Part shown: positions 1-64,000 of the stretch, piece after piece
Numbering within the stretch: position 1 is the first letter of the stretch
Layout of the letters: every line of letters starts with the position of its first letter
Made by a program: the position numbers and the translations under genes
The notes under the pieces: model-generated
Database searches by the model: none
What the model was told of the DNA's origin: nothing
Seen by the model: only the letters and a program-made list of their open reading frames with translations
NCBI GenBank assembly: GCA_964017145.1
Contig: OZ024850.1
Location: 3,015,618 to 3,079,617, forward strand
Direction of reading: 5' to 3'
Length of the DNA stretch: 64,000 bases
Source: Agrocybe praecox
Taxonomy: Eukaryota > Basidiomycota > Agaricomycetes > Agaricales > Agrocybaceae

Positions 1-123
1 ACCGCCTTTCGTCTCCGGATGGCCAATGCGCAATTGGGGCGACCATATACCTCACAAGCGCTCGCTGGAAAAGCTAATTCCGGGGTCGGGAAGGTTGTCC
101 ATCCGAAAGACGTGGTCAATTGA
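1..123 (+). CDS. possible C-terminal end of a gene running in from the left
   Basis: The first frame is open from base 1 and ends at a TGA at 121-123, giving 40 residues that contain QLGRPYTSQALAGK and end in VVHPKDVVN. The composition looks like an ordinary globular tail, but 40 codons without a start could be open by chance. It lies on the opposite strand from the membrane gene that follows, tail to tail. No family is recognised. Confidence 0.25.
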   Translation, partial: TAFRLRMANAQLGRPYTSQALAGKANSGVGKVVHPKDVVN

Positions 124-284
124 TGGATTATTATCTTGATTATATGCTCAATTCTCCACCAACATACTACGAGTACAAATATACACAGTACATAAGACCA
201 AGAGTTGGATGCATATCGTTGAAGTGTGAAGGGGAAGAGAATCATATTTGGAATTCGGGGGACAATTGATGGATTACAGTGTAC

Positions 285-2030
285 TTAAAAATGTGGGATG
301 ACATTATTCCAGGCTACATTCAAGAACGCGCTCGGAGGTTGCTCACGGAGTAATACAAAAGACTCTACGAGGAGAAGCAAACGTATGATAGGGTACAGTC
401 CGGTAAAAAAAGATATACTCGCAGCAAACATATAGAATGCTATAACGTCTTCCTGCCCTATGCAGGCGTGAATGCGAGCAAACATCATAGAAAACAGGAT
501 TGTCACAGGTATCGTGGCAATAAAAAGATAAGAAGCTCGCCAAATTATCAGTTCGGCGTGTGTAGGAAAATGAAAGTTCCATGCAATGCAATGCAAACCA
601 CCGAATAGAATTGCAGAGACTGGGAGCACGTAAATGAACAAAGCAGCATCCTCCCCCTCATCGGTCATCCAAGGAGAATAGAAAGTAGGCAAATGCGTCA
701 TATTTGGCTGATCCACCCAGTTTTCATCTTTTTTTTCCACACCAAATACGATCTGGAAAGAAGGTAGCAACACCATCAAATATAAAACGGCCCAGCAAAC
801 AAACCCCCCGAATACAAGTATCCGCATCAAAAATAAAGGTAAAAAGAAAAACAAGTTCTTTTCAAGATAATCGGTTTGCACGGTGGCCTTGAAGAGGAGG
901 TACAATTCGTATAGGTCCGCTTTGCTGAATGATGTTATGCGTCTGCGGGTAAAGCGTCTTAAACGTCCGAAAACATTCTCAGTGCTTTTCCTGTTTGGTG
1001 GATCCTGCAAATTGCGGCATTAGTCGATTACTTCCCTGGTAGTATGCATGTTCAATCACGTACAGCCATAGTGCCCAAAGGCGTTTCAACTGTATCCTGC
1101 AGCACTTCTGTAATGACGGCCGAGTAATACTCCGAATTATCGATGACTTCAGCTCGCTCGAGGTTCGACGCAAATACGTAGTCGGATCCTGGCTTGAGGT
1201 ACAGTGGAACACGACATTCAACATCCAATGGCTTGTGCCACCAGAATAAGTATATCATCGCATTAAGCGAGCATAATGCCATGGTTGAAATCTCCAGCTC
1301 CGTAATCGCCAGACCCTGCACACCACGAGCAATGCACTGGACGATAAACCACGCTGTTTGGATAATAACAACGAATTTCGAAAGGCCGTCCCCTTTGCTT
1401 GTATTGTCGATTTCCTCACAAGTTATAGTTGGAAATATGATCTGGTCGTCCTTCTCGAGTTGAACAAACAAGTCGTATGAGACTGTGCCCATATCTTCGT
1501 CTCCTTTAAACAGAACAAATCCTCCCATTATAACAAGAAAGCTATGCTTTATACTCCAATTCCGGCCTTTACCTTTGCAGACCTTTATAAGTACGGAATT
1601 TCCGATTGTTTAATGATCCCAAATTCTCACCTGAAAAGGCTTTTGTTGACTGCCGCGCAAAGAACCACTGCCTATACGACCACATGAGGATCATCTCTGG
1701 TGCGAATAGTGCCCAACCCATCAAACGAACGCGCCGCAGTGCACGGATTAGACGATTTTCGTTTGGGGGTGGAAGATTTGGATGAATGCAGACCCATGTG
1801 CAGAGAAATATGGTGGCGAGACAGCTCCAGATTATGTCGAGGATTGAACGGGTGTCAGGACAGGTGCACTGTCCATCGTCTCTTATATCGAAGCTCCTGA
1901 GGGGGGTGCTGACCGGTGAGGCGCCAGAAATCCATCCTCGAATAGCAAGAAGGGTGAATATGAGAAGCATCGGTTGGATGGTGTTAGTGTTAGTCGGTAG
2001 TGCAGGGAGTGACTCGACAAGAAGGATCAT
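285..2030 (-). CDS. polytopic membrane protein, Agaricomycete-specific family, copy A
   Basis: Three exons on the minus strand: 2030-1631, 1572-1064 and 1004-285, joined at consensus introns and giving about 542 aa. It starts with a hydrophobic segment that could be a signal peptide. The CTCPDTRSILDIIWSCLATI core and the IHPNLPPP motif follow, then LFAPEMIL, MGGFVLFKGDE, several membrane segments, and the C-terminal signature FLNVAWNNVIPHF. These are hallmarks of a large uncharacterised membrane-protein family of mushroom fungi (family recall, not searched). The function is unknown. The frame looks intact. An internal Met after the first 25 residues is an alternative start. It has paralogues at 2246-2757 (partial) and 5684-7447. 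Confidence 0.8.
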
Positions 2031-2045
2031 TCGTGTAGGTAGCCT

Positions 2046-2245
2046 NNNNNNNNNNNNNNNNNNNNNNNNNNNNNNNNNNNNNNNNNNNNNNNNNNNNNNN
2101 NNNNNNNNNNNNNNNNNNNNNNNNNNNNNNNNNNNNNNNNNNNNNNNNNNNNNNNNNNNNNNNNNNNNNNNNNNNNNNNNNNNNNNNNNNNNNNNNNNNN
2201 NNNNNNNNNNNNNNNNNNNNNNNNNNNNNNNNNNNNNNNNNNNNN
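2046..2245. other. assembly gap (200 N)
   Basis: Exactly 200 N, the usual placeholder for a gap of unknown size. The truncated copy B gene on its right lacks most of exon 2 and all of exon 3, so at least about 1.2 kb of gene sequence is probably hidden here, along with the intergenic space to copy A. Confidence 0.95.
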
Positions 2246-2757
2246 ATCCTCCCATTGTAACGAGAAAGCTATGCTTTATGCTCCAATTCTGGGCTTTACC
2301 TTTGCAAATCTTTGTAAGTATGGAATTTCCGATTGTTTCAAGATCCGAAATTCTCACCTGAAAAGGCATTTGTTAACTTTCGCGCAAAGAACCACTGCCT
2401 AAACGACCACATGAGGATTATCTCTGGTGCGAATAGTGCCCAACACATTAGATGAACACGCCGCAGAGCACGCCTTAGCCAATTTTCCCTTGGGGGTGGA
2501 AGATTTGGATGAATGCAGACCCATGTGCAGAGAAATATGGTGGCGAGACAGCTCCAGATTATGTCGAGGATTGAACGGGTGACAGGACAGGTGCACTGTT
2601 CATCGTCTCTTATATCGAAACTCTTGAGGGAGGTGCTGACCGGTGATGCGCCAGAAATCCACCCTCGAATAGCAAGAAGGGTGAATATGAGAAGCATAGG
2701 TTGGATGGTGATAGTGTTAGTCGGTAGTGCAGGGAGTGACTCGACAAGAAGAATCAT
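2246..2757 (-). CDS. membrane protein, copy B (3' part lost in assembly gap)
   Basis: Exon 1 (2757-2358, 133 codons) and the first bases of exon 2 (2299 leftward) match copies A and C closely, including the CTCPVTRSILDIIWSCLATI core and IHPNLPPP. The reading frame then enters the N gap. Exon 1 has the same 400-nt length as copy A. The frame is intact up to the gap, so this is a partial record rather than an evident pseudogene. Same unknown function as copies A and C. Confidence 0.75.
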
Positions 2758-2991
2758 TCGTGCAGGTAGCCTCGTACCCAGAAGTTATAGGGCGTGATTT
2801 TACCCATCATAATTGCCGCATGATACATCACAGGAGGGCGGTGTGAGTGAGCGAAGTTTAAGCCAGAGACAAAAAAAACGATTTTGATTGGAAAGATGAG
2901 TGATCTGCAATCAAATTTTGCAGAAAACTTGACTCCGACATCAAACTTCGCAGAACTCTCCCTAATATCTTCAGCCGAGAATTTAACTTGT

Positions 2992-3293
2992 GTTGGAGCA
3001 GTCCAGTATGCAGCTGGATGGCGTAGCTGGGCTCGGAAGCGCGTCGAGCAGCCTCGCACGATGGCGGTAGTGGGCAAAGGAGAAATACATATCAGTTGTT
3101 TGCAACTTTCCCCTATCGTCGTTATCTTTCACGTTGTGGCAGTGCAAGCACCGGTCAGATCAGATTAGATGTGTGACCGCATAGCCCAAAACATCTTGCT
3201 TTGATCGCAACTGCCATCGTGCGAGGCTGCTCAACGTCCTTCCCGGTTCCGAGCCCTGCCACGTCACCCAGCTGCACTCTGGGCTGCTCCAAC
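2992..3293. repeat. imperfect inverted repeat, about 80-bp arms
   Basis: The left arm (2992-3070, starting GTTGGAGCAG) is the reverse complement, with mismatches, of the right arm (3211-3293, ending CTGCTCCAAC). The interior is about 140 bp. The duplicated unit II has no such fold-back at the matching place, so it arose or inserted after the duplication. It could be a fold-back MITE or a local inverted duplication. Confidence 0.65.
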
Positions 3294-3389
3294 GTTCCGC
3301 TGCAAAATATGCATATACACATCCTCTCTTTCAATCCTGCCAACATCGACAACATGTCAATCGCATTTATCACGCCAGAATTGATGTAA

Positions 3390-4640
3390 CCGCCTCGTTT
3401 GTTCTTCCTTCAAACCACCACTCTGCACCATTTTTCATCGACCCTGCATCCCTCTCCTAACATCACCTGTCCACCTCGCTCGTCATCCCATCCTCAACCC
3501 AATCTTCTTTATTAAGCTGGAATCGACGCGTCCGACGACTCCAGCAAAGACAAATCCGACACTTGTTGTTTGTTCCTCGCGTTCGACTTGCATTCGATGC
3601 GAGTGTTCCTGCACACGGAGAGTCGATGGGCCGTGTTTCGATAAGGGATACGAAGGATCCATATTGTCGAGCGCGACTTGGGTGGCTAGGGTGAAATGCA
3701 GCGAATGCTAGTATTCGTTCGGATGCGGCTTGTATGCGGAGGCTGATCGAGGGCTGTGTGATGCAAGAGTGCGAGTACCAGCGTTCGCTTGGCTTGCGGG
3801 GCTCGAGTTAGCAACTCTATCGAATGAAGGCACGTTGAGGACGTACTTGGGACGGTTCTGATGCAATCGGTGAGTCGTTCTGCCTTGCATGCATTTGATT
3901 CGCAATTTATAACTCTGTTCCAGCAAATTTTCACCATTCGGCAATGTACAGCAACTCCGTTGGTGCGAATTCGCCGTCTGTAGCGCGAGGACGACGGTGC
4001 AAGTCACTTACTTTGGTTTAAAGGTAAGTACCCCATCTCTCAGCTGTTAATAAATCACTCATCACTTTGCCAGCTATCAATCCGACGTCGGTAGGCTTCA
4101 GAAACCATCGAAACCGATGATACTTATCTGGCAGCATGACTGAGTATTTTTCGTCTTTGCGTGTATTCGGAACATGACTTACCATTTTGTTTTTAAGGTA
4201 TTCTTCGCGATCTTCGACTTGGACGGCCGATCAAACACTGGGCTTGCTGTTGCTGGCATACACGACGATGCGAGTCGATGACTACAAACAGAAAGGTAAG
4301 TACTTCTTTGTGTGCATTCAAAAGATTGCTTACCGTCTCTTTTCAAGGTGTTCTCCTTGACCTTTCAACTTGGACAGCCGATTAAACGCTGGGCTTGCTG
4401 TTGCTGGCATGCACGCCGATGCGAGTTGATGGCTATAAATGCAAAGGTGAGTACTCATTTGGGGGGTTTATAAACTCTCACCTGTTCGTTACTGACGTTC
4501 GTAAGCATCAGAAATCGTCAAAGGACGTTTGGAAACGCCTACGAATCGAGAACTGTAAGTAAACAAGCTGTATAATTCAGAGAAAACCCACTAACCTTGC
4601 CCGCAGAGCACGTCTCGATCAACAGAAAATGCGGTAAGTG
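3390..4640 (+). other. non-coding-looking spliced unit, copy 1, with a duplicated exon block
   Basis: Segments of about 100 bp alternate with short intervals that begin GTAAGTA or GTGAGTA and end in pyrimidine-rich AG, like exons and introns on the plus strand. No reading frame is conserved against the second copy at 7650-8750. The block 4198-4297 (containing TGGGCTTGCTGTTGCTGGCAT) is repeated at 4349-4446 with its intron, while the second copy has one such block. It may be a long non-coding RNA locus or a decayed gene. I recognise no product. Confidence 0.45.
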
Positions 4641-5640
4641 AAGGATCATACATATAATAGGCAGAACACTCCTGGTACTCTCAAGAAAGGCGACGAGCGC
4701 ACAAAGGGTGTTTATCACGCCCAATGTCTAGTGCTCGTCGTTGCTCGTGATGAGCAGCTGATAGCGCAGAAGAGCAGCAGAGTAGGAGAGGAGAGGAAAG
4801 TAGCTCTTATGAGCTGTTGTTCTTTTCAGTAGACTTATCCTAGCTTATATACAATTTACGAACCCATGTATTCGCTACCACAGTCAATAGTAAATACACA
4901 ACTTTTGATGTCAATCCATGTTTGTCAAAAGTGACCTAAACTCGAGATCCTCCGAATGTATTTCTCTTTTACGGGTCCGGTACCGCACTTCACGTCATAT
5001 AAAACAGACTATCTTATAGGTAGTATGTTGCTCTTTAGATACATCACTCACGGGTTGGTGATAATAAGCTTGAAATGTGATTCATTCATGAAATACCGCA
5101 TGTTTTCCGTAGAACTCGGTTCAGCTCGATCCAAATTCCGAGTCGATCTTTGCATGTCCCTTGGGGAGTTCTTTTCTTTCCTGAGTTCTCCCTGTGTCCG
5201 ACTAATTTGTAATCAGATGTGGAGATGTTGCAAATTCCCATTCGATTTTTGGACATCACGCAAACTCTTTGGTAAGCTTTCATTCACTCCCCGTTTGTAC
5301 TGTCCGACTGATCGTCGTTGTAACCAGATTTTGAATTGTCCTGTGAACGCCATCGTCGATCGAGTTCGGTGAGCTTTGTATTCGTTCCTGTGGCAGGCCC
5401 GACATTTGTCACAGTACGCAGTTCTCCTGCCCTTCGGGGGAGGAGAGACTATGCCGGGAAATTTAATTGGGGAGGGTTCTAATGCGTGCAACGTATCAAT
5501 CTTTTCTTCTATAGTAATTATCACTCTTTCTACAAATATATATGTAAATAAAACATGCGCTGTCAAGTAATATCCCCCCTTCAGCAATCCATCATCACAA
5601 ATAACTAGCACATCCGACATCCCTGATACCTCGCATAGAA
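4641..5640. other. intergenic, nothing recognised
   Basis: An open frame at 4956-5372 (plus) has no recognisable motifs and could equally be spliced. No RNA gene or repeat was seen. The duplicated block resumes at about 5641. Confidence 0.5.
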
Positions 5641-5683
5641 TCATGTTTGGAATTTGTGTGACAACTGATGGATTACAGTGTAC

Positions 5684-7447
5684 TTAAAAATGTGGGATGA
5701 CATTATTCCAGGCTACGTTCAAGAAAGCGCTCGGAGGCAGCTCACGGAGTGATAAAAAAGACTCTACTAGGAGAAGCAAACGTATTATAGGGTATAGTCC
5801 GGTAAGGAAACATATACACCCAATAGACATATAGAGTCCTATACCCTCTTCCTGCCCAGCGCAGGATGCAATGAAATAAAACATAGCAGAAAACAGGATT
5901 GTCAAAGGTATCGTGGCAATAAAAAGAGAAGAAGCTCGCCAAATTATCAGTTCAGTGTGTGTAGGAAAATGAAAGTTCCATGCAATGCAATGCAAACCAC
6001 CGAATAGAATTGCAGAGACTGAGAACACCCAGATGGACAAAGCAACGTCGTCCTCGTCCTCGTCGTCGGTGTTCTGAGGAGAATAGAAAGTAGGCAAATG
6101 GGTCATATTTAGCTGATCCACCCAGAAATCGCCGTGTTTGTCGATACCAACTAGGATCTGGCCAGAAGGTAGTAGCACCGTGAACCATAAAAGGAAAAAG
6201 CAAGCAGACGCTCCGAGATCAAGTATCCTCATCAAAAATAGAGGTAAAAAGAAAAAGATGTTCTTTTCACGATAATCAGCTTGCACGGCGGCTTTGAAGG
6301 TGAAGTAGGGTGTGTATAGGTTCCCTTTGCTTGAGAATATTAGGCATCTGCGGGTGAAGCGTCTTAAACGTCGCAAAACGTTCTGGGTGCTTTTTCTGTT
6401 TCGTGGATCCTGCAAATTCCGCCATTAGTCGATTATTTCCCTGTAGCATGTACGTTCACGGTTCAATCACGTACGGCCATAGTACCCACAGGTATTTTAA
6501 CTGTATCCTGCAGCACTTCTGCAACAACGGCCGAGTAAAACGCCGAATTCTCGATAACTTCAGCTCGCTGCAGTGTCGACACAAATACATAGTCGGATCC
6601 TGGCTTGAGGTATAGTGGAACACGACATTCAACATTCAGTGGCTTGTGCCACCAAAATAAGTATATCATTGCATTAAGCGAGCATAATGCCATGGTTGAA
6701 AGTTCCAGCTCTGTAATCGCCAGACCCTGCACACCACGAGCAATGCACTGGACGATAAACCACGCTGTTTGGAGAATAACAACGAATTTCGAAAGACCGT
6801 CCCCTTTGCTTGTATTGTCGATTTCCTCGGAAGTTATAGTCGGAAATACGATCTCGTCGTCCTTCTCGAGTTGGGCAAACAAATCGTAGGAGACTGTACC
6901 CATGTCTTCGTCTCCTTTAAACAGAACAAACCCTCCCATTATAACGAGAAAGCTATGCTTCATACTCCAATTCCGGCTTTTACCTTCGCAGATCTTTATA
7001 AGTACGAAATTTTCGATTGTTTAATCCCAAATTCTCACCTGAAAAGGCATTTGTTAACTCTCGCGCAAAGAACCACTGCCTAAACGACCACATAAGGATC
7101 ATCTCTGGTGCGAATAGTGCCCAACACATCAAATGAACGCGCCGCAGAGCTCGCACCAGAAGATTTTGCTTTGGGGGTGGAAGATTCGGATGAATGCAGA
7201 CCCATGTGCAGAGAAATATTGTGGCGAGACAGCTCCAGATTATGTCGAGGATGGAACGGGTGTCAGGACAGGTGCACTGTCCATCGTCTCTTATATCGAA
7301 ACTCTTGAGGGAGGTGCTGACCGGTGAGGCGCCAGAAATCCATCCTCGAATGGCAAGAAGGGTGAATATCAGAAGCATACGTTGGATGGTGATAGTGTTG
7401 GTCAGTAGTGAACGGAGTGTGAGAAATGACTCAACAAGAAGAATCAT
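5684..7447 (-). CDS. polytopic membrane protein, Agaricomycete-specific family, copy C
   Basis: Exons 7447-7039, 6983-6475 and 6409-5684 give about 547 aa. The donors are GTGAGA and GTACGT, and all acceptors end in AG. It has the same signatures as copy A: CTCPDTRSILDIIWSCLATI, IHPNLPPP, LFAPEMILMW, MGGFVLFKGDED and the terminal FLNVAWNNVIPHF, with several hydrophobic membrane segments. The frame is complete and this is the best-preserved paralogue. The last exon differs from copy A mainly in an acidic loop (DDEDEDD). Function unknown. The start at 7447 is the first ATG, and an internal Met at MLLIFTLLAIRG would give a classical signal peptide. Confidence 0.82.
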
Positions 7448-7649
7448 TTTCGTGCAGGAGGATATAAATTAACCTGGGAGAATGTTCTCGTTCGCTCCAA
7501 ATATTGTATATTGATATCTTGTCTCAGTTGTTACAACTTCCCCCCCTCGTCGTCATCTCTCATGTTCCGCTGCAAAGCACGCATACAGGGTGTGTGTGTG
7601 GTGGGGATTGACATTTAGGAGGCCACAAATGACAGTGTTAGCTCGAGGG

Positions 7650-8750
7650 CCAACAGCCGCGTCGTTTGTTCTTCCTTCAAACCACCACTCTGCACCATTT
7701 TTCATCGACCCCTGCATCCCTCTCTTAACATCACCCGTCCATCTCGCTCGTCATCTCGCCCTCAATCCAACCTTCAAGTATCCCAACTTTACAATGAATC
7801 ATCTTTATCAAGCTGGAATCGACACGTCTGACGACTCCAGCAAAGACAAATCCAACGCTTGTCGTTTGTTCCTCGCGTTCGACTTGCATTCGATGCGAGT
7901 GTTCCTGCACACGGAGAGTCGATGGGCCGTGTTTCGATAAGGGATGCGAGGGATCCATATTGTCGAGCGCGACTTGGGTGGTTAGGGGGTGCAGTGCAGC
8001 GAATGCCAGCATCCTTTCGGATGCGGCTTGCATGTGGAAGCAACTCGAGGGTTGTGTGATGCAAGAGAGCGAGTGCCGGCGTTCGCTTGGCTTGCGGGGC
8101 TCGGGTTAGCAACTATATCGAATGCAGACACATTGCGGACGTACTAGGGACCGTTCTGTTGCAGTCAGTGAGTTATTCTCCCTTGCACGCATTCGAATCG
8201 CTATTTACAACTCGTTTCCAGTGATAATTCACCACTTGGCAATGTACAGAAACTCTGCTGGTGCGAATTCGCCGTCTGCGGTGCGAGAACGACGGTCTGT
8301 AAGTACCTTATCTCAGCTGTTGATAAGTCACTCACCACTTTGCCAGCTATCAACCGCGAGCTTCTTCGGTCGGTATGCTTCTACCTGGCAACATGACTGT
8401 GAGTATTCTTTGTCTTTGCATGCATTCGAAACATTACTTACCGTCTCTTTTCAAGGCGTTTTTCTTGACCTTTCAACTTGGGCGGCCGACCAAACAATGG
8501 GCTTGCTGTTGCTGGCATAAACGGCGATAGGAGTCGATGTCTGTGAATTCAGAGGTAAGTACACATTTCGGGAGTTTATGAACTCTCACTTGCCTCTCAC
8601 TGACGTCAGTAAGTGTCAGAAATCGTCGAAAAACGTTCGGACACGCCTGAGAATGGACAACGGTAAGTTACAAAGCTGTATAACTCACAGGAAACCCACT
8701 AACCTTGCCTGCAGAGCACGTCTCGATTGACTGAAAATGTGGTGAGTCGA
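7650..8750 (+). other. non-coding-looking spliced unit, copy 2
   Basis: Homologous to 3390-4640, with GTAAGTA-type donors at about 8298, 8554 and 8663 and AG acceptors, but only a single copy of the TTGCTGTTGCTGGCAT block. A short open frame (7794-7940, starting MNHLYQAGID) lacks its ATG in the other copy, which argues against coding. It may be transcribed and spliced, which cannot be judged from sequence alone. Confidence 0.4.
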
Positions 8751-9700
8751 GTGTTGAAGTAGGAACCGATATGTAGGCTCTGGCTTAGCTACTAGCAACC
8801 GCCTAATTTCATATTTACCTTTATTTACTTTTTCTTTCTTGCCCACACACCTCAGTCGTTTACCATATACTAAACGTACTGAGGCGTGTATCTCTATCTC
8901 TACCTAAAAGTAATTTACTCATATATTTTTTAGTCTAGTGTCGACAGGTTATGGGCCGCCGAGCATGCTAGTGCTATTCGGAGCGGCGTTCGGAAAAAAG
9001 GGGTTTTCTTATATAAGTTATTCCATATCGTACGGGGGGGAGGAGATCGGACGTCTGATGAACAATGTGAGCTGAGAAAAGTGACCATGAATTTCGAATT
9101 TTCAATGTAGATATATGTGCGCTATATACATAGTAATCAACTCTAATAATAAGATTTGTGCCAGTACATGTCGTTGAATGTAATGTTCCGAATGTAAATA
9201 TCGCTCAAGTTGCATATGAAAAAAAAAACATGTATTATGTTACAGCTTGAATTACATGTCGTATACTACTCATGCCTTATCAAAGGGATCGTAATGTGGG
9301 ATAATTAGTACCTGCGGCATTGACATGTTATTGCTTCTCAATACAAGAAGTGTACCTTGCTAGAAAGAGAGGAATATGGCTCGAGACAGCATTGAGTCAG
9401 AACACGTGAATATCACATCGAAGGTCTCGAGAAGATACGGACGGTGTGGGGGAGTAAGAAAATGGTCTTTGCGTTGCGACTCACGGTGCTTATGATATGA
9501 CTAAGGGGACAAAATGTTTGCATATTGGCAACATGGTAGGTGACTGACTGTGTCACGGAAACACAACTAAGGAACATGTAAGCTACTAGCAGCATGTTGG
9601 GCGAAAACACGCGTAGCGTGTTTCCCAAGCCAACGGCACTCCACAGACTGAGACGAGACGCGTTACCCGACAGCTAGGAGTGAGCGACGCATCGTGTGAG
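8751..9700. other. intergenic, AT-rich; one hairpin
   Basis: No gene recognised. A hairpin with CCTCAG-CGTTTA arms lies at 8850-8884. A perfect-arm palindrome at 9605-9623 (AAACACGC-GTA-GCGTGTTT) is near the 3' side of the DIRS-type element and may belong to its terminus. Confidence 0.4.
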
Positions 9701-9759
9701 TCTCGATTCCCCTGTCTGTAGGAGCGAAAAATAGCTCACGTCATCATAGGCTTGCTCAT

Positions 9760-11341
9760 TCAGCGCGCCGGTGGTACTGTGATGTATCGCGTAAAATCCG
9801 CCTGAGTACTTGGAGATGACTGCATGTAGGGCGCGAGGATTTGCGCATGTTTTGTTAGGTATAGTTGAAAGGCATCGCTGGCCCAGCGTCCTTTCGCCTT
9901 CATAACTTCAAATGGCACCCCCCTAAGCAGATATTCCAGTGTGGCGCCGATACGGATCCCATGACCCTGTAGGGGTTCTAGACCTGCTGCTCGAGCTGCC
10001 GCCGCTACTGTTTTTAAGAATTTCGACTTCGTCAGAGGGCGGTGGCCATCCTTGAACTTGTATGCAAATAGGTGCTCTGTGTCGGAGGGGTTATTCAGCT
10101 GCCTGAATGGGTTATTTGTTAGCGTTTGGCATCAGCCTTGAACGGATAAGCGGGTACCTGTGATGAGCAAGAGCAGCATCGGGATCTGTTTCCCCCTCTT
10201 GCCGTGCCCAGTGCACGTCCTCTCCAGCCGTGCTCGTCTTCGTACGAGGGAGGCGAAGGACGGTCATCTGGTTTCCCTGCCTGTCCACCGATGTGCTCAA
10301 GCCTGACGTTGTGACGTGCTTTTCTGGGTCAAATGCATCAAGCCGAGGGACTGTGAACTCGCCCAGACGAGCTGCTGCGTAGAAGCAGGTGGTGAGGCAT
10401 GCATACACTGCTGCGTCAAGAGGTGCGGCCATGTCAAGCTGCCCTTTTACTGCCAGAATGAAATCCGGGGTGTATGGGCGCCGTTTTTTCCTCTTGGAGG
10501 TGGGTGGTGCCAGTTTTTCTGCGGCATTCAGCATTGTTTTGATTTCACTTTCATTTATATTCCAGCTTATACCGTAGAGGGTGTGCCATGCTCGCAAGGC
10601 ATGCACATAGTTATGCAGTGTTTTGTTAGAGTATGCGCCCGCCATGCTTGCCAGAAAGGCCGCCACCAGGACTGGACTAGCAGGGGTGCGCTGCCACTCG
10701 GGAATGCTTTTCGAATCACAGTAGCAGTGAAAGGCAAGCAAACCTGATCCGTACGTCACTAATGTTGACTCTGTCCAGGCATGTCCCATGACTGACTCAA
10801 TCTTCTCTAGGTCTTCCATTGACAGATTTATTACTTGCCCTTCGGCGTCTTTCGACTGACGTGAGTGATATGGTTTCCATCGATAAAGCCGCTCTCTTGC
10901 TAGGCAGTGTGGGCGACATGTGGATTCGATTGGAGTACGATGAGTGGGATATGGGGCTGGACGCGCCGGTCGTGCATTGTCCGACGGGGATTTGTCTTGA
11001 GAGGAGCTAGAATTCTGTCTGGGCAAGGTATGCAAATTCGTTTTCTTCCTCTTGTCGTTGATTGAGCCGCTGACGCTCTTCGTCTGAGTAAGGGTTTCCT
11101 TGCTTTTGTGTTGGGAAGGATATCGGGCTGAGTGCAGTGTCCAGTTGATTCTCTGCATCGTGTTCAATAATGAAGGGGCGAAGTTCGACTGGGATGGATA
11201 TTTTGGGGAGAAGGAGGGCTGCGGGTGGGTAGATGCCCCTTGAGGGGCCGTCCGCTGGGTTGAATCTGCTTGCAATGTATCTGGTGTGTATAGTAAACTG
11301 CGATTTTTTTGTGTACGCAAATATTCTTCGAAATACTTCAT
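9760..11341 (-). CDS. tyrosine recombinase (YR) of the DIRS-type element
   Basis: Exon 1 is 11341-10158 and exon 2 is 10102-9760. The 55-nt intron has donor GTACCC, branch-like GCTAAC and acceptor CAG. The joined frame is 508 aa. The N-terminal third is basic and Ser/Pro-rich and overlaps the RNase H frame. The core-binding region (ESTLVTYGSGLLAFHCYC) is followed by the catalytic domain: first Arg in AARLGEF, the HxxR box in HGIRIGA, and the nucleophilic Tyr in the FQLYLTKHAQ stretch. The R-H-R-Y set is complete, and its last three members lie in exon 2, so splicing is required for activity. It integrates the circular cDNA by strand exchange. The start is the first ATG downstream of the RNase H catalytic core, so a further-upstream start is possible. 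Confidence 0.8.
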
Positions 11342-13766
11342 TTGTAGGTTTGTTTCGGCTGCGTCCTTTCCACCATCCCTCGACAACTCCCATGTTGTCA
11401 CCGAAGACTTTGAGATGCTTTTTGTCAGATGGGCAGATGTGCTCGCATAAGGTCCTTGTAAGGAGTTCGAAACCGACACTTTCCGCCCATCCAATGTCGC
11501 GTCCTTCGGCCTTCCATCCTGGTAATAATTTCCATGCCTGCCATTTGTTACCGATAATGATACCGATGCCGACACCGGAGCTGGCATCTGAGAAGGCTTG
11601 GAAATCCTTGATTTCGACTGGTCCAGGGATGTTGCGGAAGATGTGTGGTTGTTGCAAGGTCTTTTTCCACCATTCAAGGTCTTCTGAAGTGCTGCGAGGT
11701 GGGGTGCGTGGTACGAAAGGACGATTATGGAAGATGCTGAGCATGGTCTCCAGAGATGTGAGGTAGGCCCGACCTTCTCTGATGATGTGACACGAGTGTA
11801 GTAATTTTCCATAAAGACTTTGTAGTTGGTTAAGTGTGTGCGTGTGACGGCTTTGCCATTCAGTAATGCTTGTGAGGTACTTTTCTTTTTTCGAGTCAGG
11901 AAGCGCCACAATTTTAGTATCAAGATCCCAATTAAAACCGAGATATGGTACCACCGATGTGAAAGGAACTGTTTTTGTTGGTTCCCATGGAATACCCAAT
12001 ATTTTGGAAACATGATCGATGTCAGCATCTGTGTAAGGTAGGCGTCACCAGGAACCAGCACCCTTATGTAATCATATTATGTAAGCGCCAAGAGCGGCAA
12101 AATCTGCCCTCCCGAAAATTAAAAAAAATGAAAGTTGGTCCCAACGTGATTTTGAGCACAAAATAAATATGAGTAAATTTTGATTTTTTTTGGAAGCAAA
12201 ACTTGCTCTGTATAAATACCTAAAGGTTATAAAACATGATTTAAAAATGTTATAAAGTATTCTTTTAGCGTTGTTCGATGAATGAAGCTGACTCTCTTCA
12301 TCTTATCTTGATCTTATCAGAGCATGTGATGGACGTTTCAACATAAAATCAGTCACGTGATTGTATTATATAAGCGGCAAAATGTAAGGTCAAAAAATTT
12401 GAACAAAATTTCTTTTATTGTTAAACGACGTTTTAGCACATTTGGGGTGTTTTTGTCAAAAAAATAATTTGTCTTAATAATTTGTCTTAGAGAACATATT
12501 TTTTGAAAGTAAAACCGAGGAGTTGCTCAGAAACCGTGTAAGAATGATCCCTCGGAATCAAAAGTGGCATTAAAAATATGTGGTGATAGTTATTGAGCTC
12601 GTCATCCACTGGGTATCTTGCTTACATAAGGGTGCTGGTTCCTGGTGACGCCTACCTTAGCAGAGGTTACTATTAGGTGTCGTTGATAGGTCACGTAAAA
12701 CCGTGCTATTATCTTCGTCAAATTCTGAGGGGCATCCACCTTCCATTTCCCCCCTGCAGAACCATATTCTACTTCCATCTTGTCGACGACCTCCGTTTTC
12801 TATAATATGTCGGTGCCATTCACGACGTTTAGCATTATATTCAGATAAGTAAGAGCATGGGACTGCAAAGAAAATGTGGTCATCAACCCACTTCGATAAT
12901 GGGCCAATACCAAACGCACGGAATATGTCTGCACCTGCATCTGCAAGCCGACCATATAGCCCACCTGCTGAGGATAGGCCGAAGTTGTTGCAGGTGTTGA
13001 CAGCAAATCTGTTGTCACCTCGAAGGCGAATAACCAAACCCACCCATTGTTCCGGTTTGATTGGTATAGTTCGATATGCTTCTGCCACATCCCGGACCGA
13101 AGCTTTTGACCCTGGAGGTAAATGAAAAATAATAAAGGCGACTGTGTTAAATGTCCCCCAGGTGCACGGGAACTCATCACTGTTGATTTGAGAATTAATG
13201 GATGATGTGTGCGGGAGTGGTGTATGAGGCGAAGAGAAATTATGTACAGGTCGAAACTTGCCAGGTTTCCCTGGCTTGGGTATGATTGATAATGGGGAAG
13301 TTTGAAAGGGTCCGATGAGGGATTCGAGTTCGGCTTGAGTAAAAGGTCCGATGTACCTTCCAGTCTGAAATTCTTTGATTTCGATGTCCTGATATGCCTC
13401 TGAGAATTGTTCGAGGGATACATTATTAGGTGGTGTATATGTATTAATAGGTGGTATAATACCGGCGTCGAAGCCAAATTCGATGTCGTGGCATAATGTT
13501 GGGTAACAAGAGGTAAGGTTATATTGTTCGAGTGCATCTCTCCATGCCTTAGAGATATACGGAGTGAGGGCCTTACGCCTTCTGTGCTCGAGGGCAGTCC
13601 TGGGCTCCATGATCGATTTGTTCGCATCCGGAGCAAATGTGTCGTGCACGATGATCTGTGCTGGCACATCCCATAGGTCGTTGCCAATCCGAGCATAACT
13701 GCGATCCCGAAGACAAGGAGATAAGTCGGCCATTTTCGCTGCGTCGTACTTTGGTCTGACCTCCAT
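11007..13766 (-). pseudogene. reverse transcriptase-RNase H of the DIRS-type element, split by a MITE
   Basis: The N-terminal part (13766-12660) has RT motifs: PLSIIPKPGKPGKFRPVHNF, KASVRDVAEAYRTIPI (motif A), FGLSSAGGLYGRL (motif B) and KWVDDHIFF (catalytic VDDH). The C-terminal part (12033-11007) has the thumb (PYLGFNWDLDT) and RNase H residues in FSDASSGVGIGIII, AESVGFELL and FGDNMGVVEG. A 622-bp MITE plus one TA (12036-12659) interrupts the frame just after the RT domain. Without it the two parts are in the same frame, 2136 nt (711 aa). The start Met at 13766 overlaps the end of Gag by about 190 nt in another frame, so translation may depend on frameshifting or re-initiation. Confidence 0.85.
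12036..12657. mobile_element. MITE, 622 bp, 36-bp perfect terminal inverted repeats, TA target duplication
   Basis: Both ends read inward from AGGTAGGCGTCACCAGG for 36 bp (12036-12071 and 12622-12657) as exact reverse complements. TA lies on both sides (12034-12035 and 12658-12659). The interior is AT-rich with no ORF. A TA duplication fits mobilisation by a Tc1/mariner-type transposase (established for that superfamily). The transposase is not in this window. Confidence 0.93.
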
Positions 13767-15249
13767 CGAACGTTTTGGAGCTGTTGCACACTCTGATGTT
13801 GTGTGGATTTCGCCCGAGACATACGGCGCAAACTGATGGGCTTCCTGCTGTTGCGCCGTTGCGAAAATGCAATGTGGACAAATCCTCGTTCTTCATCTTG
13901 GGCAACCCAGCTGTTTTCGTAGGATATGGAGCGTACTGTCTACTAGCCCTCCTGGGTGTTGGTGATGCTGAGCGTGAACGCCCTCTGTAGTACGACATAC
14001 TTGGGGTATGACGTCTACTGGTGGATCTCCCACTTCGGTTTTGAGAGTTTCCTTCTCGATACGGGAAATCCCTCTGAGCTCGGGTTGGTGTTGACACAGT
14101 AAAATTTTGCAGCTGTTCATAGGTTCATTTGTGAGGTATAGGTCGTAGTCGTACGGCATGAAGCGCAAAAGTATTACAGTGTGAAGCATGTTGGACGCAT
14201 ATCGCATGACGCATTATGTAGCATGTAGCATGAAGCATGGAGCATGAAGCAAGGAGCATGAAGCATGAGGCATGAGGCAAGAACATTTATGTTGAACAAT
14301 ATGGTCGCAACATAGGGAGAAAAGGATCAAAATTTTTATGAGTGACAATGATTCGAATCTCGACTATGAATTCGAAAGGATTACTAACCTCAGTCATGAC
14401 TTCCGCTCTCCTTTGGTCATGAAATTTGTCTGCCACTCCTCTCAAAGTTGCTGGATTGATGTTCGCTATGTTGAAGCCTTTGTTCTGATCCAGGGAATCG
14501 TGCCACAACCTGCGCATTTTCGCCTGGAATATGATCAGAATTTTGTCGCCATGTGGGCTTAGGCGCATTTCGTGGTCTTCTAACTGGAAGTAAAACTGAG
14601 CGAGTGCGTGTATGTGCTTCTCGGGCCATTCTAGCTGGCTCATGTAGTGGATCATCGAGCTTTTCCCCATGCTCATCTGTCTCCAGGTGAGGTCACAGTC
14701 CTTGATAATATTCTTTGATGCTTTAAAAGCCGCCAGTGGTTTCAGAGCCACCACTCTGTTTATTTCGGAAAATCCAAATGCGTCGTTCGAGGTGGATCGG
14801 TCGCCGCCGTGATCTTCAAGCGCTGCCTCGCATCCCTTGGGGGTAAAGTAGTATAGTTCCACCCATTCGAAATTCTTCAGTTTATTGAGCACGTATGCTG
14901 ATGGTCGAGGCATGATCACGTTTTCGCATGAAAGATTTTCGTTGAAGTCATTTATTTTGGCCTTCTTTTTCTCTTGAGGGGGCTCATTTCGTGCTGCTTC
15001 CTCGCGGTGTCTCTCCTCTTCGCGACGTCTCGCTTGCTCTTGTTGTTGTTCCTGCTCGACCTGTAGGTTCCAGGCGTCAATTCGAGCTTGCTGTCCTTGC
15101 TGGTATGCCACTTCTAGTTGGTTAATGGCCTGTTCGGCTGAAGTCTCCGGTCGTGCTTGAGTTATAATCGCTATGACATTCTCGTAAGTGGGGTCGTGAA
15201 AATTAGGAACCGGTTCAAGGTTCGGGTTTTGCAGCTGATCATCTGGCAT
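13573..15249 (-). CDS. Gag-like protein with zinc knuckles, DIRS-type element
   Basis: Exon 1 (15249-14389) starts at ATG. It has a Gln/Glu/Arg-rich coiled-coil-like stretch, then a conserved region containing PRPSAYVLNKLKNFEWVELY and ALKPLAAFKASKNI, which is familiar from mushroom retroelements. The next open segment lacks an ATG and begins in-frame after a plausible acceptor at 14113, so I propose an intron 14388-14113 (276 nt, donor GTTAGT). Exon 2 (14112-13573) is Arg/Ser-rich and then carries Cys/His clusters: CAVCLGRNPHNIRVC and HICSGCEQIDHGAQDC. The joined protein is about 466 aa. The role is assembly of the retroelement particle and RNA binding. The intron is an inference. Confidence 0.65.
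14220..14282. repeat. heptanucleotide tandem repeat AGCATGA x9
   Basis: Nine imperfect 7-bp units (AGCATGT, AGCATGA, AGCATGG, AGCATGA, AGCAAGG and so on) in the proposed Gag intron. It probably arose by slippage. Confidence 0.85.
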
Positions 15250-15350
15250 TCTTCGTGAGTGATAGTTTAGGGACTAGGATATTAGACTATGATTTATGAT
15301 ATGTTTGTAGCAATGAAAAACAAAGCACGAGTTGACATCGCTCGTCGCGC

Positions 15351-16264
15351 TGTCAACGTGAAAAAGTTATTCACCTGGGTTTACCGAAAGAGATGATCTT
15401 TGGGATATTCCAGTTAGTTCGGGAGGTCCTAACTACACTCTATAATCTCGAAAAGATGAGATATATGACAACTGTTCTGAGTTGAAGGGAAAGTACAAGT
15501 TAACGTAGACAGCGATATTAACGACTCTGATTACGTGACGATGGATTTGGTAACGTAATTGAAGTGGTAATACAATTCGAGATTGGACAGTGTTATATGC
15601 AAAGTTGTGACGGAATGTTGAACTTCTGTGAGGTGGAATCTTGTTAGCTTTAATTGAGACTAAAGGTTACGTACTGGGATTGAGAAGACAGACTTCTTGC
15701 TTAAGTAATAACAAATGGACAGCAGTGTTTCAGGTAGTAGATAGTGTATATTCCAAGCTTGTATTCTATACAACTTGAAGATATAAGCAGAAGAACACAG
15801 ACACAGAGTCTAGTGTTTAAGTTGGTAATAAAATCAGAAGGGAAAAAATAAGGTGTCTCTTCTCTTTGTTCCAAATTTTGGTGCCCTTTTATACTTTTCT
15901 TGAGCACAGCCCCAATTGTTTCTATGACTTTGAAACAAGTAGAATGCGGGAGCTACATACTCTTTTTAAGTAATTAGCATACAGAACTGCTGTGCGCTAC
16001 TATAACGATAGTGTGATGGTTCACAAGGTTACACAGGGCTGTGTGTATGGTTACAAAGAGTGCTAAAGCTGTGCGTAACTTGTTGAAACAGTGTATCACT
16101 ATGCAAAGGTAGGAATAACACTATGCCAACGCGTCAAGACAACTATTACTATAACAACAAGGAAAGATAGTGTTTCATGATAAAATATAATTTCTGTGTT
16201 ATACATGTATATGTTCTTGCTTTAAACATACTGGTTTTATATCAAACAAAAAGCATGTCTGACA
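15351..16264 (-). repeat. 3' LTR of the gypsy element
   Basis: 914 bp, matching the right LTR base for base as far as I can compare by eye, with no length difference. It carries the U3 TATA-like box TATAAAAGGG on the minus strand at 15884-15893. Confidence 0.95.
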
Positions 16265-16523
16265 TCCGCGGGGAACAGATTTCAACTGCCCTCAGTTGCA
16301 ACTAGTTGTTTAAGCAAGGAACTCAAGCATGTAACACAGTACCAAATAGATATGAGTCCAAGATAATGATAAATAAACAACAAATACAAAAAAAAAAAAT
16401 CTACTCTAATACTACTTATGCCTCTAGCATACTTGGTACTAAGAAGAGTAAATATATGTATGTCGAAGAAATGAATTTAAAAATAAACATAACAGTTGTA
16501 CGCAAATCATGGTAACCAGGTTT

Positions 16524-17327
16524 TTAATTGCCATCAGCATCATTAAAGCGTGGAAAAATTGGGTAAGGGACAGGTAGAAGTATAGGAGGATAAAGGTTTG
16601 AACAAGAGTTTGGGGGATGGAAAAAGAATGATGGGTTTTGCGTGTTAATGATTATGTCATTAGCTAGCGCAGAATAGATTGGCATGCGGAAGTGATCCGA
16701 GCCTTGTTGATCCGGTTGTTCTTGTTCCATTTTCGACTGTGTTGAGGTTAAGGCTTGTTGTCCTACGTCCTTGATGTTTTCCCATACTCGGTATTTGGAC
16801 ATTATTGGCTTGACTGGGTGTAAAGTTGTTTTGTGCGCCGCGACAACCAAAATAAAGGGTGGCCATCCATACATATCAAATGCTGGTCCATCTCTGCGCA
16901 GCTGAACAGGAATGATTTCAATACAGGCAAATATACCATTGTCGTTCCGCCTTCGATGAACCATGTAGGTGACGTCGTGACTAGTGATTCCTTTCAGAAT
17001 TATTCGATTGTTACGGCGAATGGAGATTCCTTTATAATGTATTGCTTCAATTCGCCAAGGTATGTCAAGAAATGCTGTTTCTTCTTCAACACGCTCTATG
17101 TCTAGATGATTAATGTACCGTTTAGGGCATCTGAAAATCCGTTCTCGCTTGCTGTCAGAATAGTGTTGACTGTGGTAGGATTGGGGAATAGCTATCTGGC
17201 ATCCATATAGCTGCATTAAGTTATCACTGGAGGGAAAGCGTTTTCTGGCAATTTTGGCATCGCTGTCACTGACAAAAAGTGCAGTTTGAGGGCGAAGAGG
17301 GGTATGAGAGGAGTCAAGAATGTTCAT
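16524..17327 (-). CDS. gypsy accessory ORF Y, unknown function
   Basis: 267 aa from the ATG at 17327 (the same frame is open further upstream from a non-ATG codon). It lies between the integrase side and the 3' LTR of the gypsy element. The central part (IHYKGISIRRNNRIILKG, then YMVHRRRND and FDMYGWPPFILVV) resembles in order and spacing the second part of ORF X (SIPTIYIGKKVILNG, VYFVTRLRIRKG, IEDHPEWPSFIFKV). So X and Y look like diverged duplicates. The tail is Pro/Ser/Asn-rich. There is no known domain; envelope, chromatin or RNA-binding roles cannot be judged. Confidence 0.6.
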   Translation of the reverse strand: MNILDSSHTPLRPQTALFVSDSDAKIARKRFPSSDNLMQLYGCQIAIPQSYHSQHYSDSKRERIFRCPKRYINHLDIERVEEETAFLDIPWRIEAIHYKGISIRRNNRIILKGITSHDVTYMVHRRRNDNGIFACIEIIPVQLRRDGPAFDMYGWPPFILVVAAHKTTLHPVKPIMSKYRVWENIKDVGQQALTSTQSKMEQEQPDQQGSDHFRMPIYSALANDIIINTQNPSFFFHPPNSCSNLYPPILLPVPYPIFPRFNDADGN

Positions 17328-17528
17328 CGTCTTGGTGGTTATGTTGGAATCAGTTTCGCTTGTGGCCCTGGTTGTTTTATCCAAAAAAAAGACTTTACTG
17401 TTTGGTTTTGATTGGCTACTAACCCTTGATTATTTTCCACAGTCAAGAATTGCGTGGTTCGTGTTTATTTAAAATAAAATAAAAACAAAAAAATACATTA
17501 AAAAAATACATCGCAGCCTTCCAATACA

Positions 17529-17965
17529 TTATACTTGTTCAAGGGATGTGGTAGTAGGAGGGAAGTTAGGAGGTGATCGAATGTATTGTATCAGAACGAG
17601 TATAAGATGAGGAAGAGAGAAAAAAGCGGACAGACAAGTGACTTGGGGAGTGCGAAGGTGTTTTTCGCTGTTCTTGATCCATTTCCTTGTCTCTTCATCA
17701 ACTTCAATCTTGTTGCATTCTCCCCTGACTTTGAAGATAAATGATGGCCATTCTGGATGATCTTCAATGGCTACGCGGTTGATGTTGTATGCTGTGGCTT
17801 GAATATAATTGATGTCGCCTTTGCGGATACGTAGGCGAGTGACGAAATAGACTACGCTGTTGTCTTCATGGCCATTGAGGATAACCTTTTTCCCAATATA
17901 AATGGTGGGAATACTGAGAGCGTGAAAGGATTTGGCCTCCAGACCATCAGGAAAAAGCCTTTAGC
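17529..17965 (-). pseudogene. gypsy accessory ORF X, 3' portion (cut by the giant transposon)
   Basis: An open frame without a start codon begins next to the left edge of the 32-kb insertion and ends at TAA (17529-17531). It contains KSFHALSIPTIYIGKKVI, DNSVVYFVTRLRIRKG and EDHPEWPSFIFKVRG, and resembles the middle of ORF Y. The matching 5' portion is at 50464-50815 on the far side of the insertion. Confidence 0.6.
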
Positions 17966-18013
17966 CCTAAGATGACTTGGATGAAATGTTATAATTTGGG
18001 TTATCATAAGTAG

Positions 18014-18051
18014 CCCCTAGGGCATCCCAGGGCATCCCAGGGCATCCCAGG
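18014..18051 (+). repeat. left subterminal repeats of the giant element
   Basis: CCCCTAGG is followed by three perfect 10-bp units GGCATCCCAG (18021-18050). The reverse complement of the same unit occurs at the other end. Confidence 0.85.
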
Positions 18052-18211
18052 AAAGCTCTGAGGGTCATTTTTGATTCTTTACATAATTTGATATCTGATT
18101 GGGGAAATATAAGTTACCCCTTGGGCTATTTGTGTCTCTTTATTTGTTTCAGTTATCGAAAATGTTATTTATAGGAGACTTTGGTGTCCCTTGTATCATT
18201 ATTAAAGTAAA

Positions 18212-21200
18212 CTAGTACAAAGTCATATACGAATAACTACTATGCCAATTATTGAGAAGAAATTGAGAGCAATTGTCAAGGACATTTTGGGATGTAAGAG
18301 TTTGCTTCCAGGTTGAGACACCATTACCACCAGCGTCAAACTTTGGTATAAGCATACAGCTTTGTCTAATGTCTGTGAGAGGAATCACAGCATACGATGG
18401 TGTGGCAGTCTTTTTAACATGGTACATGCCGCTTGATTCATCTGGACCTGTGGACCTAAAGGGTTTGAACCATTCAATGTAGGCAAGAGGATAAGTAGGC
18501 CAATTTTTTGGAGCCTCAGTTAAACCCAAACCAAAATCAAGTGTTTGGGGAAGAGAAAATATTAGTCTGACACGTCCAATACGTGTTCCTACAATCAAAA
18601 TAAGATCAAAGTGTATATATATACATAAACTACTAATACACACCTGTAACCATTGTTGTTTCTGCATTTTCATCAACAAAGGCAATAACAGTATCCATAC
18701 GTCCATGAGGATTTGATTTCGAGCAAGGTGCAGCCTTCACTGTATCGTTGACTTCCATTTCAGGATCATCATCATCTTGAATGCTGTGAGGATGAAATTT
18801 GAATTGTGTATACACATCAACTCGCTCAAATGGAAGGGTATAGAGATGTGATACAGCGTTTGAAGTCCTTGACCCTTTTGGAAGAAATTTATTCAGAAAT
18901 TCCTTGAGATGATCCCGGAATAAAGGTGCCTTATGTGTTGTTTCAAGAGTTGAAAGATGTCGATTAGGGAAAGGGGGGTATTTAGCTAATTTGATGATTG
19001 GTTTTTCTTTTAAAAGTGTTGGTGGCTTTGCAAGTTTGGGGGTATCCTTCCAATCAAGATAATTATCGAATTGAGAAATTTTTTCTTGTCTAGAAAGCCA
19101 GGTTGTCATTTGCGGAAAAATGTCCCTTTTATTTGATGCTCTGAAGCCTTGCTTGGCAAAATCTATATGAAAGCGCTCAAACGCTTCTGTATTATAGTTG
19201 TCTGTAGTGCCAAAAAGCTTGATGGCTTCGAGATAGTGAAGAAGAGAGTGGAATTTGGGAATATTCATGTCTGTCCGTATGTCCATATCAATGAAGAACC
19301 CCTTATACTCTTGGAAATCATTAAGAGCGTCTTCCAAATAGCCTAGAGTTGCGATGTTGTGGTATTTATATTGTGCCAAATAAATGAAGTCCAGAAGAGC
19401 TTTGATTGCTTTGATGCCTTGTTTCGCCATTTTTCCAACTAAACAGCCAAGTAGTACTTTGGCCATATGTTTCCGCTCAGGCCCAGAGATTTGGCTCATA
19501 GCTGACCAGCCATTGTTGAAATGACGAACACCAAAGGCAGGTGGCAGACACCTCAAGCGAGCGTCTAGTTCCTCCGGTGTAATCAAAATTTGACACCAAT
19601 CAATGATGTATTTGAAGACTCCTTGATATAGCTGATGAAGAATATCGGGGGTTATGGAGCGATGAATGTCGCACAAAGGAAAATCCTTCCAAAAAGGCTC
19701 ATAAACACTTCCAGATATATCGTTCTCCATACATGACTTGTAGAATTGTGACTCTGTGGATGATGTTTTTTTGGCGCTTTCGATAATGCCCAGTGTCCAG
19801 TTTTTTGTGCGGGGTTCACCAGGTTCTGGATCTTGAAGTTCTTTTGCTGGAGTCTGGCACTTGGGGCAAGTACCATACTTTGTACATGCAACTAAGCATT
19901 GTTCGGGAAAATCTGCAACGTAACAAGCCAGAATGGGAAAAACCTTTCTAACTTCTCCATTCCCCCCAGTCATTTCTATACCTTGACGGCCTGCCTCTAT
20001 CAACGGTGAAAGAATAAATTTCATAGCTTCATGAAAAAGTCGCTGATTGCGAATCCCAATGTTTTTTTGGGAAAGACCAGTGCCTTTGAGCTTCTTGGAT
20101 ATATCGCTAGGTAGATAGCCAATCAAAATACAAGCTCTTTTGGATGGTTTGCGTCGAAGTGATTTTGGTATGTTGCCTATTGTAAGATAGACAGGATATG
20201 CACTTTTGCCACCTGAAAACTGAGTAAGCTGAGTTTTATCCGTTGCAATAATAACTGGTGCAACAGTAGCACCTTGAGGTAGCTTGCTCTTTAATTAACA
20301 TTAGTTACATAATGAACAAGTAAAAGAGCGATGGAACTCACTTGAACAGCATGCCACCACTTTCCGGTCCACATTTCTGTGAAAATTCTATTATCCTTGT
20401 CGGACTTTGTAAAGACTCGTGTAGGTCGATAGATCAAATGAGAGGACAAAGCAGGATCACCCCATAAGCTTTTGATCGCTTCCAGAGGATCACGGTAGCG
20501 GATGGTGTAAATTACATCCTTCATATCTTGAAAAACCAGGTCTTCAGTTTTCCATTCTCCTCCTAGTTCAGGAATATCATTGTCGATGATTTGGTGTAAT
20601 CCTCTGATGTTTTTATATGAAAGTCCTAGCTTCTCTTTCACCTAAAAAATGAACAAATAAATATAGCATAACAGTATACAGAGAAATAAACTTACGCCTG
20701 GAATAGCTAACAATCTGTCAAAAGATTTATGACCAATGTTATCCTTGATTGCCCATCTTGCAATACGCCAATCCATTTCTGAGGCAAATGGATAATAACT
20801 TTTAATGTGATCGATTGACTCCTGGTTAAGGAAACCTGGGACACTTTCATCCAACTCCTTCTCTACAAGATTTTCAGAGTCCTTTTCAAAGAGTTGTTTC
20901 CATTTCTCATGAAGTCGTTGATCAATCTTGATAACAATACCAGCTCCAGGATACTCTTCTATTATGATTTCATCGTCATTATCCCACTCTCGACGCCCTC
21001 TATTTGCCATTGTTGCTGGTCCAGGGCCAGCTTCACCAATTGCAATGGACTCATCTGGCTCCTCTGGTATAAAATGAGTGGCATCTTCATCGTCCTCCAT
21101 TAATTCATCAAAGTAATCTATCAAGTCATCTTGATAATCCACTATATCCATGTCTTGGCTCTCAGACTCCTTCTGACTCAGATCAGGAGGCAGATTTTGT

Positions 21201-21406
21201 GGATTTGGTCTATCGTCTCCAGAGGTATACTGAGCTTCATCATCCTGAAAGTCATCTGGTTGAAATAAAGAATCTGCAAGCTCTCGCTTCTTTCCTTTTC
21301 CCCAGTGCCTGCATTTCTGTGCCATTTTAAGATGAGAAGACAGGCCCTTTATCGTTCGAAAATAGGAATGGCAAACGGGACATTGGTTATCATCAAGGAA
21401 GTTCAT
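18212..21406 (-). CDS. Plavaka transposase (CMC/CACTA-like, RNase H-fold DDE type)
   Basis: Four exons: 21406-20696, 20641-20342, 20288-18644 and 18588-18212. All introns are GT-AG and phase-consistent, giving 1010 aa with no stops. The N-terminus has a C2H2 zinc finger (CPVCHSYFRTIKGLSSHLK) and then a long acidic linker. The Plavaka core follows: DPLEAIKSLWGDPAL, NRIFTEMWTGKWW, VIIATDKTQLTQFSGGK (first catalytic Asp), a Cys-containing insert (CTKYGTCPKCQ), PDILHQLYQGVFKYI (second Asp) and YNTEAFERFHIDFAK (Glu). The C-terminus has the usual LAYIEWFKPF and VIPLTDIRQSC stretches. It should bind the element ends and catalyse cut-and-paste transposition. Complete and apparently functional. Family named from recalled motifs. 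Confidence 0.88.
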
Positions 21407-21591
21407 AATGAGAGTAAGGATATAACAAAGAGCAAAGTATATATGTAGAAAGAATCAGATTCAACCCAGCAAGCTGCAACAAGGCCTTTGTTCCCACGAG
21501 ATATATCCGCGACAGCAAAACTATAATAAGAAAAGAAAAGATTCAGAAATAGAAGAGAAGGTCGTTATAGAATGATGTACTTTATGTTTGG

Positions 21592-22173
21592 TTAAAAACG
21601 TGAGGATGATGGAGTAGGAGGGATGTTTATCATGGGGATTGAAGTTGGCGACTCAATACCATCGAGCACCCGATCATGAAAGGGGTTATGGAAGGGATCG
21701 TCTTGATTAGAGAACGTCTCTGCTGGAACCTTTGAAGGAGAAATACATGTTGTGCAGGTATTCCAGACTGAAAATAAAAATAAATGAAATTTGACAAGAA
21801 GCATAAAAAAAACAAAAAACATACCAGAGAGGGACACCGAAGAAATCAAAGCCCAGCAGCTATTGAAGAAGCCACTCTTGTTGAGTCTCTCCAATTCTTT
21901 CACCCGATCTTCTAAGCTCTGAAGCTTTTTCTTCTGGACCCCATTGACCTCTACCTCTAGACCAATAACCTTTGCATCATTGCGGACCCTGTAACGATGC
22001 AAATTGCTATCAAAATTGCGAACACTTGAGTCCAGATTCAGCATCAGCTTTCGAAGCTCTAGTATGCCAGGATTGCGCTTGGCATCCATTGATGCGTCCA
22101 CTGCAGCCACCAGGTTGGTAATCTGCTTTTGAAGGTTTACAGGAGACATGCGGGACTGATTATACAGGGACAT
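21592..22173 (-). CDS. small coiled-coil protein, unknown function
   Basis: ATG at 22173; a 57-nt intron (GTATGT...TTTTCAG, about 21824-21768) is in phase, giving about 174 aa. The N-terminal 100 residues are helical, with a likely coiled coil (KKKLQSLEDRVKELERL). A short hydrophobic stretch (CWALISSVSLS) precedes a Ser/Pro-rich tail ending in IPPTPSSSRF. If the intron were retained, the added residues would form a membrane segment (FFVFFMLLVKFHLFLF) in the same frame, so two isoforms are conceivable. It lies immediately upstream of the transposase on the same strand, divergent from the gene at 22317, so it may be an accessory protein of the element. No family recognised. Confidence 0.6.
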   Translation of the reverse strand: MSLYNQSRMSPVNLQKQITNLVAAVDASMDAKRNPGILELRKLMLNLDSSVRNFDSNLHRYRVRNDAKVIGLEVEVNGVQKKKLQSLEDRVKELERLNKSGFFNSCWALISSVSLSGMFFVFFMLLVKFHLFLFSVWNTCTTCISPSKVPAETFSNQDDPFHNPFHDRVLDGIESPTSIPMINIPPTPSSSRF

Positions 22174-22316
22174 GATGAGAATGTAGGATGTGGGTTGAAC
22201 TAAACCACTAATAGAGTTCGTTTTTTGACTCTAGTGAGCTGACTTGATTTAGCTTCCCACGAAAAATATGTCATTTAGTGCCTAATTTGATCATCACCGC
22301 TTCTTACATATCAACC

Positions 22317-23177
22317 ATGATTCCCAAAAAGCGAAAAATAGAGCGTGAGCTCTCTGAAGTTCCAGAAACCCCTCAAAAGGAACTTTATGAGGTTAACGAT
22401 GTGTTCTTTAGCAGGGTAAATATTTTTATGAGATTTTGATGCTCTGTACTAATTATAGAACAGACAGATCAGAGAACAGGCCTGCAAGGCCTGCAATCAA
22501 AACCGCCTGCTACAAAGATCAATGTTGCAGACAAGAAGACAGTAGCGTTCTATGACTCATCTCCACTGTCGTCTCTACTGTCTGGGCCACTAGATGTCAG
22601 CGGTGCAATTCCAGAATATTCGCCATCCAAGAGTCCCAGTCTCTCTCCTGTTCCAGACCATAGGATATATGGCTGGTCAGCGATAGTTGATTATTATGAG
22701 AGAAATTATAACAAGCCTCCTCCCTTCAATGATGAGGTATGTTTGAAACCACTGTTTCAATCACCGATACAGATAATGTGTGTTGTTTAGACTAGGTGGA
22801 AAATGATGGACGAAGCATGCAATACTCCACCTAAATCTAGAGGATCATCAAAAAGAGACGAGTCTCTGAATAATCCTGAGCCATCAGCAAAACGGGTCAG
22901 ATTCATTTCCCCACTCAAGCTATTTCATAATAGCAATGAGGTAAAGTTGGAGCCAGCAACGAACGAAAGCGGTATTTCCTATGGCCATGAAGTAAAGTTG
23001 GAGCCAGCAATGAACGATAGCAAGGGGGCAAAGTTGGAGGCAGCAATTCAAGAAGCTAAATTTATTCAAAAAGAAATAGAGTTTTTGAATGAAAGTATGA
23101 AGTCGTTGGTAGAAAAGCAGAGGGATTACATTAATAGATATAATGCTCTTAGAGCAATCATCGATGGTAAAAAATAG
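22317..23177 (+). CDS. small nuclear-looking coiled-coil protein, unknown function
   Basis: Three exons (22317-22415, 22464-22736, 22791-23177), all phase 0, giving 252 aa. The N-terminus is basic (MIPKKRKIERE), like a nuclear localisation signal. A Ser/Pro-rich middle follows with GWSAIVDYYERNYNKPPPF. Then come repeated (E)VKLEPA motifs at about residues 168 and 187 and a variant AKLEAA, which fit the SUMO-acceptor consensus, and a C-terminal coiled coil (KEIEFLNESMKSLVEKQRD). Its start lies 144 bp from the divergent gene at 22173, suggesting a shared promoter. No known family. Splice sites are my model. Confidence 0.6.
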
Positions 23178-23624
23178 ATTTAGGTGTAGAACTTATTATC
23201 AATGCCAACTTTGCCGGAGACTCAAATGGCCCTGCTAAAAAAGAATCTGAAGATTGATGAACAAAGGAATGAAAGCAAAAAAAGAGTCAAAATATGGTGA
23301 ATGGTGATAGTAAGCGTTGAAGCTGTTGTGTTGTTTGTTTTGAGGTCCTTTAATAATGGATGTTGAATGGTATTCTTGAATTTATCTTGTTAGTATAAGT
23401 CACACAAAATGAGAGCAGGCAAGAAGAAAAAAAGCGCAAAAAAACAATAACATACTTATCATACTTGTGGGTACAAAAAAAGAGTAACGTAGTCTAATAA
23501 ACAGTGCTGTATGTACAAAAAAAAAAAACAAAGGCATCCATGAAAAGCAGGCAAGAAGGTCAGAGCAATAGAAGTAGATACAAGGATTAAAATACTAGTG
23601 AGCGCTCAGCTTTTGACAAAAGAA

Positions 23625-26254
23625 CTACAATCCACCCATATGAAGTTGATCCAAAAATCTTTCCGAATGGTCTTCAAGCTTCTTGGAAAGCCTGCGCTGG
23701 TTTCCGTTTATGCGCACACTTAATCTCCATTCAGACTGTGTCAATGGTTTAGCGTCACCTCTTTGAATACTTTGTATACGCTTGTTAAACCATGCTTCAA
23801 GATATTCAGTCCAAAAAGGGTATGCTACATTTGCTTTCCATGTTTTGTCCGTTGGCCACCAGGACTTGATGACGATTTCAACCTTTTCAGCTAAAATAAT
23901 GATTAGTATTAGAATTTTATTTTATTTTCAAAGAATTTCATACCTTGTTCACATCTGTATGCACCACATATAACATCCATTTCTGCTTCTGAGCAAACAT
24001 CATCAAAGTAGCCTTTCCCATCATTGGTCTTGTACTCAACGCAAGTGTCTGTATGCTTCCACTTGCTGGATAAAACATCATCAAAGCTGCAGTTAACAGA
24101 CAACCTCCAAACAATACCCCCAGTTTTCAGAGCCTTTTTTGCTATCTCATTGTTGCTAAGCAATGCTCGTCGATCCTGGCGGTACAATTCGTAATCAGCT
24201 GCATTAAAAACATAGCCTGCAGTTCTGAAATGTATGTAAGGTTGGTAGACATGCATTGGTTCCTTGTATCCAGTGTTGGGAAATAGAACTTGGAATTGAA
24301 TTCCTTTTTGAAGCAGTTCCCGACAGATTTCGTAGTCGCCCATATTGTCTTCATATCTGCATATCATGAGAGCCAATGAGGCGGTCTTTACACCAAGACT
24401 CCATTCCACAGTAGATGAGCATCCCATGTCGAGCATAAAAATATAAGAGTCCTGCGAGCGTATTTTTTTGATGTATCTTTTACCCCCGCTACCAGCTAAG
24501 GGAAATCGGCATACTCGGAATAGGTCCCAGTTCTCTGGTAAAGGACTCTTGCCTACAGTGCACAAGCCCATCAAGAAATTCAGAGCTGCTGACGATACAT
24601 CAGACCGAAAGAAGTTTTCATCAACTGCATCCTTTCCAAGCAGATTGCTGTACATGATTTTATCCTTGTCCTTGAGCTGCAGATTTGGAGATAATGACTC
24701 AGGATCCAAAGGAGGAATGTATCCCATGTATCGATGGAGAATATCGATTGCCTCATACTCATTGGCATCATCCATCATCAATTCCTCCCAGGTTAGAAGC
24801 TGATTAGACCAGTAGTAGTGACCCTTCAGATTGTCGTGACTAGTACTACTCGTTTCCAACTCCAGTGGATAATTTGCCATGTCATCCTCCATGTTGTAAT
24901 GCTCCTCTTCTTGTCGGCCGTACAAGACCTGATTCATCATGTCTTCTTCCTCAATTTCATCCTCTTCCTTGTCACCAAATGCAGAGCAGCAGTCCCATTC
25001 CCCAAATACACTGCTATATTGTTTCTGATTTCTGCCGTAAAAGATCAGAGTATCCTCTTTTTCAGCACGCGTGACTGTTCTTCTTTGGTAAATATCCATT
25101 TCATCTCGCTCCCATACGAAGACCTTTATCTTTTGGAATCCTCCAGCGTTATCCCTCTGCAACCGCCTCCTTTTGGTCTCTTGAGACTCCTTTTCTTCAA
25201 TTTCCTTAGTCCGTCTAGCTCTTTCCTCTATAAAAGCATTTAAAACTGACTTTGGATCTACAGCGCTCGGTGTCGTTGTCAAAAAGGTGGTGGCGGATTG
25301 CATAGATTCAGGAGAAGGAGCAAATTTTAATAGATTATTATTGTCCATTTCTCTTTGTCCCCATTTGTACCATACAGGTATATTGAATTCCACAAACCAT
25401 TCGACGGGGAATTGATGTTTCATAGGATCTACTAAATCAACTATGACCCCGACTCGTTCAACGCTACCATCAAATGCACCACATGTGGCATTTACGGCTG
25501 AAACAAAACCTTCATACCAATCCTCTCGTACCAGGGTTCGAAACCAGGTAAACTTTTCAATTGCCTTGCCCCCGGAAGGTTCAATAGTCTCGCAGACAGC
25601 TATAGCGTAAGATAGTCTGCATAGCAAGTAGGAGTACCACTCCCTGCAGCGCACAATATCTGCACGTAATTCCTCGTTGCTAGTATGTTTTCCGCCACAT
25701 GTAAATGCACGTTCGATGATAGTGGGTGTCGGCGGCATGTTTCCTATGTTTGAAAGAGAAATAAAGGAAAGCTTCAGACTGTGCTCAAGTCTATGCCAAC
25801 GAATTATATCCTGGCTCCTCATGTAAAAGGTTTTGTCTCTGTTTCGACAATGATAGACTGGTGTCTCCAAGGCCCATCCAAAGGGTCCTTTTTGGATAGG
25901 ATTTATATCTAAGAATGCCAGGTGGGCATACTCCAATGTCCACCATCTAGGCTCGCGAAGGATCTCTATTGAGTCTTGCTGTGGGTTAAAAGAAAGTGGT
26001 TCTTTCGATGGTTTTGGAGGAACATTTATAAGGGGTCTGCGACAGTTGGGAGAATAAAAAAGATCGCCATTGATCAAACATGTACGTCCAATAGATCCTG
26101 CCTGCCTTTCTGAGCCCTCGAAAGTTTTCTGGGTTGCTTCATAGAACTTATGATACCTGTCTTTTCCAAAATACATCGGCCACATGAGAGGTCCAATTTC
26201 ATGGCGTGTTTCACTGTAACCATCATTATTTAACTTCACGTGTGTCGACTCCAT
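23625..26254 (-). CDS. large uncharacterised protein (858 aa), transposon cargo candidate
   Basis: Exon 1 is 26254-23944, the intron 53 nt (GTATGA...TTTTAG), and exon 2 is 23890-23625. The long frame is free of stops. Visible features: an N-terminal region with WWTLEYAHLAFLD, FGWALETPVYHC and DIIRWHRLEHSL; PVEWFVEFNIPVWYKWGQRE near residue 295; an EERARRTKEIEEKESQETKR charged helix; a strongly acidic linker (DKEEDEIEEEDMMN); and a C-terminal region with YIFMLDMGCSSTVEWSLG. I have the impression of similar multicopy proteins in Agaricomycetes, but cannot name the family or function. No transposase, nuclease or oxidase motif is evident. Its intact state next to the transposase suggests it moves with the element. 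Confidence 0.7.
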
Positions 26255-26557
26255 GTCTAAAGTCCCCGGAATTTATGGTAAAGTACTTCGGGATTATGAT
26301 AGAAAATGTTAGCGTTCAGTCGCAGCACGAAAAGAGAAGAGAAACTCACCAAAATATGTCGCGAGCTGAGAAGAAACTAGTGCCAGAGGTTTTTAGAGAC
26401 ACTTACTGCAAATCTGGCTGACAAAAGCTATCACATTAGCATTTGTCATTGAAAAGCCACAACAGCAAAGAAATGCGAAAATAAACTTACCAAAATGCAG
26501 TTCCAACTGTAGCGCACAGGGTTGAGAGAACCTCACCACAAATCTGGCCTCCTGTTT

Positions 26558-26851
26558 GAAGTCCGGGCGTCCGCAGAAGTTGTTTTTTTTTGGTATTCGC
26601 GCGCCGCGTGGTTTCAGAGATGAGTAGAGAACCTCACGTCAACTCTAGCTACCAACGCGAATATGATAGGCCGACGACGAATGTCGAGAACGAAGGATTG
26701 ATTTGAAGTCCAGGCGTTCGCAGAAGTTGTTTTTTTTGGTATTTGCGCGCGCCACGTGGTTTCAGAGATGAGTAGAGAACCTCACGTCAACTCTAGCTAC
26801 CAATGCGACTATGATAGGCCGACGATCAATGTTGAAAATGAGAGGAGTGAC
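26558..26851 (+). repeat. 147-bp tandem duplication
   Basis: Unit 1 (26558-26704) and unit 2 (26705 to about 26851) both run from GAAGTCC through GCAGAAGTTG, TTTCAGAGATGAGTAGAGAA and ATGATAGGCCGACGA, with scattered differences. Unit 2 diverges near its end. Confidence 0.85.
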
Positions 26852-27127
26852 AGAATTACGAAGCTGATAAGAATAGAAAGAAAAGATGTTCCCCTGAAAT
26901 TCGGTGAAATCTCCGATGGTCACAACTGTCACAGTGTGTACTTACTATTTCTGGAATCCGCTTGACTTTTATTTACATACCCCTATTATTACTTTCGAAG
27001 ATGTAATTTAGTACAGCCTTTCTGTAGCCTTTAATTTGAACAGTTTTTAAAATTTCCAGACTGCGTGGGTACAGTTGAGTTAGAAATATGTTTTACGCAA
27101 AGAACAGAAGAACCCAAACTTCTGAAA

Positions 27128-27159
27128 GTCCGTCGCATGTGATGTTATTTCCCACGGTA
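27128..27159 (+). repeat. dispersed motif copy 1 (GTCGCATGNGAT...TTTCCCACGGT)
   Basis: One of four same-strand copies in the middle of the giant element. This copy has a degenerate palindrome. Confidence 0.7.
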
Positions 27160-27287
27160 ATCTAAATTCTCAAGGGCACATATGGCGGCAGAGTCCACCC
27201 CAGCCTCTTATAATTCTGTTTCATATATACTATGGCCTTTTACGCTGGCTCATTTTACCTAAGAGGACTCCAGACGCTTTCTGTACC

Positions 27288-27842
27288 ATGAGCTCCAGCA
27301 GCAGGATTTATCAGAATGACTACCCCACACTCGCCACTGCCTTCAAGTTGCTGCATCGTGGGTTGAAGGGATGGCGAGGCTCGACGTCGACAAAACAGCC
27401 TCATAGGTTGGTACCAGCCACAACATCTTTGGCTGTAGCTGCACCCGCTAAAGAGGGCCCTGGTCCTTTAACTTTAACTCCTCCTATGTGGACAAATTTC
27501 GAAGCGCGTACGACAGGAACAGCCAGTTATTCTCAGTATCAACAGTATTCACGCCCACAGCAACGGCAGCCCCAGCTCCACACATACAGCACGACGAGTA
27601 GCGCAAACACGAGTAATGGCCCGACGACGACGAATAGCAATGTTAGTATGACATTGCCTCTCAAATCCATCCACGCATTTGGCACCATTAACCTCTTCTC
27701 CGGACCAAAAACCCAGCTTCAACCTTTTTGGGAACATAGCGAGCTTGCGGGTGCTTTAGCACCTCCAGCGAACGCGCCGCAATATGTCGTCACTGGATTG
27801 CTTGGACTTCATGCAGACGCGATCGGCCCATTTCACCGCTGA
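27288..27842 (+). CDS. hypothetical Gln/Thr-rich ORF, 184 aa
   Basis: ATG at 27288 to TGA at 27840. It contains SYSQYQQYSRPQQRQPQ and a Thr/Asn/Ser-rich stretch, with no known domain. The surroundings are gene fragments, so it may itself be a fragment of a low-complexity host protein. Confidence 0.35.
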   Translation: MSSSSRIYQNDYPTLATAFKLLHRGLKGWRGSTSTKQPHRLVPATTSLAVAAPAKEGPGPLTLTPPMWTNFEARTTGTASYSQYQQYSRPQQRQPQLHTYSTTSSANTSNGPTTTNSNVSMTLPLKSIHAFGTINLFSGPKTQLQPFWEHSELAGALAPPANAPQYVVTGLLGLHADAIGPFHR

Positions 27843-28762
27843 GAAGACGTGCGAGATGATCTGCTATTTGTGGTTCGCCCCTTGCAGTAATATGAAGAAA
27901 GGCGTGAAGAAGGAAGGGACATGGATGAGCAAGAAGAGTAAGAGGGGGGAAAATTGTTCTGTTGATTGAGAGTCCTTAGAGCCATCTTAGATTGCTCACG
28001 ATGTTGTAGTTTACTCATGACTTAATGTACATCCAGTTGTCGAACACGGAAACTTGAGGGAATGTTACCATTTGAAACAAATATATTCATCCATTCAAAC
28101 ATACATGAAATTTTAGTATAAATTTGGTGGAATACAGAATCGAGGCTGTATACATGTCTATCGCATGCGACGGAAGTTCCCACGGACTTGATAGGGCAAA
28201 GTCACTTATGTTCTTGAATAAAAACGAGGCTGTGGAGTGGCTGAGGTTTGTGATGATTTCTGGAGTTTCTGAACAAATTACGCCTCTATATTGGAGAGCA
28301 TTGCGATTTTACCAGCAAGAGTGGGAGTTCGGTAAGCACGAGGCATTCTTGTATTGAACATTTATACTCACCTCGTTTCGTGCCTAGCTCGATGATGACA
28401 CGCGCGTGCATTGACTGTGTATTCGCTTTCCACAAGATGTAGAGCTGACGAGGACATGAAATGGGTGAGTACGAAGCCTTTTTGGAATCTGAAACTCAAC
28501 ACTCACCTTATAAAATACGACGCTTTGCGAATTCAATTGAACAATCGCCTTCCTACTCACGTCAATAATGACGCTCGACGAAGGACATACGGAGCATGCC
28601 GCACGATAACCAATTGGTGTGGTTGAGTTTGGGGTTGGTGTTGGAGCTGGACTGGATGCTGAGGCTCTGTATCGGAGGAACGCCCTGATATAGATGGTCA
28701 GGTAAACACAAGAGGCATGGTGTGAACTGAAGAAGGATGAATGTGTGAAGAAGTCGAAGTCG
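27843..28762. other. no supported gene
   Basis: Short frames only; the second copy of the dispersed motif is at 28159-28186. Confidence 0.4.
28159..28186 (+). repeat. dispersed motif copy 2
   Basis: TCGCATGCGAC followed by GTTCCCACGG; the same orientation and spacing as the other copies. Confidence 0.7.
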
Positions 28763-29514
28763 TTAACGCCGCAGACGGAGAAGATGAAGGTAAGGATTGA
28801 CTACAGTAAGTCGACTTGGAGTGTGAATGTCGCTGAGGCTGTGATGGAAGATGATGGTGCTGCGGTTGGTGGTGAGAGAAGATGAAGACGAAGATTGATA
28901 GTGCTGCTGCTGCTGTGATTGCGGGTGGTGTGCCCATCTACTCCCACCAGTTATTGTTCTTCTATTTTCACTCAAACTTGGATCGGGAGAGGCAGATAAT
29001 GGAGGTGCTGGCGGGGGAGTTGGCGTCCATTGCTGTGGGTGTGGTTGATGATGATGCGCCATCGATATGCTTGAACTTGTCGATACATGCAAAGGCCTGG
29101 TGCTTACATACCCGCTACTACTCCCATATGTTGCTGAGTATGTTGAGCTGGGCCCCGAGGCCGAAGCCGAGGAACTCAATGGTGGCGGCGGTGGAGGCAA
29201 TGGGATGTGCAAAGACGACGAAGTCGTTGAAGATGTTGGATGTTGGGCATAACGGTGCGAAACTTGAGGTCTCTGCGGCGGGTTCTGATATTGGCTCTGA
29301 CTCTGGCTTGAGTAAAGAAAAGCCGATGAGGACGAAGACGAAGCAGGAAGGGGATGTGCTGTTGATATTGCTGAAAATGGCTCAACGATGATTGTGGCAA
29401 TGAGTTGTACGACCCCGTCGTCGATGAGCTGGAAGAATAAGGATCGTATCCTCCTGATGATCCATGCGCAGAATAACGGCCATGAGAAAGTCTAGCAAAT
29501 CCTAAGATGTTCAA
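28763..29514 (-). pseudogene. Ser/Pro/Gln-rich protein fragment with frameshift
   Basis: Two overlapping minus-strand frames encode the same style of sequence: an upstream part with GGYDPYSSSSSTTGSYNSLP, and a downstream part with HIPLPPPPPPLSSSASASG, HHHQPHPQQWTPTPPP and QSQQQQHYQSSSSSS. Neither begins with ATG and they are out of frame with each other, so at least one indel separates them. It probably derives from a low-complexity host protein. No domain to identify it. Confidence 0.4.
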
Positions 29515-30349
29515 GGCAATTCGGGCTCTAGGCGGGTCAAGATGGCGATACAGCTGGCCTTCAAATTTGCCTGTCGTTTAGATTAGTAAACAAAGCTGGT
29601 AGTTCAAGAGCAAGAGCGAAATCAAGGAAGTGAATAAAAATCCATATCCAGAACAAAGGAACAATGACGAAGCAGGAACGCGAAAGTTAAATGGACACGA
29701 CGAGTGCTTTATTTCTTCCAACACCGAAGAAGAAGAAAGAGAAAAAATATATAATGTGTATAAGGAGGACTAGAAGTGTTATCAAACTTGAATTTAGCCT
29801 GTCCGTCAGTCAAGACAAGGCTTGAGAGGACGGAGAGACTGAGGACGGGGTTTCTATCCATCCTCATCATTGTCACTTCCAAAAATAAAGGGCGATGTGG
29901 GATGCAGTCATCGGGGTCGCTTTGCCGCCAGAAGTGAATTCTGAAGCAGAGTAATGCCTACTGCATTTAGTCGCAGATAGCACTCTTGTCTTGGAAGAAA
30001 AAATGGCAACGAAACTTGGAAGCAAAGGACACATAAAACTGAAGAAATAACGAGGTCCGACACACACCTATCCCCCTAAGCGTTGCAGTCCACAGCTTTC
30101 TCTTTCAAAACCTTTTACTTCCGCCATCTATTGTCACAGTAAGGCACCTTATGCCCGTTGCTCACTGCTTCGCTGGTGTCCTCTTCCTCCAAGGCAGCTC
30201 TGGTCAATCGACGCTACAACCTGAGGAAGAGCCTGTTCCAAGGAGCCGAAATGAGTGATTGTTCGTTGAATGGATACAGTCATAGGCCGAACGTACCTTG
30301 ATATCCAGATCCATATCAATATCCCTTTCCTTGATGTTCTTTCTCAACC
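29515..30349. other. no supported gene
   Basis: Mixed sequence with short frames only; no recognisable product. Confidence 0.4.
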
Positions 30350-30655
30350 TCATTCCACAACATACCCACTTATTCGATGATCAATAACGCTAAGATCCAC
30401 ACTGGCCGCTGCCTCATTTATAGTCGACGTTTCCAATCTCTTGACCACAAAGTCAACAGCTTCGCGGAACGATTCGTCTTCCGGATCGTCCTCTTCCTTC
30501 GCCCCAGTGATCTGAGTGACAAGGGTCTGGCATTGAAGTATGAGCCGCGATCGAGCCTGGCGCGAATTGGGACGTAAGGAAAAGCGGGACTGTGGACGAG
30601 TAGATGCACTCGATGTGGGCCGTGCTCCAAGACTTGAGCCTGGTCGTTTCCTCAA
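30350..30655 (-). pseudogene. N-terminal exon resembling a fungal gamma-tubulin complex component
   Basis: About 100 residues without an ATG. They have a Ser/Arg/Pro-rich start (RPTSSASTRPQSRFSLRP), then RQARSRLILQCQTLVTQITG, FREAVDFVVKRLE and SVIDHRISG, ending at a GTATGT donor-like site. This arrangement recalls the N-termini of Agaricomycete GCP/Spc97-98 proteins (memory of the family, tentative). The rest of the gene is absent. Confidence 0.35.
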
Positions 30656-30799
30656 ATGCGCGCGTCCTATTCAAGTTGTTTGGTACAAAAGTCGATAGGT
30701 ACAGAGAGGATGTGTCAGGGAGAAAGGTGCGTGAGCCAAGACTTCAAGCATTCGGGACGGCGCGGACGCGATGGTAAAACAGGAGCGATGAGATGGATC

Positions 30800-31100
30800 C
30801 TATAAGCGAATGTTCGGGATGTATCTATGAATTGGACGCCGATCCTTCAAGTACATCCTCTTCAAGCTCCGGTTCATATCACCCATGACAATGACAGGCA
30901 TCCCTGAAGACCAATTGGCAATGTACGTCGATACCTGGGCGAAGTTCTTCGATCTCGCATTCACGTCGCCCATCTCGGACCCGGCATCTATATGCAAGTT
31001 GTATACATCCACCCACAGACCGTCGGAGACGCGTGTATAGTAGGGTGAATATCATAGACTTGAAAAGGCGAATGTCCGTCAGTCGGCATTGAACTCTAGT
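30800..31100 (-). pseudogene. fragment of an endonuclease/exonuclease/phosphatase-family protein
   Basis: The segment includes DVYNLHIDAGSEMGDVNARS, NFAQVSTYIANWSSG and PVIVMGDMNRS. The GD-N box and the YNLH-DAG strand are characteristic of secreted or cytosolic EEP (DNase I-like) proteins. It has no ATG, lacks the rest of the domain, and stops soon after GDMN. Broken and surely non-functional. Confidence 0.6.
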
Positions 31101-31430
31101 CAACTATATCAATTACACATACCTAAAAAAACGAACTTTCATATGTGCAGGCTACATATGTAAGGGTCCCTGAATATTGCCTCCTTTGACCTCGAGGAAA
31201 AATTATCCGGTCGGCGGTAAATCATCCTGCGGCGTATTGGTCCTTCTCAAGCCCCAGTTAATTGTTTTTGAAGATATCTATACGTAGCGTCAAAGATGTG
31301 TAGAGAACCTCACGACATCTCTGACGACCATAGAATAGAGTGAAGGCTAGATAGTAGTACTGAAGATAAAAATAAGTCAGAATGAAGTTTAGGTTTAGTC
31401 AGTGACATTTGTCATGGCGTGACATTGCGA

Positions 31431-31520
31431 ACATATCTTCCAAATTCGGACTTGGCGTCAATTACTTCCTCACTGCAATGATCATTTGTGCGTCGACTGG
31501 AGGTTCTCCGCTCGTCGCAC
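31431..31520 (+). repeat. promoter-like repeat copy 1 (pairs with 41290-41480)
   Basis: CAAATTCGGACTTGGC and GTGCGTCGACTGGAGGTTCT blocks occur in the same order here and at about 41300 and 41435; the spacing is longer in the second copy. Confidence 0.7.
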
Positions 31521-31539
31521 ATCTTTATCTTGCAGAATA

Positions 31540-31790
31540 GTGTTGGTGGCTACTGTTGATGCTAGTGTCTCTGGCCTCGGTGCAATATGGGTAAGCACAT
31601 TGCGTCTTTCTCCCTAATAAAGTTGTCCTAACGTCTGTATATTATAGCTTTTGAATGAGCAAAGCGGTCACGAAGTCCACCTCTATGAGTCGGGCTCGGA
31701 GCCCGGTGTCCACGCGAACATCGTGCGCTATTTTACAAAGGGAAAACAACCGGATGAAGGCGTTGACATGTTCTCACTTAGTTCAGTTGT
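31540..31790 (+). pseudogene. N-terminal fragment of an FAD/NAD(P)-binding amine-oxidase-like protein
   Basis: Two exon pieces (31540-31590, 31648-31790) joined by a GT-AG intron read VDASVSGLGAIW followed by LLNEQSGHEVHLYESGSEPG and HANIVRYF. This is the dinucleotide-binding start of the FAD oxidoreductase family that carries a GxGxxG, a 'HEVHLYE' strand and a 'GGHANTV'-like turn. The GxGxxG is lost (D and S replace two Gly), and the rest of the protein is missing. Confidence 0.55.
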
Positions 31791-31992
31791 TGAAGTTTGT
31801 ACTGACTTGAACAGACAACGAAGGTCCCGGCATTCGTATCCTACCCACAGAGATGTCTTTCAGCGTATCTGCTGCACACTGTGGAGGGTAATAATGAGTG
31901 CCAAATATCTATTAGAGAATACTCCCAACGAAAAGGATACTTCGACGTCTTCTGTGATGAATACCTGATAGTAAGCTTTTCTGTTTTCTGTG

Positions 31993-32045
31993 AAATTGGC
32001 GTATTGACCAAGCAACTAGCCAATGGTAGCGGCCATTTGGAGTAG
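31993..32045 (+). repeat. direct repeat flanking the methyltransferase pseudogene, left copy
   Basis: About 50 bp starting AAATTGGCGTATTGACCA, nearly identical to 34678-34731 on the same strand. Confidence 0.85.
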
Positions 32046-32053
32046 ACATTTAT

Positions 32054-34078
<2,025 letters not shown>

Positions 34079-35263
34079 GGTTTTTTTTCTTGCTATCTTG
34101 ATAAATTTCATTCCCGTCTGTTATGTTTTGTTTGATTGTCGCTCTCCTTCTTTTCGAGCCTTTTCTCTTTTATGTTTTTGAACCTTTTTTCTGTTTGTCT
34201 GTTTGTCAAAGGACGTACGCTAATCAGTTGTCAGGTCATAATCTCACCCTCTTTACCATTTCGATGGTTTGCCACTATCCATCTACGTCTATCACTTCCC
34301 TCGAATGCTCAACCTCAAAACTAAATACGTCGACATAACATCCATCCGCAACTACGGACCCTGGGGCATATATAACCACATTACGTCCGCCCTTATCTCA
34401 TCGCGGTTTTCTTTTATTTGGCTATTTTATTTTTATAGGTAACAATCGTTTGCAATTCCTACGATGATTTCTGGTTGTAGGATTTTCTGCCGTGTACTAT
34501 TCAGAGATACTTCACATATAGTTGTGCCTTTATATCATAGTCTGCCCTACCTGTGTCTTGCTCTGTCATTTGCTTCATCATTCATTCATCTCATTGTAGA
34601 CATTTTTTAAAGCTGTTTTATGCTTGAGGCTTGGATAGATGTATACAGTGCCGTTAAAGCATCAGGTTTTCCGTCCTAAAATTGGCGTATTGACCAGGCA
34701 ACTAGCCAATGGTAGCGGCCATCTGGAATACACTTCCTGACAAATGTAGTCTCGAATTTCCTGCACGCACTCTCGTAAGCTTTTTACTCTTTGGATCAAA
34801 AAACAATGACCAACTTGATAACTAGATCACTTTCATATCGTAATCCGATTTGAGCACATTCTTATAAGCCTTTATCATCACCGCATTTGCTTCGAATGCC
34901 GCCACCTTTGTTGGTTAGACTGATCCCCACATGTGGGCCTGTCGTGCATCGTGCAAACACTACTCTCCTTTGTATATACTCGCCTCTTGTCTTGTTTGTC
35001 GTGCCCTTCTTTTGGAATTCCGAGAACAACGCGATGACAATGCCTTGTAAGCACAGGAGCTGGGATAACGGGCAAAATCTGATTGCAAATCGGACCTGGA
35101 GTCGGGAGGACCTAATGACTTGGATGGATTGTAGCTATCGAAATCTTGTCCATACAATGTATCTTAATCCAACACAATAACCTCATTATTATCTGACACT
35201 TTCTGGGAGCTGAAACGACGAATTTTGCATAAGCATGGTGTTATCTTCATGGGGAGAATCAGT
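34079..35263. other. no supported gene; right copy of the direct repeat
   Basis: T-rich sequence after the PRMT1 remnant, the direct repeat at 34678-34731, then unassigned short frames. Confidence 0.45.
34678..34731 (+). repeat. direct repeat flanking the methyltransferase pseudogene, right copy
   Basis: Pairs with 31993-32045; the interval between starts is about 2.69 kb. Confidence 0.85.
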
Positions 35264-35686
35264 TTACCTCTCGTCTTCCTCTGCAGTCAAGTCCAGCGGG
35301 TTTGCCCAACATCCCGGCAGCACATGAAGCTCCATGTATAATTGGGAAGATTGACTGAAGGTGCCCAGAATTCTCATCAACATTCCTCTTCTATTGCAGA
35401 TCCATTCGGGTCCCAATAAACCAGTTGAAAGTTCAACCTTCTTGTGGCCTTGAGGATGTTTGATGACCGAATCAGGTGTTTCGATGGCTTCTTTCCATTT
35501 TTCCCCTTCTTTCCAATAGAGCTGCGAATTTGGTCCCTTGTATAGGATGTAGAGGTCGCCCGAGACTCCGACGATATCCATTGGTAGGAGCATGGTGGAA
35601 TGATACATTTGATAGGAGTGGCATCTCCCTTCAATATCTGCCAATCGCTTGGTTTTGGATGGAATTATAATTGCTGTGATCTCCAT
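35264..35686 (-). CDS. hypothetical protein or 5' exon, 140 aa
   Basis: ATG at 35686 to a stop at 35264; contains GDLYILYKGPNSQLYWKEGE and LLGPEWICNRRG. A GTAAAC donor-like site follows LTAEEDE, so it may be the first exon of a gene whose remainder was not found. No family recognised. It lies among gene fragments. Confidence 0.35.
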   Translation of the reverse strand: MEITAIIIPSKTKRLADIEGRCHSYQMYHSTMLLPMDIVGVSGDLYILYKGPNSQLYWKEGEKWKEAIETPDSVIKHPQGHKKVELSTGLLGPEWICNRRGMLMRILGTFSQSSQLYMELHVLPGCWANPLDLTAEEDER

Positions 35687-37287
35687 GATTAGAGCGCAGA
35701 TGTTTTAGATTTCTGTGGGGGGATTATTGTGTTTTCTGGAAAAGCTGAATGTGGATTTTCCGTTTTCTTCCATGGATGTTCCCACGGTCCTTCGAAAAAA
35801 CATAACCTCTCGAATCTCCGCCACACCGAATGTGGATCACAACACCCCTGTGGCCCAACTCTCCTATTCAAGAACTTTTTTATATCATGCCAAAATGTGC
35901 ATTAAGCCACAATTAAGAGCGTTGTATGGTTGCCTGGACTCTTGTGTTAGGTATTGTCTTCTAAAAGTTCTTTCAAACAACTTCATCTTCGAAACCAAAT
36001 CGTAAGGTGAGAGTCTAATTCTCTATCGCTCTCGTTCTCTTGAAAAATGTTTTACTACAATATCTCTAATAAACAAATCATGTTATGCAGTTAAGCGATC
36101 ATGGTTCCTGAGCTAGCTTTTTGGACTCGGACCGTCGTCATCGTCATCCTTCTTTCGTCGATTTGGACCAGACTAGATGGATCAGAGGTGTGCGATTTCT
36201 TTTACTACAATGCCTCTAATAAACTTACAACCCAGAGTCTACATATCCGTACCCTGCCTTCCTCTCTGAAGACTCCAGGCATTTTGGGATGGGTCTGCAA
36301 GAGACGATTTCAGAGTACACGTGCAAGCTTGGACTTCTATTCCTCTGATGCCGTAGCATGATCTATTGGTGATGGTGCTGCTGGGCGACTAGAACTGATC
36401 GATAAGACCCAGATGTATCTCAGGCTGAACTGGCAGCTCGATGGGAGCAGCAATCACGAGGCACGATGGGGTGGTTGTTTTAGATGTGCTTCTAGTCTTC
36501 GTGTGGACTCGCACTTTTCCTCCGCTATTAAAAATGTCGCATCGCCCAACATCAAAGTATTCAAGCTTGTGTAAATTTGCCTCCTACACTACATGTTGTA
36601 CGAGCGGTGAGCTGGACTTGCGCTGCTTCCCATCAACATTTTCTAGCGTGACTTGGTCGATGTGAATCCCCTAATACGCTCTTTAGCACTGAGAATCTTA
36701 AGTGGGATGGGTAAGAGGGTACCGGCGGTAGGTAGTATTGGCGTTGAGGTTGGGATAGAGAAGCGTGCTAGGTATCCAAGTGCGTATATGATGAAAGCTT
36801 TTTTATAGTGCTTCGTCTATATACTCACCCTAAGCTTTAACACTCGGCACCGTTGCCGTAGTTCTCAAGGCCATCTCTCCTTTGACTCTCTGAGTTGTGT
36901 TTAGGGGGAGAAGGAGGTCGAGGATGATCACTGAGGATGATCACTGGAGGGTGCGAATTTGGATAGAAAGGTGTGGAGAAAGAGACTTGGACGGAGACTC
37001 GGAGAAAGACAGGTTCCATCTAGTACTTTACTTTTTAGTGCCCTCCATCACTGAACTTTGTACATACGTTAACTCAGTGGACATCTCCGTTAGTTGAACT
37101 TTTGAACTAATGGTTATTTTCATTGGTACAAAGCATCGTCTCCCGTAAAACTCAATGTCTCGATGAGTTGAGCCCCATCTCAATCACAAGTTCACGCTCT
37201 CTTGTCTTTAATATCTATAGCCGAGCCTGAAGTTTGTCAATCCCCGAGGATCGTTGGACCTGGTCATCATTATTGCTATACATTACA
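35687..37287. other. no supported gene
   Basis: Several short plus-strand frames (for example 36101-36361) share a Leu/Ser-rich style but no domain. Probably relic exons. Confidence 0.4.
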
Positions 37288-38692
37288 TCAAGCATCTGGT
37301 TGTTCACCATCAAACAAAGAGAGGTCTCGATCTTCCTCTGGCATAGTAATGTAGGGATATGCAGACCGCTCTCTTACCCGCTTGACCATCCACTGTGCGT
37401 CCTCTGGGATTTCGCACCCTATGTTATATCTCTTCCATTCCATCTCCGACAGGCGGACAAACAACGTGTTTTCGCCTTGTCGTTCTCCATCGCAAATACC
37501 AGAGTCGTCACATAGGCCATGCGAAATGTAGAGGCGTTGGATAGACGTATTGAAGGACGTCCATTTCTTGACGAATTCCGAAGCGTCAATGACTATAAAA
37601 TCTTCTGAACCTTCTTTGTCTGACTCTTCTTCGTCCGAGCTTATGTATTCTTCATGTGATGGGTCGAAGATAAGGGGAAGAGGTGTACGAAGGGAAAAAA
37701 CCCTGAGCGAAGTGCAGTTCTGAAGTAGGGTGTGCCAACCAATGTATTTGGTTTCATCCCATGGCGGATATCTGTGAGTATACTAAGATATCATGGATTA
37801 GGATATTCCAGCGACACAAATTACATCGACATACCGAAGGACAATCTTCATCAAATTTGATTCTCAAAATGTCGAGGGTTCTGAATACCTTCTTCCAAGT
37901 AGGGGTTTGGAAGTTATTCAGAAAGTTTGGCCAGCTTGTAGTTAAGGTAACCTCCTTGATTCCTTCCTCCAAAATCGTTTTTCCTAGTCGGCCACAGAGA
38001 ACAGGGTCATAAGGAACGGTGAATTCCAAAGAAGAGAGGCCACCAAAAACGAGCTTGCGATTTGAAGGCTTTACAGCGCCTTTTGGCCTAGGAATTGGGG
38101 AAGGGATAGAAATGGACAAAGACCTCCTAACCGCGTTCGAAGGCCACTCCTGGAGATAGAATTTTCTGGCAAGATCCACATATTTGGTAATTTCTTCGGT
38201 ATCCTTTAGAAGGGCATGATAACGACGCCCTATGATTGTCCTGATCTGGCGGTCGTAGATAGGTGTTTCGGAGTCGTCAAATAGGCCATTTCGTAGCTGA
38301 TAAATTTTCTTTTCGTCTGCGCAACCCAGATAAAGTTCCAAGATGTAAAGGTATATTTCAGCCGGGACAGTCGACAGGTATTTTTCCAGGTCATCGATGG
38401 AAGGATCAGGAAATGAAGAGACAAATTTGCAGCGATTGTGGGTAGAGTAATGATGATATACAAGCTTTGGCAGCACCTTGTAAATTACATCGTCCGTCTT
38501 GCTCTCATCGGTCTTGCTCTCATCGGTCGCGCCCTCGTCCGTCTTGCTCTTGCCGTCGTCGGTCGCGCCCTCGCCGGTCTTGCTCTTGCCCTCGTTGGTC
38601 ACGCCCTCGTCGACCTTGCTCTTGCCCTCGTCGACCGCGCCCTCGCCGGCCTTGCCCTCAGTCCTTTCGCGATTGTAGTTTTTAGATGTCAT
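37288..38692 (-). CDS. F-box-like protein with acidic/Lys repeats, apparently intact
   Basis: Exon 1 is 38692-37835, a 52-nt intron (GTATGT...ATCTTAG, 37834-37783), and exon 2 is 37782-37288; 450 aa with no stops. The N-terminus has four 12-residue repeats of the form EGKSKTDEGATD. A region like the mushroom F-box-type proteins follows (DDLEKYLSTVPAEIYLYILEL), then a basic stretch, and segments with LSSLEFTVPYD and WHTLLQNCTSLRVFSLRTPL that resemble leucine-rich-repeat-like F-box tails. Exon 2 carries an acidic loop (ISSDEEESDKEGSED). It may be a substrate receptor for SCF ubiquitin ligase, but the F-box assignment is weak. It is unlike its neighbours in being unbroken. Confidence 0.55.
38496..38660. 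repeat. 36-bp coding minisatellite
   Basis: Imperfect units of about 36 bp (CTTGCTCTTGCCCTCGTC-like) encode the EGKSKTDEGATD repeats of the F-box-like gene. Confidence 0.8.
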
Positions 38693-38752
38693 CTGGGAAG
38701 ATTCACTGTTTGGAGTCAAGTCTTGAAATTATCTATCAAAAAAAATCAAAAA

Positions 38753-38784
38753 TCCTTCGCATGCGACACTATTTCCCACGGTAG
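38753..38784 (+). repeat. dispersed motif copy 3
   Basis: TCGCATGCGAC then ATTTCCCACGGT; just upstream of the F-box-like gene start, so possibly in its promoter. Confidence 0.75.
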
Positions 38785-39175
38785 TTCCAAGATCGCCAAG
38801 GTTTGGCGCGCTCTGTTCAATAAGGCCCAATGACACTTATCAACATTTTCAAGCGCGACAGCCTATTTTATGTTTGCCGATCAGAGATATGTTTGGAAAA
38901 CTATGGATAGGGTTGGGCCCAGTGATTTGTTAGTGGATGAGGAGGTGATTTGCTCGTCGTCTTTTCACAATTCATGTTGAAAGATAATACTAATGTCTTT
39001 AAATAGATCTTCCACCTATACATGCCACAGAACATCGCTTTCAACACCTGCCAAGTTTATCTTTATTAGCGCGCAAGATCAACGAACAGAGCTAACAACA
39101 CTTTATTTACTCCATTTTATTTTATTTTTTATCCTCCATCGCCTGCACCTCGTCTCCAGAAACCGGAACGTCGCA

Positions 39176-39760
39176 ATGTACTTCCGTTTTACGAAAAATA
39201 TCCTCTCGCCCAACCAAGTGACCTCTCCCTTAATACCCTGGACCCACGAGCGGATAATGTACATGAAAAGCTCAACCGTCGAGCAAAGAACCTGGAGAAT
39301 GTGTTGACCGCCGAACGCGAACGAGAAAGGGTAGAACGAGAAGCGAGGAGACTAGAACGCGAGGAAGATATGAAAGCAGACCCTAGTATCGCTGCCATTG
39401 ATATTCCAGAGGAGGCTCCAACATGTGCGTAAACACAAAACGGTGTCGCATGCAAGGAGACTAACGTTGATGTATCCTCTCATCATAGATACGACCATCG
39501 ATGCTCCTCCCTCTGTTATACCCCATAAACGCCTCTGCGACATCGCAAGATTAGAAGCCCCATACACAGACCTAGCAACTGACATTCCCTACCACGATAA
39601 AAGCGTTTATGAGATCGTCAAAGCACTGGTGAGCTCAATTTTTTTCTTTGAAAGTTGGCATAACACCCAAATCTCATCTTCGCGATCCCTTTGATTAGAA
39701 CCCAAGCATAGAGAAAGATTATCTGTCAGGTGTGTACATATTCACCTTTTCCGTCGTACC
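39176..39760 (+). pseudogene. fragment with coiled coil and YL1 C-terminal-like domain
   Basis: One frame gives LPFYEKYPLAQPSD and a charged coil (ERERERVEREARRLERE). After an intron-like GTGCGTAAAC...CATCATAG it gives IDAPPSVIPHKRLCDIARLE and APYTDLATDIPYHDKSVYEI. The latter matches the order of the YL1-C domain found in VPS72 and INO80-complex subunits (K-xxCDI..L.APYTDP.TG..YHDK). The Pro and Gly usual at the turn are changed, and the end is broken, so it is probably a decayed copy. Confidence 0.5.
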
Positions 39761-40131
39761 TATGACTTCAAACTTCTAATTCAGCGTTGTTTTAGTCTTA
39801 TCGAGAGATATTAGAGAAAATATGATTGTACATAATTCAAGCTACTCACATCATTTCCTTCAGGAATGCAGCCGAGGTATGAAGCGGACTCTGCGATAGC
39901 TGGGAATCACTGTGATGGATCCCAGAACCCGGCCGATCCACCAGTCAACAGTCCAACTCGAAGGACGCTTGTCGAAAGACCATAGACTTCAGAAGCGAGT
40001 TGTGTAAGTCGTTCTGCAACCCACTTCGATTCGATGTAATCGGACGGGATCTTTAAGACAGAATTCAGTCGCAGATCCTTTTGAATCAGAAAAAAATTGA
40101 GATTTGGCTGTAAGCAAAAAATTCCACCATG

Positions 40132-40990
40132 CTAAAGGGTGAAGATAAGTAAGAGAGGAAAGATATTGCAAAAAAAAAACATACAGTTTGGTACATGGTG
40201 GCTGACAATCCGAAAGCATCCTTTGTGAGGTTGCCTTGCGGACGGACGAGGAAGGGTGCGGTTCCGAATTGGGAATAGCGATACCATATTCTTCATGTCC
40301 GAGCTGTACTTGGTGAGCATGTCGTTCATGATATCAGATTTCTTCTTGGAAGCTGTAGGCTTGGGGTCTTCACCGCCTCGGAAGATTTGGCAGCGTCGCT
40401 TTGGGAAGAAGAGACTAAATACGAGAAGCAGAGAGCGAGTCGATACCATACGCAGTGAAAGGAACGTCTGGAGAAGAGTTGACTTCGGGGATGTCGAGGA
40501 CGTTCCTGACAATTTTGGCCATTTGTGCAACTTCGTCCAAATTCAATGTCGATTCCACAGCCTCATTGGGAAGCAGATGTCTGCCTGAACGAGGCATACC
40601 TTCCGTCCTCTCCAAAGCATCACAAGCCAGATCAGGAACGTAACGAGTGACACGCTGACCATGTTGGAACCTATACATGATGTCGTCAAACCATTTAACG
40701 CGAGAGGAATTTGAGAGGAATTTCCACTTACCTGCGCTAGTGTGAAAGCAAGACAAGTAAATCACGAAGAATCTCGTGAAGGCAGCACGTATGCCTATAA
40801 TACACCGCAAACATAGCGAGGTGGGTTCTGCGCTGTAAGGGTGTCTTTCGTTGTGGTGGAAGGAAAGCTGTGCAACATATACCCCTCCTGATTGGCGACG
40901 TCGCGCGTGTAAACAGCAATTATCAACGTCGTCCGGCACTTCTTCCCAATTACAACGCTCACTCGCGCCAAACCAATGTTCAGCAATGTA
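40132..40990 (-). pseudogene. fragment of a polyketide-synthase or reductase carrier-protein region
   Basis: Minus-strand pieces include IAEHWFGASERCNWEEV, then after an intron-like gap RVKWFDDIMYRFQHGQ, LPNEAVESTLNLDEVAQMAK, IVRNVLDIPE and the phosphopantetheine-site context YGIDSLSASRI. The GIDSLSA Ser is the canonical carrier attachment site. The frame breaks soon after, and a LTKYSSDMKNM piece appears in another frame. No condensing, acyltransferase or adenylation domain is present. It is a shard of a larger multidomain enzyme. Confidence 0.5.
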
Positions 40991-40999
40991 CGTCGGGTC

Positions 41000-43179
41000 G
41001 TTTTCTGACCATTGAGGGAAGCAATTTTTACAGAACAGTTACATAGGCCTCCGAAAAGCGCCGTCCAGCGATGGAACAGCTACACCGTTGACACCATATA
41101 CGTAAAGTTAGAAATGTGATATATCCTCACAACGTCTCTGACTCTTTGTGAGATTTTCCCCTTGATAATGTTAATAACTTAGATAGCGCGGTTGAGTCGT
41201 TAGGAATTATAATTACTTCTAAATTTGCTCTATGTAAATAGCAGATAAAAATAGAAAGCATAGTGACATGGGTGTGACACTGTGAGCTTACCTGCCAAAT
41301 TCGGACTTGGCATCTTAGTTGCTTACTGCCAGCAATGATCATGATTGTTGACTGAAACTTCATCTTTCGTTACACATATCTACACTGTACATATCTGGAT
41401 ACCTGGGACTATCTTCTATCTCCTGCAATGATGGCTGTCTGTGCGTCGACTGGAGGTTCTCCGCTCGTCGCACGACTCACATCTTGCACTGCTTGGCCCT
41501 GCTACTCCCTTCTGTCAAAGTCTGCTGTCGATCGTAAGTGCACTTTTTCCTCATTTCTCTCTCTTTTTACTTACATGCTTCTCTTTTAGTGACCATGAGA
41601 TTTGCACATCATCCGATCATGGTCCTGACTCGGGCCTGAATGCGAGTACATATCTTACATTACTTCCACTATCCCTTCATATCCACTGCTCGGATGCTGG
41701 ATCGTGAAGAACGCATTCACAAACTTCTCGCCTGCGTTCATCCTCGCCTAGCTCGAACACGTTGGGAAGCATTCCACCGAGATATCCAGGTGGCACCGGC
41801 TGTAAAGAGGTGGCTACCGCGACGCGCGTACTTGAAGGACGAGCACCACTTATCAATGAACCCTAGAATTTGCAATCAGGTTGAATGTGAGTGTTCTTTG
41901 ATTCGGTTTTTCAATACGATGAAACCGATCATCTCGCCTGCAGACTGGCCTCACCATTAACGGAGCGGTCTTCAATCAGTCACGCTCCGACCTCCGTGAT
42001 GAGGGGGCTTGCGGGTGCTGTCTGTGGATGATGCTGAGAATGGGAAGATGCCGATGGAGGCTAACGCGACTGGGAACTTGGACGTACGTTTCCTACGTGA
42101 GCCGGCAATTGCTGCGGATGGCGCCACGTATTAGCAGGAGGTCTGTGATCAAAGCTGCTGCTGCTACCACAACTGGATGCGCCTCCCGGATGTAACTGGG
42201 CTTGGGGTCCTATGCGATTAACTGGTGATTGAGGCACATGCGATCCATGATTTGAATCAGAAAAAGACGGTCCTGGACGTGATACCTGAACTACTGGATG
42301 CTTTATCTTCGAATCTCCTGCTGTCCCATTATTTGGATTGGAAGGGGGGTGAATCTGAGATTTGAACTGTTGGCAAAAATTAATACAGAGTAAGCAACCT
42401 TAGCTGAATCATACGGCTCCTTTGATTTACCCTTTCCCTTTTTTCAGTCGTTCAAGACCGACGGTCACTCTTTGGGTTTCCCACTCAACACAGGTGCGTG
42501 GTTTTTCCATTTTCTGAGATGTCCCTGAATTCATTTTCTGTCAGATCTCAAATGTTAGTGTTCATTGTATCCTATATCAATCATCAGTATGCATGCGGAG
42601 CCCCCAACCGACATCACAATGAGCTCGAAGCAGAGATTACTATATCTTCCCCCAACCTCACAGAGTGATCTATGCGAACAAAGCTTGAAAGGCTTCGGTG
42701 CTCACTGGCAAATGACGAGCTTGACGAGATTCATGATTTTCGCGGTATTAGATCCGGTAAGACTTTTTCAACGATTTTTGTGCGCGCACTATGGCTTAGT
42801 CTTAAACTTCTAGTATCACCATCCTTGACGAGGCGCCCTCGATCGTAGCATTGGGACCCAAGGTGATCTCTGACAAAACCCCAGGTGTCAGCGGGTATTG
42901 GTGCTATCGTCAAGTGTGTTGAAAGTTACTTCAAGCACGATGGTCTTCGTTGCTGCAGGTTGGGCAATCTCGATGCGGGCAGGGCATAGGCGCCCTGTCG
43001 TTTACGCGGTACTAGTGTTAGGTGGAGTAATGTCTGTTAATTGGCAAGGAAAGTATTTCGTGTACCCGCTTGCGGAAAGAAGCCTACTTTCCTCTAGATA
43101 GAAATAAAATGAACAATGTGAAGATTTAACAAGATTCTTGAGTGGTGCCGGCATTTTTGATGATGTCGAGATTTATGGG
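41000..43179. other. no supported gene; promoter-like repeat copy 2
   Basis: Holds the second copy of the CAAATTCGGACTTGGC / GTGCGTCGACTGGAGGTTCT blocks (about 41290-41480). Short frames near 41640-41960 (with HPRLARTRWEAFHRDIQVAP) and 42730-43101 are not recognisable. Confidence 0.4.
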
Positions 43180-43210
43180 TCCGTCGCATGCGACTGAATT
43201 TCCCACGGTC
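43180..43210 (+). repeat. dispersed motif copy 4
   Basis: GTCCGTCGCATGCGACTGAA then TTTCCCACGGT, 75 bp upstream of the TET/JBP-type gene start; contains the perfect 12-bp palindrome GTCGCATGCGAC. Confidence 0.75.
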
Positions 43211-43284
43211 ATTTTTTTTTTAAATAGAACATACATTCGAGTACTGTTCTTCCTCACATTTAACTGCGTTTCATCTTGTTTATC

Positions 43285-46200
43285 ATGCCTTTTGTTTGGC
43301 TCTCCGAGGACAACATAAAGATACTACTTACGGCAACCGAATGGTATCAAAATGATCTTCGCGTTGACGACCAGTCAGTACTTGAAGTAGAAGATATACA
43401 ATCAACCCTCCTGGAACATCTGCCCCAACGACATTCATTACCGGACCAAATGGAAAACGACGAAGATAACTTTGCGTTGTTTGGAGTAGGCGCCGTGGAT
43501 GTGGATGATGAGCTCAGAAACAAAATTTCAAGGGGCTCAGATATCATTGTACGTTATTGTCTGCTGATGCAGCGTCTCACTAATACCGACTTACGCTGAT
43601 AAATCTGTAGACTACGGACGGCGATACAGTCCATTTTGAAATATCTGAAGCTACATTAATGCACGATGTACCCCAAAGAAAATCACATACAATGATGAGG
43701 GACGAAGAAGGTACATTGACATTGAGAGCCTATTTTGAGAATGTATGATGCTGAGATATTCTATCTTGCAGAAAGCGAGGCTGCACACGATTCTGGGGAC
43801 GACACTATGTCCAGCAGTACTGGCCGCTTCAGGTCGACGACGTTATACGGCGAGCAGCTCAAAGAATGCGAAGCGATGGTTATACCTTCGAACGAAGGTG
43901 ATATGATGAGTGGCGAACAAGGTATGTGAATATTGAGAGCCTATTTTGAGAATGTATGGTGCTGAAATGTTCTATCTCGCAGAAAGCGAGGCTGCACGCG
44001 ACTCTGGGGACGACACTATGTCCAGCAGTACTGGCCGCTTCAGGTCGACGACGTTATACGGCGAGCAGCTCAAAGAATGCGAAGCGATGGTTATACCTTC
44101 GAACGAAGGTGATATGATGAGTGGCGAACAAGGTATGTGAATATTGAGAGCCTATTTTGAGAATGTATGATACTGAGATATTTTATGTTGCAGAAACTGA
44201 GACTGCACGCGACGCTGGGGGTGACACTGTATCCAGCAACACTGGCCGCTTCAGGTCCTTGACGTTATATGACGAAGAATGCGAAGCAGTTTCGCCCTCG
44301 AAGATAGCTGCTATAATGAATGGCAAAGAAGGAACTCAGAAGGCATCGTCTATGGCCCAGCCGGAACATGGTGAGTAAGCGCAGATTAGTTCCAGCTGAT
44401 ACGAATTGAGTGTCTCTTCTGCATCTAGAAACCCATTTCGGACCAGCGTGTCCCATGAATGATAGTAGTGGGGCTAGCAGCGTGGGGGCTCTGCGATCCG
44501 GGACTCCACCAGTGAATGGTCAAGGTGAGTATCTTCTATCGTTACTATGAGTCTCAATCCATACTGATATTTATGATTACTCTAGATCCTGATGCTCGGG
44601 ACATCAGTGACTCTGACACGGATACAATGGGAGCTATAAGAATGCCAACTAGGTCTCACAGGAAGCCGTATATTATCTTGTCAGAGGACGAAAGTGAGTA
44701 CCTATACAAATGAACTTCGAGTGCTCATAATCAAATTCTTTGTTTCTTGCAACAGATTCTGAATCCCGGTCGGCGGTGGATAACGCGGTGGCCGGCAGCA
44801 CAGGCGTTGTCACTGATCAAATTGGTTCGTGCTTGTTATGTTATTTTTGTCATATCCGCAACTTAATCATATTTAGGATCCACATGTGCTATGACTGGTG
44901 GTGATGCTCGAGGCGGAATAGCTATGAAAAAGCATTCTCTCTCCAAGCGTAATCAACCAGACTTGGTCCTAGGCACAGGTAATGCAAACGGCGAGTAATC
45001 TTTCTACCGTTAAGTCAAGTAATCAGTATAGCTGAGCGTCTTTCTCTTTCATCTAGTTGAACGCCAGGAGCTACCTTTGTTGGCCACCCCAGAGTGGGAA
45101 AGAATTTCGAACCATTGTTATGCGCCAGAAAATTTGATGCCGGTGCACCATGAACTCGTCGTTTCAATCCTTTCTCAAGGAAACATAGAAAGTGTTATGG
45201 GCGAGCTGTCTTCCGCTATCAATGATCTGGTCACCGGTGTTATTTGGAAGGGGAAAATAACAGCTCTAGGCTCTGATTATGGTCAAACACTATCGTCAAT
45301 AGCAAAGTGCTGCATTAGTCATGAAAGGTTGGAAGTAGGTTTCAGCTTCCTCAGTATGATCAATTGTATACATCTTGTCGCCAAACTCAAGGGGTAAGTG
45401 TTTTCAATTTTATTATTCAACTGTATTGACCTTTCGACTATAGTCTAGAAGCTACTTTTCCTGGTATACACAGGAAAGATATCTTAGCATCTCATCTATC
45501 TTCTAAAAGAAGTATCAGTTCTTTCGAGAGATGGAGGAAAAGCGGTGCCAATTTTGCTAAATTAGCCGAAGCAGGTAAGTGTTATATCTTTTCCTCCTAC
45601 AATCCCTCTTATTAGGGTCTTAGGTTCTATATATCTTCTTATACTTGTCGCTGCCGCCAAGAAGAAAAGTGTTGTAACCAAATTGCTCGGCATTGTATGC
45701 GATGCAATTTGTCATATTATGGCAAATCCTAATCCCGGCAAGTCTACTATTTTTCTCAATCTTTCATGCGTTTTCTTATCACATACCCATAGACCTTCCT
45801 CTTGGGAAGCTAGTAATCAAAAATCTTATTCCTGCCATCGATAAAATGAGACGAAAGTGGCCAATGTCTCTACAATCACTTCTTGAGCCTGGCCAGCTTC
45901 GCCTTTATGGCCTTACAGAAACCATAGATTGTACAGATATTCTGGGTAGCGCTCACTACTTTGCGGTCCTGAGATCAAAGTGGGTCTTCTTACTAAGGAT
46001 ATCACTTACGTGACTGAATGCGTCATAGGTCCTTCCGAATAAGTGTGCGCAATGAAGACGCATGGCGGAATTGCTTCTTTTCGACTATTCCTTTGGGCTC
46101 AAAACGTTTCAAGTTGATGAATATCGAACCTGTTGATGTATCTAGCCTTTCCCAGTCTGGGCCTGATGATTATCATTCCGACTCCTCTGAAGACATACCA

Positions 46201-47473
46201 CTGATGGTATCTTGCAGAAAGTCACCTCATATGAATGTATTCGTCATTGAAACCAATTTCGATCCAGGACTTAAGGAGAATCGCCGGTTTTCTGGGCCAA
46301 AGAAGGATTCCAGGAAGATTTTTGACTTTACTGAAGAAGAAAGAGAATATGTCAAAGCTGGCGCTTGGGCAAAAGACCTTGATGACCTTAAAGTCAAGGT
46401 AAATTTCTACATGACTATACCGTTTTTTCTTTCTCTCATTATTTCACATCAAGGTTCAAGATATGTTAAAAACAGGTCGAAAACCTAAAGGCGCATACAT
46501 TAGGTTTGATCCATCTATACTTGGCCGGTAAGTACTTGAATACCAATCTTATATATGATTACCCACACGCTTTCTAGTAAAACTTTACGAATCAACGACA
46601 AAAATGGCAACTTTCTTATAGTTGTAGTTCCTTCCATGCCGACAGACATTCGTGAAGATCTTTGTGATCGTCTTACATCTATATGGCCAGAGGACTTCAA
46701 ACCTACCAATACATCAGAAGAAGCATGGGATTTCCTCTATCCTAATATTCATTTTACCTTATATAACCGTTTTTCTACCCAGGTATGTTTTTTTCTTCTT
46801 TGCCCTAGGGATCCTTTTTAATATTATGCCAGGGTATAGGATCTCCTAATGATGTTTCTCCTTATCTTCTCAAAAGAAAAAAGGCTCAACGCCAGCAAAC
46901 ATTATCCCAACTAATTCCCCGATTTTCGAAAGAAACAATTGAGAACATAGAGGAGTATTTACTCTTTCGAGATTTGTTTAAAAATGTCTTCGGCTGGACA
47001 AAACAAATTGTAAGATTTATGTTTTTTTTATTTTGTTTTTTATTTTATTTTTTATTCTTATTGATATGTATGTATCTCAGGTTGAAGACCTACTTCCTGA
47101 AATTGTGAAGGAATTACAAAAATATGTTGACGCGCTCCCAGATCACGAACTTGCGCCCATGGAACCTTTTACCAGTGTTGTTTTGAATCTCAACTGTTCG
47201 ACAACGTTTCATCGAGATTACAAAGACTGGCGGGTATGTGGTTTATTGGTGGCTTCGGATTGCATTGGTGGAGATATTGCCTTTCATGAAATGGGCCTTG
47301 CTATGGCGGCAAGAAATGGTGATTTCGCAACCTTTCCTTCTAATTATATCAGCCATTTTAATATGGGTTTCAATGGAAAACGAGCGTCCTTTGTCTTTCA
47401 TACAGACAAAAGCGCTGAGAATTGGGTAAATAATTATAATGGCTGGGGTCAAAATGTAGACTTTATTCATTAA
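43285..47473 (+). CDS. TET/JBP-type 2-oxoglutarate Fe(II) dioxygenase
   Basis: A many-exon gene with nearly all introns about 50-65 nt. The first ATG is 43285 and the TAA ends at 47473. The N-terminal half is acidic and Ser-rich, and is built from short phase-1 exons, three of which are tandem duplicates (43772-43921, 43983-44132, 44194-44370). A middle region (SNHCYAPENLMPVHHELV, ASHLSSKRSISSFERWRKSG, KLVIKNLIPAIDKMRRKWP) precedes the C-terminal oxygenase fold. That has the metal-binding H-x-D in STTFHRDYKD, GGDIAFHEMGLAMAARNGDF, the distal His in SHFNMGF and the 2OG-binding Arg in GKRASFVFHTD. All residues expected for activity are present. Relatives oxidise 5-methylcytosine in DNA and in basidiomycetes are spread by transposons (established). 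It lies in tandem with the DUF6532 gene. Confidence 0.8.
43772..44370 (+). repeat. triplicated exon-intron unit, 211-bp period
   Basis: Exons 43772-43921 and 43983-44132 are nearly identical (50 codons, ESEAA-DSGDDTMSSSTGRF), including the upstream intron. The third (44194-44370) is diverged (ETETARDAGGDTVSSNTGRF). All are phase 1 at both ends, so gain or loss keeps the frame. Confidence 0.92.
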
Positions 47474-47743
47474 TGAATCCTAGTTAGAGTAGTAATCATA
47501 TTTTATTTTATTTTAATTTTTATTGGAACTTATCTGAACAGACTGGACAGGAGTTCTGTTAAAGTCTATTCATTTGTGCTGGAGAAGTGTGGATTTTAAC
47601 CCATCGGCTTGGGCGCCTTTGTTTAACAAAGTTTGTTCCATGTTTGACATGGTTGAATTTTTATTCTCCTGTTTCATGTTATATGTTTGCATTTGCTCAC
47701 CACCACAACCTTCTTCTTTGATTTCATTACTTCTTCCTTCATA

Positions 47744-49808
47744 ATGCCGAATGCTAATACTCGAGTGTCAACGCAGAAGCAGGCAAAGGCCACAAAGTCA
47801 ACGTCCAAAACCAAAACCCCAGGAAAGACCCGCTCTGGAAATAAAGCCAGTTCTGACTTTACTCCTAATATAGAAACGACATCCAAGGGTTTAATGGAAC
47901 AAAAAAAGAAGGATGAGCAAGCTGCAAAAGCTGCAGAGCAATTCAGAACGCAAGGTGTGTTTTTCTTCATCTTCTTTATACTAAATTTCAATGCTTGTTT
48001 TTAATAGGCATACGCAAGAGAAATCAAGATGCTAGGGATAATGAATCCTCAGCTGAATCATCGGAAGATGAGGATGACAGTCCTAGGGCTCAAACTTCAA
48101 TTGCGCCCAGAGCTAAGCGCCCACGTGTTCTGGATGAGGATGAAGCACGCCTGGCGAACTCTCTCAGTCTTGGCCAAGATGAAGACACTTTTTCTCCAGG
48201 AGAGCCTGAAGAAGACTCGCCAAGCAAAGGTAATGATGGGTCCGATGCCCCAGAGGAAGAAGAAGACAATGAAGAAGATGAAGATGAAGAAGACGAAGAG
48301 GGAGGACTTAGTTATGATCATGAAGCAATGTTTGCTTCAAATGGGGTTTGGTTTTTTATATTTCTTTTATTATTATATGACTTACTCTTCTGTAGATTTT
48401 TACACAGGCTTCTGCTGATACCGGTAGCCGAAAGATTGCTTCCAAGAAAAGAAAATCAGGTAGCCGCAAGTTTGGAAAAATCAAGAGAGAAGACTTCAAC
48501 GATACTGTTTTACCTTTGGCTATTATGGCAAAGAAGCACTTTCGACAACAAGCTGCTCTAGGTATCATTATCCTTTCTCTATATTCATTCATCTTTTGAT
48601 TATATCCAATTCAGACACGCCATATCCTCCCAAAGGTCCAGCTGAAAGAGCTAAGTTCAACATGGACCTTCTCAAACAAGCAGCGTCAACACCTATTCTC
48701 AAAAAGATTCTACAAGACCTCATTCAAAGTAAGGACCAGGACACCATCGATAGCTTAATCACCTATGTAAGTCCTATGCTAAGCTGGCATGCACGTATTT
48801 CTTTAAATCTTGATGTTCTATCATTAGGCAATTTATGACAGAGGCAGTCTGACCAATACTTTGGCCAGTCGTGTTCAAAACCTTATCACTGGGCATTATG
48901 GTCTTCCAGGGGAATTTTCAAAGGCTCAAAACCGTGCAGCCTATGTCGCTTGGCTTTTGGAAAAGGGGAGGTTTAGATTTGGAGGTCTTAATTTTGAGGT
49001 ACGCATTTTTCTTTTTCTTTTTCTTTTTTATTGTCTTATATCATTATATTTAACAGAATAGAGAGGTTGATACGTTACGCCCCTATGGCAATCCTATAAT
49101 TTCGGAGGCTATTCGCCAGCAGTGGTTTTGTACAGGAAAAGCCAAGTCTGACCTAAACGCTTACAACATCATGATGGCGAAGCAAAAAATTCCAGCACCA
49201 GTTATTGTTCTGGTTGTTACATGTGTACGCAATTTTATTTATGATGAGCTTACCCTAATTCAAGTATTATATTTTAGATCGAAAACTGCTTAAAGCAGTG
49301 GGTCACAGGCGTCAAGCTTCAAGTTCCTTTTAGTGAGGAAAACTGTCGTGCTAAGTAATTTCCTTCTTTTAACATTATTTTGATGCCATTATTGATTTAT
49401 TTCCTCAGATACGAACATCATACAGAGGCCTGGAATTATTTTGTCACCAAGTCCCAGGATTCCGGCTACACAAATTACTTTCAAAGAGAGCTTTTTAAAA
49501 CTGTTTAGTAAGTACTGGCGTTATTACATTCATTGTTATTTGATACTAATAAAGTTCCACTTTTGATTAGTTCGCAAAGTCGTGCGGGGGCTGATCTTCA
49601 CAATGTTGAGGACGATTTTGAAGGAGTCGATTTTATGGCATTAGGCGCTATTGCTCGGGCTGCTCAGAGCAAACAAGCCTCTACTTCCACAGAATCCACT
49701 GTGTCTTTTACTTCTGGTAACGATCCTCTCATAACAGGCCCTTCTTCCAATCAACAGGATGAAGTAGACGATTCAACTGGATCTACTACAGGTGCTAGTA
49801 CTTTGTAA
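47744..49808 (+). CDS. DUF6532-type protein
   Basis: ATG at 47744; about eight exons with consensus introns, ending at TAA 49806-49808. The N-terminus is Lys/Thr/Ser-rich (TRVSTQKQAKATKSTSK), then an acidic run (EEEEDNEEDEDEEDEEGG) and a basic NLS-like stretch (SRKIASKKRKSGSRKFGK). The C-terminal domain runs through LAIMAKKHFRQQAALD, LASRVQNLITGHYGLPGE, PIISEAIRQQWFCTGKAK, IPAPVIVLVVTCIENCLKQW and FSEENCRAKYEHH. This pattern matches the Agaricomycete domain I know as DUF6532 (family recall). It is probably nuclear and DNA-associated. It is 270 bp downstream of the dioxygenase gene on the same strand and likely moves with it. Confidence 0.7.
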
Positions 49809-50408
49809 ATAGCTTTATCTTTAGTCAATGTTTTCTTCTACGCTATATTATAATGTATGATGTTTTGTGTCATTTAATCTGATTGAGTTACTCCTGGGTA
49901 CTCTTTTATTCACAGTGGGCATTGATTTCTTTTTCTGGAGCTAAAGGCGCTTTTTTGTGTTAATAAGTAAATTCGGTGATGTAGTACCTCTTTTTGAATA
50001 AATCATGTGGCAGGAAAACAAAGACGCTATTTGGTACACTTGATTTTTTTTAGCAATATAGTAATCCTTTGGAGATGAATTATATCTTAGGGAATAATAA
50101 CGCTCTTGATTATTAATGATCCCATAAGGTCTTAAAAACTCTTTTCAAACTAACTTGTGATTTTAAGTTGATAAATAACTCTTTTTATAACTGGCTATGC
50201 TCTAAGGCTTCGAGGATGGACTAGGAATCTAAACTTAAATCCCAATTATATTAAGTCTCTAGATTACTTTAGAATAAGATTGATTATAAATGTGTTCTTT
50301 GGAGCTCTATAAATAAACAAATAAATAAAGTTTACAAAAGGAGAACTTAGGGAAAGTTTCAGATTTTAGTTCCGGAATGACCATAACCTAGGAGTCCCAA
50401 GGAGTCCC
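49809..50408. other. AT-rich non-coding end of the giant element
   Basis: No ORF. AT-rich sequence leading into the right subterminal repeats, as expected for CACTA-like element ends. Confidence 0.6.
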
Positions 50409-50463
50409 TGGATGCCCTAGCTCCCTGGGATGCCCTTAGACACCCTCAGGGACACCTAGGGAC
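50409..50463 (-). repeat. right subterminal repeats of the giant element
   Basis: Reading leftward on the minus strand: TCCCTAGG, then GGCATCCCAG (50434-50425), then GGCATCCAG. This mirrors the left end. Confidence 0.8.
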
Positions 50464-50815
50464 AATGGTCATTTTCCTGATGACGAAAGATTGCGCCTGA
50501 GAAGTAAGCCTCTTCAATGACGTCGGTGCGGTCACACTGCAGACGGACTGGATTGGTGTCATGCCATTGATTTATGAATTCGTTCCTCGAAAAGCGGGGC
50601 GGGCGAGTATAAGCAAACATAGGGTGAGTGCTTTTAGAAGTATGATGAAAAATGCTGCGAGGGGGAAACCGGGAGGAGGGATTTAGAGAAGTTGGGGTTG
50701 TTGATGGCGTTGCTGGAATAAGCGGGGCCTGCCCCACTTTTTCATGTGAAAAAGTTTCTGGAATGCTGTCCTCAACTGTGGTGAGGGTGAGGGTGGAGTT
50801 AGATTTGTCAGACAT
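50464..50815 (-). pseudogene. gypsy accessory ORF X, 5' portion (cut by the giant transposon)
   Basis: ATG at 50815. About 110 residues, Ser/Thr/Pro-rich (IPATPSTTPTSLNPSSRFPP), then AYTRPPRFSRNEFINQWHD and EEAYFSGAIFRHQ. The frame runs into transposon sequence and stops. The continuation is 17529-17965. It lies just downstream of the integrase, the same strand as the gypsy genes. Confidence 0.6.
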
Positions 50816-50983
50816 GATGCTAGCGTTTTTCGCTGAGGATGACTATGTGTGCAAAAGTGTGGTTCGTTGTGGAATGAAATAGGATGTGTTGCATTGCTGG
50901 CTTATAAGGTGTAGGAATTTACGTTATTGATGGAGAATATGTTTGCTTAAATTTTTAGACCATGTCAACGAATCTATTGGATA

Positions 50984-53900
50984 CTAATCGGACTCAGAAC
51001 TAGATGTTCCTGAATCTGCTTGTTCGGAGTTGTCTTGGTGGTTTTCTCTCATGAATGAATGGTGTCGTGAAATGTATGGGAGTAATCGAAAGGGTGCTAC
51101 TTTAGTCTGCATATTTGTGCCGTCTAATTCTCTGAGCTGGTACGCTCCATATTCAGTTCGTCCTACAACCTGGTATGGCCCTAAATAACGTGGTTTATGT
51201 TTGCGATCCAGTGATGATTCTACCGCAGTGTTCCGAATTAGTACTAATTCTCCAGGGTTATATGTTTCACGTGTCATGCGCCGATGAAATCTTTGTTCAA
51301 ATTGTGCCTTGGATGCAAATCGGGCTTTTCGAAGCGTTTCTGCTGCTTTGATTTTATCATTCTCATGTTTCTCAAGTTGTCTCATTCGTAAGGCAAGCAA
51401 TTCACTGGTTGTAAGTCCTGTTCTAAATCCATCAACCAAAAATGTGGCTTCGGTAAGGTCTAGGGGTAAGATCGGATCAGTACCGTGTAAGAGCTGGTAT
51501 GGTGAGAACCCAGTAGTACGGCTCACAGTTACACGGTCTGCGAATAATGCTTCTGGTATCTTATCTGGCCAATTCTTAATATTACCTTGGCAAGACTTGA
51601 CAATCGCTTCCCTGAGCGTAAAATGACCGCGTTCTACTACTCCATTGGCATGGTGATTATAAGGCATAATTTTAATTTGTGGAATTCCTAAGCGTTTGAG
51701 AAGAATTTCAAATGCTTTCTTGACTTCTGGACCGTTGTCGGTTATAACTTTCTGTGGAGCTCCATATCGGCAATAGATCATATTCCAAAAAAACTTAGAT
51801 AACTCCTTTGATGTTGCATTGCGTAAGGCTTGGGCTTCACATGTTCCAGACAAATCGTCTCTAGCCGCAACAATATATTTGAATCCTTTACTTTCGGGCA
51901 TGTGCATTATATCAATATAGACTTTTGCAAACAGTGAAGTCGGTGTTGATACAGTCAGCGGTATTTCCAGTCTTTTTAGGCTTCGAATCTGACATTCATG
52001 ACATGATCAGACATGATGATACACATCTGCCCTCATATGAGGCCAAAAAAATCGATGACGTATAGTTTCATGCACAGCCTGGACACCTCGGTGACCTAGA
52101 TTCTCATGCGCTTGATTTAAGATTATAAGCTTTTTGGCAGGCTCAGTGACTACGAGTAATGGTGGCTTTGATCCATTTCGCTTATAGAGTTTGGTTTCCT
52201 TAACAAAGAATTCCATCGCCTTGGCAAGAAACCGTCGCTTTTTTTGTAGGTCGGCAATGTTGGGTGATTCGAGAGTTGTTAAAAAATGTTTAATATCATT
52301 TAAAAGTTCTTCTTGCTGCGCTCGAGCAGCAAAACATGAGGGCAAATTAATATCAGTGTTTGTATTGACTTTTTCTTCCAGGTTGAACATAAATTTGTGA
52401 TCCGGAATGAATGTTAGAAGGGCGATGTTATCTAGCCATGAGTCATCATCACTTTCGGGTTCTTCTCCTTCTGCAAGTGGTCGTCTAGATAGTGCATCTG
52501 GGCCTTTATGCTTTTCCGCAGGTACATGTATTAATTTGAAGTCAAACATAAGGATGCCTTGAATCCATCGATTAACTGCTGCGCTTGGCTGTAGATCCGG
52601 CTCATTCAGCATTCCTTTTATGTATTGAGCATCAACTTCAACGTGGAGTTGCTTGACACCAATAATATAAAGTCGCCAGTGTTGAAGGGCACGATATAAC
52701 CCAAATAGTTCTAATTTTGGCTGTGAGTAACGCGATTCTCTCTCTGACATAGGAACAGATCCATATCGGGCAGGTCGACGTTTTCCGTCTTCATCAATCT
52801 GTGATAATATCATTCCTGCTGCATCTCTACTTGAGTCAACGGAGAGGATGACGGGTAGGGTGGATGTGTAATCAATGGGTCGTAATGCAGGGCTGCTTGA
52901 AATTAGTTCCTTAATTTGATCAAAAGCGGCTTGACGACGTTCATCCCAAACAAATTCGGCTCCTATGTGGTATAATTCTGTTAATGGCCTGACAATTTTG
53001 GAGTAATTAGGTATCCATATCCGAACAGTTCCACAGAGCCCCAAAAATTGACGTACTTCTTTTGGCGTGGAAAGCTGCGGCCAGGTAAGTATCTTTTCTA
53101 CCTTCTTATTGTCAGGTTCACGTCCTTTTGAATTACATTTCTGTCCAATGATAAGCACTTCAGGTAAGCATATTTGCGCTTTATTTGCTGCAAACGTAGC
53201 ACCAGAACATGCAACACGGTGCATGATTCTATGTACATCCTGTGCGTGTTCCCAAATGAATTGACGTATGCCTTCATTTCCAGGCATGGTGGCAGGTTTA
53301 CCATTCTCGAGTAAATACTGAGTTTTTGGGCCTTTGACGGGAAGGTCATCTATAAATATATTGGCCGTATTAGGAATTTCATCTTTTAATACCATCACCA
53401 TACATTTCTGAAACTCTGCAGGCGAATTGGTGAATCCTGTTGGTAATGACGTGATTTGTAATAGTCCCAATGGTGTCATAAAAGCTGTTAATCCTCGACT
53501 TCTAGGGTGTATTTTTCGTGCGTCAAATCCCCAGAATAAGTCAAACACAGTGTAACATTGATGTCCTGCAAATCCTTCAACAAAATCATCAACGATAGGT
53601 AGTAATCCTGCGTCTCGGACTGTAATTTTGTTTAGCGGCTGAAGATCATGTACAATCCTTAGTTTGCCATTCTTTTTAAGAACTACAAACCATCGGGAGC
53701 GATAGGATGATTGACTTTGCTCATATACTCCTGCATCCATTTTTAATTTCAGAACGTCAAGGACTTGAGGTAAAAGACCAGGTGGTATTGGAATGTTTTT
53801 GTATTCCCACGGAGAATGCGGAATGGTAGGAATTATGTATGGAGAAAAATAGGATTCCTTCAAAGTACCACGTTCTACATCTTCGAATGCAATTGCGTTT

Positions 53901-54250
53901 TCATTGAGAATCATGATAAATTGAAACAGTTTTTCTTCTTCTGTTGATAGAAATCCTTGTGAATTTATATTTAACTCAGCCATGCACTCTAGTGTTATCT
54001 TGTTTGTGGGTGTAAATTTTGGTGGTCGGATAGGTAATTTAGGTAATGTTAGAAGGGGATCTTCGGGGATTTGTCTGGTTACATGACAATCTTCTGGAAA
54101 TGTGGTTGATACGGGATGAACTTTCTTATCTACACGTTTATATGCTGTAAATACATCGACAGTATCAAGTCCAGGTACAAATATGAGTTCATCGTCTTCT
54201 TCTGCAATGTAGGTTTGTCCATTGTAAAGGAAGATAGTGTCAAGACTTTG
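50984..54250 (-). pseudogene. gypsy Pol: RT, RNase H and integrase, with an in-frame TGA
   Basis: The RT begins near EEDDELIFVPGLDTVDVF and includes SRWFVVLKKNGKLRIVHDLQ, LPTGFTNSPAEFQKC and the catalytic box NIFIDDLPVKG. RNase H follows (ILSVDSSRDAAGMILS, LELFGLYRALQHW, HKGPDALSRRP). The integrase zinc finger HENLGHRGVQAVHETIRHRF is cut by TGA (52007-52009) just before its CHEC pair. In the same frame beyond it come the D,D,E core (YIDIMHMP, VITDNGPEVKK, NGVVERGHF) and the C-terminal GPYQVVGRTEYGAYQL. No chromodomain. The TGA probably arose from CGA, as Arg is usual here. The same open frame extends upstream to 56854. Confidence 0.85.
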
Positions 54251-56420
54251 CGCGGGGAACATGATAGAGTTCAAGTTTGACTGTGTATATGTGCTTTGTG
54301 TGATGTGCATGTTGTATGGCGCGGGGAACATGATAGTATTCAAGTTTATATTATTAAATATAACTTGAATAAGATTAGGTATGTTGGAATACAGTTCTAG
54401 TCCTGCTAGATATGTGTGTACAGACGTACAAGATTGAATTAGGCAATGAGCTATTTTTAATGAAGTGGCTGTGTTCCGTGTTATTATTAGATTTTTGTAT
54501 GTTAATAGGATGTTGAGGGACGGTTTGAATAATCTGTTAAGTTGGGGAGCTTTTGAGTCGCTTTTAATTGCTGGTATGTATTCAGTAGATACAGGAGTAT
54601 CCAACAAAATTATGTTTGGTAAGATTTGAAGCATGTAGTGTAGTAAAATTTGACAATCTTGAAAGTCAACTTGTATGCTATGGACAATGGGAGACGATGG
54701 GTATGGTAGCCAGACCTGTTTAAATAGAGAGTAGAGTTTAGGACTATCAAGATAAATGAGTTTGTAGAAGGATGTAAGGGTTTTATCAGTAGTGTAGTAT
54801 GATTTGTAAGCAAGAAGAGATATGCTTACACCTGGCGCTTCTCCTGTATTCCCCATCTCATTTCTTCCCTGTTCGAGAGTTGATTCTGAATGCGATGAAT
54901 GATACGAGTAAATAGAAAGAATAATCTCGCAATTTGGTGAAGATTTGGTGGAGATATGACACATCCTTGAGTATATTGTTGCCAAAAAGGAGGAAAATCG
55001 TACTGTTTCACTCGATTGTCGGCCGTATGAGCCATTCTTGTTAGCGAACAATGACTCGTTGTATACATGGATGGTAAGGCTACTCGAATATGCAGCTTGA
55101 CCGGGAATACTAAGCGAAACGAACGTGCAGGGATAAGTTTCGGTCCAAAAACAGGAGGAGGGGGAGATACCATTTATATTCGCATCGCTTTCCATCAATT
55201 CTGCGTCGATTGTCACAGCCAAGGGTGCGTTGTGTGCGGACAGGTCGTGCGGTTCTAACGCGTCTGTGATTAGATGGGTAGCATAAAAATTGCATGCGCC
55301 GCACCTCGATATGGAGGGGTTGTTTCCTGGGAAAAAGCGCTCTCTGGGAACAATGATGCATGTGCTCATTATGGTTCTTATGGCTGTCATATTCAAGTAA
55401 AAGGAAGTTAGCCATAATTGACAACGTTTGGTGGAATGGAGAGGTGATATGAGTGTTATAGAAGTAATTTTCGTCGAAATTCTACCTGATTTTAAGTAAA
55501 ATGTCTTATAACTCCGTTTGAAACGTGTTTCTTCCAAATATTTTTGGTGTAGTCGATAGAGTGAACCAAAGCGCGAGTTCTGGCCAAGTTTGAAGCTATT
55601 TGAGCGGTGTGGAGTAAAGATATGGGTTTCTGAAGTTATGGGAGGAGGAGGAAGAAGCCAAGGAAGGTGGGAGGATTCTAAGATCTGGTACTGCCTCACA
55701 TAACCGGTCATGTGGGCCCTATCAAAGGATAATAAATATAAATCATATGTAGCTATACAAAAATAGCAGGTATTGTCCGGGGTAACTGAATATAGAATGA
55801 TATCACACGGATGCACCAGGCATGTAGAGTAAAAATATCTTGACAGAACAATGATGGAATAGAGTTTCGTCGCACTCTGAATGAAGGAATAGGAGTAGGA
55901 AGGATAGTTAAGTGCACGGAAGGGCATACAGGTCAAATAAAAATGAAGAAAAATGGTGGAAGGCGTGTGTAGATAGGTGATATACTGTAGATCGGGTCCG
56001 TGCGCCGTGAGTAGTGAATGAAAAAATACAAAAGGGGAATAATCCATCGAGTCCTGGATGAATAATGAGTGGAAGACGAATCCTTGAGAGTAACAGAGAT
56101 GTGTATGGATCAAATAAAAATAGAGCGGATCGGTAGAGCAAATGTAGACTGAGGTAACATACTGTAGATCGAGTTCGGGTGGCATCCGGAATAAATAGAA
56201 GCATGGGAGAAATGGATCAACCATTGAGTTCCAGGTGAAGATAAGAGGGTCGGAGATGTAACAGGGTGAATAGATAGGTTTCCATGTCAAAGAAAAATAG
56301 CATAAAATGATCGAAAATGGGTATAGGTTGGTAGAAGACGGAATATCGAGTTTGTTGAGCTTGGGGATCTTTTGTAAGCATTTAGAATGGATGTAAAGCG
56401 AACATAATTCACCTGAATAC
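54251..56420 (-). other. pyrimidine-rich hypervariable spacer in the Pol frame with degenerate repeats
   Basis: Open in the RT frame for over 700 codons but rich in Tyr, Phe, Ser and Leu, with no domain. Segments such as DLQYVTSVYICSTDPLYFYL and DLQYITYLHTPSTIFLHFYL repeat at about 55-60-residue intervals. A CGCGGGGAACATGATAG block is duplicated at about 54252 and 54321. The lack of stops may simply follow from few purines on this strand. It could be a spacer, an intron or a fast-evolving protein region. Confidence 0.5.
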
Positions 56421-59400
56421 CTATATTTCGATTGAGGCATCAGATTGATATCCTTCATCAACCTCAATGGCAGCTTCCTGATCATAGAGTCGATTTTGAA
56501 CTGCTGGTTGCTGAAGCCTATCCAATACCAAATAAAGGACTCTGTTAAGGTCCTCTCCTTCAGGAAATAACAAGTGAAGGATTCGTGTAACAGGTGCAGC
56601 CAGTTCCATATAGCGCTCAGCCCAGAGTATCTCTTGTAGAACTTGAAAGTATTCAGCTTCAAAATGATGGAGGACTGGACTGTAGTCATATCCAATGGTT
56701 GGGTCGATGTAATGGGTGTTGATGTACTGTTTGAGTCCATGGGGAAAGCCAGCTGCAATAAAGAATTTCTGGAATGTGTTGATAAGTAGGGTGATCTCCT
56801 TTCGACAGTTGAGAAGCTTTTGAATGTGTGGAAGCCATCTATTATTGTGTGCACTCCTGCTTCGAGTTTGGGCGCCTAAATGTCGTTCCAGGGCCTTTAA
56901 ATTCATATACTCTGGGAAAAGCTTGTTGAAGGTTTGTCCTGGGAGAATATGCTTCCATTGGGCAGCCCTGAGGTTCGAGTAACGATATCCAAACTGAATA
57001 GCAGCTAATTTCTCCATGGCTGTTAGAACTTTGTGGCTGGCTTTAAATAGGACAGGGTACCATCTCTGCATCGCATTGTAGAAGATCTCGTCTCCATTGA
57101 TTGGCCTATCTTCATCTGCACTGGGTTCGGTGTCCATGGCCTTGTGAGTATCCGGAGCATCAGAGGGTTCGGAGATTTTGGACTTCTCATGGAACTGAGC
57201 TGTTATGTCCTGCATCGGAGCGTTATTGGCCGCATCGTTGACATCGTTATGAAGCTCTGGTTCGACGCTTTCTGTAGATCTGTCCGCTTGTTCTGGGGCT
57301 TTATGGATTGGTGGCAATTCGATGTTTGGGAATGGGGTAGGAGAAGGAGGATATAAGAGTTCCAAGTCATTTAAATCGGTAGAACTCGATGAGGGTGTGC
57401 TGCTGGATGGTACAAGGTCTGGGAGTGACTCTGGTGTCCTCATCTTCGCTCTAGCTGAAGCCCAGTATCGAGTGAGAAGCTTTTCTGCCTCAGGTAAGCG
57501 AATCATGACCTTTCCTTCTGGAGAGATTTCGGTGTACTGCCCTTTGGAAAGATAATCAGGAACAATGACTCCGTCCGAGTAGGAATGAGTCCCAGTAAGT
57601 CCTTCCAGCTTGGTGCAGAATAACTCCTCATCTTTGGTAAGAGGTGTAGTGAATTCTTCGAAGGTTAAGGCAGGGAATCGGACCGGAACAGTAGATTGCT
57701 TAACTCCAGGTGGAAGTTTAGTTTCTGGGGGATACAAAAAAGCGCGCAGCTTGGAAGGGGAACTATTGTCCTGATCTGAAGAGCTATCAGTATCGTTTGC
57801 AGTCATATAAAAAAGCGAAGGATAATTATTGGAGACTGTATGAACTTCTTGTTGGAATGAAGGAGGTAAAGATAACTTGTTTAAAATTGGACTAAGTGAA
57901 TTGACAGTTTGATTGGATGGAGTATGTCGTTGTGAAGGGATTGGTGTATTGAGTCGTGGAAATGGTGTTCCTGGTCGTTGTGGTGGGCTCCTGGGTTGAT
58001 TATGATCGACAGTGTTTGATTGGGATGTCCTGGGATCGTCTGGTACATGAGGGAATTGTTGCTGGAAAGTACCAGGCATGTGGCCATTAATACATATGTG
58101 CTGAAGAGTTGTTTCGTAGTCAATTCCAGGCATGAGCCATTCAACCATCTCTCGCATGCGAGGATCATTCAAGTCGAAATGGAAGCATGTAAAGCTTCGG
58201 CCTTGAACAGAGCGAAGGATGCCGTTGTTAAAAGCAGTTAGAATTGATGTAGGGAATAGGACCCGAGCAAAAAGCTGTGTGGGAGTGTCTGGGTCTTTAC
58301 AGATGTCGGTTATGATTCCATTTGGACTGGTAAGGGTGCAAGAAGCAGTGTGAAGAGGTTGCTTTGTTATAGGATGATAAACAGAGTAGAATGGAACTGT
58401 AGATGTGTTTCCTGGTGCCATAGCTTGTTCAGAATCCATGTTAGAAGATTGGATAAATTGTGAGTGAAGATTGAAATGAGATTTCTGTCTTTTCAAAACT
58501 CTGCTTTTATACTCTCCTTTTTCTAAGTCCAGATTAATAATTTTCGCATTTTTGGTTGTTATTTCTTGTAAAACATGTGCTCCTGTAGATGGTAGCATAT
58601 AGAGATCGCCATCAATCACTCTAGTTGCTGATTGATTTATGTTCTCATGGTTATCTTCTGTTTTAGCTATGAATAGCTTTGTAACCTCGTGACATTTAAG
58701 CTTTCTTTGGGTGCTTAAATGCACTTTGCATTGTTCTCTGCATTTGGAGAACAATGGAGAAGACTTTTGGCTTTGTAATTCCTGTAGATAATTTGTTTCA
58801 TGTAGATCAGTTGTCATAGTGCAATGGGAATCATTATTTTGCAGGTCTTCTTCATTGTTTTTGGTTTTGCATTGTTCTACATATAAGGGTGTATGATCTA
58901 AGCTTCCTGGAATGTTCTGGGCTTCATCTAGACTTTCTGGTCGTAAATTTGGAATGCTTCGATGTATTGAATGTGATTTACCAGCTTTTGATGGATTTGG
59001 ATAATCATTAGCTTGCAAACTAAAGGAATATTTTGCTAGATTGGTATCTGGTCCAGTTTGTTTGGATGTCATTTGATCAGGTGTGACAAATATCTTGTAC
59101 TTTGGCTTATGTGATGTTGCATCTTTGAAGATTAAATAGGTTCCATCTGTACGTTCATCAATTGAAACATAATTGCCTCGCTGCCATGGTCGTCCAAGTA
59201 ATAATTCAAATGGTACCTTACTTCCAATGTAGAGATCAGCTTGAGTAAGGATATTTCCGCAGTTAAGTGGAACATCTGCTGCAAGCCCATCGAGTATTCC
59301 GTAGCCTCCATTAGCATCTTTCATTTGAAGCTTTCGGCTTACATCAATTGGAAGTTGTAGATATTTAACAGCAATGTCGTCCCGTATCACATTTATCTGA

Positions 59401-59903
59401 GATCCTGTATCGATTATGGCTTGTATTGGTTGTCCTCGGTAAGTCATGTTAAGCTTAATCAAAACATCATAATGGTTTGATCCTTGATACTCTTGAACAT
59501 TTGCAGCTGCTGCTATTGGATACTGCACTGTAGTTGGCTTGTTATTCTTGAGTCGTATAACTTCTTGGAGGGTGCTCGACAACTCTTTTGAGGTTCCTAA
59601 TATCTTGCGTAATGGTAAGGCAATTTCTGTATCCAATATTTCCTGTACTACGGATCGAGCATCAACTTGGTTGGAGTTTTCGGATCTTCGGAATACTTTA
59701 GTCTTATCTAGACTTTCCTTATTGTTTGAAGAATTTGGTTGGCTTCCCTGTACTTTTTGCCTTGCTTCTCCAGTAGTTCTTGTTTTATGAGTTTTCAATT
59801 TCTCAGGTCCTCCCATTTCAACATCTTTATCTTCTGGGAATCGTACTTCTCTTACATCAATAGGTCTTACTTCTTGGAGTACGGGAGGTAGATCTTCTTT
59901 CAC
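56421..59903 (-). CDS. gypsy protease-containing polyprotein segment
   Basis: In the same frame as Gag and separated from it by one TGA and three codons (no ATG at its start). After an acidic start (IDVREVRFPEDKDVEMGG) comes a retropepsin-like aspartic protease: YDVLIKLNMTYRGQPIQAII, catalytic DTGSQINVI and the FELLLGRPW strand. Long Ser/Pro-rich and acidic regions follow, with a helical C-terminal part (LVLDRLQQPAVQNRLYDQEA). Its end overlaps the upstream reach of the Pol frame (to 56854), so Pol expression may use a frameshift or splicing. About 1160 codons, longer than most gypsy proteases because of the C-terminal extension. Confidence 0.75.
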   Translation of the reverse strand: MKEDLPPVLQEVRPIDVREVRFPEDKDVEMGGPEKLKTHKTRTTGEARQKVQGSQPNSSNNKESLDKTKVFRRSENSNQVDARSVVQEILDTEIALPLRKILGTSKELSSTLQEVIRLKNNKPTTVQYPIAAAANVQEYQGSNHYDVLIKLNMTYRGQPIQAIIDTGSQINVIRDDIAVKYLQLPIDVSRKLQMKDANGGYGILDGLAADVPLNCGNILTQADLYIGSKVPFELLLGRPWQRGNYVSIDERTDGTYLIFKDATSHKPKYKIFVTPDQMTSKQTGPDTNLAKYSFSLQANDYPNPSKAGKSHSIHRSIPNLRPESLDEAQNIPGSLDHTPLYVEQCKTKNNEEDLQNNDSHCTMTTDLHETNYLQELQSQKSSPLFSKCREQCKVHLSTQRKLKCHEVTKLFIAKTEDNHENINQSATRVIDGDLYMLPSTGAHVLQEITTKNAKIINLDLEKGEYKSRVLKRQKSHFNLHSQFIQSSNMDSEQAMAPGNTSTVPFYSVYHPITKQPLHTASCTLTSPNGIITDICKDPDTPTQLFARVLFPTSILTAFNNGILRSVQGRSFTCFHFDLNDPRMREMVEWLMPGIDYETTLQHICINGHMPGTFQQQFPHVPDDPRTSQSNTVDHNQPRSPPQRPGTPFPRLNTPIPSQRHTPSNQTVNSLSPILNKLSLPPSFQQEVHTVSNNYPSLFYMTANDTDSSSDQDNSSPSKLRAFLYPPETKLPPGVKQSTVPVRFPALTFEEFTTPLTKDEELFCTKLEGLTGTHSYSDGVIVPDYLSKGQYTEISPEGKVMIRLPEAEKLLTRYWASARAKMRTPESLPDLVPSSSTPSSSSTDLNDLELLYPPSPTPFPNIELPPIHKAPEQADRSTESVEPELHNDVNDAANNAPMQDITAQFHEKSKISEPSDAPDTHKAMDTEPSADEDRPINGDEIFYNAMQRWYPVLFKASHKVLTAMEKLAAIQFGYRYSNLRAAQWKHILPGQTFNKLFPEYMNLKALERHLGAQTRSRSAHNNRWLPHIQKLLNCRKEITLLINTFQKFFIAAGFPHGLKQYINTHYIDPTIGYDYSPVLHHFEAEYFQVLQEILWAERYMELAAPVTRILHLLFPEGEDLNRVLYLVLDRLQQPAVQNRLYDQEAAIEVDEGYQSDASIEI

Positions 59904-59912
59904 TGTTGGAAA

Positions 59913-61976
59913 TCATATTCCGGGCGGTCCACCTCTTGCCTTATTAGGAACTCCTTGATCTACATTATTGAGACGGTTCTTCCGAGCTGGTGGAAATACT
60001 CCATCTAAAACCTTTCTGGGTGTACGAGTAGCATCTTTGCGAGCTTCTGTAGTTTGTTTCTCAGATCGGGTGACTGGAAATGTGTTATATGTGGTGATAT
60101 TATTGAATTGTTCATCAGCACTCTGAGGGTTATAAAGTTGTCTTTGTGCATGATGCGCATATTTCCAATACGGGCCATCATCATGGGAGTCCATGTCTGA
60201 TTCCTCTGTGTCTGAATCGTAATCTTCTTGGCTATAGAAAGTATCAACTTCTTCACCAACAGTCATCAGATGTGTCTGAGGTGCGGAAGCTAATTCCCGT
60301 TGAACCGCATCAACAATACTTTCACCCTGTCTACGGTAAATAGATTGACCGTTTGCCATAGTAAACTTGCGTGTCACTGGATTTTGAACAACCAAGCCAT
60401 TTTGTACAAGCTCAGCTATTTTTGGACACTCATTCAACATGTGTCCTGAGTCAAAGCATCCATAACATCTGTTATTCTGGGTGTTAAATGGTGGACGTTC
60501 AATATTTGCCACACGTGCATCTCCAAGTCTATCTCTTGGTGGCATTCGTGTTCCGTATATAGGTATGTTGTTTGGATAAGTAAGTGGAGTTGATTGAGGC
60601 ATGTGTGGAGGTATTTGTCTAAGACTTGGGTTATACTGTGGTCGGTTGGATGAGAAATTATGAGTTTGTGAAACTTGCTGTGGTTCACGGTATATACACT
60701 TAGCAGCTATTCCAGTCGTGTCCATAGATAAGACTTTATAATAAAGATGTCCATACTTGGGATCGTCTAGAGACATAGTATTAAGCTGCTGAATCATACT
60801 TTCAATCTCGCCTGATGTTCCTTGATATTTGTGTGTGCGTTCCAATTCTGCTGGTGAAGGTATTTTGTTTTCTCCTTTTTCGGGCTTACTAACACGAAGT
60901 TTGTATTTGTCCTTCTTATAATGTTTGTGTTTACGCCTATTGTGTCTTGAGTTGTCTTCACTTTCGTTGTCTGTGTCACTGTCAGAATCAGAATTTGTAT
61001 CTGAGTCTGTGAAATCAGAATCTTCGAGTTTGACTGGCTCTGCATGAAGTAACATGTCAGAGAATTTGTCTCGTTTGAAATACTGTTCCGCAACAGCACT
61101 AATTTGAGCAACTGTCCAAGGATCAGATATGTCATGATTTGGTTGTTGGATGAGAAGTTTTGCTTCAAGATCATCTCGTAGATCTTTTGGTATTCCGAAC
61201 CAAAAATATCCATTATAGTCTCTTTGAGAGAGGTGACTCTTGGCCAATAAGAATCCAGCAATAGTTGCATATTTTCGGAAGTATCGCTTCCATTGTGACA
61301 ATGTTTCGCATGATCCTTTCTGGTGCCTTTTAAGAAAACGAATAAGATCCATTGGCCGGTAGCGTGTTAATTTACGATCTGCATCATAATAAAGCTTAAT
61401 TTGCACCTCAAGAGAAGTCCAATTGGGTGTTGTGTAATGTTCCAAGGTTTTGATGAAGCCAATGACATGTTCGGAACAATACTCCAGAAGTGCTTTACAT
61501 TTCTCGCCTTCATTAGTAATATTGTAGCGTGTAAGAAGATGATTATAGTGACTAAGAAATCGTTCAACTTGAGTATATTTGCCTTTGAAAGTTCTTGGTG
61601 CTGAACGTGACCCTCGTACAGGCATATTAGCTAACCCTGTTAAGGCAATTGTTGCCTGTGACATAGTGTTTGGAGATGTTGTTGTACGTTGAGTAATGTT
61701 TGGTATAGGTTGTATGACAGGATTGGTAGAGCTTGGAGCTGTTGTAGCTGAAGTTATATTTGTAGATTGGACAAAAGGAGTTGCAGAAAGACTAGATGTT
61801 GTTGTTGTTGAATTCAACGTTGTAGGGGTGGATATAGTGTGTTCAGACGAGCTGGGTGTATGATTTCTGGATGAGCTAGGCTCTGTTTGAGGTGTATGTG
61901 ATGTTATACCTTCGTCGTCAGAAAGGTTATAATGAGGATTGTTATCTCGGTATTCGTGGTTATCAGATACGTTCAT
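59913..61976 (-). CDS. gypsy Gag with CCHC zinc knuckle
   Basis: 687 aa from ATG 61976 (the open frame further upstream runs into the primer-binding site). Ser/Thr-rich N-terminus, then the capsid-like region (GKYTQVERFLSHYNHLLTRY, ETLSQWKRYFRKYATIAGFL, FWFGIPKDLRDDLEAKL), an acidic linker (SDSDSDTDNESED), and the nucleocapsid knuckle CYGCFDSGHMLNEC (CX2CX4HX4C). It packages element RNA into particles. It ends ARGGPPGI-TGA with protease in the same frame beyond, so either readthrough or a nonsense mutation. Confidence 0.85.
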   Translation of the reverse strand: MNVSDNHEYRDNNPHYNLSDDEGITSHTPQTEPSSSRNHTPSSSEHTISTPTTLNSTTTTSSLSATPFVQSTNITSATTAPSSTNPVIQPIPNITQRTTTSPNTMSQATIALTGLANMPVRGSRSAPRTFKGKYTQVERFLSHYNHLLTRYNITNEGEKCKALLEYCSEHVIGFIKTLEHYTTPNWTSLEVQIKLYYDADRKLTRYRPMDLIRFLKRHQKGSCETLSQWKRYFRKYATIAGFLLAKSHLSQRDYNGYFWFGIPKDLRDDLEAKLLIQQPNHDISDPWTVAQISAVAEQYFKRDKFSDMLLHAEPVKLEDSDFTDSDTNSDSDSDTDNESEDNSRHNRRKHKHYKKDKYKLRVSKPEKGENKIPSPAELERTHKYQGTSGEIESMIQQLNTMSLDDPKYGHLYYKVLSMDTTGIAAKCIYREPQQVSQTHNFSSNRPQYNPSLRQIPPHMPQSTPLTYPNNIPIYGTRMPPRDRLGDARVANIERPPFNTQNNRCYGCFDSGHMLNECPKIAELVQNGLVVQNPVTRKFTMANGQSIYRRQGESIVDAVQRELASAPQTHLMTVGEEVDTFYSQEDYDSDTEESDMDSHDDGPYWKYAHHAQRQLYNPQSADEQFNNITTYNTFPVTRSEKQTTEARKDATRTPRKVLDGVFPPARKNRLNNVDQGVPNKARGGPPGI

Positions 61977-62024
61977 AAAATGTAGGATATGTGAATTTGA
62001 TAGTATAGTTATAAAAGAAACCTC

Positions 62025-62041
62025 CCTCGCGGTGGGCTCCA
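62025..62041 (-). promoter_or_regulatory. primer-binding site of the gypsy element
   Basis: On the minus strand TGGAGCCCACCGCGAGG begins 4 nt after the 5' LTR end. A TGG start complementary to the tRNA CCA end is the usual signal. The tRNA is not identified. Confidence 0.75.
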
Positions 62042-62045
62042 ATTA

Positions 62046-62959
62046 TGTCAACGTGAAAAAGTTATTCACCTGGGTTTACCGAAAGAGATGATCTTTGGGA
62101 TATTCCAGTTAGTTCGGGAGGTCCTAACTACACTCTATAATCTCGAAAAGATGAGATATATGACAACTGTTCTGAGTTGAAGGGAAAGTACAAGTTAACG
62201 TAGACAGCGATATTAACGACTCTGATTACGTGACGATGGATTTGGTAACGTAATTGAAGTGGTAATACAATTCGAGATTGGACAGTGTTATATGCAAAGT
62301 TGTGACGGAATGTTGAACTTCTGTGAGGTGGAATCTTGTTAGCTTTAATTGAGACTAAAGGTTACGTACTGGGATTGAGAAGACAGACTTCTTGCTTAAG
62401 TAATAACAAATGGACAGCAGTGTTTCAGGTAGTAGATAGTGTATATTCCAAGCTTGTATTCTATACAACTTGAAGATATAAGCAGAAGAACACAGACACA
62501 GAGTCTAGTGTTTAAGTTGGTAATAAAATCAGAAGGGAAAAAATAAGGTGTCTCTTCTCTTTGTTCCAAATTTTGGTGCCCTTTTATACTTTTCTTGAGC
62601 ACAGCCCCAATTGTTTCTATGACTTTGAAACAAGTAGAATGCGGGAGCTACATACTCTTTTTAAGTAATTAGCATACAGAACTGCTGTGCGCTACTATAA
62701 CGATAGTGTGATGGTTCACAAGGTTACACAGGGCTGTGTGTATGGTTACAAAGAGTGCTAAAGCTGTGCGTAACTTGTTGAAACAGTGTATCACTATGCA
62801 AAGGTAGGAATAACACTATGCCAACGCGTCAAGACAACTATTACTATAACAACAAGGAAAGATAGTGTTTCATGATAAAATATAATTTCTGTGTTATACA
62901 TGTATATGTTCTTGCTTTAAACATACTGGTTTTATATCAAACAAAAAGCATGTCTGACA
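62046..62959 (-). repeat. 5' LTR of the gypsy element
   Basis: 914 bp, matching the left LTR throughout by eye. The U3 TATA-like box TATAAAAGGG (minus strand) is at 62579-62588 and should drive the element transcript. Confidence 0.95.
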
Positions 62960-63272
62960 GCGCTGGAGAGTTTCGCTTTCTGTCCTTGCGAGCGAGGTGG
63001 CAGAGCGAAGGAAAGAAGTGCACGTGATGCACTTCCGTCTGCTCAAAGCAGAATATCGGGTTTACCGGGGGAGACTCAGTCTCCAGAGAATGGGAGACAA
63101 GCACGTGCAGTTATCCTTCTAAACCAAACAAGGGCATCTTCTCAGCCGAACTTTGCCGTGGCTACCGACCTGGCGTCGTCATTCAGTGGCCGTCCCAATC
63201 TAGGTAATAAAAAAAAGACCTGAAGACGCATCTCAGCATCTTTAGGCAGGTTTGTTTGACTCATGTACTCAT
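62960..63272. other. flank of the gypsy insertion, probably the DIRS-type element leader
   Basis: Begins with the GCGC that repeats the base pairs before the left LTR. Contains palindromes GAAGTGCACGTGATGCACTTC (one mismatch centre) at 63015-63035 and GGAGACTCAGTCTCC at 63070-63084. No ORF. Confidence 0.5.
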
Positions 63273-63274
63273 TA

Positions 63275-63673
63275 CTGTACTAAATCGGTCAATTCGTCGG
63301 GGCCTGTGACCTGTGACCTCAACGACGAAATTTTGGTTTCGTCATATTCATCTGGGACCTGTGACCGTTCGAAAATTTCGTCCCAACATTCAGAGAAACA
63401 TGTTCTCATACCTCATTTGAAGGCATTTTGAGAGTATTTAAAACTTCCAAACCTTTGATTTATGCAAGAATAGCTGAAAATAGGCTGAAAAATCAGAGTT
63501 TGTGACAAAATTGGCCAAAATTAGCCTAATTTGGCAGAAGTGTGACCAATTTTTAAAGGTCTACCAAAAAAATCATTTCGTCAGGCCATGCTGTGACCTG
63601 TGACCAAGGCCAAATTTCGTCATATCAGAGAGGCCTGTGACCTGTGACCGACGAATTGACCGATTTAGTACAG
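63275..63673. mobile_element. MITE, 399 bp, 26-bp terminal inverted repeats, TA target duplication
   Basis: The ends read inward CTGTACTAAATCGGTCAATT and beyond as exact reverse complements (63275-63300 and 63648-63673), flanked by TA (63273-63274, 63674-63675). The interior carries several CCTGTGACC repeats on the same strand. No ORF. Unrelated to the MITE at 12036. Confidence 0.93.
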
Positions 63674-63675
63674 TA

Positions 63676-64000
63676 TACCCTCCGATTGAGCATGTTAGCA
63701 ATATATACTTGATATTTGTACTTTTTACTTTTTATTTTTATTTTGCTTCAACAATATTCCCGCTCTTCTTGACGGCACCTTAGTCAATAATTAAATAGGC
63801 TTTATACTTGCTAGAAACCAAATGAATAAGTCATCGGCACCACCAGTGACAGCTTTTCGGAGCACGACAAATAGACGAAAATGTTACAAAAGTATAAAAA
63901 TTTCCTTAGGACCTCTCTTAGACCTTTCCACCTCTAAATTGTGCGTTTTACCATGTTTTATATGCCTGTAGCAAGTTCCTGAGATGAATATGTACCGTAA
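63676..64000. other. intergenic, nothing recognised
   Basis: AT-rich, with only short frames. Confidence 0.5.

What the first reader, a model, noticed from the sequence alone, without database searches (positions are those of the whole stretch)
17960..50463. A ~32-kb Plavaka-type transposon carrying a TET/JBP dioxygenase, DUF6532 and unknown cargo
Seen: matched inverted subterminal motifs in the same order at about 18014 and 50463; an intact Plavaka transposase inside one end; dioxygenase and DUF6532 genes inside the other; and a gypsy ORF split across the two flanks. Known: TET/JBP genes of basidiomycetes travel with transposons, chiefly KDZ. Inference: this is a single giant mobile unit that carries a transposase, a DNA-modification eraser and three unknown proteins, and it could demethylate its own or neighbouring DNA. 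The size and gene set make it more like a cargo-bearing mega-transposon than an ordinary CACTA element.
Basis: partly seen in the sequence, partly recalled or inferred. Interest (0 to 1): 0.92.

Follow-up and report, generated by a model that had tools for sequence, protein, structure and literature searches.

The report
Giant fungal transposon hoarding host-gene fragments
This is a real 32.5-kb jumping gene of a fungus that carries its own mover enzyme, a probable DNA-demethylating enzyme and a patchwork of pieces copied from the host's own genes, and the same genome holds relatives of 22 to 59 kb with other cargo.

Summary
Confirmed. The element is window 17945-50482 (32,538 bp): TIR CATCAGGAAAA/TTTTCCTGATG, 2-bp target duplication AC. 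Joined flanks match four uninterrupted retroelement copies without gaps, two at 298/300. In this 59-Mb genome eight family members of 22.3-59.0 kb carry both tips, 7 of 8 with matching 2-bp TSDs; four of four other loci tested have the same tips and TSDs. It is a PlavakaB-like transposon with a subthreshold TET/JBP-like gene and a DUF6532 gene.

The surprise is the interior: 8,362 of 19,062 bp (44%) of the middle align at 79-98% to host loci outside the family, including parts of lumazine synthase, arginine methyltransferase, YL1 and a reductase-like gene, shuffled and nested; the innermost piece is closest to its donor (96%; the two outer layers ~90%). Copies B and D carry pieces of other host loci. 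Core genes are under purifying selection. The halves of the element differ in age, so modules are exchanged. A 25-bp motif occurs 19 times in the genome, always in these elements and in one orientation.

TET-bearing PlavakaB elements are published (Kojima 2025). Giant size with private host-gene patchworks looks like a new variant.

The parts
17945..50482 (.). whole element, 32,538 bp, inserted in a Ty3/gypsy-like retroelement; TSD AC at 17943-17944 and 50483-50484
   Evidence: tips unique in the window, joined flanks match four empty-site copies without gaps
17945..17955 (+). left terminal inverted repeat CATCAGGAAAA
   Evidence: in 8 of 8 family members with both tips
50472..50482 (-). right terminal inverted repeat (TTTTCCTGATG on +)
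18016..18051 (+). subterminal motif CCYAGGGCATCCCAGG, three overlapping copies; probable transposase-binding sites (inferred)
   Evidence: D19, I2, I8
50384..50460 (-). inverted subterminal motifs at the right end
   Evidence: I2, I8
18212..21406 (-). Plavaka transposase gene, 4-exon model, 1010 aa, N-terminal C2H2-like finger (weak match), no internal stop
   Evidence: PF18759 7e-85, DUF6830 8.8e-7; model; omega 0.09-0.17, no stop in 5 of 5 other copies
21592..22173 (-). small ORF (193-aa model, exon structure uncertain)
   Evidence: omega 0.21-1.07, weak support
22317..23177 (+). 252-aa model, conserved in the family
   Evidence: omega 0.08-0.41
23625..26254 (-). unknown core gene, 858-aa model, no Pfam family above cut-off
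   Evidence: omega 0.15-0.23 against B, C, D (E, G saturated), no stop in 5 of 5
27129..27161 (+). family-private internal motif, copy 1, at the end of the conserved left module
28157..28189 (+). family-private internal motif, copy 2
38753..38785 (+). family-private internal motif, copy 3, 60 bp upstream of the 450-aa model's start
43180..43212 (+). family-private internal motif, copy 4, 72 bp before the start of the 282-aa model
27186..27945 (+). captured host DNA from C1:718913-720188 (88-89%); donor ORF with weak Cyclin_N (0.021, below cut-off)
28710..30271 (-). captured host DNA from C13:2718668-2720382 (89-91%), donor ORF without Pfam family
30270..30648 (-). captured host DNA from C4:1344188-1344671 (86-95%), donor ORF without Pfam family
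31546..32044 (+). outer nested fragment from C11:1190330-1191152 (88-98%, length-weighted with its resumption 90.3%)
32045..34685 (+). middle nested fragment from C3:1057527-1059604 (90.3%), arginine methyltransferase gene
   Evidence: (PRMT_C 6.7e-15 in donor)
32284..32853 (+). inner nested fragment from C5:2782514-2783083 (96%, 570 bp, no gap), lumazine synthase (gene on - strand)
   Evidence: DMRL_synthase 1.1e-28 in donor
34679..34787 (+). resumption of the C11 fragment, duplicating C11:1191101-1191152 (52 bp)
   Evidence: (D11)
39272..41096 (+). eight shuffled pieces of C8:868118-872796 (79-94%): YL1 and an adenylate-forming-reductase-like gene
   Evidence: donor: YL1_C 2.2e-15, NAD_binding_4 1.4e-13, PP-binding 2.5e-6
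41986..42375 (-). captured host DNA from C8:639081-639472 (89%), donor ORF without Pfam family
37288..38692 (-). element-resident cargo gene, 450-aa model; distant relatives in B, D, E and at further family loci
   Evidence: omega 0.12 and 0.15 against B and D with dS ~2; no hit in C and G
43285..44378 (+). 282-aa model with 211-bp tandem repeats; motif and first exon shared by the six copies assembled here
   Evidence: D1; omega 0.24-0.40
46044..47473 (+). TET/JBP-like dioxygenase gene (start uncertain)
   Evidence: H-R-D, S-H-F and K-R-A in 6 of 6 copies; omega 0.10-0.13
47744..49805 (+). DUF6532 gene, several exons, exact splicing not settled
   Evidence: PF20149 65 bits; omega 0.06-0.11

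Best explanation
The finding is one complete giant DNA transposon of the PlavakaB kind (CACTA-like, CMCT clade). Shown: exact tips, 2-bp duplication, empty target, eight family members with both tips, an uninterrupted transposase under purifying selection, and a fixed plan (transposase reading out of the left end, TET-like and DUF6532 genes near the right end, variable cargo between). Shown: much of this copy's cargo is host genomic DNA copied in pieces. Inferred: the transposase binds tips and subterminal repeats and cuts and pastes the whole unit; breaks inside the element are repaired by copying host DNA as filler, giving nested fragments with short overlaps and small duplications; elements exchange modules by recombination; the TET-like enzyme counters methylation-based silencing so the element stays expressible.
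For: Tips, TSD, empty site. Family: (22,293; 24,371; 25,988; 32,538; 37,180; 44,657 bp; 26,145 and 58,970 bp from tip positions, recomputed; 2-bp TSD matches in 7 of 8, the exception CA/CC). Host donors. Nesting: innermost piece 96% to its donor, the two outer layers 90.3% each. Lumazine synthase piece copied gaplessly over 570 bp with its coding parts in two frames, as across an intron, so DNA rather than mRNA. Of 17 junctions between mapped pieces within 40 bp of each other, 6 overlap by 1-13 bp, 6 abut, 5 have 1-38 bp unmapped. Nesting in B with an 8-bp duplication. Selection. Same plan elsewhere: 26 of 37 TET-like loci have a divergent Plavaka transposase 16-53 kb away; random points mean 1.54, maximum 6 in 200 trials. 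Four of four other loci tested have tips, a 2-bp TSD and a DUF6532-like match (one DUF match only 1e-4). A near-identical pair on C12 and C11 (99.6-99.7% in the end stretches up to the tips; 99-100% in 8.1 kb of the middle) has different flanks.
Against: The TET assignment is below Pfam's cut-off in the three copies scanned, has no meaningful PDB sequence match, and a single-exon model failed (pLDDT 42). Stops lie in the TET-like gene of E and in the catalytic exon of 2 of the 12 family loci (C2, C9). CpG depletion of the resident modules speaks against effective protection from methylation. 56% of the middle has no donor counted, and a few counted stretches have further matches elsewhere. The C11 twin lacks a matching TSD (TG/TT). 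The repair route is read from junctions only. Much of the DNA examined in E and parts of B, D and the C12 element are repeats. Donors of B, D and the C6 element were not annotated.
Confidence: 0.83

Rival explanations
1. Two separate smaller elements at about 18-27 kb and 43-50 kb that happen to lie side by side with host DNA between them.
For: The two conserved modules are separated by highly variable DNA, and their divergences differ.
Against: Ends pair at 8 loci, the empty site lacks the whole 32.5 kb, each 11-base tip sequence occurs once in each of the six copies assembled, 26 of 37 TET-like loci pair with a transposase.
Confidence: 0.02
2. Ordinary TET-bearing Plavaka elements whose size comes mainly from nested retroelements and other repeats; captured host pieces are incidental.
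For: The 9.9 kb examined in E is mostly repeated DNA; a 1.8-kb repeat lies in the C12 copy and not in its C11 twin; parts of B, D and the C6 element are repeats.
Against: In A 44% of the middle maps to host loci, several with Pfam-recognised host genes; B and D and the C6 element (C6:834359 and C6:2309953 pieces at 90-93%) have low-copy pieces too.
Confidence: 0.22
3. Cargo arrives by recombination at the internal motif (a docking or exchange site) rather than by random break repair.
For: 19 of 19 exact motif hits in the genome lie in these elements by position and in one orientation, reversed control 0; 12 of 102 middle alignment ends lie within 60 bp of a motif in both sequences, against about 1-3% of positions per sequence; in D a host fragment (76% in its first 190 bp) starts at the motif's last base, in A one starts 25 bp after it.
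Against: The 12 ends stand for about three independent boundaries; most captures in A are far from a motif; in six copies the motif lies 62-83 bp before a start codon, which a promoter would explain; B has no host fragment beside its first motif.
Confidence: 0.15
4. The direction is reversed: host genes acquired pieces from the transposons.
For: Similarity alone has no direction.
Against: Donors with recognised domains are continuous genes, while the element holds truncated, shuffled, nested pieces.
Confidence: 0.01

Closest known systems
TET-positive PlavakaB DNA transposons of Agaricales (Kojima 2025, PMC12730594; parts 1-5 of 7 of the text and passages read, supplement not read)
   Same: Plavaka transposase, CATCA..TGATG tips, 2-bp TSD, TET/JBP-like gene in the same unit; the very weak similarity to known TETs fits that paper's description of the Agaricales proteins
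   Different: H-x-D here, whereas that paper gives H-x-E as hallmark of the PE type carried by TET-positive Plavaka. The words giant, cargo, fragment and DUF6532 do not occur in its main text.
Pack-type transposons (Pack-CACTA, Pack-MULE of plants; recalled, papers could not be opened)
   Same: pieces of several host genes, introns kept, shuffled inside terminal inverted repeats
   Different: here the carriers are fungal, encode an uninterrupted transposase themselves, and are 22-59 kb
Helitrons of Pleurotus ostreatus (Castanera 2014, PMC4289320; passages read)
   Same: DNA transposons of a basidiomycete with extra genes
   Different: rolling-circle elements; [quoted passage not shown]
Starships of Pezizomycotina (recalled)
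   Same: giant fungal cargo-bearing elements with a mobility gene at one end
   Different: no tyrosine-recombinase captain among the ORFs scanned; DDE-type Plavaka transposase, TIRs and 2-bp TSD instead

Membership tests
PlavakaB | Plavaka transposase (PF18759) | tested here: met
   7e-85
PlavakaB | termini 5'-CATCA..TGATG-3' | tested here: met
PlavakaB | 2- or 3-bp target duplications | tested here: met
   2 bp in 7 of 8 family members and 4 of 4 other loci; not in the C11 twin
PlavakaB | position inside PlavakaB in a transposase tree | not tested
   no reference sequences at hand
TET/JBP dioxygenase | profile match above Pfam's cut-off | tested here: not met
   20.7, 18.8, 17.2 bits against 34.9 for A, G, B; in A the match spans profile positions 15-160 of 164
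TET/JBP dioxygenase | 2-His-1-carboxylate motif and downstream Arg | tested here: met
   H-R-D, S-H-F, K-R-A in 6 of 6 copies (motif assignment by eye)
PE-type TET of Kojima 2025 | H-x-E in place of H-x-D | tested here: not met
   H-R-D in 6 of 6 copies
Pack-type element | fragments of host genes inside the TIRs with the donors still present | tested here: met
   A; B and D: host loci, not annotated
Pack-type element | non-autonomous, without own transposase (recalled definition) | tested here: not met
   uninterrupted 1010-aa transposase model
Starship | DUF3435 tyrosine-recombinase captain (recalled) | tested here: inconclusive
   not among Pfam matches of the ORFs and models scanned; only part of the element's ORFs was scanned

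The most novel reading that the evidence does not exclude
These elements are modular platforms: a mobility module and an anti-silencing module flank a bay that is filled and exchanged at a private internal site of 25-33 bp, so that each copy assembles its own patchwork of host genes, some possibly expressed from that site, and moves it as one 22-59-kb unit.
Probability: 0.15. Interest if true: 0.9.

Novelty: new variant of a known kind. Interest (0 to 1): 0.72.

Why it matters
It would give fungi an equivalent of the plant gene-shuffling transposons, but in large carriers with their own transposase and with layered captures whose donors and junctions can be read in one genome. It makes two open questions testable: how cut-and-paste transposons take up host genes, and whether a transposon-borne TET-like enzyme really protects its carrier from methylation.

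Tried and rejected
Two separate elements: rejected by the empty site and paired ends. Capture by way of mRNA: disfavoured; of the donor gaps that I viewed (11, 4) none coincides exactly with a GT-AG intron (by eye; the 108-bp C4 gap lies near a possible one). Structure of the TET-like exon: pLDDT 42, not used for a fold search. PDB sequence searches gave only chance-level matches. A steady gradient of ages in the three nested layers: I first saw 88-92, 90 and 96%, but length-weighted the two outer layers are equal (90.3%), so only the innermost is clearly younger. Self-protection from methylation: CpG observed/expected is 0.47-0.63 in left and right modules of the six copies, 0.88-0.99 in their middles, 0.97 in the 12 donor loci, 0.72 in the right-flank and 0.92 in the left-flank DNA; in captured fragments of A, B, D donor CpG sites read TG/CA in the copy at 8.6% against 5.6% for other C/G sites, and the reverse comparison gives 6.5% against 4.6%, so captured DNA shows at most a slight excess. 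My first TET dN/dS used a wrong reading phase and was replaced. E's middle was searched for 9.9 kb only, B's for 5.75, D's for 7.4, the C12 and C6 elements' for 9.9 kb each; C, F, G, H middles were not searched.

So I make no claim that such elements are absent from print.
Full report
WHAT IS THERE. The window lies in contig C11 of a 59.2-Mb genome. Joining 150 bp of each flank with one TSD copy gives a sequence that four uninterrupted retroelement copies match without gaps (298/300, 298/300, 292/300, 286/297). The right flank has RVT_1, RNase H and integrase zinc-binding matches, and an empty copy has a frame open across the site.

FAMILY. Left-end and right-end searches gave 14 and 12 places. 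Eight pair correctly: A (window) 32,538; B 22,293; C 24,371; D 37,180; E 44,657; G 25,988 bp; F 58,970 and H 26,145 bp (tips, sizes). TSDs: AC, TT, AA, TT, CA in A, B, C, E, G and CA/CC in D, AA and AT in F and H: 7 of 8 match. Six left ends and four right ends remain unpaired in these searches.

ARCHITECTURE. Copies share a left module (17945 to about 27183; 86-98% with B and D, 80-96% with C, 70-86% with E and G) and a right module (46246-50482; 74-91%), with little else in common. Left: transposase (1010-aa model, no internal stop), a 252-aa and an 858-aa unknown and a small ORF. Right: TET-like and DUF6532 genes. Transposase omega against five copies is 0.09-0.17 with no stops; the 858-aa gene 0.15-0.23 in the 3 of 5 comparisons where dS is not saturated. 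TET-like omega 0.10-0.13 and DUF6532 0.06-0.11. The TET-like match is below Pfam's cut-off; H-R-D, S-H-F, K-R-A are in all six copies. E's gene has a stop, and 2 of 12 family loci have a stop in the catalytic exon.

MOSAIC. Transposase dS between A and B, C, D is 0.05-0.13, but TET-like dS is 1.5-1.8 and DUF6532 dS 0.35-0.47. The two halves of A therefore have different histories, which I read as module exchange between elements. Also, fragments 4-12% diverged from their donors are not shared with B, C, D although the left modules are about as close.

CAPTURED HOST DNA. Searching A's middle (19,062 bp) against the own genome gave 57 matches. I counted 24 of these rows, leaving out those inside family members and weaker or additional matches to the same stretches: 8,362 bp are covered (43.9%), at 79-98%; a few counted stretches have further matches elsewhere. 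Main donors: C1, C3, C4, C5, C8 (two places), C11, C13. Of ten donor ORFs scanned, those of the C5, C3, C8 (YL1 and reductase-like) donors match DMRL_synthase, PRMT_C and general methyltransferase families, YL1_C, and NAD_binding_4 with PP-binding; C1 has a weak Cyclin_N below cut-off; four of ten (C13, C11, C8:639, C4) have none. The pieces are nested: a C11 fragment is interrupted by a C3 fragment, itself interrupted by a C5 fragment; length-weighted identities to the donors 90.3, 90.3 and 96.1%. The outer break carries a 52-bp duplication, the inner one a 9-bp deletion. Eight pieces of one 4.7-kb C8 region are rearranged. B holds a C4 fragment inside a C1 fragment with an 8-bp duplication, D holds two C5 fragments at 76-92%, and the C6 element holds pieces of two C6 loci at 90-93%; these donors were not annotated. 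Mechanism inferred: repair of breaks by copying host DNA.

GENOME-WIDE PLAN. The TET-like exon has 37 matches in the genome, 12 of this family at 80-100% and 25 at 39-58%. Against 71 transposase places chosen from the 136 rows (one per locus, by eye), 26 of 37 have a Plavaka transposase reading the other way 16-53 kb off (10 of 12 family, 16 of 25 others); random points average 1.54, at most 6 (the control drew on the 13 large contigs only, with the length of C7 guessed). Four other loci examined for tips have them, with 2-bp TSDs and sizes 38.5, 25.2, 26.2 and 29.8 kb and a DUF6532-like match beside the TET gene. The 26.2-kb one has a near-identical twin of 24.0 kb on C11 with different flanks.

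INTERNAL MOTIF. TCGCATGYGAYNNNNNTTCCCACGG occurs 19 times in the genome, all inside this family by position (10 elements, C13 and C278 with one end known), all in the element's orientation; the reversed control gives 0. It marks the end of the left module in A-D and the start of a block shared by C and D, and lies 62-83 bp before the start codon of the 282-aa model's relatives in six copies, in E and G in degenerate form. Promoter or exchange site is undecided.

METHYLATION. Resident modules are CpG-poor, cargo is host-like. This fits long residence under methylation and later arrival of cargo (inference), and does not support complete self-protection.

KNOWN CONTEXT. Kojima 2025 (PMC12730594; parts 1-5 of 7 read, and passages) defines PlavakaB by CATCA..TGATG tips and 2-3-bp TSDs and reports TET-positive Plavaka in Agaricus bisporus and Gymnopus confluens; the proposed role is escape from silencing. 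In Marasmius oreades KDZ and Plavaka are about half of the DNA elements (PMC8290104, passages). Castanera 2014 (PMC4289320, passages) found no host-fragment capture by Pleurotus helitrons. Pack-CACTA and Starships are cited from memory.

Noticed in passing
27129, 28157, 38753, 43180 (+): Motif private to this transposon family (19 of 19 exact genome hits inside it, one orientation); palindrome CCGTCGCATGCGACGG followed by TTCCCACGG.
   Followed up: partly
G000 C12:2374645-2400844 and C11:1538991-1562996: Two near-identical giant Plavaka copies with different flanks, a recent transposition or duplication; the C12 copy has an extra 1.8-kb repeat, the C11 copy no matching TSD.
   Followed up: partly
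G000, 37 places: Large expansion of divergent TET-like genes, 26 of 37 paired with Plavaka transposases in the same layout.
   Followed up: partly
window 43692-44324: Three tandem 211-bp repeats inside the 282-aa model, the third only 72% alike.
   Followed up: no
window 37288-38692: 450-aa gene model without a family, distantly shared by several family members in either orientation, apparently under purifying selection.
   Followed up: partly
left and right modules versus middle in six copies: CpG observed/expected is 0.47-0.63 in the modules and 0.88-0.99 in the middle, a possible mark of captured DNA.
   Followed up: partly
window 31993-32047 and 34679-34733: 52-55-bp direct duplication flanking a 2.6-kb captured block.
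   Followed up: yes
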